From Gautieria morchelliformis (taxonomy: Eukaryota; Basidiomycota; Agaricomycetes; Gomphales; Gomphaceae), in contig WHVA01000055.1 in the NCBI GenBank assembly GCA_015179125.1, positions 248,001-312,000 of the forward strand: a stretch of 64,000 nt of DNA. The letters run 5' to 3'. The number at the start of each line of letters is the position of its first letter. Position 1 is the first letter of the stretch. Positions 1-64,000 of the stretch are shown here, piece after piece. Position numbers and translations under genes: made by a program. A model generated the notes under the pieces. The model was not told where the DNA came from, did not search any database, and worked only from the letters and a program-made list of their open reading frames with translations.

Positions 1-220
1 TGGTTGAACTCATTCCCGGGTATTTGGGCATCTGCGGTCGGCGACACCATCGTAGACTAATAACGAGCATTTTGTATTGTCAGCATACATATTCCGGCCG
101 CAAGCACCACCCCCTCCGAGTCCAACGCGGTGACGGGGACCCGTGAAGTGTATCAAAATAGCCCCCGGCTTTCGGGCATTTCTGCTTTTTAACAAGTAAC
201 GTCTATCCCTCTCTTCCATA

Positions 221-2073
221 ATGGATACTGCTGGTGCTGCTACCGCGGCTGCCGCCACGGCTCTTGCGACAGCGGCGCTTCATCTGTGCGTACGACATGT
301 CGAATTTTTACATTTTGTTCATGATATCGCTGTGGCATTTTCCTTCCAGACAAGCAGGCAAGATGTTTCAGCTCGCCGGTTTTGTGATGATGATCTACGA
401 TCATGGTACGTACCCCGCGTCCTTCTTTCCCGCACAGGGAAGTCATACCCTAATAATCTTCAATCATTCACCTTCGAACAGCGCTTACCCTCGCCAACGA
501 GGTGAAAGAAATTTTGAAGTTTTGCCAAACCCCTCCCTTTTACATAAAGCGCGTACTTTTTAGGTCCAGTATGTTTGGAAACGGCCGCTGTCTGGCGCAA
601 CAATACTTTTCGCCCTAAATCGCTACATCACGCCGCTGAAGTTCATCGTTGAAGTAGTCGCATTCCAGTCTCCTGCTTGGACAAAAAATGTGCGCGTTCT
701 ATCCACCTCTGGTTAGCGCGACACTTTATTTTCGCTTGATGGTTCACGGATTCCGAAAGTCACTGACGGGGACCTTTTACTTGACAGAAGTAGGTCGTTT
801 TTCCGCATGCCAGAGCTGCGGACGTCCAGATCCTCAACTCTTTCCTTGTGCTCAGTTGGGCATGCGATCATTTCGTGCGTTTCGAGGGCGGCGGATCCAT
901 CGCCATCACTGCCGGTACGTAAGCCCACCGCATAACAGCTTCGACCATCTCCACACATACGTTTTGTGCTGTTCTTCCAGTCGCTGAAAGTGCGTATTTA
1001 CCCTCATTCCATCTCTATAGGCCTGTGGCTCAACATATCGCGCACACGCGCAATCAGGCATTATGATGCTTCGTGTGTATGCCATCTGGGAACGGGACGG
1101 ACGTATCCTCGCCTTCCTCGGTTGTTTGTGGGTCATACAAGTAGCATTTTGTACAATGGCCCTGGTCTATACCGAACGTATGTGTGTTTTCCCAATTCTC
1201 AGCTCAAAACGCGAATCTGAGCAAATAAACGGGCATATAAAAACCAACCATTATAAACGAACAGGCGTCCCGCTTCCCTCTGTGCTCGTGGGGTGCATGC
1301 TGACCGGAAGTCTGTCGCATGCGGGCCTCTTTAGTGCGTTTCCCGTCTTTTCCTTTCTTTCAATACATGCAGACTACCTTAAGTTCCCTTCTGGGTCATG
1401 CCGTTGATCACGGACTCGGCTGTCTTTCTCCTCACGCTTTGGCGAACACAAAAGTTTTCGAGGGGACATAATAAAATGGCGTGAGTTTGTTTCTTTTTCA
1501 CTATGTATCGGGTCACATTTGGCCGCTGGTATATACACCTTTGTTGTCTGGAAAGGAATCCCAGAGTCTCGAGACTTAACTTTGTTGCAGATTGTTTCAG
1601 GTCCTCCAGAGAGACGGGGTTCTCTACTTCCTGTGTATATTCAGCGCAAACTTACTAAATGTAATCTTATTCCTGGTACGTTGAGTCCTTAGTTGAACGA
1701 TACAAATGCCACTTACAGACTCGTCGTTAGACTGCAATGGACGATCTCAAGGCTCTCGGTGCAGGGCATGTGTGCTTTGTAGCATATACGCATGCCTAAA
1801 GCTGACGGATGTCATATCAGGTTCTCCCAGATGATCACTTCTCTAATGATTTCCCGTCTCGTTATCAATCTTCGCTCCCTCCGCACTGGCTTCTATATCT
1901 CCGATCATGGGCCCATCCCTCCCCAAAACACCTATGATAAATATATGACGACCGACACCTCCCTGAGGAGGGCTCGCATTGAGAGTGGTATCTTGTGGAA
2001 CTTGGCAGAACCGTCCGGTGGAGTCCAATTTGCACATTGGGATGACAACACCCTGAACATGCAGGACTTATAA
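221..2073 (+). CDS. DUF6533-domain multi-pass membrane protein, multi-exon
   Basis: The gene is read as a chain of short exons in changing frames. Recognisable blocks in order are FQLAGFVMMIYDH near 366-404, VWKRPLSGATILFALNRY near 570-625, a C..FVRFEGGGSIAITA block near 866-915, MMLRVYAIWERDGRILAF near 1063-1120, FWVMPLITDSAVFLLTLW near 1391-1450, a VLQRDGVLYFLCIF block near 1600-1645 and SLMISRLVINLRS near 1832-1872. This succession (YDH, iWkr...LFalNRY, LRvYAiw, DGvlYF, iSRLVlNLR) is the known signature of the DUF6533 family, seven-helix-like membrane proteins of unknown function that are abundant in Agaricomycetes. The start at 221 gives an Ala-rich N-terminus; the stop is at 2071-2073. 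Exact splice sites of the first three exons could not be settled, and some decay cannot be excluded. No function beyond membrane localisation is claimed. Confidence 0.72.
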
Positions 2074-3389
2074 TATTGTAATACCTCGTTACATTATCCT
2101 TCAAACCTATTACTCTAGATTTACAGGGGACGCTTGACCGCATGCGCGCGCAGCCCAAATTAAATAATTACCTCATGTGGTTCAAAACATTGTACTCAGT
2201 AGTTGATAATTCATGGTCGGGTACCACAGTCATCACGGCGTCTCCATCCTCGGGATTACTTTGGCACGTCAGCGTGCTGTTATAATTGGCATTACATGGA
2301 GTAATATGGCAGACAGCTACAACTGGAACTGTTCCATTGTGAGTAGACATGAGAGATCGAGCGTTCTCAACAATGAAGCCCAGTGAGAATCGACCCGTAT
2401 CCGGGGAGGTTCAGGTGACCAGGTCGGTGAAAACCACCATCCCGGTCATGCTGGATCACAAAAGCGATACCATTTCTATCGCGTCGGGTAGACCTGATGA
2501 ATAGAATTTATTATATCTCTTGTTATCAGTTCCGGGAGCATTGCAACGGTTGCTTAGAACTACGGTTCAAATATGATGACAGCGGTTTGCATGGGGATTA
2601 TTTACAGATATCGTATTACTGCTGGGGACCGATCGCAGATTCCCTGGTCCCAACCGATCACGTCAGGTTCCCCGGCCTCTACCGATCACTTCAGGTTCCC
2701 CGCGCTCTACCGATCACGTCAGGTTCCCCGCTCTCTACCGATCGCTTCAGGTTCCCCGCCCTCGACCGATCCCACCAAATCCGCAGCTGCCAGCCGGCGA
2801 TCCCACCGTTCCCCACCACCGGTATACAAAGAAAGGCTGATAAGAAATAATGATAGTATGCTGGAAAATGATGCAGGTGAGAGGAAGAAGGCCTTATGAG
2901 TGTGCATGAACGATGCGGCGTGAATTTTTCGGTGACGGGAGGAACGAATGTACTCGGTCCTCGAGTCGAGGGTGAGGTCGGTGCGCTCGGAGTCCTATTT
3001 GCGCTTGTATTCGGTGCGAGCGTGGTTAACTAAGGTAGATTAGTTGTCTTCACTGGGGGAATAGGAAGTTTTCCCATGGGAAAAACCCTGAGTAAAACAG
3101 GAAAAAGTGGTTGAATTATATTATAATATTTTTGGCCAGGAAAAACCTTAACAAACCTGTGAATTCCCCCATGATTTGGCCTGCCATGAAAATCCAAGGA
3201 AATCATTGGATTCTGTCTGGTAAAACTCTAAATAAAACCTTGAGAAAATGTAGTATTATGCATGAGTTATTTGTCAAGGCAAGACTCAATGAAAACATGA
3301 AGTTTAACAAGGATATTTCCAACCTCCAAGATCTTAACAAAACAATAATAGTTTGCAAGTTAAAATTATAAACAAATACGTGGTGTTAC
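2074..3389. other. intergenic DNA without a recognisable gene
   Basis: No supported coding region was seen. The stretch holds the 28-bp minisatellite described separately. Beyond about 3060 the base composition shifts to AT-rich and CpG-poor, which leads into the gypsy fossil on the right. Confidence 0.6.
2653..2772 (+). repeat. 28-bp tandem repeat, four copies plus a partial fifth
   Basis: Units start at 2653, 2681, 2709 and 2737, with a partial copy at 2765. Each reads accgatcacgtcaggttccc plus eight variable bases. The 28-bp unit is not a multiple of three and differences between units fall anywhere, so it behaves as a non-coding minisatellite. Confidence 0.85.
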
Positions 3390-3995
3390 ACAAGTTTTCC
3401 CTGGGGCAAAATGTAAAGCAAGCAGTGAGTCTTCATGTCAGGGAAAACCTTTACTTCAATAATGTCTGGATCCAGGAAGCAGATGAGTGGAAGGTAGCTT
3501 TCCACATGAATTGAGGTCTGTTTGAACCTCAGGTAATGTTCTTCAGCCTCACAAACAGTCTGGCGACCTTCCAGACAATGATGAATGATGTTTTCTGAGA
3601 CATGATCATGGAGGGTGTCATCTGAGTGTACCTTGATGACACCCTCATTTTCATGAAAATGCTCTCGGAACATCAGAGGGTCATTTGGCGGTCCTGGAAC
3701 GGCTGTGGGAATGCAAGCTATGCCTCAAACCGAAGAAGTGCAAGTTCAAGAGAACCCAGATCAAGTACCTCAGACTTACTGTCTTGGAGGGGCTGTGGAG
3801 GTCAACCTGGCCTGGTGAAGGTGAAGGGCCTCTTAGAGTGTCCAACACCTTGGAGCTGACATGAAGTACAGTCCTTTGTCAGCTTTGTGAATTTCTACTG
3901 CCGGTTCATCCAAGACTTCTCACACCATGCTCAGCCCCTCTTCAACTTGATCAAGGACATCCCATGGGTTTGGGTGGAAGTGGAGCAAGGGTTTA
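3390..3995 (+). mobile_element. Ty3/gypsy fossil: reverse transcriptase fragment
   Basis: Translated pieces such as FQTMMNDV and VYLDDTLIF, followed by a piece like the start of the RT-connection segment, match the pol gene of the gypsy chromovirus at 6719-28567. Only part of the RT region remains; no LTR was found at either side. It is broken in several places, strongly depleted in CpG, and much older than the nested copy. Confidence 0.75.
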
Positions 3996-4699
3996 TGTGA
4001 TATAATTGGCGATAGAAATGTTTTAATAACAGTGGAGTATGGCGGTCAAAATGCACAAATATTATTTTGCGCGCGCACGACGAAAATGGAACCGCGCGCC
4101 CCCTGGGTATGGGTGTCTATGGGTGGTTGTAGGCCACGGGTGACAAATACGTCGTTCGGCCGTGCGCTTGCCATGTCGGCATGACGCACGAGTTAGCCAA
4201 AGATTAGCTTTTGGCTGGGTCGTGGGTCATGCGTCATGCCGACCTGCCGAGCATCTGTCAAGGACAGTCTCACATTACTATTGTGTATAGTCGTGATTTC
4301 AATTTTCCATCACTACTTGCTGCAAGGTGTGCTCATGGAAGGCTAGCCAGAGCAGGTGTGAAATGCAAAAAAGTCACTCATCTGATGAAATCCTATCGCT
4401 CAAGTTTCGACAGAGTAGATATGGGGATGCAGAGGTACAGTAATGGATATGCGAGTGTGGATGTATGAAAGGGATAAGACAGCGTTGAGGTATGGCGCTG
4501 TACACTAATCTTGCGCCAGTCTTTGCGAGTCGCAGGAAGACATCGTAATCGGACTGCAAGGAGATTTCATGTAAGGATGACCGGAACTTGTTCCACGTCC
4601 TCGTTTATTTCTTCATCACCTTTCCATGAACTGGAGGTATTGACCTTCCTCTTACTCGTGCACTGCCCGGATCTCTTCTAGAAAATCTGTGGAAGAAGG
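3996..4699. other. intergenic DNA with a strong inverted repeat
   Basis: No gene was recognised. GC-rich DNA returns after about 4050. The one clear structure is the inverted repeat at 4175-4243. Short open frames here show no family resemblance. Confidence 0.5.
4175..4243. repeat. inverted repeat / hairpin with a 14-bp perfect stem
   Basis: The arm gtcggcatgacgca at 4175-4188 is perfectly complementary to tgcgtcatgccgac at 4230-4243. Inside it, agccaaa pairs with tttggct to give a second short stem. It could be the core of a small foldback element or a structured regulatory site; no target-site duplication was identified. Confidence 0.7.
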
Positions 4700-5155
4700 G
4701 AGTGGGGTTGACCCCAGTTCGTCAAGTCTCGACTTTGGGGAGCTGTTGCCGGTGTACTTGTTCTCTGCTTCGCAATGCACATTCCTTATTATTCTGGGGG
4801 ATCCACACCAACGATGAGGGTGTCGGGCATCCCAACGGCTTCCACGCGCTCGTCCATTCTGGAAAGATAAAGCTTGTACGTGTAGAACCGTATGTTCTTC
4901 TGAGTGGGGAAGCGTTGAAAGCTAGCACAGTTATCCTTGCGACTGGATATACACCATCATGGAGCAACCTATTTGATGGTGCGTGAAAGCATTGACTTGT
5001 TCCGAAACGCGGCTGGACTGTACTGTACTAATAGAGCAAACGGCGGAAGAGCTTGGTATAGGCTGACATCCCCACAAGGGAATCGCACAGGGTACTGGAG
5101 CTATAGCACATTATCTGAGCCGCCACGCTCGCATCCAGACAGCAAGCAGTGGGTA
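4700..5155 (+). pseudogene. flavin-containing monooxygenase-like fragment
   Basis: One frame (about 4797-4986) reads NGFHALVHSGKIKLVR and ends in STVILATGYTPSWSNLF. The ATGY...W..LF segment is the FAD-dependent monooxygenase motif found after the second Rossmann fold of FMO-type enzymes. A second frame (about 5030-5080) adds EQTAEELGIGRHPHKG, which resembles the following part of the family. The N-terminal GxGxxG FAD motif, the NADPH motif and the C-terminus are not visible. The Helitron terminus lies directly downstream at 5165. This is probably the relic of a host FMO gene. The family assignment rests on short motifs only. Confidence 0.5.
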
Positions 5156-5164
5156 TCCTCAATA

Positions 5165-5192
5165 CTAGGTGGATACCCGCGCGAAGCGCGGG
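5165..5192 (-). other. Helitron 3' terminus: hairpin plus CTAG
   Basis: On the plus strand, cccgcgc (5176-5182) and gcgcggg (5186-5192) form a perfect 7-bp stem with a three-base loop. The palindromic CTAG at 5165-5168 is the transposon end. Rolling-circle transposition uses this hairpin as its terminator. Confidence 0.9.
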
Positions 5193-5200
5193 GGTGCAAG

Positions 5201-5296
5201 TCAAACGCCTCGGTAAGGTCAAACGCATCAGTAAGTCTAATGCATCAGTCAGTCTAACGCATCGGTAAGTCTAACATATCAGTAAGTTCAAGTGCA
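5201..5296 (-). repeat. 17-bp subterminal tandem repeat of the Helitron
   Basis: Five to six imperfect copies of gtctaacgcatcagtaa lie between the helicase stop codon and the terminal hairpin, with unit boundaries near 5201, 5218, 5235, 5252, 5269 and 5286. Such a subterminal array could be a binding site for the transposase, but this is inference. Confidence 0.8.
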
Positions 5297-5343
5297 TTGG
5301 GGAAAATCAAAGTAATCAATTTGCATCAAGTAGATATCAGAAA

Positions 5344-6718
5344 TCAAGGAGCTCTAAGTAATACATCTTTATATACAATGTTGGTTGTGTTCAAACCCTC
5401 CTCAAGCAAGACCTTCACTTTGTTCCAGCTTGTTCCCCTTGAAACACCAACATACAACTGACCATGTCCAAACACTGGATATCTCAGGTCCAGCCCAACC
5501 GTACCCAAAGACTGTCCCTGAGACTTGTTGATGGTCATTGCAAATGCCACACGCACTGGAAACTGTCTCCTCTGCAGCACAAATGGTAATTCCCCCTCTG
5601 ATGGTGAAATGGTGATCCTGGGGATGAAAGCAGTATTTCCTGCACGTGGACCTGAGATGATCCTGACCTCCAACACTGTATTCCTCATCCTCACCAACTG
5701 CAACCTTGTCCCATTGCATAGTCCTTGCTTCTTATCCAAATTGTGCAACATCATCAGAGGCACTCCAGGCTTGACTTCCAAGTGAGCAGGAGGAAGACTG
5801 CCCATCTCTATGGAATTCAGATACTCCACAGGATACTGCTCTGCAAAGTCGGTTTCCTTGACAGAATCTGCACAGTGGAAGACCTGAGCATCACCTGGAA
5901 ACTGCCTCAACACCATGGAATTGATCTCATTGACCTCAATATTTCTGGGACAGAGGATGGCCCGCTCCAAGAAATAATTGTCCTGGGCAGGGATTGCATT
6001 GCCAATGCCAGGGTATATTTCCTGGATCAGCTCTGCAATTCCAGGGCCACAAACCATGTGTTGAGGGAGTGAGAAGGTATGATCTAGTGGGAGATCCTTT
6101 CCCTGACCCACATTCTGCAGCCATTCTGCAAACCTGGCTCTGTCAGGGTCATTTCTCACCCGCATGTTCTCTGTCAGATGGAGGACCTTGATCTTTGGCC
6201 ACAGATATGACTTCTGAAGGGTAGCTCCCACGATATCCTCCTTGGAGCCTTTGGGGACAATTGGGAGAGTCTGCTGAAAGTCACCTCCAAAGGCAACCGT
6301 GATGCCACCAAAGGGTCGGTCAGGCTGGCATCCCAAATGATGAGCCTGGCCAGTCTCAGCATATCAGCCTGGTCAGAGTTCTTTTTGATGGAGGAGAGAG
6401 AGCCCTCATGGACAGGAATTGGAATTCCAAGCATGCTGTGAGAGGTTGTCCCATTAGTGAGGATAAGTGCAGCCATTGCAGATGAGGCTACAGCAAGCAC
6501 AATGAGACTCTCCGCTCTACAGGAGTGGATTAGGGTGTTCCATGTGAATGATTTCCCAGCGCCCCCTGAGCCAGTGACGAAAAACATTTGTCCATTAGGT
6601 TTCCCCTGAGCATCTATGTCCAGTGCCGACCGTAATATCTGATCATGCGCAGACCTTTGCCCCTCATTCAGCTTGGGAACCTCCTCATCAGCCATCTGCC
6701 TCTCTTGAACAGGGTCAT
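5344..6718 (-). pseudogene. Helitron Pif1-like helicase, C-terminal half of the RepHel protein
   Basis: The part just inside the gypsy insertion (6718 down to about 6335) carries the Walker A segment FFVTGSGGAGKSF, the Q-motif-like LNEGQRSAHDQIL and the LIIWD strand. The next part (about 6330 down to 5344) begins at RPFGGITVAFGGDFQQTLP, then has LTENMR and the C-terminal motifs INKSQGQSL and YVGVSRG, and ends at a TGA at 5344-5346. These are SF1B helicase motifs in Pif1 order; the enzyme unwinds DNA during rolling-circle transposition. The two parts lie in different frames: after LIIWD the usual Walker B acidic residue and about twenty following residues are missing, so a deletion with a frame change at about 6330 inactivates this copy. 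The N-terminal half continues at 28573-32044. Confidence 0.88.
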
Positions 6719-7117
6719 TGTAAGGGCAACCCTGGCTAGTCGTGGAGATCACACTACCACACAACTGACAAGGGGAAATCCAAAGAGAAAAGTCTAAGGA
6801 CCCCCAATGTCAGCGAGCCCGTATTATACTACGCTGCGCAGCCAGGGACAACGCTTGGCACCCGCCATCAACCCTGCATCCCCCTGACCCTTGATCGACC
6901 CTTGATGCCACCTATTATGCGAGTCGCTTGATTTCCGACACTGTTCCGGGGCGGAAGTCGGAAATTGGAGTGGAACTGGCAAGGCGAACGGAACTGGTGG
7001 AAGTTCTCCCAGAAGCGGAATCGTTCCCGAAAGCGGATGCGGAGATGGAATCGGAACCGGAAGCGGAGTCGGAAATGGAGTCGGAACTGGAAATGGAAAA
7101 CAGGGTGTCCCCTGACA
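6719..7117 (-). repeat. 3' LTR of gypsy element G
   Basis: This LTR is 399 bp long and identical to 28169-28567. A purine run (plus-strand image cccccctct at 7121-7130) lies just inside and is the polypurine tract. The U3 side carries a six-base periodic TTCCGN-type run. The pol frame reads into this LTR and stops at 6915. Confidence 0.95.
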
Positions 7118-8932
7118 TCACCCCCCCTCTAGCGTGCTGCGTCCTCGAAGCGCGGGACACAAGGGATTGAAATGCCAGCGAGCGGATTCGGCGAGGGGCA
7201 CCTGGATGTGTCCTGTAGAACTCCCGGAGTTTGTCAGGAGCGGAAACATCTTGCTCCGGGACCCACGAATTCTCCTCGTACCCATACCCTTCCCATTTCA
7301 CGAGGAATTGGAGTCGTCCTCGCACAAACCGGCTGTCCAGGATCCGTTCTACCACGTAGTGCTCTTCCCCATCTACAATTTCTGGCGGAGGTGGCGGATG
7401 AGCCTTCCGACGTGGAATTGGGTCCTCAAGCATAGGGAGTAACTTCACCACGTTGAAGACGGGGTGGAGGCGGGACATGGACATCGGAAGTCGGAGGCGG
7501 TATGCATTCCGTCCAACCCTCCGCATCACTGTGAAGGGCCCAAGGTAGCGGTGGGCAAGCTTCTGCGAAGGGCGTGTGGTGCGGATGTCACTTGCATCTA
7601 GGTACACCTTGTCTCCAACTTGGTACTCCGGGGCAGGAACCCGGCGTCGGTTGTAGTACCTTGCCATGTCATCCTTGGCCTTCGCAAGGGCCGACTTGGC
7701 TTCCGAAAGGGTGGAGTCCATGCGGTCTCGGAACTCATTGACCGTCTCGAGTCGGGAGTCAGCCTGGCGTGGTTCGAAGCCCATCCGCGGGTGTCGTCCG
7801 GAGTCAAGCATGAAGGGAGTCTGTTGCGTGGCGGAATGGACATGGTTGTTGTATTGGAATTCCGCCAGCGGAAGTAACTCATCCCAGTCATCCTGCCTCT
7901 CATTGACAAAGAGGCGGAGATATCGCTCCAACTCCTGATTGACCCGTTCCGTCTGTCCGTCACCCTGCGGATGGTACGCTGTGGTGGTAGCCAGCTTTAT
8001 GCCGAGCAGGCGGTAGAGCTCCCGAGTCAGTTCCGCGACAAACTGCGGACCTCGGTCGGAAACGACTTGCTTCGGGAGCCCATGCAACTTCCAGACATGT
8101 GCAAGGAACAGGCGGGCCGCTCCGAGGGCTGTGATCGTCGTGTGCGTCGGAATGAAGTGGGACACCTTGCTCACCGAATCCACGACGTTCATGATCGCGT
8201 CGTAGCCATGAGACTCTGGGAGTTCAACGATGAAGTCGACACTGATGGTGTCCCAGCGGGATTCGGGAATCGGGAGCGGAACAAGTTCTCTGACGGGCGG
8301 ACGTCGTTGCGCTTTGGTTCGGAGACAAAGGTCACACGTCTTCACGTACTCTCCGATGTAGCGGGACATCTGAGGCCACCAGTAATTCCGAGCCACTAAC
8401 TCCAGCGTCTTCCACCTGCCAGCATGCCCAGCGACACGTGTGTCATGGTGCTGGGACACGATGCGACGGCGGAGGTCCGCCCCACCCGGAACATAGACCT
8501 TGCCTCTGAAGTGGAGCAGTCCATCACGTTCCGACCATTCCGCTGCCCGTACAGACCGTGAGTGCCCCTTCCGGAGTTCCTCCACTGCCTTCACCACCGA
8601 CTCCTCCTTCTCTCCATTCCGGTACTGCCTCCGGATATCCCGGAGCATTTCCGCTTCCGCCCCAACTGCAGTTACTCCTTCTAGGGCACGGATTGCAAAG
8701 AGACTTGGGCGGAGCAGTGTCATATCTGCGTTGTCTCCACTTCCGCTTCCGTGATCCGCGCGGCGGGATAGGGCATCGGGCTTGCCCATGGTGCGGCCGG
8801 GGCGGTGGTGGAGCATGAAGTCAAACCGGGACAGGTGTAGGGACCACCGTGCTTGTCGTCGGTTCAGCTTCTTAGCCATGCGGAAATACTCGAGGTTCTT
8901 GTGGTCTGTCCAGATCTCAAAAGGGCATAGAG
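6915..8932 (-). CDS. pol of gypsy element G, RNase H end, integrase and chromodomain
   Basis: The part after the copia insertion begins with IWTDHKNLEYF of RNase H. It continues with the integrase zinc-binding region (H..H...C..C: GHAGRW ... TCDLCLR), the catalytic core (DFIVELP, SDRGPQF, HPQGDGQTERVNQ) and a C-terminal chromodomain (HYVVERILDSRFV ... FLVKWEGYG ... NSWVP). The chromodomain places it among chromoviruses, which target chromatin. A serine-rich tail is read through into the 3' LTR. Confidence 0.92.
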
Positions 8933-9420
8933 TGTTAGCAACTCGGGGCTATGGCAGGGAAGGTTCGGTAGAGTTCTTAGAAAGCTAAAATCAAATACAC
9001 TCTCTCAGTGAATTTATTGTCACTGATGTATTAATACAATACCTAAAATCAAATACACTACATGATTTTTAGTCAACATGCTATGTAAATATGAAAGATA
9101 CTACTCGCCTCTCTCAGTGAATTTATTGTCACTGAGAGAGGAGTGTAATCCTGTCTCAGAAGGCATATACTTGCACCCGGCCCTTTAGCGCCCAAGGGCT
9201 CGCGCGTCGAAGTCATTTCAAACTCCGCTGGGTGCAGCCGCCTGTGAAAATAGAAATAACAGAATGGAATGGAGAGATAAGGAGTGACTAGAAAATTTCG
9301 AAAATAAGCAGAGAAATGGATGCATGGTACAAGAACAGTATGAGAAAATATTGAAACACCACACAATAAATTGAATATATTATGCTTGATTTTGGTGCAG
9401 GAGCATAAATGCACCCAACA
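8933..9420 (-). repeat. 3' LTR of copia A
   Basis: It is 488 bp and ends at 9420, next to the purine tract (plus-strand image cgccccctcaagc). It carries the hairpin cctctctcagtga ... tcactgagagagg also found in the B subfamily, and shares the ccggccctttagcgccc block with it. Confidence 0.95.
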
Positions 9421-9433
9421 CGCCCCCTCAAGC

Positions 9434-11300
9434 TTAATATATTCTGATTTTCTCGTTGAGGATTCTCACTCTAGGACTAGGAAGTCCTTTAGTGAGAAGA
9501 TCGGCTAGCATGTGTTCCGTTGGTAGGTACACAAGCTTAATTTCTTCATCTTCGACTATATCTCGGATGAAATATAATCTAATGTCGAAATGTTTGGTCC
9601 TCGTGTGTTGTTGAGTGCCATAAACGATGGCAATGGCTGATTGATTGTCTGAATAAAGTTTGATGGGACAATTCAGCGGTTGGAATACTTCAGAAATAAA
9701 GTGGCGCATCCATAAGGCTTCTTTACTCGCATGAGTCAGGGCAACGAATTCGGCTTCAGTTGATGATAGGGCTACTATGGATTGTTTTTGACAACTCCAT
9801 GATACTGTCCCTCCATCAATCTGAAAAATATAAGCCGAGTATGAGTGCCTGTGCTCTTGAGAAGCCCAATCCGCATCTGAATACCCAATGAGGCCGTCTC
9901 GATTTTTCCCAAGTGTCAATTTGTAGTCTATCGTGCCTTTTAGATATTTAAAGACACGTTTGACTGCATGCCAATGTGTTGGACCTGGGTTTTCGAGGAA
10001 TTGAGAAAGTAATGACACTGCGAACGCAATGTCTGGTCGAGTGGCTACTGCTGCCCACATCAATGATCCTATCGCTTGTCTGTATGGAATTCTTGACATC
10101 TTCTGTTTGTCTTCATCTGTAGAAGGGCATTGGTCTCTGGATAATTTAACGGCTGGGTCGAGAGGCGTGGAAAATGTTTTAGCATCATCCAGATTGAATT
10201 TTTTGATGATTTTTTGGATGTATGCAGCTTGTGATATTGCAATCGATTTGTTATTCCAATCTCTTTCGATTTTGAGGTTCAAAAGCCAATGAATCTCGCC
10301 TAGATTTTTCATACTGAAGATCTGGGCAAGATCATGCTTTACCCCATCGAGGATTGGTTGACTCTCAGCTGTGATAGTGAGGTTGTCTACCGCCGTTGCA
10401 ATAATCGCATGCCCTCTCGGTCCACGTCTGCAAAATACAGCTCCATCCGAAGCTGATTTAGTGAATCCTAACTTGAGAAATTCACCACTCAGACGTTTGT
10501 ACCATTCCCTTCCAGATTGTTTGAGGCCGTAAAGTGCTTTCTTCAGCAGGAGGACATCATCTTTGTCTCCGGTCTCATATCCATACGGCTGTCTCATGTA
10601 AATAGGTTCTGGCAGTGTAGCATTCAAATACGCACTGTCCACATCCATTTGGTGAATAGGCCAGTTGTTCCTGGCAGCAATGGCACATATAATCCGTAAG
10701 GAAGTCATCCGAGCAACAGGTGCATAGGTTTCATTGTAGTCGACTCCAAAACTTTGTGTAAAGCCTTGGGCGACCATTCTCGATCTAGGTGTGATGGGTT
10801 CACCTTCTGGATTGCGTTTCCAGAGGAATACCCATCTATTTCCGACAATATTTGCCCCAGGAGGTGGTTTAACCACTTCCCATACACCTTTGTCGAGTAG
10901 CACCTTATACTCTTTATCCATCGATGCTTTCCACATAGGATCATTTAAGGCTTCATCTGCATTGCTAGGCTCGGTCTGATTCAAATCCGGCAGCACATTA
11001 TCTTTGTTTTGATCGGAGGTCGAAAGTGTACTGATGGCAAGGTTATAATCACTGATGCCGTCAGTGACAGAGGATAAATCTTGTTCGAATAATTTGTCTT
11101 GATGGTCCTCAATGTCCTCGTAAGCTAGTGTAGTGATATCTGCACCAGCATGTCTCTTGGTTTGAGATCTTGTTACGGGACCACTTGGGGCCGGCTGCAC
11201 CTGCTGCTGACGGATTCTCTCGCTTCTCCTTGTTGGAGCAGCTTCTTTAGGTCTGGCATCAACAGTCTGACTGGGTTGCAGCTCTTTCAGACGTTCCTCT
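9434..11300 (-). pseudogene. copia A reverse transcriptase and RNase H part
   Basis: The segment runs from the B insertion to the stop next to the 3' LTR. It begins in the linker (RRSERIRQQQVQ), followed by RT blocks SRMVAQGFTQSFGVDY, HQMDVDSAYLNA and KKALYGLKQSGREWYKRL, and RNase H blocks (GYSDADWASQ, SSTEAEFVAL, SDNQSAIAI, HFDIRLYFIRD). The final ADLLTKGLPSP is typical of copia pol ends. Confidence 0.88.
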
Positions 11301-11798
11301 TGTTGGGTGCATTTATGCTCCTGCACCAAAATCAAGCATAATATATCCAATTTGTTGTGTGGCCTTCCAATTTCTTCTCACATTGTTCTTGTATTATGCA
11401 TCCATTTCTCTGGTTATTTTCGAAATTTTCCACTCATTCCTTATCTCTCTATTTCATCTTGTTATTCCTACTTTCACAAGCGGCTGCACCCAGCGGAGTC
11501 TGAAATGACTTCGACGCGCGAGCTCTTGGGCGCTAAAGGGCCGGGTAGTAGTACATGCGCAGTGGAACACATTTCCCCCTCTCTCAGTGACCACTAAATT
11601 CACTGAGAGAGGCAAGTAAATTAGTCTAGTAGTCTTTGCATTTATTGACCTAGAAATCCTCTGTAGTGAATTGATTTCTAGGTAGTGTATAATATATTTA
11701 TAGTGACCACTAAATTCACTGAGAGAGTGAATTGATTTCTAGTCTATTCCTTTGAATAACAAGTCCATACCTACTGCCTATAATTCCTGTCCTCTACA
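11301..11798 (+). repeat. 5' LTR of copia B
   Basis: The LTR is 498 bp. The 3' third holds a perfect 13-bp hairpin (11578-11590 with 11600-11612) and a second 10-bp hairpin built on cctagaaatc / gatttctagg. The block ccactaaattcactgagaga occurs twice (11591 and 11707). Confidence 0.95.
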
Positions 11799-11812
11799 GG
11801 GTTATGGGCCCC
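11799..11812 (+). promoter_or_regulatory. primer-binding site overlapping the gag-pol start codon
   Basis: Right after the LTR the sequence is GGGTTATGGGCCCC. It resembles the complement of the anticodon arm of initiator methionine tRNA, the kind of half-tRNA primer known for Drosophila copia. The ATG inside it (11804-11806), complementary to the CAU anticodon, is also the first codon of the gag-pol frame. Confidence 0.65.
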
Positions 11813-14800
11813 GGAGACACTTCTGAGAAGCTGTTGGGTGTTGAGAAGCTTGCTACTGATGGAAGTAATTGGCCATTGTGGCGAGCCACTCTCATCAGCT
11901 ATTTTGAGTCCAAAAATCTGCTCAAGCATGTAGAAGGGAGAGTCACTCGACCTCCTGATCCTCCAGTCATGCCCCCAGGCCATATTCTAACAGAAGCTGA
12001 GGAAACTCAGATGGATAAGGCCGAGGAGAAGCTGGAGAGATACCTTGCTAGAGAAGGACAAGCCAAGACCCAAATCATCGTCTCAGTGTCAGAGTCATTA
12101 GCCCTGATGCTACAGAAGCAGAAGACAGCAAAAGAGACTTGGGATGCACTGGTCAATGAAATGACCAAAAAGCCCAAGATGGTCCTCACCAGCCTGCAGA
12201 GACAACTCCGCAGTATGAGATGTCCTGAGGATGGAGACTTGAGAGATCACTTGGACAAGGCCCAAGACCTATATGCTCGTCTTAATGAGATGGGAGCTAG
12301 AGTTTCTGAAGAAGAATTCATGGACATAATCCTTGCGTCACTTCCACCATCCTATGAGGCAGTCATGAATGCCCTTACAACTTCGCTTGAAGAATGCGGG
12401 ATGCCATTGGTCCCTGATAATATTATTAGGGTACTAAAGGCTCAGTATGACAGGAAGAAAACACTCCCGCAAGAAGAGCAGGTGTTTATTGGTTCATCTA
12501 CTAAGAAGGACCAGAAGGGGCAGAAGGCGCATGTATGCACCAACTGCAAAAAGCCTGGACATTCCATCGAAAATTGCTGGGCTAAAGGAGGTGGTAAAGA
12601 AGGTCAAGGACCACGTCAGAAGAAGAAAGCCAAAGGCAAGAAGAAGAAGAAGGGTAAAGCAAAAGCGAATGTTGCCGAAGAAGAGTCTACTTCTGAGGAA
12701 AGTGGTGATGGGCATCTTGCCTTCACCAATTTTGACGAGTGCTCTAATTTCAATTTGAGCACATCCTCAGGAGTTATAGTCATACTCGACACCGGAACGA
12801 CATCGCATATGACTCCTCACAAAAATTTATTGAGGAACTACTGTCAATTCTCACAGCCGAGGACTATCCGAGCAGCCAACAAAGGTACCTTTGATGCCTT
12901 CGGCTCAGGACTGCTCGTATTATCCAATAAGGTTGGAGATAGAACAGTAGAAGTCACGTTGCAGGATACATACTATGCACCCAAAATTGCTGCTACCCTC
13001 GTCTCGATCGGTCGGTGCGATGATGCTGGCTACGACATTCGACTCGGTGGCCAGAAATGCACAATATCTAATGCTGCTGGAAAAGTATTGATGCAAGCAC
13101 CGAAAGTCAATGGCTTATATCGACTAGACCTCCAGTCACCAAGTGCTCAAGCCCATATGTGTTTATCTGCCATGGAAATTCATCAAAAGATGGGGCACAT
13201 CTCGCAGAAGTCCCTACAACATCTATTAAATCATGGCATGATATTGGGCATTGAACTGAGCTCCACAGGCGATAGAATTGTCTGTGATGCGTGTATTCAG
13301 GCCAAGATTGCGCGCAAACCTCTTCCTCGAGAACCCAGAGACCGAACATCAAAATTCGGTGACAGAATTTATTCTGATGTCTGGGGACCTGCAAGACACC
13401 TCACGATCGATAAGAAGTCATATTATGTCTCCTTTATCGATGACTACTCAAGAGAATCGGTGATCTATCTCATGGCGAACAAATCAGAAGCATTCTCAAA
13501 GTACAAGCTCTACGAGGCTTTAATGCTTCGACAGAGAAATGTGCACATCAAGGCACTTGTTTCTGATCGAGGGGGCGAGTATACGAGCTCTGAATTCGAA
13601 CAGCATCTAGCCAAACAAGGCACGAAGCATCAGTTGACGGTACACGACACACCAGAGTCCAATGGTGTTGCGGAGCGCCTGAACCGAACCCTCACTGAGA
13701 GAACTCGTGCCATGCTGCTAGAATCAGGCCTTCCTAAGATATTATGGGGCTATGCGATACAGCATGCCAATTATCTTAGGAACAGGACGCATACAAGAGC
13801 TCTACCAGATAAAACGCCCTACGAGATGATTCACCATGAAAAACCGAATCTCAAAGACATTCACGCGTGGGGAACTGAAATTTACGTTAAAATCACTCAG
13901 GGAGATAAATTGGAAGCTCGTGCCAAGAGAGCTCGGTGGATAGGAATTTCTGCGCAGAGCCATGGTCATTATGTTTATTGGCCTGACTCGCACAAAGTTT
14001 CTGTCGAGCGGAACATTGTCTTTGATTCAGAAATGAAGAAGGGAAAGGTCCCAATCATTTCTATTGAGGAATCCAAGCTACCTACGTCTAAAGAAGAGAA
14101 GAAGGCCATTCCGGCATCAGTGCCTGTGCCCGGTCGCTTAGTCAGCGAAGAGGCAAAGATCGAAGAAATTGATGAAAGTGCACCGGAAGAATATCTTGAA
14201 AAGCTGCAACCTATTCAGGGAGTTGATGACAGACCTAGAGAAGCTGAACCGATAAGGAGAAGCGAAAGGATCCGTCAACAACAAGTGCAGTCGGCCCCAT
14301 CAGGTCCCGTGACAAGATCTCAAACTCAGAGACAAACTGGCGCACATATGACTATGCTAGCTTACGAGGACGTTGAGGACCATGAAGAAGTTTTATTCGA
14401 CCAAGAATTATCCTCCGAGATTGATGGCATCAGTAGCTATGAGTGTGCCATCAGTGCGTTTCTAACCGACGGTCAAAACAATAACAAGGCGCCGGATTTG
14501 AGTCAAATTGAACCTAGCAATGCAGACGAAGCTCTGAATAATCCTATGTGGAAGAAATCAATGGACAAAGAGTATGAGGCCCTAATCGACAAGGGAGTGT
14601 GGGAAAGAACCAAACCACCTCCTGGAGCCAACATTGTCGGCAACAAATGGGTCTACCTTTGGAAGCGTAATCCAGAAGGGAAACCAATAGTACCTAAATC
14701 GAGAATGGTCGCCCAAGGCTTCACGCAGAAGTTTGGAATCGACTATGATGAGACATACTCACCTGTTGCTCGGTTATCCTCCCTACGGATCATATGCGCC

Positions 14801-16048
14801 ATTGCTGCTAGGAATGACTGGCCTATTCATCAAATGGACGTGGACTATGCATACCTCAATGCTAAGTTGCCCGAACCTATTTACATGAAGCAGCCGTATG
14901 GATATGAGTCAGGAGACAAAGGCGAAGTGCTACTTTTGAAGAAAGCACTCTACGGCCTCAAGCAATCTGGAAGAGAATGGTACAAACGTCTAAGTGGTGA
15001 ATTCCACAAGTTAGGATTCACTACGTCAGCCACAGACGGGGCTGTGTTTTATAGACGTGGCGGAAAGGGGCATGTGATCATTGCAACAGCTGTGGACGAC
15101 CTTACCATCACAGCTGAGAATCAGTCAGTCCTGGACGAAGTCAAACGAGATCTTGCTCAGGTCTTCAGTATGAAAGATCTAGGCGAGATTCATTGGCTAT
15201 TGAATCTCAAAATCGAAAGAGACTGGCAGAAGAAGACCATTGCAATTTCACAACCTGCATACATCGAGAAGATCATCAAAAAATTTAATCTCGAAGATGC
15301 AAAGACTTATGCTACGCCTCTTGATCCAGCCGTAAAATTATCTAAAGACCAATGTCCTTCTACAGAGAGAGGCAAGAAAGCCATGTCGAAATTTCCATAC
15401 AGGCAAGCTATAGGATCACTGATGTGGGCGGCTGTAGCCACTCGACCTGACATTGCATTTGCGGTGTCATTACTCTCGCAATTCCTTGAAAATCCAGGTG
15501 GCACACACTGGAATGCAGTCAAACGTGTCTTCAAATATTTGAAAGGCACAAAGCATTACAAGCTCACACTTGGAAGAAATCAAGACGGCTTGATGGGGTA
15601 TTCAGATGCGGATTGGGGTTCACAGAGTCATAGGCGTTCGTATTCGGCATACTTATTTCAGATTGATGGAGGCACTGTTTCATGGAGTTGCCAGAAACAG
15701 TCGATAGTAGCCCTCTCATCAACTGAAGCCGAATTCGTCGCCCTGACCCATGCGGGCAAAGAGGCTCTTTGGATGCGCCATTTTATTTCTGAAATATTCC
15801 AACCACTGAACAGACCCATCCAAGTTTATTCAGACAATCAATCAGCCATTGCCATCACGTATGGCACCCAACAACACACGAGAACCAAGCATTTCGACAT
15901 CCGATTATATTTCCTTCGAGATATAATCAAAAATCAACAAGCCAAGCTCGTTTATTTGCCAACCGAACAAATGTTGGCAGATATCCTCACTAAAGGACTT
16001 CCTAGTCCTAGAGTGAAGATTCTCAACGAGCAAATCGGAATATATTAA
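11804..16048 (+). CDS. copia B gag-pol polyprotein, 1,414 codons, open
   Basis: This is a single frame without a gag-pol frameshift. Approximate residues: gag domain 10-220; CCHC knuckle CTNCKKPGHSIENC near 245; Lys-rich stretch 265-285; aspartic protease ILDTGTTSHMTPH near 325; integrase zinc region (HQKMGH ... CDACIQAK) 458-500; integrase core with SDVWGP near 525, SDRGGEYTS near 585 and SNGVAERLNRT near 622; RT with SRMVAQGFTQ near 965, HQMDVDYAYLNA near 1010 and AVDDLT near 1093; RNase H with GYSDADWGSQ near 1263, SSTEAEFVAL and SDNQSAIAI. It makes the particle protein, cuts itself and copies and integrates the element. All catalytic motifs expected in copia are present. Confidence 0.95.
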   Translation: MGPGDTSEKLLGVEKLATDGSNWPLWRATLISYFESKNLLKHVEGRVTRPPDPPVMPPGHILTEAEETQMDKAEEKLERYLAREGQAKTQIIVSVSESLALMLQKQKTAKETWDALVNEMTKKPKMVLTSLQRQLRSMRCPEDGDLRDHLDKAQDLYARLNEMGARVSEEEFMDIILASLPPSYEAVMNALTTSLEECGMPLVPDNIIRVLKAQYDRKKTLPQEEQVFIGSSTKKDQKGQKAHVCTNCKKPGHSIENCWAKGGGKEGQGPRQKKKAKGKKKKKGKAKANVAEEESTSEESGDGHLAFTNFDECSNFNLSTSSGVIVILDTGTTSHMTPHKNLLRNYCQFSQPRTIRAANKGTFDAFGSGLLVLSNKVGDRTVEVTLQDTYYAPKIAATLVSIGRCDDAGYDIRLGGQKCTISNAAGKVLMQAPKVNGLYRLDLQSPSAQAHMCLSAMEIHQKMGHISQKSLQHLLNHGMILGIELSSTGDRIVCDACIQAKIARKPLPREPRDRTSKFGDRIYSDVWGPARHLTIDKKSYYVSFIDDYSRESVIYLMANKSEAFSKYKLYEALMLRQRNVHIKALVSDRGGEYTSSEFEQHLAKQGTKHQLTVHDTPESNGVAERLNRTLTERTRAMLLESGLPKILWGYAIQHANYLRNRTHTRALPDKTPYEMIHHEKPNLKDIHAWGTEIYVKITQGDKLEARAKRARWIGISAQSHGHYVYWPDSHKVSVERNIVFDSEMKKGKVPIISIEESKLPTSKEEKKAIPASVPVPGRLVSEEAKIEEIDESAPEEYLEKLQPIQGVDDRPREAEPIRRSERIRQQQVQSAPSGPVTRSQTQRQTGAHMTMLAYEDVEDHEEVLFDQELSSEIDGISSYECAISAFLTDGQNNNKAPDLSQIEPSNADEALNNPMWKKSMDKEYEALIDKGVWERTKPPPGANIVGNKWVYLWKRNPEGKPIVPKSRMVAQGFTQKFGIDYDETYSPVARLSSLRIICAIAARNDWPIHQMDVDYAYLNAKLPEPIYMKQPYGYESGDKGEVLLLKKALYGLKQSGREWYKRLSGEFHKLGFTTSATDGAVFYRRGGKGHVIIATAVDDLTITAENQSVLDEVKRDLAQVFSMKDLGEIHWLLNLKIERDWQKKTIAISQPAYIEKIIKKFNLEDAKTYATPLDPAVKLSKDQCPSTERGKKAMSKFPYRQAIGSLMWAAVATRPDIAFAVSLLSQFLENPGGTHWNAVKRVFKYLKGTKHYKLTLGRNQDGLMGYSDADWGSQSHRRSYSAYLFQIDGGTVSWSCQKQSIVALSSTEAEFVALTHAGKEALWMRHFISEIFQPLNRPIQVYSDNQSAIAITYGTQQHTRTKHFDIRLYFLRDIIKNQQAKLVYLPTEQMLADILTKGLPSPRVKILNEQIGIY

Positions 16049-16061
16049 GCTTGAGGGGGCG

Positions 16062-16557
16062 TGTTGGGTGCATTTATGCTCCTGCACCAAAATCAAGCAT
16101 AATATATCCAATTTGGTGTGGCCTTCCAATTTCTTCTCACATTGTTCTTGTATTATGCATCCATTTCTCTGGTTATTTTCGAAATTTTCCACTCATTCCT
16201 TATCTCTCTATTTCATCTTGTTATTCCTACTTTCACAAGCGGCTGCACCCAGCGGAGTCTGAAATGACTTCGACGCGCGAGCTCTTGGGCGCTAAAGGGC
16301 CGGGTAGTAGTACATGCGCAGTGGAACACATTTCCCCCTCTCTCAGTGACCACTAAATTCACTGAGAGAGGCAAGTAAATTAGTCTAGTAGTCTTTGCAT
16401 TTATTGACCTAGAAATCCTCTGTAGTGAATTGATTTCTAGGTAGTGTATAATATATTTATAGTGACCACTAAATTCACTGAGAGAGTGAATTGATTTCTA
16501 GTCTATTCCTTTGAATAACAAGTCCATACCTACTGCCTATAATTCCTGTCCTCTACA
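16062..16557 (+). repeat. 3' LTR of copia B
   Basis: It is 496 bp, matching the 5' LTR except for a short length difference near position 40. The purine tract ends directly before it. Confidence 0.95.
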
Positions 16558-16562
16558 CCTCT

Positions 16563-18184
16563 GGTTCATCATCATCAATTTCCTCGATCTTTGCCTCTTC
16601 GCTGACTAAGCGGCTAGGCATAGGTGCTGGCGCCGAGATGGCCTGTACCATTTTTCTGGACGTAGGTAGCTGTGACTCTTCAATAGAAATGATTGGAGCT
16701 TTGCCCCCCTTCATCTCTGAGTCAAATATAATATTCCACTCGACAGAAACCTTCTGAGAGTCAGGCCAGTAGATGCAGTGACCATGGCTCTGTCCAGAGA
16801 TTCCTATCCACCGAGCTCTTTTGGCACGGGCTGCTAGTTTGTTTCCCTCTTTGACTTTAACGTAGACTTCAATTCCCCACACGTGTATGTCTTTCAAGTT
16901 CGGTTTCTCGTGATGGATCATTTCAAAAGGGGTTTTGTCTGGCAAAGCTCTTGTGTGTGTCCGATTCCTAAGATAGTTGGCATGCAAAATTGCATGCCCC
17001 CATAGAGTCTTAGGAAGACTTGATTCCAATAGCATGGCACGAGCTCTTTCAACTAGAGTTCGGTTTAAACGTTCAGCAACACCATTCGACTCTGGGGTGT
17101 CGTGTACGGTTAACCGATGCTTCGTGCCTTGCTTGGCTAAATGCTGTTCAAATTCCGAGCTTGTATATTCACCCCCTCTGTCGGAAACAAGTGCTTTGAT
17201 GTGCACGTTCCTCTGTCGAAGCATCAAAGCCTCGTAGAGTTTATATTTTGAAAATGCTTCCGATTTGTTTGCCATCAAATAGATAACCGATTCCCTTGAG
17301 TAGTCGTCGATGAAAGACACATAATAGGATTTCTTGTCAATTGTGGAGTGTCTCGCTGGTCCCCAGACATCAGAATAAATTCTGTCACCGAATTTTGATG
17401 ATCGGCTTCTGGGTTCCTGAGGAAGTGATTTACGTGCAATCTTCGCCTGAATGCACGCATCGCAAACAACCTTGTCACCTTTTGAGCTCAATTCAATGCC
17501 TAATATCATGCCACGGTTGAGCAAGTGCTGTAGGGACTTTTGTGAAATGTGCCCCATTTTTGATGTATTTCCATGGCTGATGCGCATACATGCGCTTCGG
17601 CACTTGTGTGTTGTAAATCAAATCGATATAAGCCATTCAGCTTCGGTGCTTGCATCAATATCCTGCCTTTACGATTGGATATTGTGCATTTCTGATCAGC
17701 TATTTGTGTGTTATAGCCTGCATCATCGCACCGGCCGATCGAGATGAGGGTAACAGCCATTTTTGGCGCGTAGAACGTATCCTTCAATGTAATGTTCACA
17801 GTCTTATCTCCAACCTTGTTAGATAGCACGAGTGAGCCTGAACCAAAGGCATCAAAAGTGCCTTTGTTGGCTGCACGAATTGTGCGCGGCTGTGAGAATG
17901 GACTGTAATCCCTCAATAAATTCTTGTGAGGGGTCATATGTGCGGTCGTTCCAGTGTCGAGAATAACAACAGTGTCCAGAGATAAACTACTCAAATTAGA
18001 GCAGTCGAAGTTGGCGAAAGCGGCTGGACTGCCACTCTCATCCTCCTCAGAGGACACTTCTTCGGCAACATTCGCCTTGGCTTTGCCCTTCTTCTTTTTG
18101 GCTTTCGCTTTCTTCTTCTGACGTGGCCCCTGGCCTTCTTTACCACCTCCTTTAGCCAAGCAACTCTCTATAGCATGTCCAGGC
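16563..18184 (-). pseudogene. copia A protease and integrase part
   Basis: This is the middle part of A's pol between B-prime and B, in the same minus orientation as its flanks. It holds the second half of the gag zinc knuckle (GHAIESC), a Lys-rich stretch, the protease motif VVILDTGTTAHMTPH, and the integrase with H..H..CDAC zinc site, FGDRIYSDVWGP, SDRGGEYTS and TPESNGVAERLNRT. Confidence 0.88.
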
Positions 18185-18682
18185 TGTAGAGGACAGGAAT
18201 TATAGGCAGTAGGTATGGACTTGTTATTCAAAGGAATAGACTAGAAATCAATTCACTCTCTCAGTGAATTTAGTGGTCACTATAAATATATTATACACTA
18301 CCTAGAAATCAATTCACTACAGAGGATTTCTAGGTCAATAAATGCAAAGACTACTAGACTAATTTACTTGCCTCTCTCAGTGAATTTAGTGGTCACTGAG
18401 AGAGGGGGAAATGTGTTCCACTGCGCATGTACTACTACCCGGCCCTTTAGCGCCCAAGAGCTCGCGCGTCAAAGTCATTTCAGACTCCGCTGGGTGCAGC
18501 CGCTTGTGAAAGTAGGAATAACAAGATGAAATAGAGAGATAAGGAATGAGTGGAAAATTTCGAAAATAACCAGAGAAATGGATGCATAATACAAGAACAA
18601 TGTGAGAAGAAATTGGAAGGCCACACAACAAATTGGATATATTATGCTTGATTTTGGTGCAGGAGCATAAATGCACCCAACA
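18185..18682 (-). repeat. 3' LTR of copia B-prime
   Basis: It is the 498-bp LTR copy next to the purine tract at 18683-18694. It carries the same two hairpins as the B LTR. Confidence 0.95.
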
Positions 18683-18694
18683 CGCCCCTCAAGC

Positions 18695-21600
18695 TTAATA
18701 TATTCCGATTTGCTCGTTGAGAATCTTCACTCTAGGACTAGGAAGTCCTTTAGTGAGGATATCTGCCAACATTTGTTCGGTTGGCAAATAAACGAGCTTG
18801 GCTTGTTGATTTTTGATTATATCTCGAAGGAAATATAATCGGATGTCGAAATGCTTGGTTCTCGTGTGTTGTTGGGTGCCATACGTGATGGCAATGGCTG
18901 ATTGATTGTCTGAATAAACTTGGATGGGTCTGTTCAGTGGTTGGAATATTTCAGAAATAAAATGGCGCATCCAAAGAGCCTCTTTTCCCGCATGGGTCAG
19001 GGCGACGAATTCGGCTTCAGTTGATGAGAGGGCTACTATCGACTGTTTCTGGCAACTCCATGAAACAGTGCCTCCATCAATCTGAAATAAGTATGCCGAA
19101 TACGAACGCCTATGACTCTGTGAACCCCAATCCGCATCTGAATACCCCATCAAGCCGTCTTGATTTCTTCCAAGTGTGAGCTTGTAATGCTTTGTGCCTT
19201 TCAAATATTTGAAGACACGTTTGACTGCATTCCAGTGTGTGCCACCTGGATTTTCAAGGAATTGCGAGAGTAATGACACCGCAAATGCAATGTCAGGTCG
19301 AGTGGCTACAGCCGCCCACATCAGTGATCCTATAGCTTGCCTGTATGGAAATTTCGACATGGCTTTCTTGCCTCTCTCTGTAGAAGGACATTGGTCTTTA
19401 GATAATTTTACGGCTGGATCAAGAGGCGTAGCATAAGTCTTTGCATCTTCGAGATTAAATTTTTTGATGATCTTCTCGATGTATGCAGGTTGTGAAATTG
19501 CAATGGTCTTCTTCTGCCAGTCTCTTTCGATTTTGAGATTCAATAGCCAATGAATCTCGCCTAGATCTTTCATACTGAAGACCTGAGCAAGATCTCGTTT
19601 GACTTCGTCCAGGACTGACTGATTCTCAGCTGTGATGGTAAGGTCGTCCACAGCTGTTGCAATGATCACATGCCCCTTTCCGCCACGTCTATAAAACACA
19701 GCCCCGTCTGTGGCTGACGTAGTGAATCCTAACTTGTGGAATTCACCACTTAGACGTTTGTACCATTCTCTTCCAGATTGCTTGAGGCCGTAGAGTGCTT
19801 TCTTCAAAAGTAGCACTTCGCCTTTGTCTCCTGACTCATATCCATACGGCTGCTTCATGTAAATAGGTTCGGGCAACTTAGCATTGAGGTATGCATAGTC
19901 CACGTCCATTTGATGAATAGGCCAGTCATTCCTAGCAGCAATGGCGCATATGATCCGTAGGGAGGATAACCGAGCAACAGGTGAGTATGTCTCATCATAG
20001 TCGATTCCAAACTTCTGCGTGAAGCCTTGGGCGACCATTCTCGATTTAGGTACTATTGGTTTCCCTTCTGGATTACGCTTCCAAAGGTAGACCCATTTGT
20101 TGCCGACAATGTTGGCTCCAGGAGGTGGTTTGGTTCTTTCCCACACTCCCTTGTCGATTAGGGCCTCATACTCTTTGTCCATTGATTTCTTCCACATAGG
20201 ATTATTCAGAGCTTCGTCTGCATTGCTAGGTTCAATTTGACTCAAATCCGGCGCCTTGTTATTGTTTTGACCGTCGGTTAGAAACGCACTGATGGCACAC
20301 TCATAGCTACTGATGCCATCAATCTCGGAGGATAATTCTTGGTCGAATAAAACTTCTTCATGGTCCTCAACGTCCTCGTAAGCTAGCGTAGTCATATGTG
20401 CGCCAGTTTGTCTCTGAGTTTGAGATCTTGTCACGGGACCTGATGGGGCCGACTGCACTTGTTGTTGACGGATCCTTTCGCTTCTCCTTATCGGTTCAGC
20501 TTCTCTAGGTCTGTCATCAACTCCCTGAATAGGTTGCAGCTTTTCAAGATATTCTTCCGGTGCACTTTCATCAATTTCTTCGATCTTTGCCTCTTCGCTG
20601 ACTAAGCGACCGGGCACAGGCACTGATGCCGGAATGGCCTTCTTCTCTTCTTTAGACGTAGGTAGCTTGGATTCCTCAATAGAAATGATTGGGACCTTTC
20701 CCTTCTTCATTTCTGAATCAAAGACAATGTTCCGCTCGACAGAAACTTTGTGCGAGTCAGGCCAATAAACATAATGACCATGGCTCTGCGCAGAAATTCC
20801 TATCCACCGAGCTCTCTTGGCACGAGCTTCCAATTTATCTCCCTGAGTGATTTTAACGTAAATTTCAGTTCCCCACGCGTGAATGTCTTTGAGATTCGGT
20901 TTTTCATGGTGAATCATCTCGTAGGGCGTTTTATCTGGTAGAGCTCTTGTATGCGTCCTGTTCCTAAGATAATTGGCATGCTGTATCGCATAGCCCCATA
21001 ATATCTTAGGAAGGCCTGATTCTAGCAGCATGGCACGAGTTCTCTCAGTGAGGGTTCGGTTCAGGCGCTCCGCAACACCATTGGACTCTGGTGTGTCGTG
21101 TACCGTCAACTGATGCTTCGTGCCTTGTTTGGCTAGATGCTGTTCGAATTCAGAGCTCGTATACTCGCCCCCTCGATCAGAAACAAGTGCCTTGATGTGC
21201 ACATTTCTCTGTCGAAGCATTAAAGCCTCGTAGAGCTTGTACTTTGAGAATGCTTCTGATTTGTTCGCCATGAGATAGATCACCGATTCTCTTGAGTAGT
21301 CATCGATAAAGGAGACATAATATGACTTCTTATCGATCGTGAGGTGTCTTGCAGGTCCCCAGACATCAGAATAAATTCTGTCACCGAATTTTGATGTTCG
21401 GTCTCTGGGTTCTCGAGGAAGAGGTTTGCGCGCAATCTTGGCCTGAATACACGCATCACAGACAATTCTATCGCCTGTGGAGCTCAGTTCAATGCCCAAT
21501 ATCATGCCATGATTTAATAGATGTTGTAGGGACTTCTGCGAGATGTGCCCCATCTTTTGATGAATTTCCATGGCAGATAAACACATATGGGCTTGAGCAC

Positions 21601-22939
21601 TTGGTGACTGGAGGTCTAGTCGATATAAGCCATTGACTTTCGGTGCTTGCATCAATACTTTTCCAGCAGCATTAGATATTGTGCATTTCTGGCCACCGAG
21701 TCGAATGTCGTAGCCAGCATCATCGCACCGACCGATCGAGACGAGGGTAGCAGCAATTTTGGGTGCATAGTATGTATCCTGCAACGTGACTTCTACTGTT
21801 CTATCTCCAACCTTATTGGATAATACGAGCAGTCCTGAGCCGAAGGCATCAAAGGTACCTTTGTTGGCTGCTCGGATAGTCCTCGGCTGTGAGAATTGAC
21901 AGTAGTTCCTCAATAAATTTTTGTGAGGAGTCATATGCGATGTCGTTCCGGTGTCGAGTATGACTATAACTCCTGAGGATGTGCTCAAATTGAAATTAGA
22001 GCACTCGTCAAAATTGGTGAAGGCAAGATGCCCATCACCACTTTCCTCAGAAGTAGACTCTTCTTCGGCAACATTCGCTTTTGCTTTACCCTTCTTCTTC
22101 TTCTTGCCTTTGGCTTTCTTCTTCTGACGTGGTCCTTGACCTTCTTTACCACCTCCTTTAGCCCAGCAATTTTCGATGGAATGTCCAGGCTTTTTGCAGT
22201 TGGTGCATACATGCGCCTTCTGCCCCTTCTGGTCCTTCTTAGTAGATGAACCAATAAACACCTGCTCTTCTTGCGGGAGTGTTTTCTTCCTGTCATACTG
22301 AGCCTTTAGTACCCTAATAATATTATCAGGGACCAATGGCATCCCGCATTCTTCAAGCGAAGTTGTAAGGGCATTCATGACTGCCTCATAGGATGGTGGA
22401 AGTGACGCAAGGATTATGTCCATGAATTCTTCTTCAGAAACTCTAGCTCCCATCTCATTAAGACGAGCATATAGGTCTTGGGCCTTGTCCAAGTGATCTC
22501 TCAAGTCTCCATCCTCAGGACATCTCATACTGCGGAGTTGTCTCTGCAGGCTGGTGAGGACCATCTTGGGCTTTTTGGTCATTTCATTGACCAGTGCATC
22601 CCAAGTCTCTTTTGCTGTCTTCTGCTTCTGTAGCATCAGGGCTAATGACTCTGACACTGAGACGATGATTTGGGTCTTGGCTTGTCCTTCTCTAGCAAGG
22701 TATCTCTCCAGCTTCTCCTCGGCCTTATCCATCTGAGTTTCCTCAGCTTCTGTTAGAATATGGCCTGGGGGCATGACTGGAGGATCAGGAGGTCGAGTGA
22801 CTCTCCCTTCTACATGCTTGAGCAGATTTTTGGACTCAAAATAGCTGATGAGAGTGGCTCGCCACAATGGCCAATTACTTCCATCAGTAGCAAGCTTCTC
22901 AACACCCAACAGCTTCTCAGAAGTGTCTCCGGGGCCCAT
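18695..22939 (-). CDS. copia B-prime gag-pol polyprotein, 1,414 codons, open
   Basis: It has the same length and domain order as the B protein: gag, CCHC knuckle, DTG protease, integrase with zinc region and D,D,E core, RT with AVDD box, RNase H. One amino-acid difference is seen, in the linker between integrase and RT (ACHMTTLAYED-like segment, T instead of M). It is transcribed toward lower coordinates, so B and B-prime are arranged tail to tail around a 1.6-kb piece of A. Confidence 0.95.
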   Translation of the reverse strand: MGPGDTSEKLLGVEKLATDGSNWPLWRATLISYFESKNLLKHVEGRVTRPPDPPVMPPGHILTEAEETQMDKAEEKLERYLAREGQAKTQIIVSVSESLALMLQKQKTAKETWDALVNEMTKKPKMVLTSLQRQLRSMRCPEDGDLRDHLDKAQDLYARLNEMGARVSEEEFMDIILASLPPSYEAVMNALTTSLEECGMPLVPDNIIRVLKAQYDRKKTLPQEEQVFIGSSTKKDQKGQKAHVCTNCKKPGHSIENCWAKGGGKEGQGPRQKKKAKGKKKKKGKAKANVAEEESTSEESGDGHLAFTNFDECSNFNLSTSSGVIVILDTGTTSHMTPHKNLLRNYCQFSQPRTIRAANKGTFDAFGSGLLVLSNKVGDRTVEVTLQDTYYAPKIAATLVSIGRCDDAGYDIRLGGQKCTISNAAGKVLMQAPKVNGLYRLDLQSPSAQAHMCLSAMEIHQKMGHISQKSLQHLLNHGMILGIELSSTGDRIVCDACIQAKIARKPLPREPRDRTSKFGDRIYSDVWGPARHLTIDKKSYYVSFIDDYSRESVIYLMANKSEAFSKYKLYEALMLRQRNVHIKALVSDRGGEYTSSEFEQHLAKQGTKHQLTVHDTPESNGVAERLNRTLTERTRAMLLESGLPKILWGYAIQHANYLRNRTHTRALPDKTPYEMIHHEKPNLKDIHAWGTEIYVKITQGDKLEARAKRARWIGISAQSHGHYVYWPDSHKVSVERNIVFDSEMKKGKVPIISIEESKLPTSKEEKKAIPASVPVPGRLVSEEAKIEEIDESAPEEYLEKLQPIQGVDDRPREAEPIRRSERIRQQQVQSAPSGPVTRSQTQRQTGAHMTTLAYEDVEDHEEVLFDQELSSEIDGISSYECAISAFLTDGQNNNKAPDLSQIEPSNADEALNNPMWKKSMDKEYEALIDKGVWERTKPPPGANIVGNKWVYLWKRNPEGKPIVPKSRMVAQGFTQKFGIDYDETYSPVARLSSLRIICAIAARNDWPIHQMDVDYAYLNAKLPEPIYMKQPYGYESGDKGEVLLLKKALYGLKQSGREWYKRLSGEFHKLGFTTSATDGAVFYRRGGKGHVIIATAVDDLTITAENQSVLDEVKRDLAQVFSMKDLGEIHWLLNLKIERDWQKKTIAISQPAYIEKIIKKFNLEDAKTYATPLDPAVKLSKDQCPSTERGKKAMSKFPYRQAIGSLMWAAVATRPDIAFAVSLLSQFLENPGGTHWNAVKRVFKYLKGTKHYKLTLGRNQDGLMGYSDADWGSQSHRRSYSAYLFQIDGGTVSWSCQKQSIVALSSTEAEFVALTHAGKEALWMRHFISEIFQPLNRPIQVYSDNQSAIAITYGTQQHTRTKHFDIRLYFLRDIIKNQQAKLVYLPTEQMLADILTKGLPSPRVKILNEQIGIY

Positions 22940-22944
22940 AACCC

Positions 22945-23442
22945 TGTAGAGGACAGGAATTATAGGCAGTAGGTATGGACTTGTTATTCAAAGGAATAGA
23001 CTAGAAATCAATTCACTCTCTCAGTGAATTTAGTGGTCACTATAAATATATTATACACTACCTAGAAATCAATTCACTACAGAGGATTTCTAGGTCAATA
23101 AATGCAAAGACTACTAGACTAATTTACTTGCCTCTCTCAGTGAATTTAGTGGTCACTGAGAGAGGGGGAAATGTGTTCCACTGCGCATGTACTACTACCC
23201 GGCCCTTTAGCGCCCAAGAGCTCGCGCGTCGAAGTCATTTCAGACTCCGCTGGGTGCAGCCGCTTGTGAAAGTAGGAATAACAAGATGAAATAGAGAGAT
23301 AAGGAATGAGTGGAAAATTTCGAAAATAACCAGAGAAATGGATGCATAATACAAGAACAATGTGAGAAGAAATTGGAAGGCCACACAACAAATTGGATAT
23401 ATTATGCTTGATTTTGGTGCAGGAGCATAAATGCACCCAACA
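22945..23442 (-). repeat. 5' LTR of copia B-prime
   Basis: It is the 498-bp LTR copy. The primer-binding site (plus-strand image ggggcccataaccc) lies at 22931-22944 and again contains the start codon of gag-pol at 22939. Confidence 0.95.
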
Positions 23443-23447
23443 CAGGC

Positions 23448-24208
23448 TTGTGGCAATTAGTGCATGTAGACACCTTCGGGTCTTTCCGACCCTTCTGCCC
23501 TTTCGTAGATGAACCAATAAATGCCTGCTCTTCTTGTGAAATATTGAGAGTCTTTCTCCTGTCGTATTGAGCCTTTAGTACTCTGATAATATCATCAGGC
23601 ACTAAGGGCATTCCACATTCTTCGAGCGACGTGGTAAGGGCATTCATAACTGCCTCATAGGAGGGTGGCAGTGATGCAAGAATAATGTCGGTGAACTCTC
23701 CTTCAGAAATTCTGGCTCCCATCTCATTGAGACGAGCATAGAGGTCTTGGGCCTTGTCCAAGTGATCTCTCAAGTCTCCATCCTCAGGACACCTCATACT
23801 GCGAAGCTGCCTCTGTAGGTTGGTGAGGACCATCTTGGGCTTTTTGGTCATCTCATTGACCAAGGCATCCCAGACTTCTTTTGCTGTATGTCTCTTCTGT
23901 AGCATCAGGGCTAATGACTCTGACACTGAGACGATTATTTGGGTTTTTGCCTGTCCTTCTCTGGCAAGATACTTCTCCAGCTTCTCCTCAGCCTTCTCTA
24001 TCTGAGTTTCCTCAGCTTCTGTGAGAATATGGCCTGGGGGCATGACTGGAGGATCAGGAGGTCGAATGGCTCTCCCTTCTATATGCCTGAGTAGATTTTT
24101 GGACTCAAAATAACTTGTGAGAGTAGCTCGCCACAGAGGCCAATTACTTCCATCTGTTGCAAGCTTCTCCACACCCAAAAGCTTCTGCGAAGTGTCTGCG
24201 GGGCCCAT
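23448..24208 (-). pseudogene. copia A gag, N-terminal part
   Basis: The frame starts MGPADTSQKLLGVEKLATDG, within the primer-binding site, and continues with the copia gag domain (FESKNLLRHIEGR, LRDHLDKAQDLYARLNE). It reaches the first half of the zinc knuckle, CTNCHKP, where B-prime is inserted. It is about 85-90% similar to the B protein by eye. Confidence 0.88.
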
Positions 24209-24214
24209 AACCCT

Positions 24215-24702
24215 TGTTAGCAACTCGGGGCTATGGCAGGGAAGGTTCGGTAGAGTTATTAGAAAGCTAGAATCAAATACACTCTCTCAGTGAATTTATT
24301 GTCACTGATGTATTAATACAATACCTAAAATCAAATACACTACATGATTTTTAGTCAACATGCTATGTAAATATGAAAGATACTACTCGCCTCTCTCAGT
24401 GAATTTATTGTCACTGAGAGAGGAGTGTAATCCTGTCTCAGAAGGCATATACTTGCACCCGGCCCTTTAGCGCCCAAGGGCTCGCGCGTCGAAGTCATTT
24501 CAAACTCCGCTGGGTGCAGCCGCCTGTGAAAATAGAAATAACAGAATGGAATGGAGAGATAAGGAGTGACTAGAAAATTTCGAAAATAACCAGAGAAATG
24601 GATGCATGGTACAAGAACAGTATGAGAAAATATTGAAACACCACACAATAAATTGAATATATTATGCTTGATTTTGGTGCAGGAGCATAAATGCACCCAA
24701 CA
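24215..24702 (-). repeat. 5' LTR of copia A
   Basis: This is the second copy of the A LTR, about 99.4% identical to 8933-9420 by eye. Its inner edge abuts the primer-binding segment AGGGTTATGGGCCC, which overlaps the gag start codon at 24208. Confidence 0.95.
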
Positions 24703-24707
24703 TAGAG

Positions 24708-26808
24708 CACCCTCGAGGAAGTGTCGCCACTCCTCCAGCGCTCGGATGATTGCCAGCATCTCCTTGTCATGGATCTCATAGTTCCGCTCGACCGGACTAA
24801 GGCTCTTAGAGAAGAAGGCAATCGGATGCCACCCCCCACCATCTTCCGATGACTGCTGTGACAAGACCGCTCCGGTAGCTGCGTCGGAAGAATCCGCCTC
24901 GACTCGATAAGGGCGAGAGTCGTCGGGAAAGATCAGGACCGGGGCGGAAGTGATCAGCTCCTTGAGTTTGTCAAAGGAAGTCTGTTCCGGCTCTCCCCAC
25001 CGCCATCCAACCTCCTTCTTGGTGAGGTCGAAGAGGGCACGGGCGTGGCAGGAGAAGTCCTTGATGAACCGCCGGTAGAAATTGACAAACCCAATGAAGG
25101 ACTGGACCTCCTTCTTGTTTCGCGGCACGGGCCAATCCGATACACCGGAAACTTTGACTGGGTCCATTTCCACCTTTCCTTCCGACACAATCACCCCAAG
25201 ATACTCTATCCGCGTCCGCTCAAATTCGCACTTTTCCGGCTTGAGACACAGGTTGTACTCCCGGAGCCGTTCCAGCACTCTCCGCACGACTTCCCGATGT
25301 TCGGACATTGTTTTCGTGAAAATGAGGATGTCATCGAGGTAGACGCAGACAACCCCTTCTGCTATCATGTCACGGAAAATGTCATTCATCATCGTCTGGA
25401 ATGTGGCGGGACTGTTGGTGAGGCCAAAGAACATGACCTGTGGCTCAAAGAGTCCTCGATTGGTGCGGAATGCGGCCTTCCACTCGTCTCCCTCCCGGAT
25501 CCGGACATTGTTGAAGCCCCAGCGGACATCCAGCTTAGTGAAGTACCTCGCCCCGCGGAGTTGTGTGATCAGTTCGGAAATGAGTGGAATGGGGTACCGG
25601 TTCTTGATCGTGATCGCATTCAAGGCCCGGTAGTCCTGCACAAGTCTGAGCGAGCCATCCTTCTTCTTGATGAAGAACACCGGAGATGCCATGGGTGACT
25701 TGGAGGGGCGGATCCTCCCTGTACGGAGGTTTTCCGCAAGGAACGCATCGAGCTCTACCTGCTCCTTGGGTGACAGCGGGTAGACCTTGCAGTTGGTGGG
25801 CTTTGACCCAGGCTCCAACTCGATGGCGTGGTCCCACAGCTTCCGTGGAGGCAGGGTATCAAACGACTCCTTGGAAAAGACGTCCTCGAACTCTCGCAGG
25901 TACTCCGGAATTTCCGCCTCTACTCTATCATGCCTCTTGGAGGCTTCAGCAAGGCGTTGCGAAATATTTCCGGTGGCGCGGATGTGTTCCGCTTCCGGTG
26001 GAAGGTTTACGTACAGCAAGCGCTCCCCTTCCGCCAGAATGTCTTCCGGGCCGAGTCGGATGACGTCGGAATCGGAATCGGAATCGGAAGTGGGATCCGG
26101 TTCAAATTCCGCTTCCGAGTCTTCTTCTGCAAGCAGTGGATGGGGGCCAGAACGACATGTCTGTATGAGCCGTTCAGTCTTTCGCTGCTCCTGGCGCTCC
26201 TTCCGCAGTTCCGACCTGCACATGTGACACTTGGCTGGACATCGACTCATCAGTACCTTCCGAGTCTGCCAATTGATCTCCGGGTTGTGCTCCTGAAGCC
26301 AGGTAAACCCGAGGATGATGTCCTGCTTCCCCAGGCTGGTGACTGCAAAGGAAGTGCATTCTGAGTGTCCATCGTAGCGGAGAATTGTGTCTACTATCTC
26401 CGTGATGGACCCTGCCTCATTGGGGCTTCCATCCACATTGAACACCGGGATTGCACGTTGCAACTTCCGCGTGGTCAGTCGGTTCCGTTCCACATAGTCC
26501 CGGTCCATAAACTGACCAGTGGCCCCGCAATCGACAAGGGCGGGTCCGGATTTGACTTCCGCCGTATCTGTCGTCTGGATCTCCACCTTAATGACTAGTG
26601 ACTTGGGGCCAGGGGTGGCAGCAACAACATAGCGCTTCGGAAGGCGTCTCTCCCAAGGGCGGATGCGGGATGGATGGGGTGTCAGATTTGGTTTTTGTGT
26701 GACTTTATCCGGTGGGTCTGTACGAAGTGAGGGGAGTGGGGGCTTTTCATTCTCTACTTCAAGACAGGCAAACCGGTTATGTACAGGCAGCAGGGGCACA
26801 CATCTCAC
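24708..26808 (-). CDS. pol of gypsy element G, protease-RT-RNase H part
   Basis: The frame opens at the gag stop and runs to the copia insertion. In order it shows an aspartic protease motif (LVDCGATGQFMD), the RT core (FTKLDVRWGFNNVRI, VYLDDILIF), the connection segment (FIGFVNFYRRFIKDF) and the start of RNase H (EADSSDAATGAVLSQQS). These make the protein cut itself, copy its RNA and remove the template. The remainder lies at 6915-8932, beyond copia A. Confidence 0.9.
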
Positions 26809-28109
26809 CCGCTGCGTGTCACAAAATCCGATGCATCTTCCGCTTCCGGTAGACCATGTTCCGCATTTTCGGAAAGCTCTTCCGCAGTGGGCACTCCATT
26901 TATGTCTGCAAGCGCGAGGAACTCTGGAAGGATCTCGAGTTTCTCCTCTGTGGTCATAAGCCGGATATCAAAGGCTTGGGGGCACTCGCGAGCGTAGTGG
27001 CCTGGTTGTCGGCAGCGGAAGCAGGTGATAGTTCCGTGGCCTTTTCCGCGCATGCGGTCAACATCCATCGGGGCAGGGCCACTCTTCGAGGGAGGAGGGC
27101 TATGGTTCCTAATAGGAGCAGGCGGAGCAAGCATCGGAAATAATTTCCGTGTGGGAATGAATGCGCTTCCGGGTTTTGGCACAGGTTGAGTAGGACGAGC
27201 GGAACTGCGTGTCGTGTTCCGACTCGTCTCCACGAAGGCCTCATTTGCCTCCCTGTTCCGAGAAACCTTCTGCGCAGCTTGGTACCACCCTTCCGGGTCA
27301 TCAAAATCCGGAGCTCCATCCCCAAGCAGCGCAACTTGGTTCTGGAGCGTCGGATCAAGTCCTCGTCGGAATTTGATGACAATCGTCTTGTCGTCGTCAT
27401 ATTCCGCAAGGTCGATGAGCTCCTGGAAGCGATCGATGTAGTCATCGACCGGATCTTTGGCCTGGTACCAGCTCGTCCCCTCGAGCTTTGTAAGGGCTGT
27501 GAGCTGCTCGTTTTTCGGGCAGAACTGGTCGGAAAATGTTTTCTCGAACGCGTCCCAGTCCCGGAAGTAGTTCCCCTTGCCCTTTGCTTCATGTCGGATC
27601 ACCTTGTTTGCAAAACGGGCTGCGCGGTCCGATTTGAAAAAGGACAACGTCCAGTGAATCCGAGCCTGGTCGTTCGGAAAGAGGTCTCCGACGATTGCGA
27701 AGTAGATGCTGCATGTGTTGAAGAATGCGCGTCCCTTCTCCCGATCTCCGTCAAAGTCCGCCGGAGTTGCGGGTTTGACCTTTGCTAACTTCGCGGACAT
27801 CCTCTTTTCCGCTAGTTCCGCTTTTCCGAAATCCGGATCATCCAGCATTTCATTTCCACCACCTTGTGGAATATCTAACTTAGCCAAAATCGCTTGTAAG
27901 GCTGTTTCAATCGCGTCGGTCTTCATCTGGTTCCGCGTCAATTCCTCCTCCATATTCCGAAGACGATCGTCCGGATCCATGTTGGAAGGAGAAATATGGG
28001 ACGGGATTTCCGGGGTTGGGAGCTCGACGTAAGAAGAGGGGCTGTCGTACGCTGTATGTTGCGGAAGAGGTTGCGATCTCCGAGTCGCTGTCTCCGATTC
28101 CGAATGCAC
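26805..28109 (-). CDS. gag of gypsy element G
   Basis: The open frame is about 434 codons and is the capsid-like protein of the element. The central part (retrotransposon gag domain) includes YFAIVGDLFPNDQARIHWTL and DWDAFEKTFSDQF. Near the C-terminus is a CCHC zinc knuckle, CFRCRQPGHYAREC, for nucleic-acid binding. A more likely start than the frame opening is MDPDDRLRNMEEE, about 40 residues in. Pol follows directly in another frame. Confidence 0.85.
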   Translation of the reverse strand: MHSESETATRRSQPLPQHTAYDSPSSYVELPTPEIPSHISPSNMDPDDRLRNMEEELTRNQMKTDAIETALQAILAKLDIPQGGGNEMLDDPDFGKAELAEKRMSAKLAKVKPATPADFDGDREKGRAFFNTCSIYFAIVGDLFPNDQARIHWTLSFFKSDRAARFANKVIRHEAKGKGNYFRDWDAFEKTFSDQFCPKNEQLTALTKLEGTSWYQAKDPVDDYIDRFQELIDLAEYDDDKTIVIKFRRGLDPTLQNQVALLGDGAPDFDDPEGWYQAAQKVSRNREANEAFVETSRNTTRSSARPTQPVPKPGSAFIPTRKLFPMLAPPAPIRNHSPPPSKSGPAPMDVDRMRGKGHGTITCFRCRQPGHYARECPQAFDIRLMTTEEKLEILPEFLALADINGVPTAEELSENAEHGLPEAEDASDFVTRSG

Positions 28110-28168
28110 CTATGGCGAATGCAACGCACAGTACGACCACCGGTCCTCTAGGGGAGAGACTTTTCTGC

Positions 28169-28567
28169 TGTAAGGGCAACCCTGGCTAGTCGTGGAGATC
28201 ACACTACCACACAACTGACAAGGGGAAATCCAAAGAGAAAAGTCTAAGGACCCCCAATGTCAGCGAGCCCGTATTATACTACGCTGCGCAGCCAGGGACA
28301 ACGCTTGGCACCCGCCATCAACCCTGCATCCCCCTGACCCTTGATCGACCCTTGATGCCACCTATTATGCGAGTCGCTTGATTTCCGACACTGTTCCGGG
28401 GCGGAAGTCGGAAATTGGAGTGGAACTGGCAAGGCGAACGGAACTGGTGGAAGTTCTCCCAGAAGCGGAATCGTTCCCGAAAGCGGATGCGGAGATGGAA
28501 TCGGAACCGGAAGCGGAGTCGGAAATGGAGTCGGAACTGGAAATGGAAAACAGGGTGTCCCCTGACA
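28169..28567 (-). repeat. 5' LTR of gypsy element G
   Basis: This LTR is 399 bp long and identical to 6719-7117. Directly inside it the minus strand reads GCAGAAAAGTCTCTCC, the presumed primer-binding region. It contains AGAAAAGTCT, which is complementary to AGACTTTTCT within the LTR itself and suggests self-priming rather than a tRNA primer. Confidence 0.95.
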
Positions 28568-28572
28568 GTCAT

Positions 28573-31500
28573 AGTCCCTCTGCTCAGCTATGAACCTGTT
28601 TCCAATGAGGGCCTCCCACTCGCCTGCCACCCGAGGCATATCATCAAAGCTGCTCAAGGACATTCCACCCTGCTGGAGGATTTTTTCCAAGAGAAAGAGG
28701 CCAAAATCATAGACCTGATCATCCCGTGGCTCCTGGATATTGTGCCTGATTTGGAGCCGATGTCTGAGATCATCACATATGTGCTCCTTGAAGGCGTCCC
28801 ATAGTCTGTCAGGTTGTGAGGGAATGCAATGACCAAGGATGGTGGCAAAGAGATGTCTGAGCCGAGCGCCTGTTTTCATGCCACTGGCTTCCTGGAGACA
28901 CAACCTCCACTCCTGATCATCCTCCAGAAGTCCCCTGGCAAGACAGGCCTCCTTGTAAGTAGCACATTGTATGCCATCCACCGTCCTAAGCTCCTCAAAG
29001 GATCTGGCGCCCTTGACCACCGTGAGGAGAGTGCGCAAATAAAATCTCTCTCCTGATTTTGGGCTTGCAAAGTGAAGGCGTCCAATGCTATACCCCCTTT
29101 GACGTGGTGTCCATACCCTTTCCTCTTTTTTCCAGGTAAAATACTCAGGAAAATCCACATAGAGCACATCGCGTGCATGAGGGTAGGCAGCATTGGCCTC
29201 AAAGTAAGCCATGAGCGCTGTCTTTGACCCCTCAACCCTGTTCATGATGGTGAGCGGATCAGCATCAGGATTGAAAACGACTGATTGCTGGTCTTTTTCA
29301 TGGACTGGCAGTGCCATGACTGCAGGCACCTGGGTGTGGATTTCCCGCTCCAGCAACCTCCAACAGGCCTCATGAGCACTGACATAGCGAGCGTCCAGGT
29401 ACTTCTTTATCTCATCATGGTCGACACCAAACTCCATCGTGGTCCGATCGTGGCCCTTGTATAGATACTTGTGGATATACTTGACGCACCTCACACTGAA
29501 GGTGAATTCAAGGTTGATGTGACACCGGAGTTTGAGCAAGAGCAGAGGAGAGTATGGCACAACCCATCTGTTGTCCAGCATGTCACCTCTGACATTGTGC
29601 AGCCTTCCATCATTGCGACGACGATATTTTGGATATCCATCTACATTCACAACGGTCTCCTCACAGAATGGCTTTGGGAAGTTTTTCTTGCACTTGCCAT
29701 TTTCCATGCAGGGTGCGTTTGGATTCATTTGTCCACAGGGACCATGTGTCATCAGCTCACAGACCAACTGGTAGAGGACAGGATGTGTCTCTGGATCAGG
29801 GAACTCTGCTGAAATCATAGAATCCACCTCATGTGGATGTTTGACCTTGGACTCCCTATCGAACCAGGTAAGCAGGTGCATGTGTGGGAGCCCCCTCTTC
29901 TGGAATTCAATAGTGTGAACGCGAGCGACGGTTTCTCCAAAGATCTTGTCCTTGACGATCAAGTCAATGAGGTATTTCTTTTTGAGGTGAAACACCCGCG
30001 ACACCAGGTCAGGTCTGTCCTGAGCAGTTTGTCCAGGGAGCAACTCGGCCACTATCTCATCCCACTTTGGATTGGCAGTCATGGTAATAAATAAATCAGG
30101 GGGACCCTTCTTTGTTGTAATGGCCAGGGAGTTCTGGCAGTTTTGATTCATGTCCCGTGTACTTCCTTGAAATGTCGCAGGCAGAATGACTTTTATGCCC
30201 AAGCTGTTTGCATCTCCCATGTCATTGTCCAAGCCTCCATATGAATCTACCATCTGGTTATACTGCTCAGCACGCAGAGTGTGTTGATTGGCCCTGATCC
30301 ACCTCAGTCTGCTTTGCTCTGCAGCAGCCCATGAGTCTACAATGTACTGCTGGAACAATTTGCCACCACGCAGGAGTGTTGTAGGTTCTCTCGCTCTCTG
30401 GAACAGACGATACGCATGGTACTGTATTTGGGTGACCTGTGTCCGTCTGTTTGGATTGGGATTGGCCTGCCGAGCACGCTCTGGCTCATGATAAGGAATA
30501 TCTGGTTCCCATCCCAACTCTCCCTTGGGAAAGAGCAAGACATAGTGCAGAGAGGCATAGTTTGCATTGGTATCCAATACCCTTCTGAAACGTCCACCTC
30601 TGAGCTGGACAATAATATCCCTAGGTCCAGGGTCGATGCCATCTCCAGGAAGAACGACTGCAATCTCATCTGCAGTTGGGACATTATATCTCCTAGGATC
30701 CCTGTGTGCCCTGTATGTGAGCCTTGCCTGGATGTCACCATTCTGTTCTTGAGCTCTGAGCCTCTCAGCTGCTTGTTTATATGTGCGCACATGAGGATTG
30801 CATAGCAGGAGCATTTCCTGCAAGTCTCCCATGATAGTTGGAGACAGACGCTCGTTACGATTTTTTCTCTTTGCCAAAGCCAGTGCAGGATCATATATGT
30901 AAAGCTGGGCATACTTTGGATCGTCTTCATTGTCAGGGAGGAGAGAGCCATGGAGATGATACAGTTCACCCTGTAGCTTGAGCACATATGGACCACGACC
31001 CTCCCGAAGCAAATCTTGGTCAAAGTTGGCCCCCACAGAAGTGAATGCAAATGCAGCATTATACTGCCTGATATTCTGGCGAAATCCTTTTGCCTCAGGG
31101 TCCTGGCCTTCTAAGAGCTGTTTCAATGGCTGAGGGGGCTCTGGCAGGTCTTCCAGCTGCACCTTTCCTTCCATACAGCAATCACCAAACCTGGGTCGCA
31201 CATTTGAGGATTTCTGCAGGCGTTCTGCCATCCAGTGTAATGCTCCACAGTCAGGGCAGGGAATAACCATGGGACCCAGATCATGACGCAGCACATCTGC
31301 CTCGATTATTCTAGAGCGACCGAGTGGAATAAAAGGAGGAGGTCGCTGAGGACGCTGCCGAGGCATAGGGAGTGGCTGAGGAGGCTGAGGAGGTGCAGGG
31401 AGTGGCTGAGGAGGCTGTGGAGGTGCAGGGAGAGGCTGAGGAGGTGCAGGGAACATCTGGGGAGGCTGAGGAGGTGCAGGGAGTGGCTGAGGAGGCTGAG

Positions 31501-32044
31501 GAGGTGCAGGGAGTCGCTGAAGAGGCCGCAAAAGCGCAGGGAGTAGCGGAGGCATTGGTCTTATTGCATTGGCCTGAGCACGCAATGCTGCCACTCCTGC
31601 AGAACCTACTACAGGAGGAGGCGCTGGTTGTACAGATGCAGGCCTGTGCCTTCCCAAAGGCCGCAATGCAGCTGCCTGAGCACGCAAGTCTGCAATGGCT
31701 GCTGAACCTACTATAGGAGCTGGCTGTACAGGGTCTGGCCTATTTCTTCTCAGGGGCTGTAATGGTGGGATAACTGCTAACTGAGCATGAAGGGCTGCCA
31801 CCTGCTCTCCAGGACTGAGATTAGGAGGACGTGATGAGGGTGCCAGCATGGGCAGACGTGAAGAGGGTGCAAGCATAGGAGGACGTGATGGCCCGGCCAC
31901 AGGTTGTTGAAAAGGATCAGCGACATTGCTTCTAGGAGGAGGGTGAGGGATGGCAAAAGGCTGTGGGGGAGGGGGTGGCTGGTCCTGAGCTCTGACAGCA
32001 GCAGCAGCAAGCGCACGTGCTCTCCGATCAGTGGGCGATGTCAT
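28573..32044 (-). pseudogene. Helitron Rep (HUH endonuclease) N-terminal half of the RepHel protein
   Basis: From the start at 32044 the protein has an Ala/Pro/Gln-rich N-terminus of about 230 residues with repeated QPLPAPPQPP units, then a cysteine pair region (CPDCGALHW ... CC). The Helitron_like_N domain follows (YIVDSWAAAEQSRLRWIRANQ near 560; FITMTANPKWDEIV near 650). The HUH motif is GLPHMHLLTW near 720. The Rep tyrosine motif VKYIHKYLYKGHDR lies near 855 and holds the catalytic tyrosines. This enzyme nicks and joins the DNA strand in rolling-circle transposition. The frame is open up to the gypsy insertion at 28567; the protein originally continued into the helicase at 5344-6718. Confidence 0.92.
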
Positions 32045-33110
32045 ATGACCCTCCTGCTCCTCCCTTGCCCTTTCACGCTCCTGCTGACGATTTCTCTCTG
32101 GAGTAGATGGATACCTGAGAAATGCAGGTATAAGCTTAGAGGAACAATCAAGCTACCAGAATTCAACTTACATTTGCAAGCAGATGCTGTTGTTGTTAAT
32201 TTATCTTGGGCAAAGTCAGGGGAATTTATTAATTTCTAATTAAATAAATGTCAGACAGCTCACACCAGACCACCGAGAAATACATACATACCCAGGAAGG
32301 GACAGGTAATTGTTTGTTAAGCAAAGTCAAGGGAATTTATTAATTTCTATTTAAAATAAAATAAATAAATGTCAGATGGCTCACACCAGACCACAGAGAA
32401 ATATATACATACCAAGGAAGGGACAGGGAAATTGATTGATGAAAATATCCAAGTCTTCTTCGGCTATGCAACTGGAATAATTCCAGTAAAAGGTCCTGGT
32501 CCTGGTCCTGGTCCTGGGAGATGTCTTCTTCAGCCACCAGTAGTGCAAGTCAACACTAAGAGAACTGCAATGCAATTGTAGCTCCCTCTAAGGCAGCCTG
32601 GGATGACTACCTGGCTCCTTAGCAGAGAAAAAGCTGCCCCACTGAAGAGGTCAACCCCAATAGTTCAGAGCAGAGATCTCCCTGGGAAGAGATCTTTTGT
32701 AGTCTACACTATATAGGCTATCTATTGTTTCACTCTCACACAATTTTATTCTATCTAGTAGGCAGAGAGGAGAGGAGGGTGGTGGAGTGCGCAGATGCGG
32801 CTGCGCAGCGTTCTGCCAGCGCAGCGCTGCTTTGAGCGCCTGAGCCGGCAGACAAACATAAACCGCAGCCGCGAGCGCGCTCCAGAACGCTGCGCAGCCG
32901 CATTGAGCGCTGGAGCCAGAAGACTGGCGCAAACCGGCAGCCCGGCATGATCCGGTTTGGGCCAGCTGCGCCACTCGCGTCCTTGGCTCACGGCTGCGCC
33001 GCTCGCGTCCGATTGGCCAGCTGACTAAGGCTGACATAAAACCTGACATAAGCTCGACGCCCACAACCCACCGAGGCGCTTTCATATAGTGTAATATTGC
33101 ATATATCTGA
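32045..33110 (-). other. Helitron 5' leader with an internal duplication
   Basis: No gene is seen between the Rep start and the inferred 5' end. A segment of about 105 bp is present twice in tandem (32212-32314 and 32325-32434; shared core ggaatttattaatttcta and ctcacaccagacca). A (ggtcct)4-like microsatellite lies near 32493. A GC-rich stretch (32790-33000) with repeated gctgcgcag and gagcgc motifs follows. The promoter of the RepHel gene is probably here. Confidence 0.6.
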
Positions 33111-34079
33111 TTCATATCCAGATTTGTGCTTACAATTACTTTGGCCACTACTATCACAATGAAGGTACAGCTACTTCTAAACCTGTTGAGATTCAGAGTT
33201 TATTTGGTATTGTCTCACAATTTAGGTGCTAAGGGTATGTAAGGTATTGATCATGGTAATAATAAAATGGCTAATAGCAGCTCCTTTGTGGTATAAATCC
33301 AAGCCTTGCTGGCCTCTTAGACACTCTTCAGAACAGGTATATTCTCATCAAGTTAAGAAGAAAGACATGACTGTACTAACAGTGCACATACAGCTTGTCA
33401 GTAATTGTCATCTGCCACTTCCACCTACCTCTCCAAGGGAGACACAGTCAACTTCACAGCCCCTCATTACCTACTCTTTCATTCTCTACCTTCCAAGCTG
33501 CCGGACATAGTATTCACACTGCCATAGTGGCTGAATTTGGGAACCCACCCTTGAGCCAAGTTTCTAGTACTGAGGCCTTGGAGGATGATGTGGCTGTTCA
33601 GGAAAGCCAGCATGAAGAGGCTGGGCCTGCTGGGATAGAGTTGGATGAGTTTCCTTGGGCAACAGGATTTCCTGGAGCTGTCGAAATGGCAGGGCCTATT
33701 GTTTCTGGTGAGAGGTTAGTGTCTCCTTCAGGCACTGGTTAATGGCTTGGTAGAGTCCAGAATAACAGCACAGTTTGATGACAGCATCAAAGCTAATGCA
33801 TCATAACTGCAATTCCAATATAAACCCCCCAGCAATCAAGATGCAGAGGCTTTATTAACTATCCTATTCTCATCTTTCCAATCTACCAATCTATTGCAGT
33901 GCTCTGCAATTAGTTGCCATAGAATATTTGGCTATCTACACCCTCTGCCCACCATAACATCAAAAAACCATTATATATGCTATGATTCTTCAAATTTGAC
34001 TGTGTTTGTAATTTATTATTACTTCATGAAAATATTGATCATACATTTTTGCTATGAGTGAGTGCACTGTGTACAGATT

Positions 34080-34185
34080 CCTCGGCTTTGGTACTCGCTT
34101 GGGAACCCTTGGGTTGTCTCGGCTTTCCTTGGTTTCCCTTCATACTTGTCCATCACCCCTGATTCCCCTTCTTAGTTAGGAGGAT
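34080..34185 (+). repeat. dispersed repeat shared with 63275-63395
   Basis: Both sites share the pattern cgcttgggaacccttgggtt ... catcacccctgat ... cttagttag with scattered differences. It probably derives from an unidentified retroelement end. At 63275 it directly follows a copia gag remnant. Confidence 0.6.
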
Positions 34186-34220
34186 AATCAAAAAGGTCAT
34201 GTGACTCAGCATATATGAGT

Positions 34221-34787
34221 ATTCCAGTTTCAACTGTGCAAGGCTAGGATGAGAGCTGTGAGGGTTGGGCTGAGGTGAGTTGGACTCACCGGTTGTGTGG
34301 AGCAGGGTCACCACTCAGGTGGGCGGGACCTTGCTCGGCTGCTGCTCTTGTCACGGCCTGTGTAGGATGTGTACTATGTCTGATTATTATGCTGATGTCC
34401 TTTAATGTATCTGTGTCTAACTACTGGCTATTACGATGTGTATCGGTTGCTATCCTGCTGAGGGCATAAGTGAGATGCCGCCCCGGATTGCTGTTCATTC
34501 TCGGGGCTCGGATGGTGTGGGCGGCTGGGTAGAAAGGAATTTTAAGGAATGGATACTTGAGCGAAAGAGAGTGGATGTGATTCTTGAGCGAGTGGGTGGT
34601 GCAGAGAGAAAACTGGTGCGTGTTGAGATGCCAGCGGCTGCGCTCAACTGAACACTTAGTGCTGGTTCACTGGCACCTCTCTCATTCCAGTTTCGACTAT
34701 GCAAGGCCAGGATGAGAGTTGTGAGGGTTGGGCTGAGGTGAGTCAGACTCACCGGTTGCGCGGAGCAGGGTCACCGCTCACCCATCG
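34221..34787 (+). repeat. direct repeat pair of about 105 bp, spaced 460 bp
   Basis: The two copies (34221-34325 and 34683-34787) both begin attccagttt and contain gggttgggctgaggtgag and ggagcagggtcacc. They could be the ends of a small decayed element or a local duplication. No terminal TG/CA and no duplication of the target were found. Confidence 0.65.
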
Positions 34788-34914
34788 CTGCGCCACCCGT
34801 GGCGCCTCTGCAATGTGCTCCCCAACCCGGCGCAGCTACACTGGCCTCTCGTCTAGCATGCTCAGATGTCTTGATGTTATCTGCTTGAATGCTCTGATGT
34901 AGGCCTCGTATGCT

Positions 34915-35560
34915 AGCTATTTCCATCACCCGGCAGATGCACTATCTTGGGGCTCACTCCCTGTGCCAGATAGAAGGAGGCACCGCCTATTCTGAAAGAG
35001 TGTCCAAATGCTGTTCCCCAGCCCCATGTGCCAAGGACACTGTTGATTCACTCTAGTGCTCTCACTTTGATTATGGGCCCGACATACCCTTTGGAGTCTC
35101 CAGGATAACAGTGGGTCGCTTGGGGTGGCTGGTACAATGGTGGCTAGGTTCCTTAATGCTTGTAGTGGGCACAAGTCTCCCTGTGCTACCATGAACACTG
35201 TGTCTCCCCAGGGCTGGCAGTTTTGGCTGATTGTAGGTCCAGTCATGCATATGGTTTTCCATCGTTGTCCCTGCTCAGCAGGGGGTCGCACCTCTTTAAG
35301 TGCTTGCCACCGTCAAAGGAGCTTCATGCTGCAACAGAGACTTTGCCAAACCTCATCATGCCCCAGAACGCGCACGTGGCCACAGCCCATATGCATGCAT
35401 TGAATGGGGTGGCGATTGCCAATGTCACCCTCAGTGCTTTGAGCATGCATGTGGTGGCCATGTCAGAAAATCCTGAATTACCTGGTCAGGCCTGTCGGCC
35501 TGATCCAGCTGTCAGTATCCTGAAAGGGCCTGATCAAGCGCTGCAATTACATGGCCAACC
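34915..35560 (-). mobile_element. tyrosine-recombinase fossil (Crypton- or DIRS/Ngaro-like)
   Basis: Minus-strand pieces include FNACIWAVATCAFWGMMRFG, then a GDLCPLQALRNL block and finally GTAFGHSFRIGGASFYLAQG. The HSFRIGGA motif is the HxxR signature of tyrosine recombinases in fungal elements, and the ATCAFWG region matches the usual first catalytic region. The element is broken several times and CpG-poor, hence old. The recombinase alone does not tell a Crypton from a DIRS-type element. Confidence 0.75.
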
Positions 35561-36247
35561 AATGTTTCCAGCTCCCTTAAGGTAGTACAACTCTGCCTTA
35601 TACTACTCTCCATATTGTAATGTTATTTCCCATTGTAAAGCGTGCAAAATACTGAGTGTTTGACCAAGTGTCAATGTTTAGTCACACATCACAGACTAGC
35701 CTTGGCACTACCCAGACACAGAGGCATATTTCACAAGCATGCCCTTTATTAATACTCATTGACTTGAGACTAAGTCACAACTTAAGATATATATATTAGG
35801 GAAATACTAAGGAATATTACAATAATACTAAAATCTATCGACAGGTGGGGTGCACATGCACATGATGTTAAGCTTTCAGAGCAGACCTTGAGAGTTAACT
35901 TTGTGTTTGTCTGAGCTCTGTCAAACATGTAAGGAAATCTAACTACGCTGGCCTGACTTAAATATCTTGAGAGCAAGCTTACTAATGTTCTAGTAGCTTC
36001 TAGCGCTTGTGTACTCCAACACATGAGATGTGCTGCAGCCTCACATGTGTATGGGGGGAGGTATGTGGGCATCACATGTTGTGGTGGTGCTGTGAGGGTG
36101 GAGGGGAGGTGAGTGGTGCACATTGGGGTGGGAAGTGGCATCACATGCTGGGATGGTGGCACATGTTCATAGAGGTGTAATGGCATATGTATGCATATGC
36201 ATACAGGTGGAGGTGGAGGCAAGTAGGGAGGTGTACGTGTGTTCATG
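35561..36247. other. intergenic repeat-derived DNA
   Basis: No gene was recognised. The strand is rich in tg/ca words. It leads into the minisatellite at 36248. Confidence 0.45.
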
Positions 36248-36442
36248 TGTGGTGTACATGGAGGTGGTGTACGTGGAGGTGGTGTACGTGGAGGTGGTGT
36301 ACGTGGAGGTGGTGTACATGGAGGTGGTGTACGTGGAGGTGGTGTACATGGAGGTGGTATACATGGAGGTGGTGTACGTGGAGGTGGTGTACATGGAGGT
36401 GGTATACATGGAGGTGGTGTATGTGGAGGTGGTATATGTGAA
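36248..36442. repeat. 15-bp minisatellite, about 13 units
   Basis: The unit is ggtggtgtacatggag with a acatg/acgtg alternation, in perfect 15-bp register. The unit keeps reading frames open on both strands (VVYME-type and TSTYT-type repeats), which explains several long open frames here that are not genes. Confidence 0.9.
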
Positions 36443-36673
36443 GGTGGTGTTGTCATTGTCATCCATGTGCATGCTGGGGTGTATGGAGGTGGTGCATGTG
36501 AAGACTGGGGGTGGAGGTGGAAGTGGCAGTGTCATCGTGTGCATATGCAGTAAGTGTGGAGGTTGTTGGGGGTGGAGGTGGCCATGTTGTCATCATCACA
36601 CATGCATGTGGGGGTGTATGTAGGTGGTGCACATGGAGATCATCAGGTGGAGGTGGAGGGTTGTGGCTGGAGT

Positions 36674-37112
36674 CTGTAAGGGCAACCCACATGCATCGCA
36701 GGGATCACACAATCACATGAGCTGACAGAGGGGAAATCCAAAGTATATACATAAATAGGCAGAATACACAATAAAAGGGTTTCTCGCCTGACAGAGGGGA
36801 AATCTGGAGAGAAAAGTATAAGGATCCCTACTGCCAGTGTGCCTACATTACATTACACTCAACCACAGTCAGGGGCATCACTCGGTACTCACCAGTGACC
36901 CTGCCTTCCCCTGGCCTCCCTGACCCCTGGATGCTGTGTGCTATGTGAGACACTTCACTTCTGATATTGTTCCAAAAGTGGAAGTATGGAAGTAGGGTAG
37001 AGGTGGAGAAGTGAGTGGAGCTGGCAGAAGTGCTTCTGGAAGTGGAAGCAGAAATCAGAGCAAGTGGAAATTGGAGCAGTGTCAGAACTGGAAAAGGAGG
37101 TGTCCCCTGATA
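36674..37112 (-). mobile_element. old solo-like LTR of the gypsy G family
   Basis: It begins tgtaagggcaaccca and ends gaggtgtcccctga. It aligns over its length with the G LTR (6719-7117) but has many differences, mostly at former CpG sites, and an insertion near 36745. It has the same orientation as G. Confidence 0.8.
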
Positions 37113-38159
37113 TCAGCCAGACTTGAAGAATAACATTATACAGTGGACCCAAGCCTGATCCAACTGGAAGAGGTCTTCACAAAAAAAATACAAGGCAATG
37201 GTATTGAGGAAGGCTTGCCTTTGTTGAAGTCAAATGGAGTTCCTGGCTTGATCCTTATATGACTGGGCCTCAATTCTGGTCTCCCAACAGCTTCTAACTT
37301 CCAAGCCCCTCAGACTCCTCACTGTGCACTGCTTCTCTTCTCAGTGATGTCAGGGGGACCCACTCCTGATGGTATTTCTGGCCTCAGCCTCAATCCCGAC
37401 CTGAGGTCTGGAACCAACCCGAGCACCTTCTGAGGGCCAAGCTGAGTTCTCGAACCTTCAGCCTCAGCAACCATCCCACAGTGGTGCCAAGGTTGTGGGT
37501 TGAGTCATGTGTGTTAGGTGAGTGCCGTGGAGGTTACAGACTTGTGTCAGGAGTGGAGGGGGTGTCCCTGAGTTTGATCAGCGGCATGAAGTCTATAGGT
37601 AGTGTGCTGGTAGTGAAGATCCTTAGCTTTTCCTCTTTGGATCCTCCTCTACCAGGTGAGTTGTATGTCATGTGGATAGCTCTTGATCATACTTATTTAG
37701 ATCCTCCTCTACCAGACTGCATGACTTCTGCTGTCTAGGTAGAGTTGCCCTTACAGGTGAGATGTCTGTTAGCCTGTTGTCTAACTTTGCCAAAATAGTG
37801 TTTCTATCACATTGGCCTTCATCTGGCTAGTCCACACTCTATATTCTGAATACACTGGGATGATCCATCTCAGAAATTCTCTAATAGTGGCTGTCAGGTC
37901 ATTGCATACTTTGGAAATGTAAGAATTACATGCTGGAAACACTACAAGGAACTAGTTACAATTTCCAAAACGTAAGAACATATCACTATCAATTAGGTCA
38001 TTCAGATAGAACCTAGGTCTCATATCAAATGTAGGAATCATATGGCAAGCTCTGACAATATATTTAAGCAAGACAAACCATATTCTTTCTCCTCATAAAT
38101 ATGGCAATTCTTCCAGAGGGTATGTGGTGTCCATTTGCTAGGTTTTAACCATCGAATCA
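37113..38159. other. decayed repeat mosaic
   Basis: No gene was recognised. An LTR end in the opposite orientation (gttgcccttaca, near 37744-37755) and a gypsy gag scrap (about 37779-37885) are embedded here. Confidence 0.5.
37744..37885. mobile_element. gypsy fossils: LTR end and gag scrap
   Basis: The words gttgcccttaca and then ctaactttgccaaaat ... ccttcatctggct match the LTR terminus and the gag coiled-coil segment of the G family. They lie in an order not found in an intact element, so the locus is rearranged. Confidence 0.6.
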
Positions 38160-39085
38160 CTGCAATATCCGGGTTTGTCAATTTCTACCGGCGGTTCATT
38201 AAGGACTTCTCCTGCCATGCCTGTGCCCTCTTTGACCTCACCAAGAAGGATGTTGGATGGTGGTGGTGGGAGGTGGAAGGCCTGCCTCCTTTGACAAACT
38301 CAAGGAGCTGATCACTTCTGCCCTGGTCCTGATCTTTCCCAACAACTCTTGCCCTTATTGAGTTGAGGTGGATTCTTCTGATGCAGCCACCGGAGCGATC
38401 TTGTCACAGCAGTCATTGGAAGATGGTGGGAGGTGGCATCCAATTGCCTTCTTCTCTAAAAGCCTTATTCTGGTCGAGCAGAACTATGAGATCCATAATA
38501 AAGAAATGCTGGCAATCATCTGAGCGCTGGAGGAGTGGCAACACTTCCTCAAGGGTGCTCTGCACCCGTTTGAGATCTGGACAGACCACAAGAACCTTGA
38601 GTACTTCTGCACATCCAAGAAGTTGAACCGACGACAAGTGCGGTGGTCCCTACACCTGTCCTGGTTCAACTTCATGCTCCACCACCACCCCGGCCGCACC
38701 ATGGGCAAGCCCGATGCCCTATCCCACCCCACAGATCATGGAAGTGGAAGCAGAGACAATGCTGACATGACATTGCTCTGCCCAAGCCTCTTTGCAATCC
38801 GTGCCCTCGAAGGAGTGACCGCAGTTGGGGCGGAAGTGGAAATGCTCTGGGACATCTGGAGGCAGTATAATGGAGAGAAGGAGGAATCGGTGGTGAAGGT
38901 GGTGGAGGAGCTGCAGAAAGGGCACTCACGCTCTGTGCAGGCAGCGGAGTGGTCAGAATGTGATGGGTTGCTCCACTTCAGGGGCAAGGTCTATGTTCCG
39001 GATGGGGCGGACCTCCACCACCGCGTTGTGTCCCAACACCATGACACCCGGGTTGCAGGGCACATTGGCTGGAGCAATATCTCCA

Positions 39086-39117
<32 letters not shown>

Positions 39118-39646
39118 GTCATTTTATTCGACCTCAGGATAAACCTATGATGGTCGCTACACACGCTGCACCTATGAAAGGTGGGCCTTTCCCCTCTCTC
39201 CCTGGGACTCCCAACCCCTGCGTCCTCAGTGGGCGGATGCACTGCCGACGAGCTCCATGCCCCCCGGCAGCCCGACTCCTTGAGTCGTTTTCCGCCCCCC
39301 TCTCTTGTGAGGTAAGGTACTCACTCTCCCGGGGTGGTCTATCCCTAACGTGTGTGGTCTAGCTTCGTAAGTGCTCGGCCGCCGAGGCGGTCTAGCACGA
39401 CGGGAGTGAGCGCCGCAGGCAAAGAATAAAAAGTGGTCCTAGGGTCTTCATGGTCTTGCTGCGACGAGTCGGTTCCCGCCGTTGCCCGAGCTTGTAAGGT
39501 GAGGGTGATATAGTATGATCATGTTCGTGTCGAAGAGCCGGTTGTACGTATCCGTGTCTAATAGAGGTCTTGTTGGTGCCCGAAACTCGTGCGTGTTACA
39601 CTCCTCAGATGTGTTTCCCTGCCCTAGTTGGTGGGTTATCTCTCTG

Positions 39647-42600
39647 TCATATGAGTGGGGGGGATACATCACTGAATGTAGCCTTCAAACGGCCTGTAGC
39701 AGCCACGTAGTTCAGTAGTTCCAGCATGCCCGCCGGCTTCCCTAGCAATTCACTGATCGACGTTGCTTTTCGCCCTAGCTTCCTCCTTAGCTTGTGTCTG
39801 GCGTACTCATATGTCCGGCATTCGAACAGGAAGTGGTGGACCGACTCGTCGGCCCTAGTGCAAGCGGGACAGATCGGCGTGGGCAACCTCTTGATCCTGT
39901 GGAGGTGCTTGTTGAGCGGGGCGTGGCTGGTTCTCAACTGGGTGATTAGGCTGCATTGTGCTCTGGTCAACCTGGCCGTGTCCGCGATATAGTTGCTGGA
40001 GGGCATCTTGCCGTCTATCTTCGATAGTCTCGCATACCGGGGGGATCGCTGCCACCGTAACCTCCAGTTCTGTTTCATCCCCATCCTAAAGGCTTGTCTC
40101 GCGGCCGCCATGCTGCGCAGAAGGGGTTCAGCCTCCAGGAGGGGCGGGAGATCACTTAGCTGGTGAGTAGCGTCTAACGCTGCCTTTTTTGCCTCAGCGT
40201 CTGCCTCCTCGTTGCCTCCCACCCCATCATGTCCCGATATCCAGGCTACGGCTAGGTCTATCTTGCATCGTCGTGTCGGTGTCGCCATCCTGGTGGCCGT
40301 GTCATGTATCTGGCTCAGGATGTGTTGTCCCGGCCTCGGACGTATCTTCTCTATCGCCTGTATCACCCCCTGATTGTCGAGGAGGATTGTGGCCTTTCTG
40401 ACTTCTTTCTCGCGCCTCAGTAGTTCTAGCCCCAGAAGTACTCCGATCGCCTCTGCCTCGTAGGTGGTGTGCTCTGTCAGCGGGCCGAGGTGGTATCCCA
40501 AGATAGCTTTCCTCCTGCCTTCCCTGTATAATACTGCCGCGGCTCCTGCTCCACCCTCTGTGCCCGATCCGTCCGTGTATATCATCACGTCGGCCGTGCT
40601 GGTCGCCTTGCCCTCCTTGGACTCTAACCTTGTGGCCGCTATCTCGGTCGTGTATTGCCACGGTGCGTCGGGAACTTGTGCGAAGGGTAGTATTTCCTCG
40701 TAGGTGTCGGGTGTGATGTCGAAGATATGGGTCAGTGTGTGCAGTGGGGACGGATGTCTCTTTACTAGACGGCGGGCGCACGTGCGAAGTGGCTGGTGGA
40801 GAGGGTGTGCCCTTGGGAGGGTTGCCATGCGGCTGACCGCCTTGTAGCATACGTTCAGTAGTAGGAGTTCTATCGGCATTATGTTGGCATGTGCCTCGAG
40901 GACGTCGCTGGCAGTGGTTCTCATGGCTCCAGTGATAGCGATAGTGGCAATGTGCTGTATCGACGTTAGCTTACGCACTATTTTCACTGAACCTGTGGAC
41001 CTCTTCTTCCCTTCCACTCTCTGAATTGGCGTGTACCACACGTCCGCCGCGTATGTGAATTTTGGTATGGCCACTGCGCAGTATAATTGTCTCATGTACG
41101 TTGCTCGGACACCTGTGGAGGGCTTGGTCAGTCTGCACGCTAGGAGTGTCCACTTTACCGCCTTGGCTGTAACTTTCTCCGCATGCTCGCTCCACCTCAG
41201 TTCCTCGTCCAGGAGTATGCCCAGGAATTTATGTGATGTCGAGGGCTGGATGACCATGTCCTCGTATACAAAGCCTGGTCTTGGTTCGCGTATGGTCTTG
41301 CGTGGTCTGGTGGGGTCGGGGACTCTGTGGCGCGAGAAACCAATCACAGCGAATTTGTTCTTTTCGAACCTGGACTGGTGAGTGCACGTCCATTCACCCG
41401 CCCCACCTTCTTTGAGTAGCATATCTCTGATGCCCTCGTACGCCTCCTCATATGTGTCCCCTTCCGCGTATAGGTTGGCGTCGTCCACGTATGCCGTCGC
41501 CGCCCTTCCTTTCCCCGACGCCACCTCTACTAGATCCGCGTTGTAGTAGAGATAGAGTATCATCGATAGTGGGTCACCTTGCCCTATCCCGTTGTCTATG
41601 TTGACCCAGTCCGATAGATAGTCGTCGAATTTCAGCCTGGTGCGTCTGTCTGCCAACATCCTCTCGTCGAAGAGCACGTAAGGCTCTGGCACCTTGCGTT
41701 TCCTCATGTTGTGGAGCAGGCGGTCCGTGACTGCGTTCGGGAATGCGCCTTCAATGTGGAGGAATAACATGGCTGCTACCTTCTTCCTCCTCCACGCCCC
41801 TTTTATCTTGTTGACCATTAGGTGGAGGGAGTCGGTTGTCGTCCTACCAGGCCTCCCTCCAAAGTGGGTGGCTGGGATGAGCTGGTGCTTCTCCGTCAGG
41901 TACGTGATGTCTTCTGCCACTATTGCCGTGAGGAGTTTACCGATCGTGTTGTACAGGGCGATGGGACGGTATGATTTTGGCGCCTCATAGTTGGCCTTTC
42001 CCGGTTTCCGTAGTACAATTGTGATCCAGGTCCTCCAGTTGTCACTGTATGTGTTCAATGCAAATGTTGCTCGGAATATGCACAGAAGATACTCAGCGAG
42101 TAAGTCCACCGATTCCTTCAGGACAACATTAGGGATTCCGGCATCGCCAGGCGCTTTGTGCGGCTTTAGCTTGTCCAGTTGTCGCCTCAGCTGTGCCTCG
42201 TGGATCTGGAACCCGTGTTTGATGTGTTTCGGATATTTGTAGTTGGCTGGGATCTGGGACTCGGCTGGTTTGGGCGGAAAGAAGGCCGCTGCGAGGGCGG
42301 CGCTTTTGTCCTCATTTGTTTCTGCTGTGCGGCCGGTTCCATCGGTCCCAGGGATATGCAGTGTCGGGATCCTCAATCTGCCCCCATCCGTGGTCGGGTG
42401 GGATATGTACCTGTTTGCCATCCACAGTAGTCCATCGTTGAGGTCCTCCAGGTATTCGGCCCAGTGTTGAGATTTGGCCTTGCTAATCGCCTTGCTGTAT
42501 CTGTCGGTGATCTCCCTGTGTTCTTCGTGGGTCGGGTGGTCAGCGATGGCACGATGTATATATGATAGATGTTTTAGCCTATTTTTTGCTTTCTTGAGGT

Positions 42601-43600
42601 CTGTGAGCTCTTTGCACCACCATCTGCGGGAGTGTGGTGTTGGCTTCGATAGTGGGACCACGGTGTCGATAGTGTCCTGGATGGCAGCCGTCAGCGCGTT
42701 GACCATGTCATTGTACTCACCTATGTCTTCCAACTCCTTCGCCTCTGGCACTTCCACCAGTTGCTCTGCTAGCTGCTCTCTGAACTCGCCCCAGTCCACC
42801 ATCCTGAAGTTGCGATATGGTTCCGGGTTCTGGATTTCCACTCCAACGTCGATAGTCGTGAGGATGGGAACGTGGTCGGTGCCTGGTCCCCTTCTGTCGG
42901 GGGAGGTGTCGCAGCCGATGATGGTGTCGATGATGTTGTCTGTGCAGAAGACATTGTCGACCCTCGTCCAGTTCTTGGTTGACATTGATTGCAGGGTGGG
43001 GAGCTGCTTAGGAAGTGCCATTACCATATTGTAGTCAGCCAGCATAGAGATCAGCTCTTCCGCCGCCTTGGTCGCGTCGGCCGTGAATAAATGGTGGTTT
43101 CTCTCTTTGTCCCACATGGGATGGTGTCTGTTGAAGTCGCCACACCAGACCATGGAGTCCGTTTCGCGGTGAATTAGGTTTCGTCTCCCAGCTCTGACAA
43201 AGTCGTCTAAGGTCTGTAGCGTCGCTGAGTGTTCGCAGTCGTTGTATATATTGAAGATTGTTATCTTTCCCTGACGGTGTCGAATCTGTATTGCTGTGAT
43301 GTTGTTTGTCCCTTCGCCTGAAACCTGTGACCATGCATTAGTATCCATTAGGACATTTACCAGTATGATAGAGCGTTTTGTGGCTCCGTTGCTTAGGTGA
43401 GATGTAGGGTAAAGCACGCGCCAGTTGTGGTTCGCCTTGGTGTTGCCTAGCGTGTCGATGTACGGCTCCTGTAGCAGAATGATGTCCCATTCCTTGTGCG
43501 CATCCGAATTGATGAGATCGTACTGAGCCTTGTCAGATTTGTTCAGGTTCTGTTGGTATATTCTCAGCCTCGCCGGTGTTGGTTCCATTGTGTATGACAT
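39647..43600 (-). CDS. LINE 1 ORF2, endonuclease, reverse transcriptase and RNase H
   Basis: Start chosen at 43600 (MSYTMEPTP), whose ATG overlaps the ORF1 stop in TGATG. It is about 1,317 codons long. Domains: APE-type endonuclease (LRIYQQNLNKS, IILLQEPYID, MVWCGDFNRHHPMW, GTDHVPI) residues 1-230; RT (KSYRPIALYNTIGKLL, HFGGRPGRTTTDSL, YVDDANLYAEG) about 490-760; RNase H (MIYTDGSGTEGGAGAAAVLY, TYEAEAIGVLLGLELL, WISGHDGVGGNEEADAEAK) about 960-1110; terminal CPACTRADESVHHFLFEC knuckle about 1260. It nicks the target and copies the RNA in place. No internal stop was seen. Confidence 0.93.
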   Translation of the reverse strand: MSYTMEPTPARLRIYQQNLNKSDKAQYDLINSDAHKEWDIILLQEPYIDTLGNTKANHNWRVLYPTSHLSNGATKRSIILVNVLMDTNAWSQVSGEGTNNITAIQIRHRQGKITIFNIYNDCEHSATLQTLDDFVRAGRRNLIHRETDSMVWCGDFNRHHPMWDKERNHHLFTADATKAAEELISMLADYNMVMALPKQLPTLQSMSTKNWTRVDNVFCTDNIIDTIIGCDTSPDRRGPGTDHVPILTTIDVGVEIQNPEPYRNFRMVDWGEFREQLAEQLVEVPEAKELEDIGEYNDMVNALTAAIQDTIDTVVPLSKPTPHSRRWWCKELTDLKKAKNRLKHLSYIHRAIADHPTHEEHREITDRYSKAISKAKSQHWAEYLEDLNDGLLWMANRYISHPTTDGGRLRIPTLHIPGTDGTGRTAETNEDKSAALAAAFFPPKPAESQIPANYKYPKHIKHGFQIHEAQLRRQLDKLKPHKAPGDAGIPNVVLKESVDLLAEYLLCIFRATFALNTYSDNWRTWITIVLRKPGKANYEAPKSYRPIALYNTIGKLLTAIVAEDITYLTEKHQLIPATHFGGRPGRTTTDSLHLMVNKIKGAWRRKKVAAMLFLHIEGAFPNAVTDRLLHNMRKRKVPEPYVLFDERMLADRRTRLKFDDYLSDWVNIDNGIGQGDPLSMILYLYYNADLVEVASGKGRAATAYVDDANLYAEGDTYEEAYEGIRDMLLKEGGAGEWTCTHQSRFEKNKFAVIGFSRHRVPDPTRPRKTIREPRPGFVYEDMVIQPSTSHKFLGILLDEELRWSEHAEKVTAKAVKWTLLACRLTKPSTGVRATYMRQLYCAVAIPKFTYAADVWYTPIQRVEGKKRSTGSVKIVRKLTSIQHIATIAITGAMRTTASDVLEAHANIMPIELLLLNVCYKAVSRMATLPRAHPLHQPLRTCARRLVKRHPSPLHTLTHIFDITPDTYEEILPFAQVPDAPWQYTTEIAATRLESKEGKATSTADVMIYTDGSGTEGGAGAAAVLYREGRRKAILGYHLGPLTEHTTYEAEAIGVLLGLELLRREKEVRKATILLDNQGVIQAIEKIRPRPGQHILSQIHDTATRMATPTRRCKIDLAVAWISGHDGVGGNEEADAEAKKAALDATHQLSDLPPLLEAEPLLRSMAAARQAFRMGMKQNWRLRWQRSPRYARLSKIDGKMPSSNYIADTARLTRAQCSLITQLRTSHAPLNKHLHRIKRLPTPICPACTRADESVHHFLFECRTYEYARHKLRRKLGRKATSISELLGKPAGMLELLNYVAATGRLKATFSDVSPPLI

Positions 43601-45564
43601 CAGCGAGGGGAAGGGAGAGGCGGCCCACTGTGTCCATCTGTGTCGCCCCACCTGGTGGTGGGGCCCAGGGCGATGCTGTTGGAGGATGTTGTTGGGCTCT
43701 CATGCGGTCGTGCTTGCTGCAATGGACCTGCATTTGGATGTCCTGCAGTTTTCGGGTCTGGGGTTCGCCTTCCATATGGTAGCATGGTCTGTCTGAGCCC
43801 TCCTGCGCGTCGCGTGACTGTCTCCCAGCCTCCGCTGTGTTGCGTCATGGGCTGTTGCTCGGTCTGTAGGGGCAGTAGGGCCTGCGCCTTAGAGGGTTGT
43901 GAGACGCAGGTCCATACTTCTTCAGTCGGGAAGTATGGCAGTTGGTTTTCGAGCAGTCTGGCATCGAGCTCTGCGCATTTGCGTAGGAAGATGGGGCAGG
44001 TTCTGGCCCAGCTGGCGTGCTCGTCCGACCTGCACGAGACACATTGACGTTCGGTCTGGTCGCACGTGGCCGTTTTGTGTCGCCCACCGCAGGTCCCGCA
44101 AGTGTCGTATTCCTGTGGGCATCTGTACGACAGGTGGTTCCACCCCTGGCATTTGAGGCATCGGGTTGGTTCCTTCCTGCATTTCTCTGCGTATACTCTT
44201 TTCTGACATATTATTATTCCGTCGGTGAGCGCTTTGTTGGCTGTCTCCGGTGCAGTGAATGTGATGATGACGTGTCCGCAGGTTTGGCTGGCTGCTCGCC
44301 GATGCTTAGGTTTGATCCATCTTGCTTTGTCGATTGCGCCCCTCGGGAGCCTGTTAACCACCTCTATGCCCCGTAGGTCGCCCTCCCTTTCCGGTTCGAA
44401 GTGTAGGGGCACGAATTGGATTACGAGCGGGTATGACCTCGCCTTCATCCTGGCGTCAGGTGATAGGGCTTCCGTGAATTGGGTCCTGCGTTCCGCCTCG
44501 TTGAGCCATCTCGCCGCTTCCTCCATGTTGAGCTCGAACAGCACTCCACCGTTGACGAGTCGCTTCGCGCTGACCACAATTCTCTCGCCCTCTGCGTCTA
44601 GGTCGCTGATAGCCTCGTTTGCTTTGAGCGCCAGCCCGGTATCGTCCAGGTCAGTCAGGACCCGTTCTCCTGCGTTCGCGGCATCCACTAGTACCTGTCG
44701 CTGCTTTATGCCTTCTCGGGCACGGACTCTGGCATCGAGCGTGGTGGCACCAGGCGATATGTGCTGGGTCGCCGTTGCTGCTTTCATTGCGGCGTCCCTG
44801 TATGTTGTCGAGGTCTCGTTGAGCTGCGTTGCCGAGGAGGCGACGGTGTTCGACACCGATTGTATTGTTTGTATTGCCGCTGCCGCGTCCTCGGCAACTT
44901 GGTGGGATAGTCTGGCCGCGGTCTCTGCTGCAGCCGTGGCCTTGTCTATCAGTGTCGTCGCTTCTAGGACCTTGGCTGATAGGGTGTTTCCTTCCGCTGC
45001 GAGGCCCTCCCTGACCTGGCTCACTATTCTCGCGCATCTGGCGTCATCCTCGACCTCTTCTAGAACAAACGCAATAGACCTCAACGCGTTTATCACCTGG
45101 CGCGGTACCCCTTTGTATTGCGTTACCTGTAATATGGCGGTGGACAGCACATCGACCGTCCAGGGCGCGCCCGGTACCGTTAGCAAGGTGCGTTCCAAAT
45201 AGAGCTTACCTGCATCTACATCTGATATCTCCTGTCCCTGCAAGCTTCTTATCTCCTCTCCTGTGAGCATCTCCTGGTCTGTGGCTGTTCCTCTGGTGGC
45301 TGGCCTGGTCGCTGGCGCCTTTTTCTCAGCTGTGTTCTCGCTTCTTTTCAGTGGTTCCGTCTGCTTCTCTCGTGTAGGGCCCGTTGCTGCCCTAGGCTGG
45401 ATTCTTCCCTGAGCGTCGAGCTTGGCCTGTGCCATGGACGGTGTCGTGACTGGGCGCTGCGTAGGCGTGTTCCTGCCCTTTGCCCCGCTAGCCGACGTGT
45501 CGTTCGACATGAGGCCGGATTCCGTGGCAGGCGTGTGCAGGGCGCTCAGAGTGTGTATGTACAT
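43600..45564 (-). CDS. LINE 1 ORF1, RNA-binding protein with zinc knuckles
   Basis: The open frame is 654 codons and starts at 45564; an alternative start at MSNDTSASG lies 18 codons in. The N-terminal third is low in hydrophobics; the middle (about 200-300) is Ala-rich and probably helical or coiled. Near 460-530 are cysteine/histidine clusters CLKCQGWNHLSYRC, CGTCGGRHKTATC and CVSCRSDEHASWARTC, the three-knuckle arrangement of ORF1 proteins in I/Tad1-type LINEs. It packages the element RNA. The stop TGA overlaps the ORF2 start. Confidence 0.9.
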   Translation of the reverse strand: MYIHTLSALHTPATESGLMSNDTSASGAKGRNTPTQRPVTTPSMAQAKLDAQGRIQPRAATGPTREKQTEPLKRSENTAEKKAPATRPATRGTATDQEMLTGEEIRSLQGQEISDVDAGKLYLERTLLTVPGAPWTVDVLSTAILQVTQYKGVPRQVINALRSIAFVLEEVEDDARCARIVSQVREGLAAEGNTLSAKVLEATTLIDKATAAAETAARLSHQVAEDAAAAIQTIQSVSNTVASSATQLNETSTTYRDAAMKAATATQHISPGATTLDARVRAREGIKQRQVLVDAANAGERVLTDLDDTGLALKANEAISDLDAEGERIVVSAKRLVNGGVLFELNMEEAARWLNEAERRTQFTEALSPDARMKARSYPLVIQFVPLHFEPEREGDLRGIEVVNRLPRGAIDKARWIKPKHRRAASQTCGHVIITFTAPETANKALTDGIIICQKRVYAEKCRKEPTRCLKCQGWNHLSYRCPQEYDTCGTCGGRHKTATCDQTERQCVSCRSDEHASWARTCPIFLRKCAELDARLLENQLPYFPTEEVWTCVSQPSKAQALLPLQTEQQPMTQHSGGWETVTRRAGGLRQTMLPYGRRTPDPKTAGHPNAGPLQQARPHESPTTSSNSIALGPTTRWGDTDGHSGPPLPSPR

Positions 45565-46770
45565 AGATAGATAAAGTAGTAGCAGTAGTATGAGTATGGA
45601 GGTGGTGAGAGGAAGAGTAAAATAAGGAAAGAACTAAAAATGTGCCCAGGCGATGGTGGTGGTCAGAGTGCAAAAGGAGTCCTCTCTCCACCTCTTTGTC
45701 AACGAGAGACAGGATGACTGGGATGAGATACTTCCACTGGTGGAATTCCAATACAACAACCATGTACATTCCGCCATGCAGCAGACTCCCTTCATGCTCG
45801 ACTCTGGAAAACACCCACGGATGGACTTCAAGCCACACCAGGCAGAGTCCCAACTCGAGACAGTCAATGAGTTCCGAGACCCCATGGACTCCACCCTTTC
45901 GGAAGCCAAGTCTGCCCTTGTGAAGGCCAAGGACAACATGGCAAGGTACTACAACCAATGCCGAGTTCCTGCCCCAGAGTACCCAGTTGGAGACCAGGTA
46001 TATTTAGACGCAAGTGACATCCGTACCACACGCCCTTCACAGAAGCTTGCCAACCACTACCTTGGGCCCTTCACAGTGATGCAGAGGGTTGGATGGAACC
46101 TGTAACGCCTCCAACTTCCGATGTGCATCTCCTGCCTCCACCCCGTCTTCAACGTAGTGAAGTTACTCCCGGCGCTTGAGGACCCAATTCCAGGTCGGAA
46201 GGCTCATCCACCACCTCCACCGGAAATTGTAGATGGGGAAGAGCATTATGTGGTGGAACGGATCCTGGACAGCCAGTTCATGCAGGGACAACTCCAATTC
46301 CTCATGAAATGGGAAGGATATGGGTACAAGGAGAATTCGTGGGTTCCGGAGCAAGATGTCTCTGCTCCGGACAAACTCCAAGACTTCTACAGGACACACC
46401 CTGGTGCCCCTCGTTGAATCCGTTTGCTAGCCTTTCAATCCCTCGTGTCCCGTGCTTTGAGGACGTAGCACACTAGAGGGGGGGTGATGTCAGGGGACAC
46501 CCTGTTTTCCAGTTCCAACACCACACCAAGTTCCAACTACATTTCCGACTCTGCTTCCGGTTCCATCTCCGACTCCACTTTCGGAAATGATTCCGCTTTG
46601 GGAGAACTTCCACAAGTTCTGTTCGCTTTGCCAATTCCACTCCACTTTCCGACTTCTGCTCTTGGAACATTGTCAGAAGTCAAGCAACTCGTGTAGTAGG
46701 TGGCATCAAGGGTCAACCAAGGGTCAGGGAGATCAGGGGGATGCAGGGTTGATGGCGAGTGCCAAGTGTT

Positions 46771-49320
46771 TTTTTTTTTTAAAAATCCATTTGTATCTAT
46801 TGGGGCGTAGCCCTATGTAAGATAATACACGGCCATCATATCTACTGCCTCTGTACAAGGTGTGGGGGTGCAAGTCATGGACCGGTGGTACGGTGGGGCG
46901 AGTCTCGCGTGGAGAGCTTATGCGTGGAAGTGGTAGGTAGGGGTCTGGCTAAGCTAGCTGTCTCCCGTCCGGTTTTCCCTCCCGACAGCCGCTTTGAAGC
47001 GGCCTGTGGCATCAACATACTTTAGCAAGTGCTTTGTGGTGTTCGGGTCAGACAGCAGGGCAGGGAGGGAGTGCGCGTCCCGAGGGAGGGCACTGCGGAG
47101 GGCGCGGCGGTGGGGCTCATGTGTGGGGCATCTCATGAGGAAGTGGAATACTGTCTCTGCGCCCCTCAGACATGCCGGGCATGTGGGGGTCTCCCATTTT
47201 CCAATCTTGTGCAAGTGCGCATTCAGGGGTGTGTGGCCGGTGCATAACTGCACCATGATACTCACGTGGCGTCTGCTGAGGGGGTTCACCAGTCTGCGGA
47301 ACTTAGGTGAGGGGACAGTGGGGTCGATCAGGCTGAGCTTCGCGTATCTCGGCGAGCTCTGGAACCTCTCCATGTTCTGCGCCCTGGCCTTAGCCTTGTG
47401 TGTTTTCCTCAGGGCTGCGGTGCTGGTCGGTAGGGGGCGGCACAGGATTGTGGGTAGGTCTCCGGGCGCACTGGCCTCCCCCTGGGCTGCCTTTTTGGCC
47501 TCTACATCAGCAACCTCGTTCCCAGGGATCTGGGAGTGCCCCGGGACCCACCGGACTTGCAGTTCTGTTCCCGGGTGTCGGTGGGACAGCACACTTGCCT
47601 CGTCGTGCACCACGTCCACCAGGTAGTGGCTTGGGGCGGGCCTGGAGAGGTCGGTGGCCTTGATCGCAGCCTCAAGCCCTATCGTCATGCCTCTGGGTGC
47701 CCGTTCCCCTCTCAGTAGCTCCATCCCTAGAAGCATCCCGACCAGCTCAGCCTCGTAGACCGTGTGTTCCTCCACCTTTCCTAGGTAATGCCTCAGGGTT
47801 CCTGCCCGCCTTCCCCTCCTGTACAGCACCGCTGCCACCCCCACTCCCCCGTCAATTTCTGACCCGTCCGAGTAGATATGTAGTTCTGCCGCGTTCTCCC
47901 TGTCCTCTCGTGCTGCCCCCTCCTTGTCCTCCGCCACCCTTGTGCAGAACTTCTTTGTCCAGCCCGGCTCCTTCCGCACTGCACTGATGGTCTCAACATC
48001 TCTGGGGTTGATGCCGGATGCTGCCATTAGCTCATGTAGGGGGGAGCAGTGGGTCCGGACCCCTCTCGCGGCTCTCCTGGTTGGGCCATGGAGTGGGCGT
48101 GTCTCAGAGAGCGCCGCAAGCCTGACCGCTGCATTGTGGCATATAGTGTTGAGGAGGAGGGGGAGCGGTATCATGTCGGCATGTGCGTCAAGCATATCCG
48201 TGGCCGTGGTCCGCATGGCGCCAGTTGTCTGCAGTGCCGCCAACCTCTGGACCCTGGCAAGCTTGCTCATGAACCCGATAGAGCCTCTGTGCTTCTTTCC
48301 CCTTGGTGCCCTGTACATAGGTGTGCACCATATGTCGGCAGCGTATAACATTCGAGGGACCGCTATGCCATAGTAAAGCCGTCTGACGTGCCGGGGAGGC
48401 AGGCCTGAGCTGGGCTTGGAGAGCCACCTGAAGTGCATCACCCAGTCTGTCCCTTTTCCCAGGGCGCATGCAGCTTGTTCTTTGAAATGCAGCTCCTGGT
48501 CCAGGAAGACCCCCAGGTATTTGGTCGCTTTTGATGGGGAGATGAGATGGTCGCCGATCTTCAGGGAGCGCCTCGGCACAGGGATGGTCTTCCCACGTTT
48601 GAAGGGGCGCTTCTTCCTCCTTCTAGTGAAGTCTACCACTTTCATCTTGTCGTACTCAAAGAAGGAGTTGTGGGAGATTGACCATTCCGTGGCACCCCCC
48701 TCCCTGTCCATCATGTCCCGTATCTTGGCGTGTGTGTCTGAAAAGGTCTTACCCGTCGCCAGCAAGGTGACATCGTCTATGTAGCCGGGGGCCAGCTCCC
48801 CTTTCCGCTTGTTGGCAACCGGCACTAGCCCGGCGTTGTAGAAGAGGTAGCAGACGAGGGACACAGGGCACCCCTGGTCGCAGCCATCATCGATGCGGAG
48901 TGGGCCTGAGGTGAAGTCGTCGAAGTTGATGGTAGCGCTCCTGCCCGTCATTTTGCGCCTCAGCCAGTCCATGTACTGCTTGGGGATCCCGCTGCATCTC
49001 ATGTCGTGGAGCAGCCTGGCTGTGGACACGCTCGGGAAGGCCCCTTTGATGTCCAGGAGGAGGATGGTGGCCACGTGGCCGCGGCGCCATGCTCTCTTGA
49101 CAAAGTCGACCAGTAGGTGCAGAGTGTCTGTGGTTGAGCAGCCTGGGCCGCCGCCAAAGTGCGTGTCTGGGAGGAGGCCAAGGCGCTCTGAGTGAAACAT
49201 GAGGGTCGATGCGATGCAGGAGGAGAGGATCTTTGCAATGGTCTCCATGAGGGCGATGGGCCGGTATGCCTTCGCCACTGTATAGCCAGGCTTGCCTGGT
49301 TTTCTCAGTGCTAGGAGTGT
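46771..49320 (-). mobile_element. LINE 2, 5'-truncated, inside the H LTR
   Basis: The poly(A) side is the T run at 46770-46780 and the truncated 5' end is at 49320. The target duplication caagtgtt lies at 46763-46770 and 49321-49328. Only about 2.55 kb remains (RT, RNase H, 3' UTR); 5' truncation is the usual result of incomplete target-primed reverse transcription. The proteins of LINE 1 and LINE 2 are clearly related but diverged, so they are different families of the same clade. Confidence 0.92.
46954..49320 (-). pseudogene. LINE 2 ORF2 remnant: reverse transcriptase and RNase H
   Basis: The open frame of about 788 codons begins inside RT (LRKPGKPGYTVAKAYRPIAL). It continues through HFGGGPGCSTTDTLHLL, the catalytic box GYIDDVTLLATG, RNase H (AAELHIYSDGSEIDGGVGVA, TVYEAELVGMLLGMELL, VRWVPGHSQIPGNEVAD) and the terminal knuckle CPACLRGAETVFHFLMRC. 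Endonuclease and ORF1 are missing because of the truncation. The frame is uninterrupted, so the insertion is fairly young. A few residues before 49320 would be read from the flanking LTR. Confidence 0.9.
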
Positions 49321-49459
49321 CAAGTGTTGTCCCTGCCTGTGGAGTGTAGTATAATATGGGCTTGCTGGCATTGGAGGTCCTTAGACTTTTCTCTTCAGAT
49401 TTCCCCTTGTCAGTTGTGTGGTAGTGTGACCTCCACAGCCAGCTAGGGTTGCCCCTACA

Positions 49460-50389
49460 CTACTCATATCTGTTACAAATATCTGTCCAAGTATCTATTA
49501 CTCTATCTTGTAGTCTAATATTCTTTCATATGTATATATATCTCCAAGATGTTTGAAATATACAAAATCTTCTATTAACATTTATTATTCTCCTTATAAA
49601 TACTACTATATATTCCTATATGTTGTTATTGATACTCTTGTAATATATATTATATACTCATATATGCTGTATCACATGACCTTTTTGATTAACCTCCATA
49701 TGACATGGCCTGATAGACCAAAGTGTTAACTCTGAAACCAAAGGCTTGAAGGGTCCCAAAACAGGTCTACTATGGCTTCTCAACAGTGAAAAGTTGTTGA
49801 CCCAGTGATCTTTTTCAAGATACTCCAGGGTCCACAATTCAGCTGTTTGCGGGGCAAACAGCTGCTGGAAGTTCAAAAATGTGTAAGTGTGTGTGATCTT
49901 AGGACCTTATGTTGTTTCACAAGGGCAATGGAACTTGACCAATCTGTGGTATTCCGGTGTGATGCAGTGAGTGTACAAGGTTGAGGTAAGATAGGGAACT
50001 ACCAGGCAGTTCCCATGTAGTGGGTCCTGGCAGACTGTAAGAAAGGTGTAAAAAATTATAGGACAACTGTTTTCTTACAGTTTTATCACACTATTTTGTG
50101 ATTGGTAGACTAGTTAGCACCAGTGGTTTTGCACACTTTTCTTTTTACAATTTTATCACACTTTTTTGGGATTCAGCAACTTTTAAAAAACACTAAAAAT
50201 TTTTGGGATATCTTTACAATTTTTTGAACAGTTTTTCAAACCCGGAAATTTTTCTATGCCTCCCTCCAGTGATGCTAGCTTACTCCTTGAGAGTTGAAAC
50301 CAATCATATGGGCTTCAGTCTCCAGGAGAAGGTATGCAATGTGAGTTCCATGAGGGTGTTGCTTGGAATGAATGTAAAACATCAGATCT
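49460..50389. other. AT-rich intergenic DNA
   Basis: No gene was recognised. It is strongly AT-rich and CpG-poor with runs such as ttttttacaattt and repeated cttacagttttatcacac-like words near 50080 and 50150. It is probably decayed repeat sequence. Confidence 0.5.
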
Positions 50390-50600
50390 TCACTGACTGT
50401 GACAATCGAGCTGGCACTCGTCATCGTCCATGTGATAGTCTTTATGCGTGATAAGGTGTCGGCGCATCGTTGAACGCAGGTTGAAAGCTTTGCCACAGTT
50501 GGGCACAGGACAGGGGTATGCTTGTGAAGAATCGATATTAAATCAGTTAGGAACAAGGCCGAGACGTACGTTTCTGATCAGTGTGGATGTTCATTTGTGC
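50390..50600 (-). pseudogene. C2H2 zinc-finger protein, last two exons
   Basis: Two exons on the minus strand can be spliced cleanly. Exon 50570-50600 reads QMNIHTDQK. A 49-nt intron (gtacgt ... acaag) follows, then exon 50390-50520 reads PYPCPVPNCGKAFNLRSTMR then RHLITHKDYHMDDDEC and stops at 50390-50392. The finger is C-x4-C-x12-H-x3-H and is preceded by the classic HTDQKP linker, so an upstream finger is expected. No matching exon for it was seen; instead the kinesin tail lies upstream. This is likely the C-terminal scrap of a transcription-factor gene, or the 3' end of a rearranged locus. Confidence 0.65.
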
Positions 50601-52773
50601 CTACACCGAAACGGCCAGGCATGTAAGTGCGAAATACGATCTATGTGTGCGCGTGAGGGGCTCACGTTGACGGCATTCTGTACAGAAAGTGTCAGCAGAG
50701 GGATTAGATTGAAAACCAATGTGGCTAGGAACGATTCGAACCTGTCTCTCAAACCATTTTTCCCATCCTGGCCATTCAAGATGTGGTTCCGTCTCCCAGT
50801 GACGTTGAGTGACAGCGGAAAGCTCGGCCGCCTTCTCTGTAACCATATCATTGGTGTACCGAAGGGCGACTCGGTTAGGGCTGAGTTCTGCCTCCATCGG
50901 GCCTACAATCTCTTCATACTGGCCTGTGTCAGGGATACTACCCCCACCGGCGCGCTGCGACTCTCCCAATTCTCTCCTCAGTCTTGTGAGCCCCTCAGTC
51001 CGCTGAGTAAAGCGTTGGCGGAGTTCATCGTGTTGTGACTGGAGGTCGACAAACTGCTGCGGCATCAGTCTACTGGCATCATCCATTTCGTGATCCGAAT
51101 TGACAGAGATTAGGCCCCTTCCAATGCTGGTACCATCCTTAATGCCCTTGAGCTTATTCGGCAACTGGGTAACCCTGTTCTGCAGCCACTCGACACCATC
51201 CCAGCCATCTTCCTTTTCATTCACGACGGCTCTGTTACGAATATTCCTCGCGCGAATCGCATATTTGAGAGTGTTTACGGTTTCGCCTACATTCCATTCG
51301 GCAGGGCTGACACAGGCGATCATGAGCGTGTGAGCATTTCCTCCTAGTGAGTCTTGTAGCAATCGAGTCAATTTGGAATCCTGATAAGGAATATGTGAGG
51401 CTGTGTGTGACTCCACGCGAGCTGGATCCCCCAATGCAGAGATTACATTGCCAAGGGCAAGCAGGCCGCTGTCGATGGAAATGCCTTCCTCAATGCGTTC
51501 GCCTACAGCAGCAGTGCGTTTAAGCTGAGTGGGAGTTCAGCAAATAGATATGTAACCACTTATGCAGGCTTACACGTTCCGATCCAGCAAGGTCAACAAA
51601 GTGAAACTTGGAAACCATAGTTACCCATTCGCCAACCTCCTCGTCATGCGCCTTACCTGGAGCGGGACTGATACGATCACCCATAGCACCAGCAGGTCTG
51701 AGACCACTGCTTCTTCGCATAGCAGTATGAAAGCTGGGGGTGAGAGGACGGCCGAATGTGGGAGAACTAACACGTTGAGCTGTGCTTCCGTTATAAACAG
51801 ATCCAGGCCTAGCCAACCGAGATGGGGAACGGCCAGTAGGAGGGAGTGGGGAAGAGCTACGAGGCGGAGGCCCAGAGCCAGTATATTTCTTTTGTGTAAG
51901 CGTAAGCGAGAAGATGGCGTGTGATCGGGACGACTGCGCATTCATTTCCGTCTCATTTGTGTGACGAATGGATGTCCCCTGACGAAGGAGACTGAACAAA
52001 TCGTGGTGAAAATAAGATAAATACTTATTTAACAACCTGAGAACGTACTTCATGACTTCACCAGCATTCCGGACGGTGACTTCACGAAGACCGCCCGAGA
52101 TAATATGACAATCCTTGTCGTCACGGATCTGAACTTCGCGCTTGACACTTTCTTCTCCAAGCAGATCGATGAGACCTTCGTTGTATATTTCAATAAAGGA
52201 GCCTTTGATGGAGCATGACCAGCCCACTCCACGTTTCTCCTTCATCTGCTTGGCCCGTTGGAAAATGTTAGAAACCGACCTTGGTATGATACCCATCCCA
52301 TTATGTGGGTCTGACGGGTCTGCATCAAGGTCGATGCCGGTCATAGAGTAGGTCTTCCCCGAGGATGTTTGGCCATAAGCTAATAATATTGTACAATTGA
52401 ATCCTTGTAGAAAGCGCGAAATAAGAGGTTCCGCCGTGCTCTGAAAAAGAGCATGCTGGGATGTGGTAGGTGGATGAACTTGATCAAAGGTATAAGATTG
52501 TTTCTTTGTAGGACCGGCGGATGAGAGAACTTGTGCTCCTCCATTAGCAGTTGGAGCAATGGGTGCTGATTGTGTTAAGTCAACTTGGACAGATGTTGCA
52601 GAGGCGGCCTGAACCACCGTTGCTGAAACCGAGCCGGGACAGAGACCGTATCCTGACTGGTCGTTGGTCGTATACGAACGGCTACAAATATCTTCAGTAA
52701 AGCCTCTCAACAGCACCAGACTACGCGACTGACTGACTTGGACAGATGTTGTGCCTCCAGTAGAAGGGACCAT
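50601..52773 (-). CDS. kinesin motor protein (kinesin-4-like), C-terminally truncated
   Basis: From the ATG at 52773 the frame shows the kinesin motor domain: [19 protein letters not shown], the P-loop [18 protein letters not shown], neck-proximal [15 protein letters not shown], switch [16 protein letters not shown] and switch [11 protein letters not shown]. After an intron near 51434-51560 it continues [34 protein letters not shown] and [18 protein letters not shown], then a short predicted coiled coil. It would move along microtubules. A Ser/Pro-rich loop before switch II is as in fungal kinesin-4/KIF4-21 types. [14 protein letters not shown] segment near the N-terminus is in another frame, so an extra intron or a frame break is likely. 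Fungal relatives are far longer; here the stalk ends near 50601. It may be a pseudogene or a short isoform. Confidence 0.75.
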
Positions 52774-52786
52774 ACCTCAGAGTAAA

Positions 52787-53167
52787 TGGGTGACTTTCCG
52801 TAGCCTTAAATTCCTAAACCCCTGGTTCTAAACCGGCTCCGCGCGATAGCTGTCGAATTTAGGACCGATTTCGAAACCGTAACACCAAAGCAATGGCGGA
52901 AGTGCTCAGACGCAAGCTGTCATCGGCATCCGGCCGGCATGAATAAGTAGGGCAAGAAATTGCCACGTTTGGCCAAACCTGTCACTATAGTGCATCAAAA
53001 CGTCACATTTTTGGTTTAGGAAGCAGCAAATAGGTTAGAGCAGGGGTCGTGCCTGCTCTAGATTTTTGGTTTAAAACATTAATTTCCGTCATAGCGGACT
53101 TGTAAAACGAGTACTCGGCTCGTTAGAACATGGAATTTAGGAATTTAGCTCTACGGAAAGTCACCCA
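52787..53167. mobile_element. MITE-like element of 381 bp with 32-bp terminal inverted repeats
   Basis: The left end tgggtgactttccgtag (52787-52803) is repeated in inverse at the right end, ctacggaaagtcaccca (53151-53167). A further taaattcctaaa matches after three mismatches. It has no coding capacity. It lies 14 bp upstream of the kinesin ATG and between two divergent genes. No clean target duplication was found, so the superfamily is open. Confidence 0.82.
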
Positions 53168-53443
53168 ATGACAACGAAGTCGTGCCTCCGCTACGAACAA
53201 TGAGCTTGGTCAGCTGCGGATCAGGCCAGGCTTCCTGAAGCACCAGCTATTTGGGTAATGCGAACAGCTGTAAACCGTGCTCGAGCCCAGCAGCACGTGA
53301 CTAACATGGAAGCGCTTTACATAATTTATTGACAACCATAGGCAGAGCAATTTCGCCTTGCAGGCATTGATAGTTTGACCTAGGTGTCATTTAAAGCTAT
53401 TGATCCAGTATCGTACCACTTGACAGACGGCCCTATATTCAAG
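53168..53443. other. intergenic region upstream of the C2 gene
   Basis: Together with the MITE it forms the divergent promoter region between the kinesin (minus) and the C2 gene (plus). No distinct motif was identified. Confidence 0.5.
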
Positions 53444-54781
53444 ATGACATCGCGACAGAAGCTTGGAACCCTAGTTGTTGTCGTCCTCAAAGCCGTCCGT
53501 ATTCACTCAAAGTTGTTTGTGTTCTCGATATCTCTAACGTTCTGTTGGTAGCGTAACCTTACAGACTCGCATACGTTCTACAAACAAGATCCCTACGCCC
53601 TGGTTCGGCTTGGTGGGACGGAGAAGAAGACGGGGGTTGATGTGAGAGGGGGGCAGCATCCGGTGTGGGACGATGAGCTGCATCTGCCTGTGCTGGAATT
53701 TGTGCGTGGTTCGGACGGCCGCACGCTCAACGTGGCCGCGTACTCGAAGGAGCCGCGGGTCGATGAGCTCATTGGGGAAGGGCAGGTGGACATTTCTGAC
53801 ACGCTGGTGAATGGCGAATTCGATGGTGAGTGAGCGCTTGGTTAACTTGCGAATGTGTGCTCTTTTTTGCATTAATGTGCTGACGCGATCGGCAGACTGG
53901 GTGAAGCTGCAGCTGAACGGCGCGTATCGGGGGGAAATATACCTGGAGATGACGTACTACTCAGCGCGCCGCCGCTTGCGCGGAGGCCCAGCAAACTGTC
54001 GCCGAATGATCGCCTGTTGCGCCCTCCTGCTACGCCGCCGAAGGAGGCGACGTCCCCTCACGTTTCCCCGCAGCGATCCCCCCAGTTGCGAGCGAGCTTG
54101 AACACGAACGCTTCCCCACGTATACAACCCCCATCGTCTCCGCGTCTCCTTTCGTCCTCTCCTCGTCTATATCCTGCCGTTTCGTCTGCTTCCTCGTCGC
54201 CCCGACGTGGCGAGACACACCTCCCGACTGTCCCGCGTCCAGGCTCGACGGCTCCGCGACAGCCATACGTCGACCCCACCCTCAAGAACATCCCATTCCT
54301 GGATGTGGGGCCGGCATATAATCCCGCCCCGCCGCCGGCCCCTGCCCCGGCCCCGGCCCCGGCCCTTTACTCGGTTCCCTCCATCCTCCGCCCGCGCAAT
54401 GTGAAATCCTCGCCTATCCCCGTTCCCGCACGCGATAGCCTCCCTCCTGCACCGCCCCCAAAAGACGACCCGAGTCGGCGGTTCCAGCGGGAGCTGGCTG
54501 AGAGCGATGCAGAGTTCGCGGCGCGGCTCGCGGAAAGCGAGGGCATCGACGTGGCGCGTCTGAAGGCGGAGGAGTCGGATGCGGAGCTGGCAAGGCGGCT
54601 GGCAAGCGAGGAGCAGGGTGACATGGGAGGTGGGACTTCGATTTCTGGTACGGACGTGGGGCGTCGGAGGGTGGAGGTGAGCGATGCGGAACTGGCGAGG
54701 CGGCTTGCCGGTGAGGAGCACGCTGGAATGGGAGGCGGGACGTCTCAGTCGTTTCCCGGAGGGTGGGTTGAGTCGGATTGA
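53444..54781 (+). CDS. C2-domain protein with proline-rich tail (Fic1/Inn1-like)
   Basis: Exon 1 (53444-53494) reads MTSRQKLGTLVVVVLKA. After a 57-nt intron, exon 2 (53552-53825) reads RNLTDSHTFYKQDPYALVRL and RGGQHPVWDDELHLPVLEF. After a second intron (53826-53895), exon 3 reads DWVKLQLNGAYRGEIYLEMT. This is a C2 membrane-binding domain of about 125 residues. A Ser/Pro-rich region follows, then three copies of an acidic SDAE(L/F)AxRLAxE motif (ubiquitin-interacting-like) near 54500-54720. The stop is at 54779-54781. Fungal proteins of this layout help cytokinesis, which is inference here. Between the C2 end and the proline-rich part (about 53963-53975, in a GC run) the frame shifts: two bases too many or one too few. 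This is a frameshift allele, an assembly error, or an unusual splice. Confidence 0.78.
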
Positions 54782-55436
54782 AAAAAAAAACGAGCCAGTA
54801 GTGTCAGTGCGCGCAAGACTGGTGTTTCCGGATTATCCTTATCATATACGCTTACATGTACGGTTGCAAATCTGACAGCCTGACAGCCCTCTGATTTGAC
54901 GGAGGTGCAAGCTCTTCGAAACGCTGTTCGAAGTTTGTTTAGACACGGCAACCAGAGCCTGGCCGGTTGGGAATACAGCAGTCAATCAGGCATATTTAGT
55001 TGTTCAAACAGCGAGTTGTTTCTCCCAAGAACTTGTAGACCTTCATGATTCTGCCTGCCCGTGAATTGAGATCTCCTCAAGTCCACCTCCTGGTATGTGA
55101 GACGGTGAGGATTGTGTAAATCGTCCTCAATGTCTCTGACTAGAGCTAGTCAGCGCTTTGCTAGCGCCCACGCCGTATTTGATCGATCGCTCAGGCCCGG
55201 AGGCCCTGGCACTTCATGAAAATCAGACTTGATTCCCCTTGGTGTTAGATATGGACAAGGTGACATATTTGCATTATAGAACCGTGACACGCGTAGAAGC
55301 GCGGCACGTGCCGGTGCAGTCTTCGCGAGGCACCATCGCGAAAGCATGACATGCACAATACAGCGCGCAAGACGCTCGCGGTTAAAAGGCAGCCTGCGTT
55401 CCGTGTTCGTTCCGCACCACGCTGCCCATCGCCAGC
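54782..55436. other. intergenic region
   Basis: No gene was recognised. It contains the 3' region of the C2 gene and the promoter of the transporter. A short A run (54781-54790) follows the C2 stop. Confidence 0.5.
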
Positions 55437-56891
55437 ATGGGTCTGCCCAACCTGAGCGTCGCCGGCGTCGTTGCGTTCTACATGTTCGCCGCACTCACCG
55501 TGAGCAGCCATCCGTCGTCTGCGTCCTGCCGCACCTGATTTATTCTTTGTCCGTGTCGACAGATGGTCTTCGTGAACAAGGCCGTCCTGAACTCGACGCC
55601 CAACCTGCCCCTCCTATTCATGTTCTTCCAGTCCGTAATGACAGTGCTCCTTCTCCACCTCTCCGCTGCCTTCAGCGCCTCCATATCGCTCCCCACGCTC
55701 TCCCTCCCCGTCGCCCGCAAGCTCACCCCGCTCATCCTGGTCGACGCGGCAGGCTTCACGTTCAACATCCTCTGTCTGCGCGACGTCGAGGCCGCCTTTT
55801 TCCAGGTCGCCAGGGGCCTCGTGTTGCCGCTCACCATAACCGTCGTGTCCCTACACAGTCGCACCAGACCCAGCCCGAAAGTGTGCGCGTGCGCCGCGAT
55901 AGTCACGGCGGGGTTCTTCGTCGGCGTGTCCCCATCAGCAGATCTCCCGGTGCGTGCCGTGCCGACGCCCCTGGGCCTGTTTTATGGCTTCCTTTCCTCC
56001 CTTGTGCGCACCATTTTATTTCTCTCGTCCGCACATTCTTCTATAACCGCATCCCGCCACCCCGCAGTCCATTGCAGTCCACGCCGTCCTCATCAAAGCC
56101 TCCCTCCCCCACGTCTCCAACTCGTCTACCCAACTCGCCTACTGGTCCAACCTCGGCACCGCCGTCCTCCTCGCGATCACCGCTACCCTCAAGGGCGAAG
56201 CTTCCGAGTTCGTCCTGATGACGCAGAGCGGGCAATGGGAGTGGGGCGTGTTCGCGTGGGGCAACCTCGTCGCGGGCGTCGTGGGCTTCATGATCAGCAT
56301 CGCCGGCATTCTGAGCGTCAAAGTCACCAGCCCCGTGACGCACATGTTTTCCAGCGTGAGTGGCGCGCATTACCCTCCCTACCTACATAGCCATTCGTCA
56401 TGCCGCCGTATCCGACGAAACTGAGCGCGTTATCTCGTATCTCGCAGGCTGCGCGGAGCGTGCTGCAAGTCGCGTTGGGCGTGAAGATCTTCGGCGACAT
56501 CCTCACCGTGTGCGTGCCTCCTCCTCCCATACTTCGCGGCGAGCCGTATTATTCTTACATGACACTGACATCGGACGAATGAATAGACGACGCGCAGCGT
56601 CGGTATTCACGATTCTCTGCGGAACCTTGTGCGTCTGTCTCTCCACCCATGTTCATGTTATCCCACCCCAGCCGAGCGACGGACGTTGATGCGTATATTG
56701 TTTGCCACGCTAGACTATACACGTGGGTTAAATCTCGCGAACGTGAAGCCGAGGCATCCGGCGTGGCACAGAAACAGGCCTCAGCGACGGACGTGGAAGC
56801 GCAGCGGGAGCGTGGTGCGGACGAGAAGGTCGACCTTGATGGCCTGTCAGGACGTGCGTCGGAGAAGGAGAAGGAGAAAGGGGGGATGTAG
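55437..56891 (+). CDS. nucleotide-sugar transporter, SLC35C (GDP-fucose transporter)-like
   Basis: Six exons fit with GT-AG introns and one frame: 55437-55499, 55563-56003, 56068-56355, 56448-56509, 56587-56628 and 56714-56891, giving about 357 residues. Blocks are VVAFYMFAALTMVFVNKAVL, PNLPLLFMFFQSVMTVLLL, DVEAAFFQVARGLVLPLTI, HAVLIKASLPHV, AYWSNLGTAVLL, SVKVTSPVTHMFSSAARSVL and FTILCGTLLYTWVKSRE. The K-A-V-L start, the QxARGLxLPxT helix and the KVTSPxTHMxSSAARS segment are those of the drug/metabolite-transporter superfamily, SLC35C branch. About ten membrane helices are expected, in the Golgi membrane, exchanging a GDP-sugar for GMP. The last 45 residues are a charged cytosolic tail. The sugar specificity cannot be told from sequence alone. 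Confidence 0.85.
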
Positions 56892-58481
56892 GTCCGGAGG
56901 TGGGAATGTTGGATGTGGAACTAGCGGGGGTCAGATTGGGCCTTGGTATACCAATGCCAGGGCTTTTCTCAGTCTAGACCCGCATGGCCGACACTTGTTC
57001 ATTGGCAGCGTTGGCCCTGATCTTCTTGTTATTATTAATCGACATGGATCGTACGCTAGGATCCATGTAGCAATTAAATAAATTTTGAATCCCGGGCTGG
57101 CGTTGTGGGTGATCAATGATCATGGGGAAGGAGCCTAATGGTCCTAGCCATCGTCTTATGTTTCGAACGCAGGTGCTTTCCTTGTCGGATTTGCAGATAC
57201 TCCAGCGGATGTCCGGTCTTGCCCCTTTTTTAAAAAAATTCTCACCCGCCGCCTTTATAAAAAAATTTCCATCAACATTGTTCCATGTATCGATCGATCG
57301 ACAATCGTGCACTGTGCCTAGGCTCCCGTTGGCCCCCCAGGGGATTATGCCGAGTACATATGCCACATCCAGCAGCGCATCCACGATAAGGCGGCTGAGG
57401 ATTTGGCAACCAAGCAATAAACACCTCTGGTGGGTCGGCCGGGCTGCACGGACAGTACCTGTCTTCCTGACTACATACAGGTCGGGACAATCGGTGCGCA
57501 CCCCATGGCATCCATGCCTCACATGCCTGTAGCGCTTTTATAATTGGTTTGGCCCATCTACGAAGGTGCTTATGCATCAGAAGGGAATGGCATGAATGGG
57601 GAGCTGAAGCTTTGTCCGACGGGGGAGAGTATTGTGATAGGACCGGACTTACTGTACAGTAGGCGGCAAGACGAGGGGGAGGAAGGTAGAGAGCAATTAC
57701 GTATATCTATGTGCGCGTGGCGCCGGAATGATACTGACAGACGTGGTGTTGGTGCGACCGTTTTGCCTGAAGCTGCAGTTGGTTCGATGGGGCGGGAAAT
57801 GGTATAGCAGGCGGTGACTCACGAGCGGGATACTTATAATTAAATGGGCGGGAACCAGCTCCCTGTTCAGTAGTACACAGCATGACGCCCGGGATTACAA
57901 TGATAATGTCGGTCGAGTTAATTGGCGCGGAACCAGATGTGACTGAACAAAAGTGGACTGGACTGGTCTGCAGTCGTCGCGATGGGAATGGGTCGTCAAG
58001 GTCTGAAACTTCTCTTGATGCTGCCTACGCTTGCTGGAATAGCGCGGCGCTTCGGAGGTCCGAGGCCGTGACCAACACGGAACATCTCGGGGCTGACGCG
58101 CTGACGGTCCTATAGGCAATAATATAATGGCTTGTGACAGTAAAAATACAGCCAGTAATAACAAGGGGCAGTACCGGTGCCGGTGGTACTTGCCTGATCT
58201 GGGATCCTGTATGTTGATGCTGGTCACGTGATCACAAGGGATGGTGGCGCTGTCGAGCCTCGAGGATGAAGTGGCGCGCTGTGGCTCATGTATTTATTCT
58301 TGCTCGCTTCATTTCGAAGCCCAGATAGCCCCGGCCCTTCGACCCCGTGGAGTTTGCTTAAATTACTTTATCAAACCTATAATATAAATGTCTCATCAGT
58401 TACTGTATCAGACCAATAGCAACCCACCTCTATTATAACGTCCCACGTCCTTTGGGAGTCGTCCCCATGTATAGCGTCTCC
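56892..58481. other. intergenic region without a recognised gene
   Basis: Several short open frames exist on both strands (for example near 57116-57577 and 57882-58227) but none shows a family motif. A low-complexity ttaaaaaaattctc / tataaaaaaatttcc pair lies near 57230-57270. Confidence 0.5.
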
Positions 58482-60442
58482 ATGGACAATATCCAGCTCT
58501 TGTAAGCCAGGCAAATTATTTGTCTCCCCTCTATTTACAAGACTGCCCAGATTCGGGCCTATGCTGGTCGGTACGTTCTTCAGCACAATTCTCTATGGAG
58601 TAAGACCTGCTTTTTATATACGCTGAACTGGGAGTGCTGACCCTTTGACCAGGTTGTCGTTGTCCAGGTCCGTGTTCCCTTGCAATCGTTTCCTGAGAGT
58701 TACAAACAGGCATGGTGTTTGGACAGGCGTTTATCTACTATCAGACGTATAAGAGGTTCTGCTGTACGATCGTGGTCGTGGTGAAACAAACATCTAATGC
58801 CATTTTGTCACCAGAGATGCTACTTGGATCAGATACTTTGTAAGCTCTGCCAATGGTTTACATAGAACAGTTATTCACGCCCCTCTAGATTTTATATCTC
58901 GTCATCTGCGAAACTCTGGCCACGGGCTTTGATATCGGTATGATGTACGAGCCCCTTGTACTAAGATATGGTAGGTCAACGACGTCACGGTGAGAATCCC
59001 CAGTTCACCCGTTTCTCCGTGCTATCAGCGACCCCTCGCGCAACTACCATCCTCCCCATTAGTGAGTGGTTTGAACTCCTCCGCGTGCCATGCAGAGAGC
59101 TCACTTTTACGCCGCACTTCAGTGCTTGTGGCTGGTACGTTTTCTCCAATTTCCCATAGGGCACACATCTGAGAAGTGTTCTGTGTTAGACCCCATCATG
59201 ACGGTAAAAAAATAGAAACGTCAGAAACGGCCTAGCTGCTAACCTTGTGCTTTAAGGTATTCATATCCACGCCAGTGCAGCTCTTCATCGGTTGGCGTAT
59301 CAAGACGCTCAACGGTTCAAGGCTGCTGCCTGCAATCATCTGTGTCTTTGCACTATCTGCCCTCGGTATGTCCGCCCACGCCTCCGTGCTCACATGAGCG
59401 CGCGGATTCATCAATGACCTGTTTGAACTCTTTATTCTTTATTTCAGCTGGAGGTATATCAACTACTGTCGCAGCCGCTATTTTCCACGAGTTTGCCAAA
59501 GTACACCAATACGACGGGGCGGTCATTACATGGCTGGCATCTTCAGCCGCTGCCGATATCTGTATCACGGGGTGCCTCGTATGGTCTTTGGTAAGGCAGC
59601 GGTACCTACCTAGCAGAGCTTGTTTTTAGTGAAAGCACTGCCTCAACACTAGCATAAACGTAGAACGGGGTATTCAGCCACAGATGATATCTTGAATAAG
59701 CTCATTCGACGTGAGTCTTTCCTTGTAGGGTAAAATTTTCCACTCCGTACCCATATCCATTCAGTAACGCTCCAAACTGGTGCAATCACTGCCCTCTCAG
59801 CCACATTGGACGTGGTGCTTTTCTTAGCGGCACCAGTAAGCGCTGTCCCCCCACTGAATATATGTTGGCAAGGTCCCCCCTGACGTCGCGTCGCGGTATT
59901 TCAGGACACGACCCTGTGGGTAACGCAACAACTCTAGATAAATAAATACTAAACCACCAAAATCAAAAAATCCACAGAAACTTCATCTGGAATTTTTCGC
60001 TCTCCAAGTTGTATACCAACTCGTTGCTGTCAACCCTGAACGCGCGTGCTGGGTGGAACAACCTCGCCGGCGACCAAGTGCATCGCGATAATAATATCCT
60101 TTTCGGGGACTCCAAGCTCGCATCCTCGTGCGGGAACGTATGTAACCTTTCACATTTTTTTTTTCTCATACATTACCTTTTCATAATTTCTCTGAACAGC
60201 ACCCTGCTGCCAATGGCGAACGCACCAATGTCGTTAGTGCCGCCCCTCCTCTGTTGTTATGTGGCCCTGACCAAATCGATGGATGTTATTATCAGTATTC
60301 CGTAGCTGCGGTTGAACTTCGATTTCGGAGCGACAACGGTGTCCCGCGCGACGATGTCAGGCGTGATATGGAATCAGGAATTTCCGTAACAAAGATGGTG
60401 GAGCGCTTCGAGGAGGAGATACCTCCTGTTACCCGGGACTGA
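58482..60442 (+). CDS. DUF6534-domain multi-pass membrane protein
   Basis: Blocks in order: MDNIQLL (58482), spliced to LPRFGPMLVGTFFSTILYG (to about 58602); AFIYYQTYKRDATWIRYF (58720-58840, two exons); ILYLVICETLATGFDIGMMY (58891-58950); VFISTPVQLFIGWRIKTLNG (59259-59320); GGISTTVAAAIFHEFAKV (59451-59505); ITWLASSAAADICITGCLVW (59525-59585); RTGYSATDDILNKLIR (59663-59710); QTGAITALSATLDVVLFLAA (59776-59835); NFSLSKLYTNSLLSTLNARA (59990-60050). This order (GxxLyG...QTYxYY, WLxSaaaaDxxI, TDxxLxxLI, LYxNSLLxTLNAR) is the DUF6534 signature, membrane proteins of unknown function in Agaricomycetes. The last exon ends in a soluble tail with stop at 60440-60442. The first intron (58502-58541) would be only 40 nt, so the start is uncertain. 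Confidence 0.75.
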
Positions 60443-62599
60443 CCAATATCTTTGACAATAATTTGTATATTCATCTCATCAGTATGTAGCTACTTACGAT
60501 AACTATCATACTAGACTATAACTTGTAGCCTTTATTGACGAGGTCATCGAGACTCGGCATCATCGTCACTCAGATACTGTCTCCCTTCTTCCCATCAACT
60601 GCCAATTGACTTTTACTTGTTTCAAGGTATTGCACCTGACAACTCTGCAAATAATACATGCTGGCTACGCTGTCAGACTGCAGCAACACCAAGCACTTAC
60701 TGTAAGTACATCACATACCACAGCGGGTGGGATTACCTTAGTACCAAGGACCCTGAAAATCCCTTATAGTATGCCTATATCTACTTCTGCAAGGGGAATG
60801 TGGTGTGGATGTCACTGTAGTCAGCGGAATAATGTTACCTATGATGATATACTTCACTAGCCACAACGGTCAAGTCCATGCAGTCTCAGAATTCATTGAC
60901 CATCTCCAGCTGGGACTCTGCCTGGTGCGGCTCAAACCCCATCTGTAGCTGTCAATACATAACAGAAAAACTTCTTTAGGAATTTATGGGAAGGGCGTTG
61001 GGATTCATGTGTGGCTGACACAGTGTACTGACTCAGCTGAGTGAGGGTGAGGACATGCCACCCAGTGAAGGAATGCCACTCCCTTAGAGTTCTCACATGC
61101 CACAGAATGAAAAAAAAAAAATTTTTGGCCCCCTGCCCATGCTCGTATAATCGAGCCCATCACATGTGGGCAAGGCGCACAGTCCAACCAATGCGAACGA
61201 CACACACCTCGCTGTATCCATGGGCCCACGCACACAGCGACAGACTCCATTGCCATCAACAATGCTACCCTCCCCCACACCAAAATACACGCATTCATCT
61301 GCATAGCCCTCAAGATACCTCACCCAGCCCCCTGTTGCACACCACATTCGTGTTTATGCAGATGGTGTGTCACTGTCGCCCCAGCTCTGCCACCATTTAC
61401 TAACCTCACATCATTGATCTCCCCTCACTCCCATCCCCAGGCCTATACTTCTGTAGGAATGGCAATGTGAGGGTGACGCAAGCAAGCCATGTCATGCCAT
61501 GTCACGCCATGTGACAAAATGACTTATTTGATTGTTCTCTTAGAATTCCATTGTTCATAGCATATAGATAGCTTACTATTGTCATGACACATTTATTTCC
61601 CATACTCAGAAGCTCGGTTTTCCTATTTTCACACCCCACCTTCGTGTTCGTTCCGATCACCATTGTCATGTTCGGCAACCAATTCTCGCTGTTCGCGCCA
61701 ACTACTATAGCCACGCCGTCAAATGCACGATCGACGTCTTGGGACTGACTCGGCAGTCGTCGCTGGGTCTACCACCTCCTCTGCGCGACCCTCTTCCAAT
61801 GGTGTTCTGGTAGTTGGATTGTCATGACCTGTGTATTTCCCCTTTCGCTACTCCTTCCCAGTGTTCGCTCGGCTTCGCCCCCCCACCTCTCCCTCTCCTC
61901 CTCTATGTCACCTCTGTTCACCCTTCCTCGTATTTCGCCGAACAACCATTCGCTGCTCGCATCATTCGCCAGCAGGCACACCATCAAATCACGATCGACA
62001 TCCCTATCCGGCATGATGGCTCGTCAGTAACTCCATCAGCTTCTCAATCCAACCCCCTTTCGGTGTTCATATGAGCAGGGTGCGTTCGCGGGACGTCCTA
62101 CCCGTGGGTCGTGTAGGATCAACCCAGTAGGTGAAGAACCCATGCAGGGCAGTGTATATGCAGGCCCCAAGACATGATTTCGTACACAGGTGTCTTCGCC
62201 ACCTGCACCCTCCATCGTTTCATGTTCTCCCTCTTCTCTCATTTCTATTGTATGTTTATTTCATCTATGTTGTATCATGACTGCGCACCCCTATCCAACC
62301 CTGACTCGTAACAGCCCCTTTCCTATTCGCTGACACCTTACGAGCATTCGATATAAGTAGTTTACATTCGCATGTATATTCCCCAGTTCAATTATCATAC
62401 GTCGTTCATCTTGTGCAGCTTTGACCTCGCCGTGGTCATCATCTTAAGCCTTCTCTTGGAGATTCCCATCTTCGACTAGCAAAGGACTTAGGCATCACTG
62501 GTGAGTTCTCATACTTCATCTTCGTTACCTTAGCCTTTGAACCATTTTCTGGGCTGTTGGCGAAGGGATTGTCAAGACTTAGACAGCCCTTCCGTGAGA
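60443..62599. other. intergenic and decayed repeat DNA
   Basis: No gene was recognised. A gypsy scrap lies at 60865-60955. An A/T run (61109-61124) lies near 61100. Between 61640 and 62400 the strand is full of ttcgc/ttcg words, but no repeat family could be named. Confidence 0.45.
60865..60955 (-). mobile_element. gypsy fossil: integrase-region scrap of the G family
   Basis: About 85 bp match 7714-7793 of element G (core cattgaccatctccagctgg against cattgaccgtctcgagtcgg). The ends are not preserved. Confidence 0.75.
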
Positions 62600-63270
62600 C
62601 CTTGCATGTTACATTGTCAAGAGTCACAGGCTATTTCGCTACGACTGTAGATAGGGTGAGCCCCGTTTAGGCAAACCCTCTTACCTTGTGAACATTCATT
62701 GGTTCACCTATTCGCCGAACGGCATACTTATTCGCACAAGTTATTTGGGCATTCGCTGTGTTCACTAATACACGATATTAACGCCTGAAAACCAATCTTG
62801 ACAACTATGCAGTCCTCATTATTCTATTTCTACATTGTTCTCTTAGACTATAAAGTAGCTAGCTAGTACTCTCTTTTCCTCAGTGGTTTGCACACAGGCA
62901 AGCACTGAGGTAAGAGACTCATCATTTATCCTACTGTGGCTTTACTTTCCGTTGTTCATTCTATATAGGTAATTTTATATAGTGGTTTTCACATGGGCAA
63001 CCACTGAGTTCATTCCGTATAGTAAATCTTGCAGGTTATTGGGCCCCGCTCTTCCATAAACCTGCTCCCGCTCCTTTTAAACATGTCTACCACAGCTTTG
63101 ACCACCACGGACATTCTCCCTTCCTCTGTCCTGAAACTCATGCTAAACAGCTTGAACTGGATCACATTCTCCATGTGCTTCCAGGACACTGTAGAAACAA
63201 AAGGTTTGTGGGGCCATTTTGATGGCACAACCATTCGGCCAGCCATCAGCATTGTTATGATCCATTCCTG
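62600..63270 (+). mobile_element. copia remnant: LTR and start of gag
   Basis: An LTR-like end (to about 63033, finishing in CA) is followed by ggttattgggccccg, which resembles the primer-binding site of copia B. A gag start follows, MSTTALTTTDILPSSVLKLM then LNWITFSMCFQDTVETKGLW (63083-63271). The rest of the element is missing. It is a third, different copia family. Confidence 0.65.
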
Positions 63271-64000
63271 AGTCTGGTCCTGAAGCCAAGGCTTTAGGAC
63301 TCACTTGGGAAACCTCAGGTTTCACTCAGCTCCCTTGGGTTCCCTCCGTACCTTTGCATCACCCCTGATGTCCTTTCCTAGTTAGTTCCCCATATGTCCA
63401 ACCCTTCGTCCCCCTTGTCCGCTAGTTCCAGTCATTGATACTGTTATATTGGAAATCCCGGAGGTCGGAACTGGAAAGGACAATGGCTTCAACTTATGTG
63501 TTGCGCCCCTGATGAACTACCGTCCTAAGTATTTCGGATTTGACTTCTGGATGTCGGAGAAGGCTGAAGTCGAGAGTAAGGTCAAGGGTCAAGGGTCGGA
63601 GAACAAAGGTCGGAAGAGGTGGAAGAGGCGGAGGACAGAGATTCGAGAGCGGAGGGAGAGAAGACTAGCAAAACTCGCTGTGCTAAGAACAGGAGACAGT
63701 GCGAAGGGATTCACGTATCGAAGTGGATTATCTGATTGCAGAAACGGAGACATACATGAGGGGTTTTATACAAAGAGCAGAAGCAACAGGTAATGGTATG
63801 GTACTAAGCAAATTCCGGAGAGTGCAGGAATAGGATAGACATACGGGGCAAGTAACTAATGCGGAACAAGGGGATGACAAGGGGGTGCAGGGTAGGGTAA
63901 GTACAATGGCAAAGAACAAGGTGAGTAAGTACAATGGGCATCGGAACAAATGGAATTACGGAAATGGTATCTTGCTGTGTTCAGGGTTGAGGACGGGGGC
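63271..64000. other. repeat-derived DNA at the window end
   Basis: It starts with the dispersed repeat shared with 34080-34185. A 114-codon frame (63449-63793) with a Lys/Arg-rich stretch (GRKRWKRRRTEIRERRERR) has no recognised family. The window ends inside this material. Confidence 0.45.

Follow-up and report, generated by a model that had tools for sequence, protein, structure and literature searches.

How far can the history of a stack of transposable elements be read from the way its layers interrupt one another? Insertion order has long been read from nesting, and the locus analysed here raises the question for five elements at once. The window, a stretch of 64,000 nucleotides from Gautieria morchelliformis, had been given a preliminary description as a tidy insertion series at positions 5165–33110: a Helitron broken by a gypsy element (G), G by a copia element (A), and A by two copies of a further copia element (B and B'), with a 5-bp target duplication at each of the four insertions. 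The series stood for the four LTR layers and was not supported for the Helitron, which has no duplication and is flanked by parts of two different repeats. The genome searched was the assembly of 122 Mb in 1113 contigs, and the window lies on a contig of 342 kb. Match tables hold the best 40 matches per query, and the numbers of first-look candidates are not copy counts: G gave 1093, A gave 714 and 717, the B LTR 1945, and the ends of the Helitron 1195 and 581.

Structure of the nest

When the window was compared with itself, four elements showed their LTR pairs, and B and B' appeared as an inverted pair (Table 1). All four LTR elements start with TG and end with CA, and exact 5-bp duplications flank each of them (4/4). 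The element classes were borne out by domain searches. In G, profile searches found gag, protease, RT, RNase H, integrase and a chromodomain, with RT ahead of integrase, as in Ty3/gypsy chromoviruses. A, B and B' have integrase before the RVT_2 reverse transcriptase, as in Ty1/copia elements; this domain order was read in pieces for A (gag, integrase and RVT_2), as one frame for B (copia gag, integrase and RVT_2) and by identity to B for B'. At the domain level, the Helitron carries a Rep (HUH) domain in its right arm (Helitron_like_N, E 4.4e-57) and a PIF1-like helicase in its left arm (PIF1, E 3.1e-23 and 5.8e-29 in two profile searches). The spans of the Helitron (6076), G (6074), A (5245), B (5257) and B' (5258), together with 20 duplicated bases, sum to 27930, which is exactly the interval from 5165 to 33094.

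Table 1. Coordinates of the elements, their terminal repeats, target duplications and flanking repeats in the window
Feature	Positions	Strand	Basis or remark
Left flank, part of low-copy repeat X	4038–5164		Cut exactly at Helitron 3' end; other half absent
Helitron, split in two by G	5165–33094	-	Helitron_like_N and PIF1 domains; ends common to other copies
Helitron left arm, 3' part	5165–6718	-	Helicase, terminal hairpin, CTAG; profile search
GTCAT duplication of G	6714–6718 (left copy), 28568–28572 (right copy)		Exact match
G, Ty3/gypsy chromovirus-type LTR retrotransposon	6719–28567	-	LTR pair, domains, GTCAT duplication; interrupted by A
G LTRs	6719–7117, 28169–28567	-	399/399 bases
TAGAG duplication of A	8928–8932 (left copy), 24703–24707 (right copy)		Exact match
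A, Ty1/copia LTR retrotransposon	8933–24702	-	LTR pair, domain pieces, TAGAG duplication; interrupted by B and B'
A LTRs	8933–9420, 24215–24702	-	488/488 bases
CCTCT duplication of B	11296–11300 (left copy), 16558–16562 (right copy)		Exact match
B, Ty1/copia	11301–16557	+	Single open frame of 1430 codons; LTRs, domains, CCTCT duplication
B LTRs	11301–11798, 16062–16557	+	498/496 bases, one 2-base gap
CAGGC duplication of B'	18180–18184 (left copy), 23443–23447 (right copy)		Exact match
B', second B-family copy	18185–23442	-	1430-codon frame; LTRs, CAGGC duplication
B' LTRs	18185–18682, 22945–23442	-	498/498 bases, 1 difference
Helitron right arm, 5' part	28573–33094	-	Rep domain; profile search
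Right flank, part of high-copy repeat Y	33095–34180		Cut at Helitron 5' end; other side absent

The elements are young. Setting aside one 2-base gap, all four LTR pairs are 99.4 to 100% identical, and the best 40 genome matches to each query from G, A and B were all at 99–100% identity. B and B', which lie in inverted orientation, differ by three substitutions and three gap bases (99.8% identity). LTR divergence runs against the nesting order, the older G having 0 differences over 399 bases and the younger A having 3 over 488; at equal age such a difference has a probability of 0.17 and is not significant.

Empty sites and insertion order

As an internal control, each of the four LTR layers was compared with uninterrupted copies in the same genome, the two sides of every insertion site being aligned independently. 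All four duplications (GTCAT, TAGAG, CCTCT and CAGGC) were exact and stood where they had been described, and every broken element picks up again at the duplication when it is set against uninterrupted copies. The empty site with a single GTCAT, which had been proposed as the confirming observation, was found in all seven Helitron copies that reach the G site; eight loci were compared, L006 falling short and L005 having two mismatches within the 12 bases left of the site. The A site was continuous with a single TAGAG in 19/19 other G loci, cut out of 39 other places listed. For B and B', ten A copies were fetched from the 13 other contigs matched by both A-piece queries, and all ten were continuous with a single CCTCT and a single CAGGC, one of them (L092) having a mismatch at the empty B/B' sites. 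Moreover, the A pieces flanking the B site lie 1620–1625 bases apart in 13/13 other contigs, where 1622 would be expected without B.

Five bases would match at a given position with a computed chance of about 1 in 1,000, and four such matches together have one of about 1e-12. The empty sites are stronger evidence than this calculation, and they rule out chance matches as the source of the duplications. Had the assembly joined two different insertions, one of the duplications would have lost its partner; as all four pairs are intact, an assembly join within the LTR layers is likewise ruled out. An inversion between the inverted copies B and B' was not seen either: both of their duplications are paired, and the A segment between them has the order and orientation expected from uninterrupted copies.

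Accordingly, the insertion order of Helitron, G, A and then B and B' is established by the empty sites, as had been proposed. The order of B and B' cannot be assigned, since one 2-base LTR gap stands against one LTR substitution. The further claim that each element had landed in the coding region of the last one stood in part. G landed in coding sequence of the Helitron, as supported by a 942-codon frame that runs across the G site in an uninterrupted copy (L084), and A landed in coding sequence of G, where a single frame runs across the A site in the G copy L066. B and B' appear to have landed in the coding region of A, judging from the copia domains on either side of both sites. For the later of these two the words "in the last one" do not apply, as both are in A.

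We are highly confident that the five-element nest arose by ordinary retrotransposition with the Helitron as its first layer. G would have integrated into the helicase gene of a pre-existing Helitron, A into the pol gene of G, and B and B' into the coding region of A at two separate sites and in opposite orientations. Each integration was presumably carried out in the standard way by the element's own integrase, which would cut the target with a 5-base stagger and leave a 5-base duplication. Since the families are so common and so young, a stack of five seems unremarkable. The nest gives a clean and checkable record of successive insertions in a genome where very young elements abound. Nested insertions have been reported in the fungus Pseudocercospora, according to a passage of PMC13041039. 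As in the nested LTR retrotransposons of other TE-rich genomes, young LTR elements lie inside other elements, and nothing essential differs; here, a Helitron is outermost and four layers can be checked against empty sites of the same genome.

Ends of the Helitron

The boundary of 33110 given for the nest did not hold, as the Helitron ends 16 bases earlier, at 33094. With window positions 32711–33110 as the query, 34 of the best 40 other matches (out of 581 candidates) end at 33094–33099 (query 384–389), six stop earlier and none reaches 33110. In L084, a whole Helitron copy ends at the position of 33094 with the next Helitron directly abutting. The 16 bases 33095–33110 belong to the flanking repeat Y and are present in 11/11 other Y loci.

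The termini read TTACAC...CTAG, with an A before and a T after. TTACAC, and not an initial TC, was found at all 13 of the 5' ends compared, the window included. A hairpin and CTAG were found at 14/14 distinct 3' ends that the search motif picked out in the loci compared, a count that records presence and not frequency because the motif itself requires both; a T comes after CTAG at all 14. Immediately ahead of the 5' end the window has an A, as do 6/12 other copies; the other six have a G. Five of these G bases belong to the CTAG of a Helitron that abuts, and that in L036 is unexplained.

Insertion between A and T is given as the target rule of Helitrons in a passage of PMC5876387, and the window's element is so placed, without a duplication. 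It resembles the Helitrons with CTAG 3' ends in its Rep and PIF1-type helicase, its 3' hairpin, its CTAG and the lack of a duplication; it differs from them in starting with TTACAC instead of TC and in having flanks from two repeats. As the other defining features are present, it is still classed as a Helitron, one whose 5' end is a variant. The Fusarium FoHeli elements are also fungal Helitrons; FoHeli1 and FoHeli2 end in ATTTT according to the section of PMC5148889 that describes them, whereas the family in the window ends in CTAG. A literature search on basidiomycete Helitrons with CTAG and a terminal hairpin found no paper.

Flanks of the Helitron

The Helitron lies between two different repeats, X on the left and Y on the right, and no single empty site unites its two sides. 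Flanks that do not continue, which the preliminary description had named as evidence against its own reading, thus occur at the outermost layer only. They are the one surprise of the nest, and a modest one.

For X, 14 other matches to the left flank were found and 11 were cut out as loci. Three of these (L010, L011 and L019) reach base 5164 and continue into the same X right half. Seven (L012–L018) stop at 5096 and rejoin the X right half past a gap, although in L017 and L018 the rejoined part is just 38 bases long. In L020 the match stops at 5067 and the X-right match begins 25 bases on. For Y, a repeat that carries a DUF6533 domain, which we take to be a basidiomycete family, 11 of the 39 other places listed were read (L022–L032). 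Ten of them align to L023 unbroken across the site, and to the left of it they do not resemble X; Y copies differ from one another by about 10–17%. Each flank is cut at its own A-T dinucleotide, of the kind that Helitrons use.

The missing halves were sought nearby. Neither the right half of X nor the left half of Y, the latter represented by five loci, was found in the window or in the 8 kb to its left, except for a repeat of 48–50 bases of X. Genome-wide, all 19 X-right matches were scored: 11 come within 43 bases of the site, each beside an X-left match, and the remaining eight start at base 142 or later. With up to 3 mismatches allowed, the assembly contains a single joint between the Helitron and Y. 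The joint between Y-left and a Helitron was not found in the assembly with one consensus and 3 mismatches, a search from which the divergence of Y could hide a copy. A reciprocal product was found neither among the 19 X-right matches nor by this joint search, nor could a point of exchange be seen within the Helitron.

Origin of the mismatched flanks

As proof of an intact history, matching duplications reach no further than the LTR layers. The Helitron forms none, and behind an element of that sort a deletion, an exchange or an assembly join can go unnoticed. Both flanks are cut at A-T and the other halves of X and Y are missing. The merging of two Helitron insertions, by a deletion between direct copies or by an exchange, is the simplest reading. 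Taken by itself, the following history is somewhat more likely than not: a Helitron in X and another in Y, both pointing the same way, recombined or had the intervening DNA deleted, and a single hybrid Helitron remained. According to a passage of the Fusarium FoHeli paper (PMC5148889), genomic regions can be deleted when almost identical Helitrons recombine ectopically, and a deletion of this type is our preferred cause of the mismatched flanks. A deletion predicts that the reciprocal product is absent, and its absence fits equally an assembly join inside one Helitron arm (5165–6713 or 28573–33094), by which X and Y would not be true neighbours while the LTR layers would be real. We consider such a join possible but less likely. 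The Helitron family is abundant, with the best other copies 97–99% identical, so that an assembler could err there, and the duplications vouch for 6714–28572 only. However, the 342 kb contig runs through four young LTR elements without losing the partner of any duplication, which indicates a well-assembled stretch, and a real exchange between Helitrons would look identical to a join.

Other histories are improbable. X and Y may have fused before the Helitron arrived, for instance at a common ATAT, and the ATAT-like letters at both cut sites make a microhomology fusion conceivable. The Helitron would then have had to strike the existing junction within a few bases by chance, which we judge to be improbable. 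It is rather more doubtful still that the Helitron's own rolling-circle machinery made the breakpoint, joining the 5' side of one target (Y) to the 3' side of another (X) in one event, with no later recombination between two copies. The least credible is 3' transduction, in which a Helitron in X missed its terminator, took X along and inserted into Y. Terminator read-through is documented for the bat Helitron Helraiser in a passage of PMC4778049, and the missing Y half would then lie beyond the carried piece of X. Against this, a second 3' end of the window's Helitron family is absent from the window at up to 3 mismatches, the left half of Y is not found there or in the 8 kb to the left, and X breaks off at 4038, a point at which 9 of the 11 other X loci likewise cease to match the window (4037–4039).

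Lesions of the Helitron copy

A chimeric Helitron that switches subfamily at the G site was suspected because the right arm is about 92–94% identical to other copies in its first 188 bases. A subfamily switch was ruled out: over 800 bases, three of the same places (C334, C269 and C447) reach 97% identity, and 12 substitutions clustered in 79 bases (28607–28685) set the window's copy apart. These were found in 0/6 copies compared, and the cluster is unexplained. In addition, the window's Helitron is without 64 bases of the helicase region that 9/9 other copies covering the place carry; this loss is a second lesion of the copy, besides the insertion of G.

Head-to-tail arrangement of Helitron copies

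The Helitrons of this genome, as cut out for comparison from loci outside the window (L-numbers), frequently adjoin head to tail, and this arrangement was observed in L006, L034, L041–L044, and L084. When the 5' ends of 12 Helitron copies other than that of the window were compared, six were found to be directly preceded by a Helitron 3' end. An intact CTAG was retained in five of these six preceding ends; the preceding end in L034 was truncated within the hairpin. In L006, the Helitron 3' end runs into another 5' end reading TTACAC, as is characteristic of the family. Judged by eye, several further 3' ends (L003, L004, L007, and L008) possibly also lead into a related-looking 5' end. A junction of the form CTAG-T is consistent with a Helitron having entered just before the 5' T of one already in place, with a host A on the other side, and insertion at this position of a resident element is discussed for maize Helitrons in an earlier study (PMC2267711).

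Variation among Helitron copies

The 3' hairpin of the Helitron carried a three-base loop in two forms that are reverse complements of each other (window 5165–5194; L002–L008, L041–L044, and L084). Among the 14 distinct 3' ends picked up by a motif requiring the hairpin and CTAG, the loop was GAA in 10, TTC in three, including the window, and AAA in one. The two forms could have resulted from a flip of the hairpin loop in single-strand replication.

The window copy also differed from the others compared at two places. At 28607–28685, 12 substitutions within 79 bases separated it from all six other copies compared, while the arm holding this cluster was elsewhere about 98–99% identical to L084; the cluster is perhaps a conversion patch with a divergent copy as its source. 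In the helicase region, at 6328/6329, the window copy was without 64 bases that were present in all nine other copies covering the site.

Flanking repeats and other features of the window

Repeat X, the left flank of the window's Helitron, is possibly an element of about 3.2 kb whose ends are inverted, because its end (4037–4111) was found again, inverted, in L045 (3–76), approximately 2.1 kb past the Helitron site. A DUF6533 fragment was located within repeat Y, the right flank (L023:435–746), and in one X locus the sequence on the right-hand side of the Helitron site held a FAD_binding_8 fragment (L046:2772–3305); thus, both repeats may contain captured gene pieces.

A second cluster of repeats occupied 38171–49459. 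Non-LTR retrotransposon frames with reverse transcriptase and RNase H domains were found at 39647–49380, one of them with an endonuclease domain, and pieces related to the Ty3/gypsy element G are listed in the table. Among the window frames scanned, the kinesin motor gene was the sole recognisable host gene.

Positions of G-related pieces and the host gene in the window
Feature	Position	Strand	Remark
G-related piece	38171–39062		
G-related piece	45685–46770		
G-related piece	49317–49459		
Kinesin motor gene	50601–52776	minus	two frames
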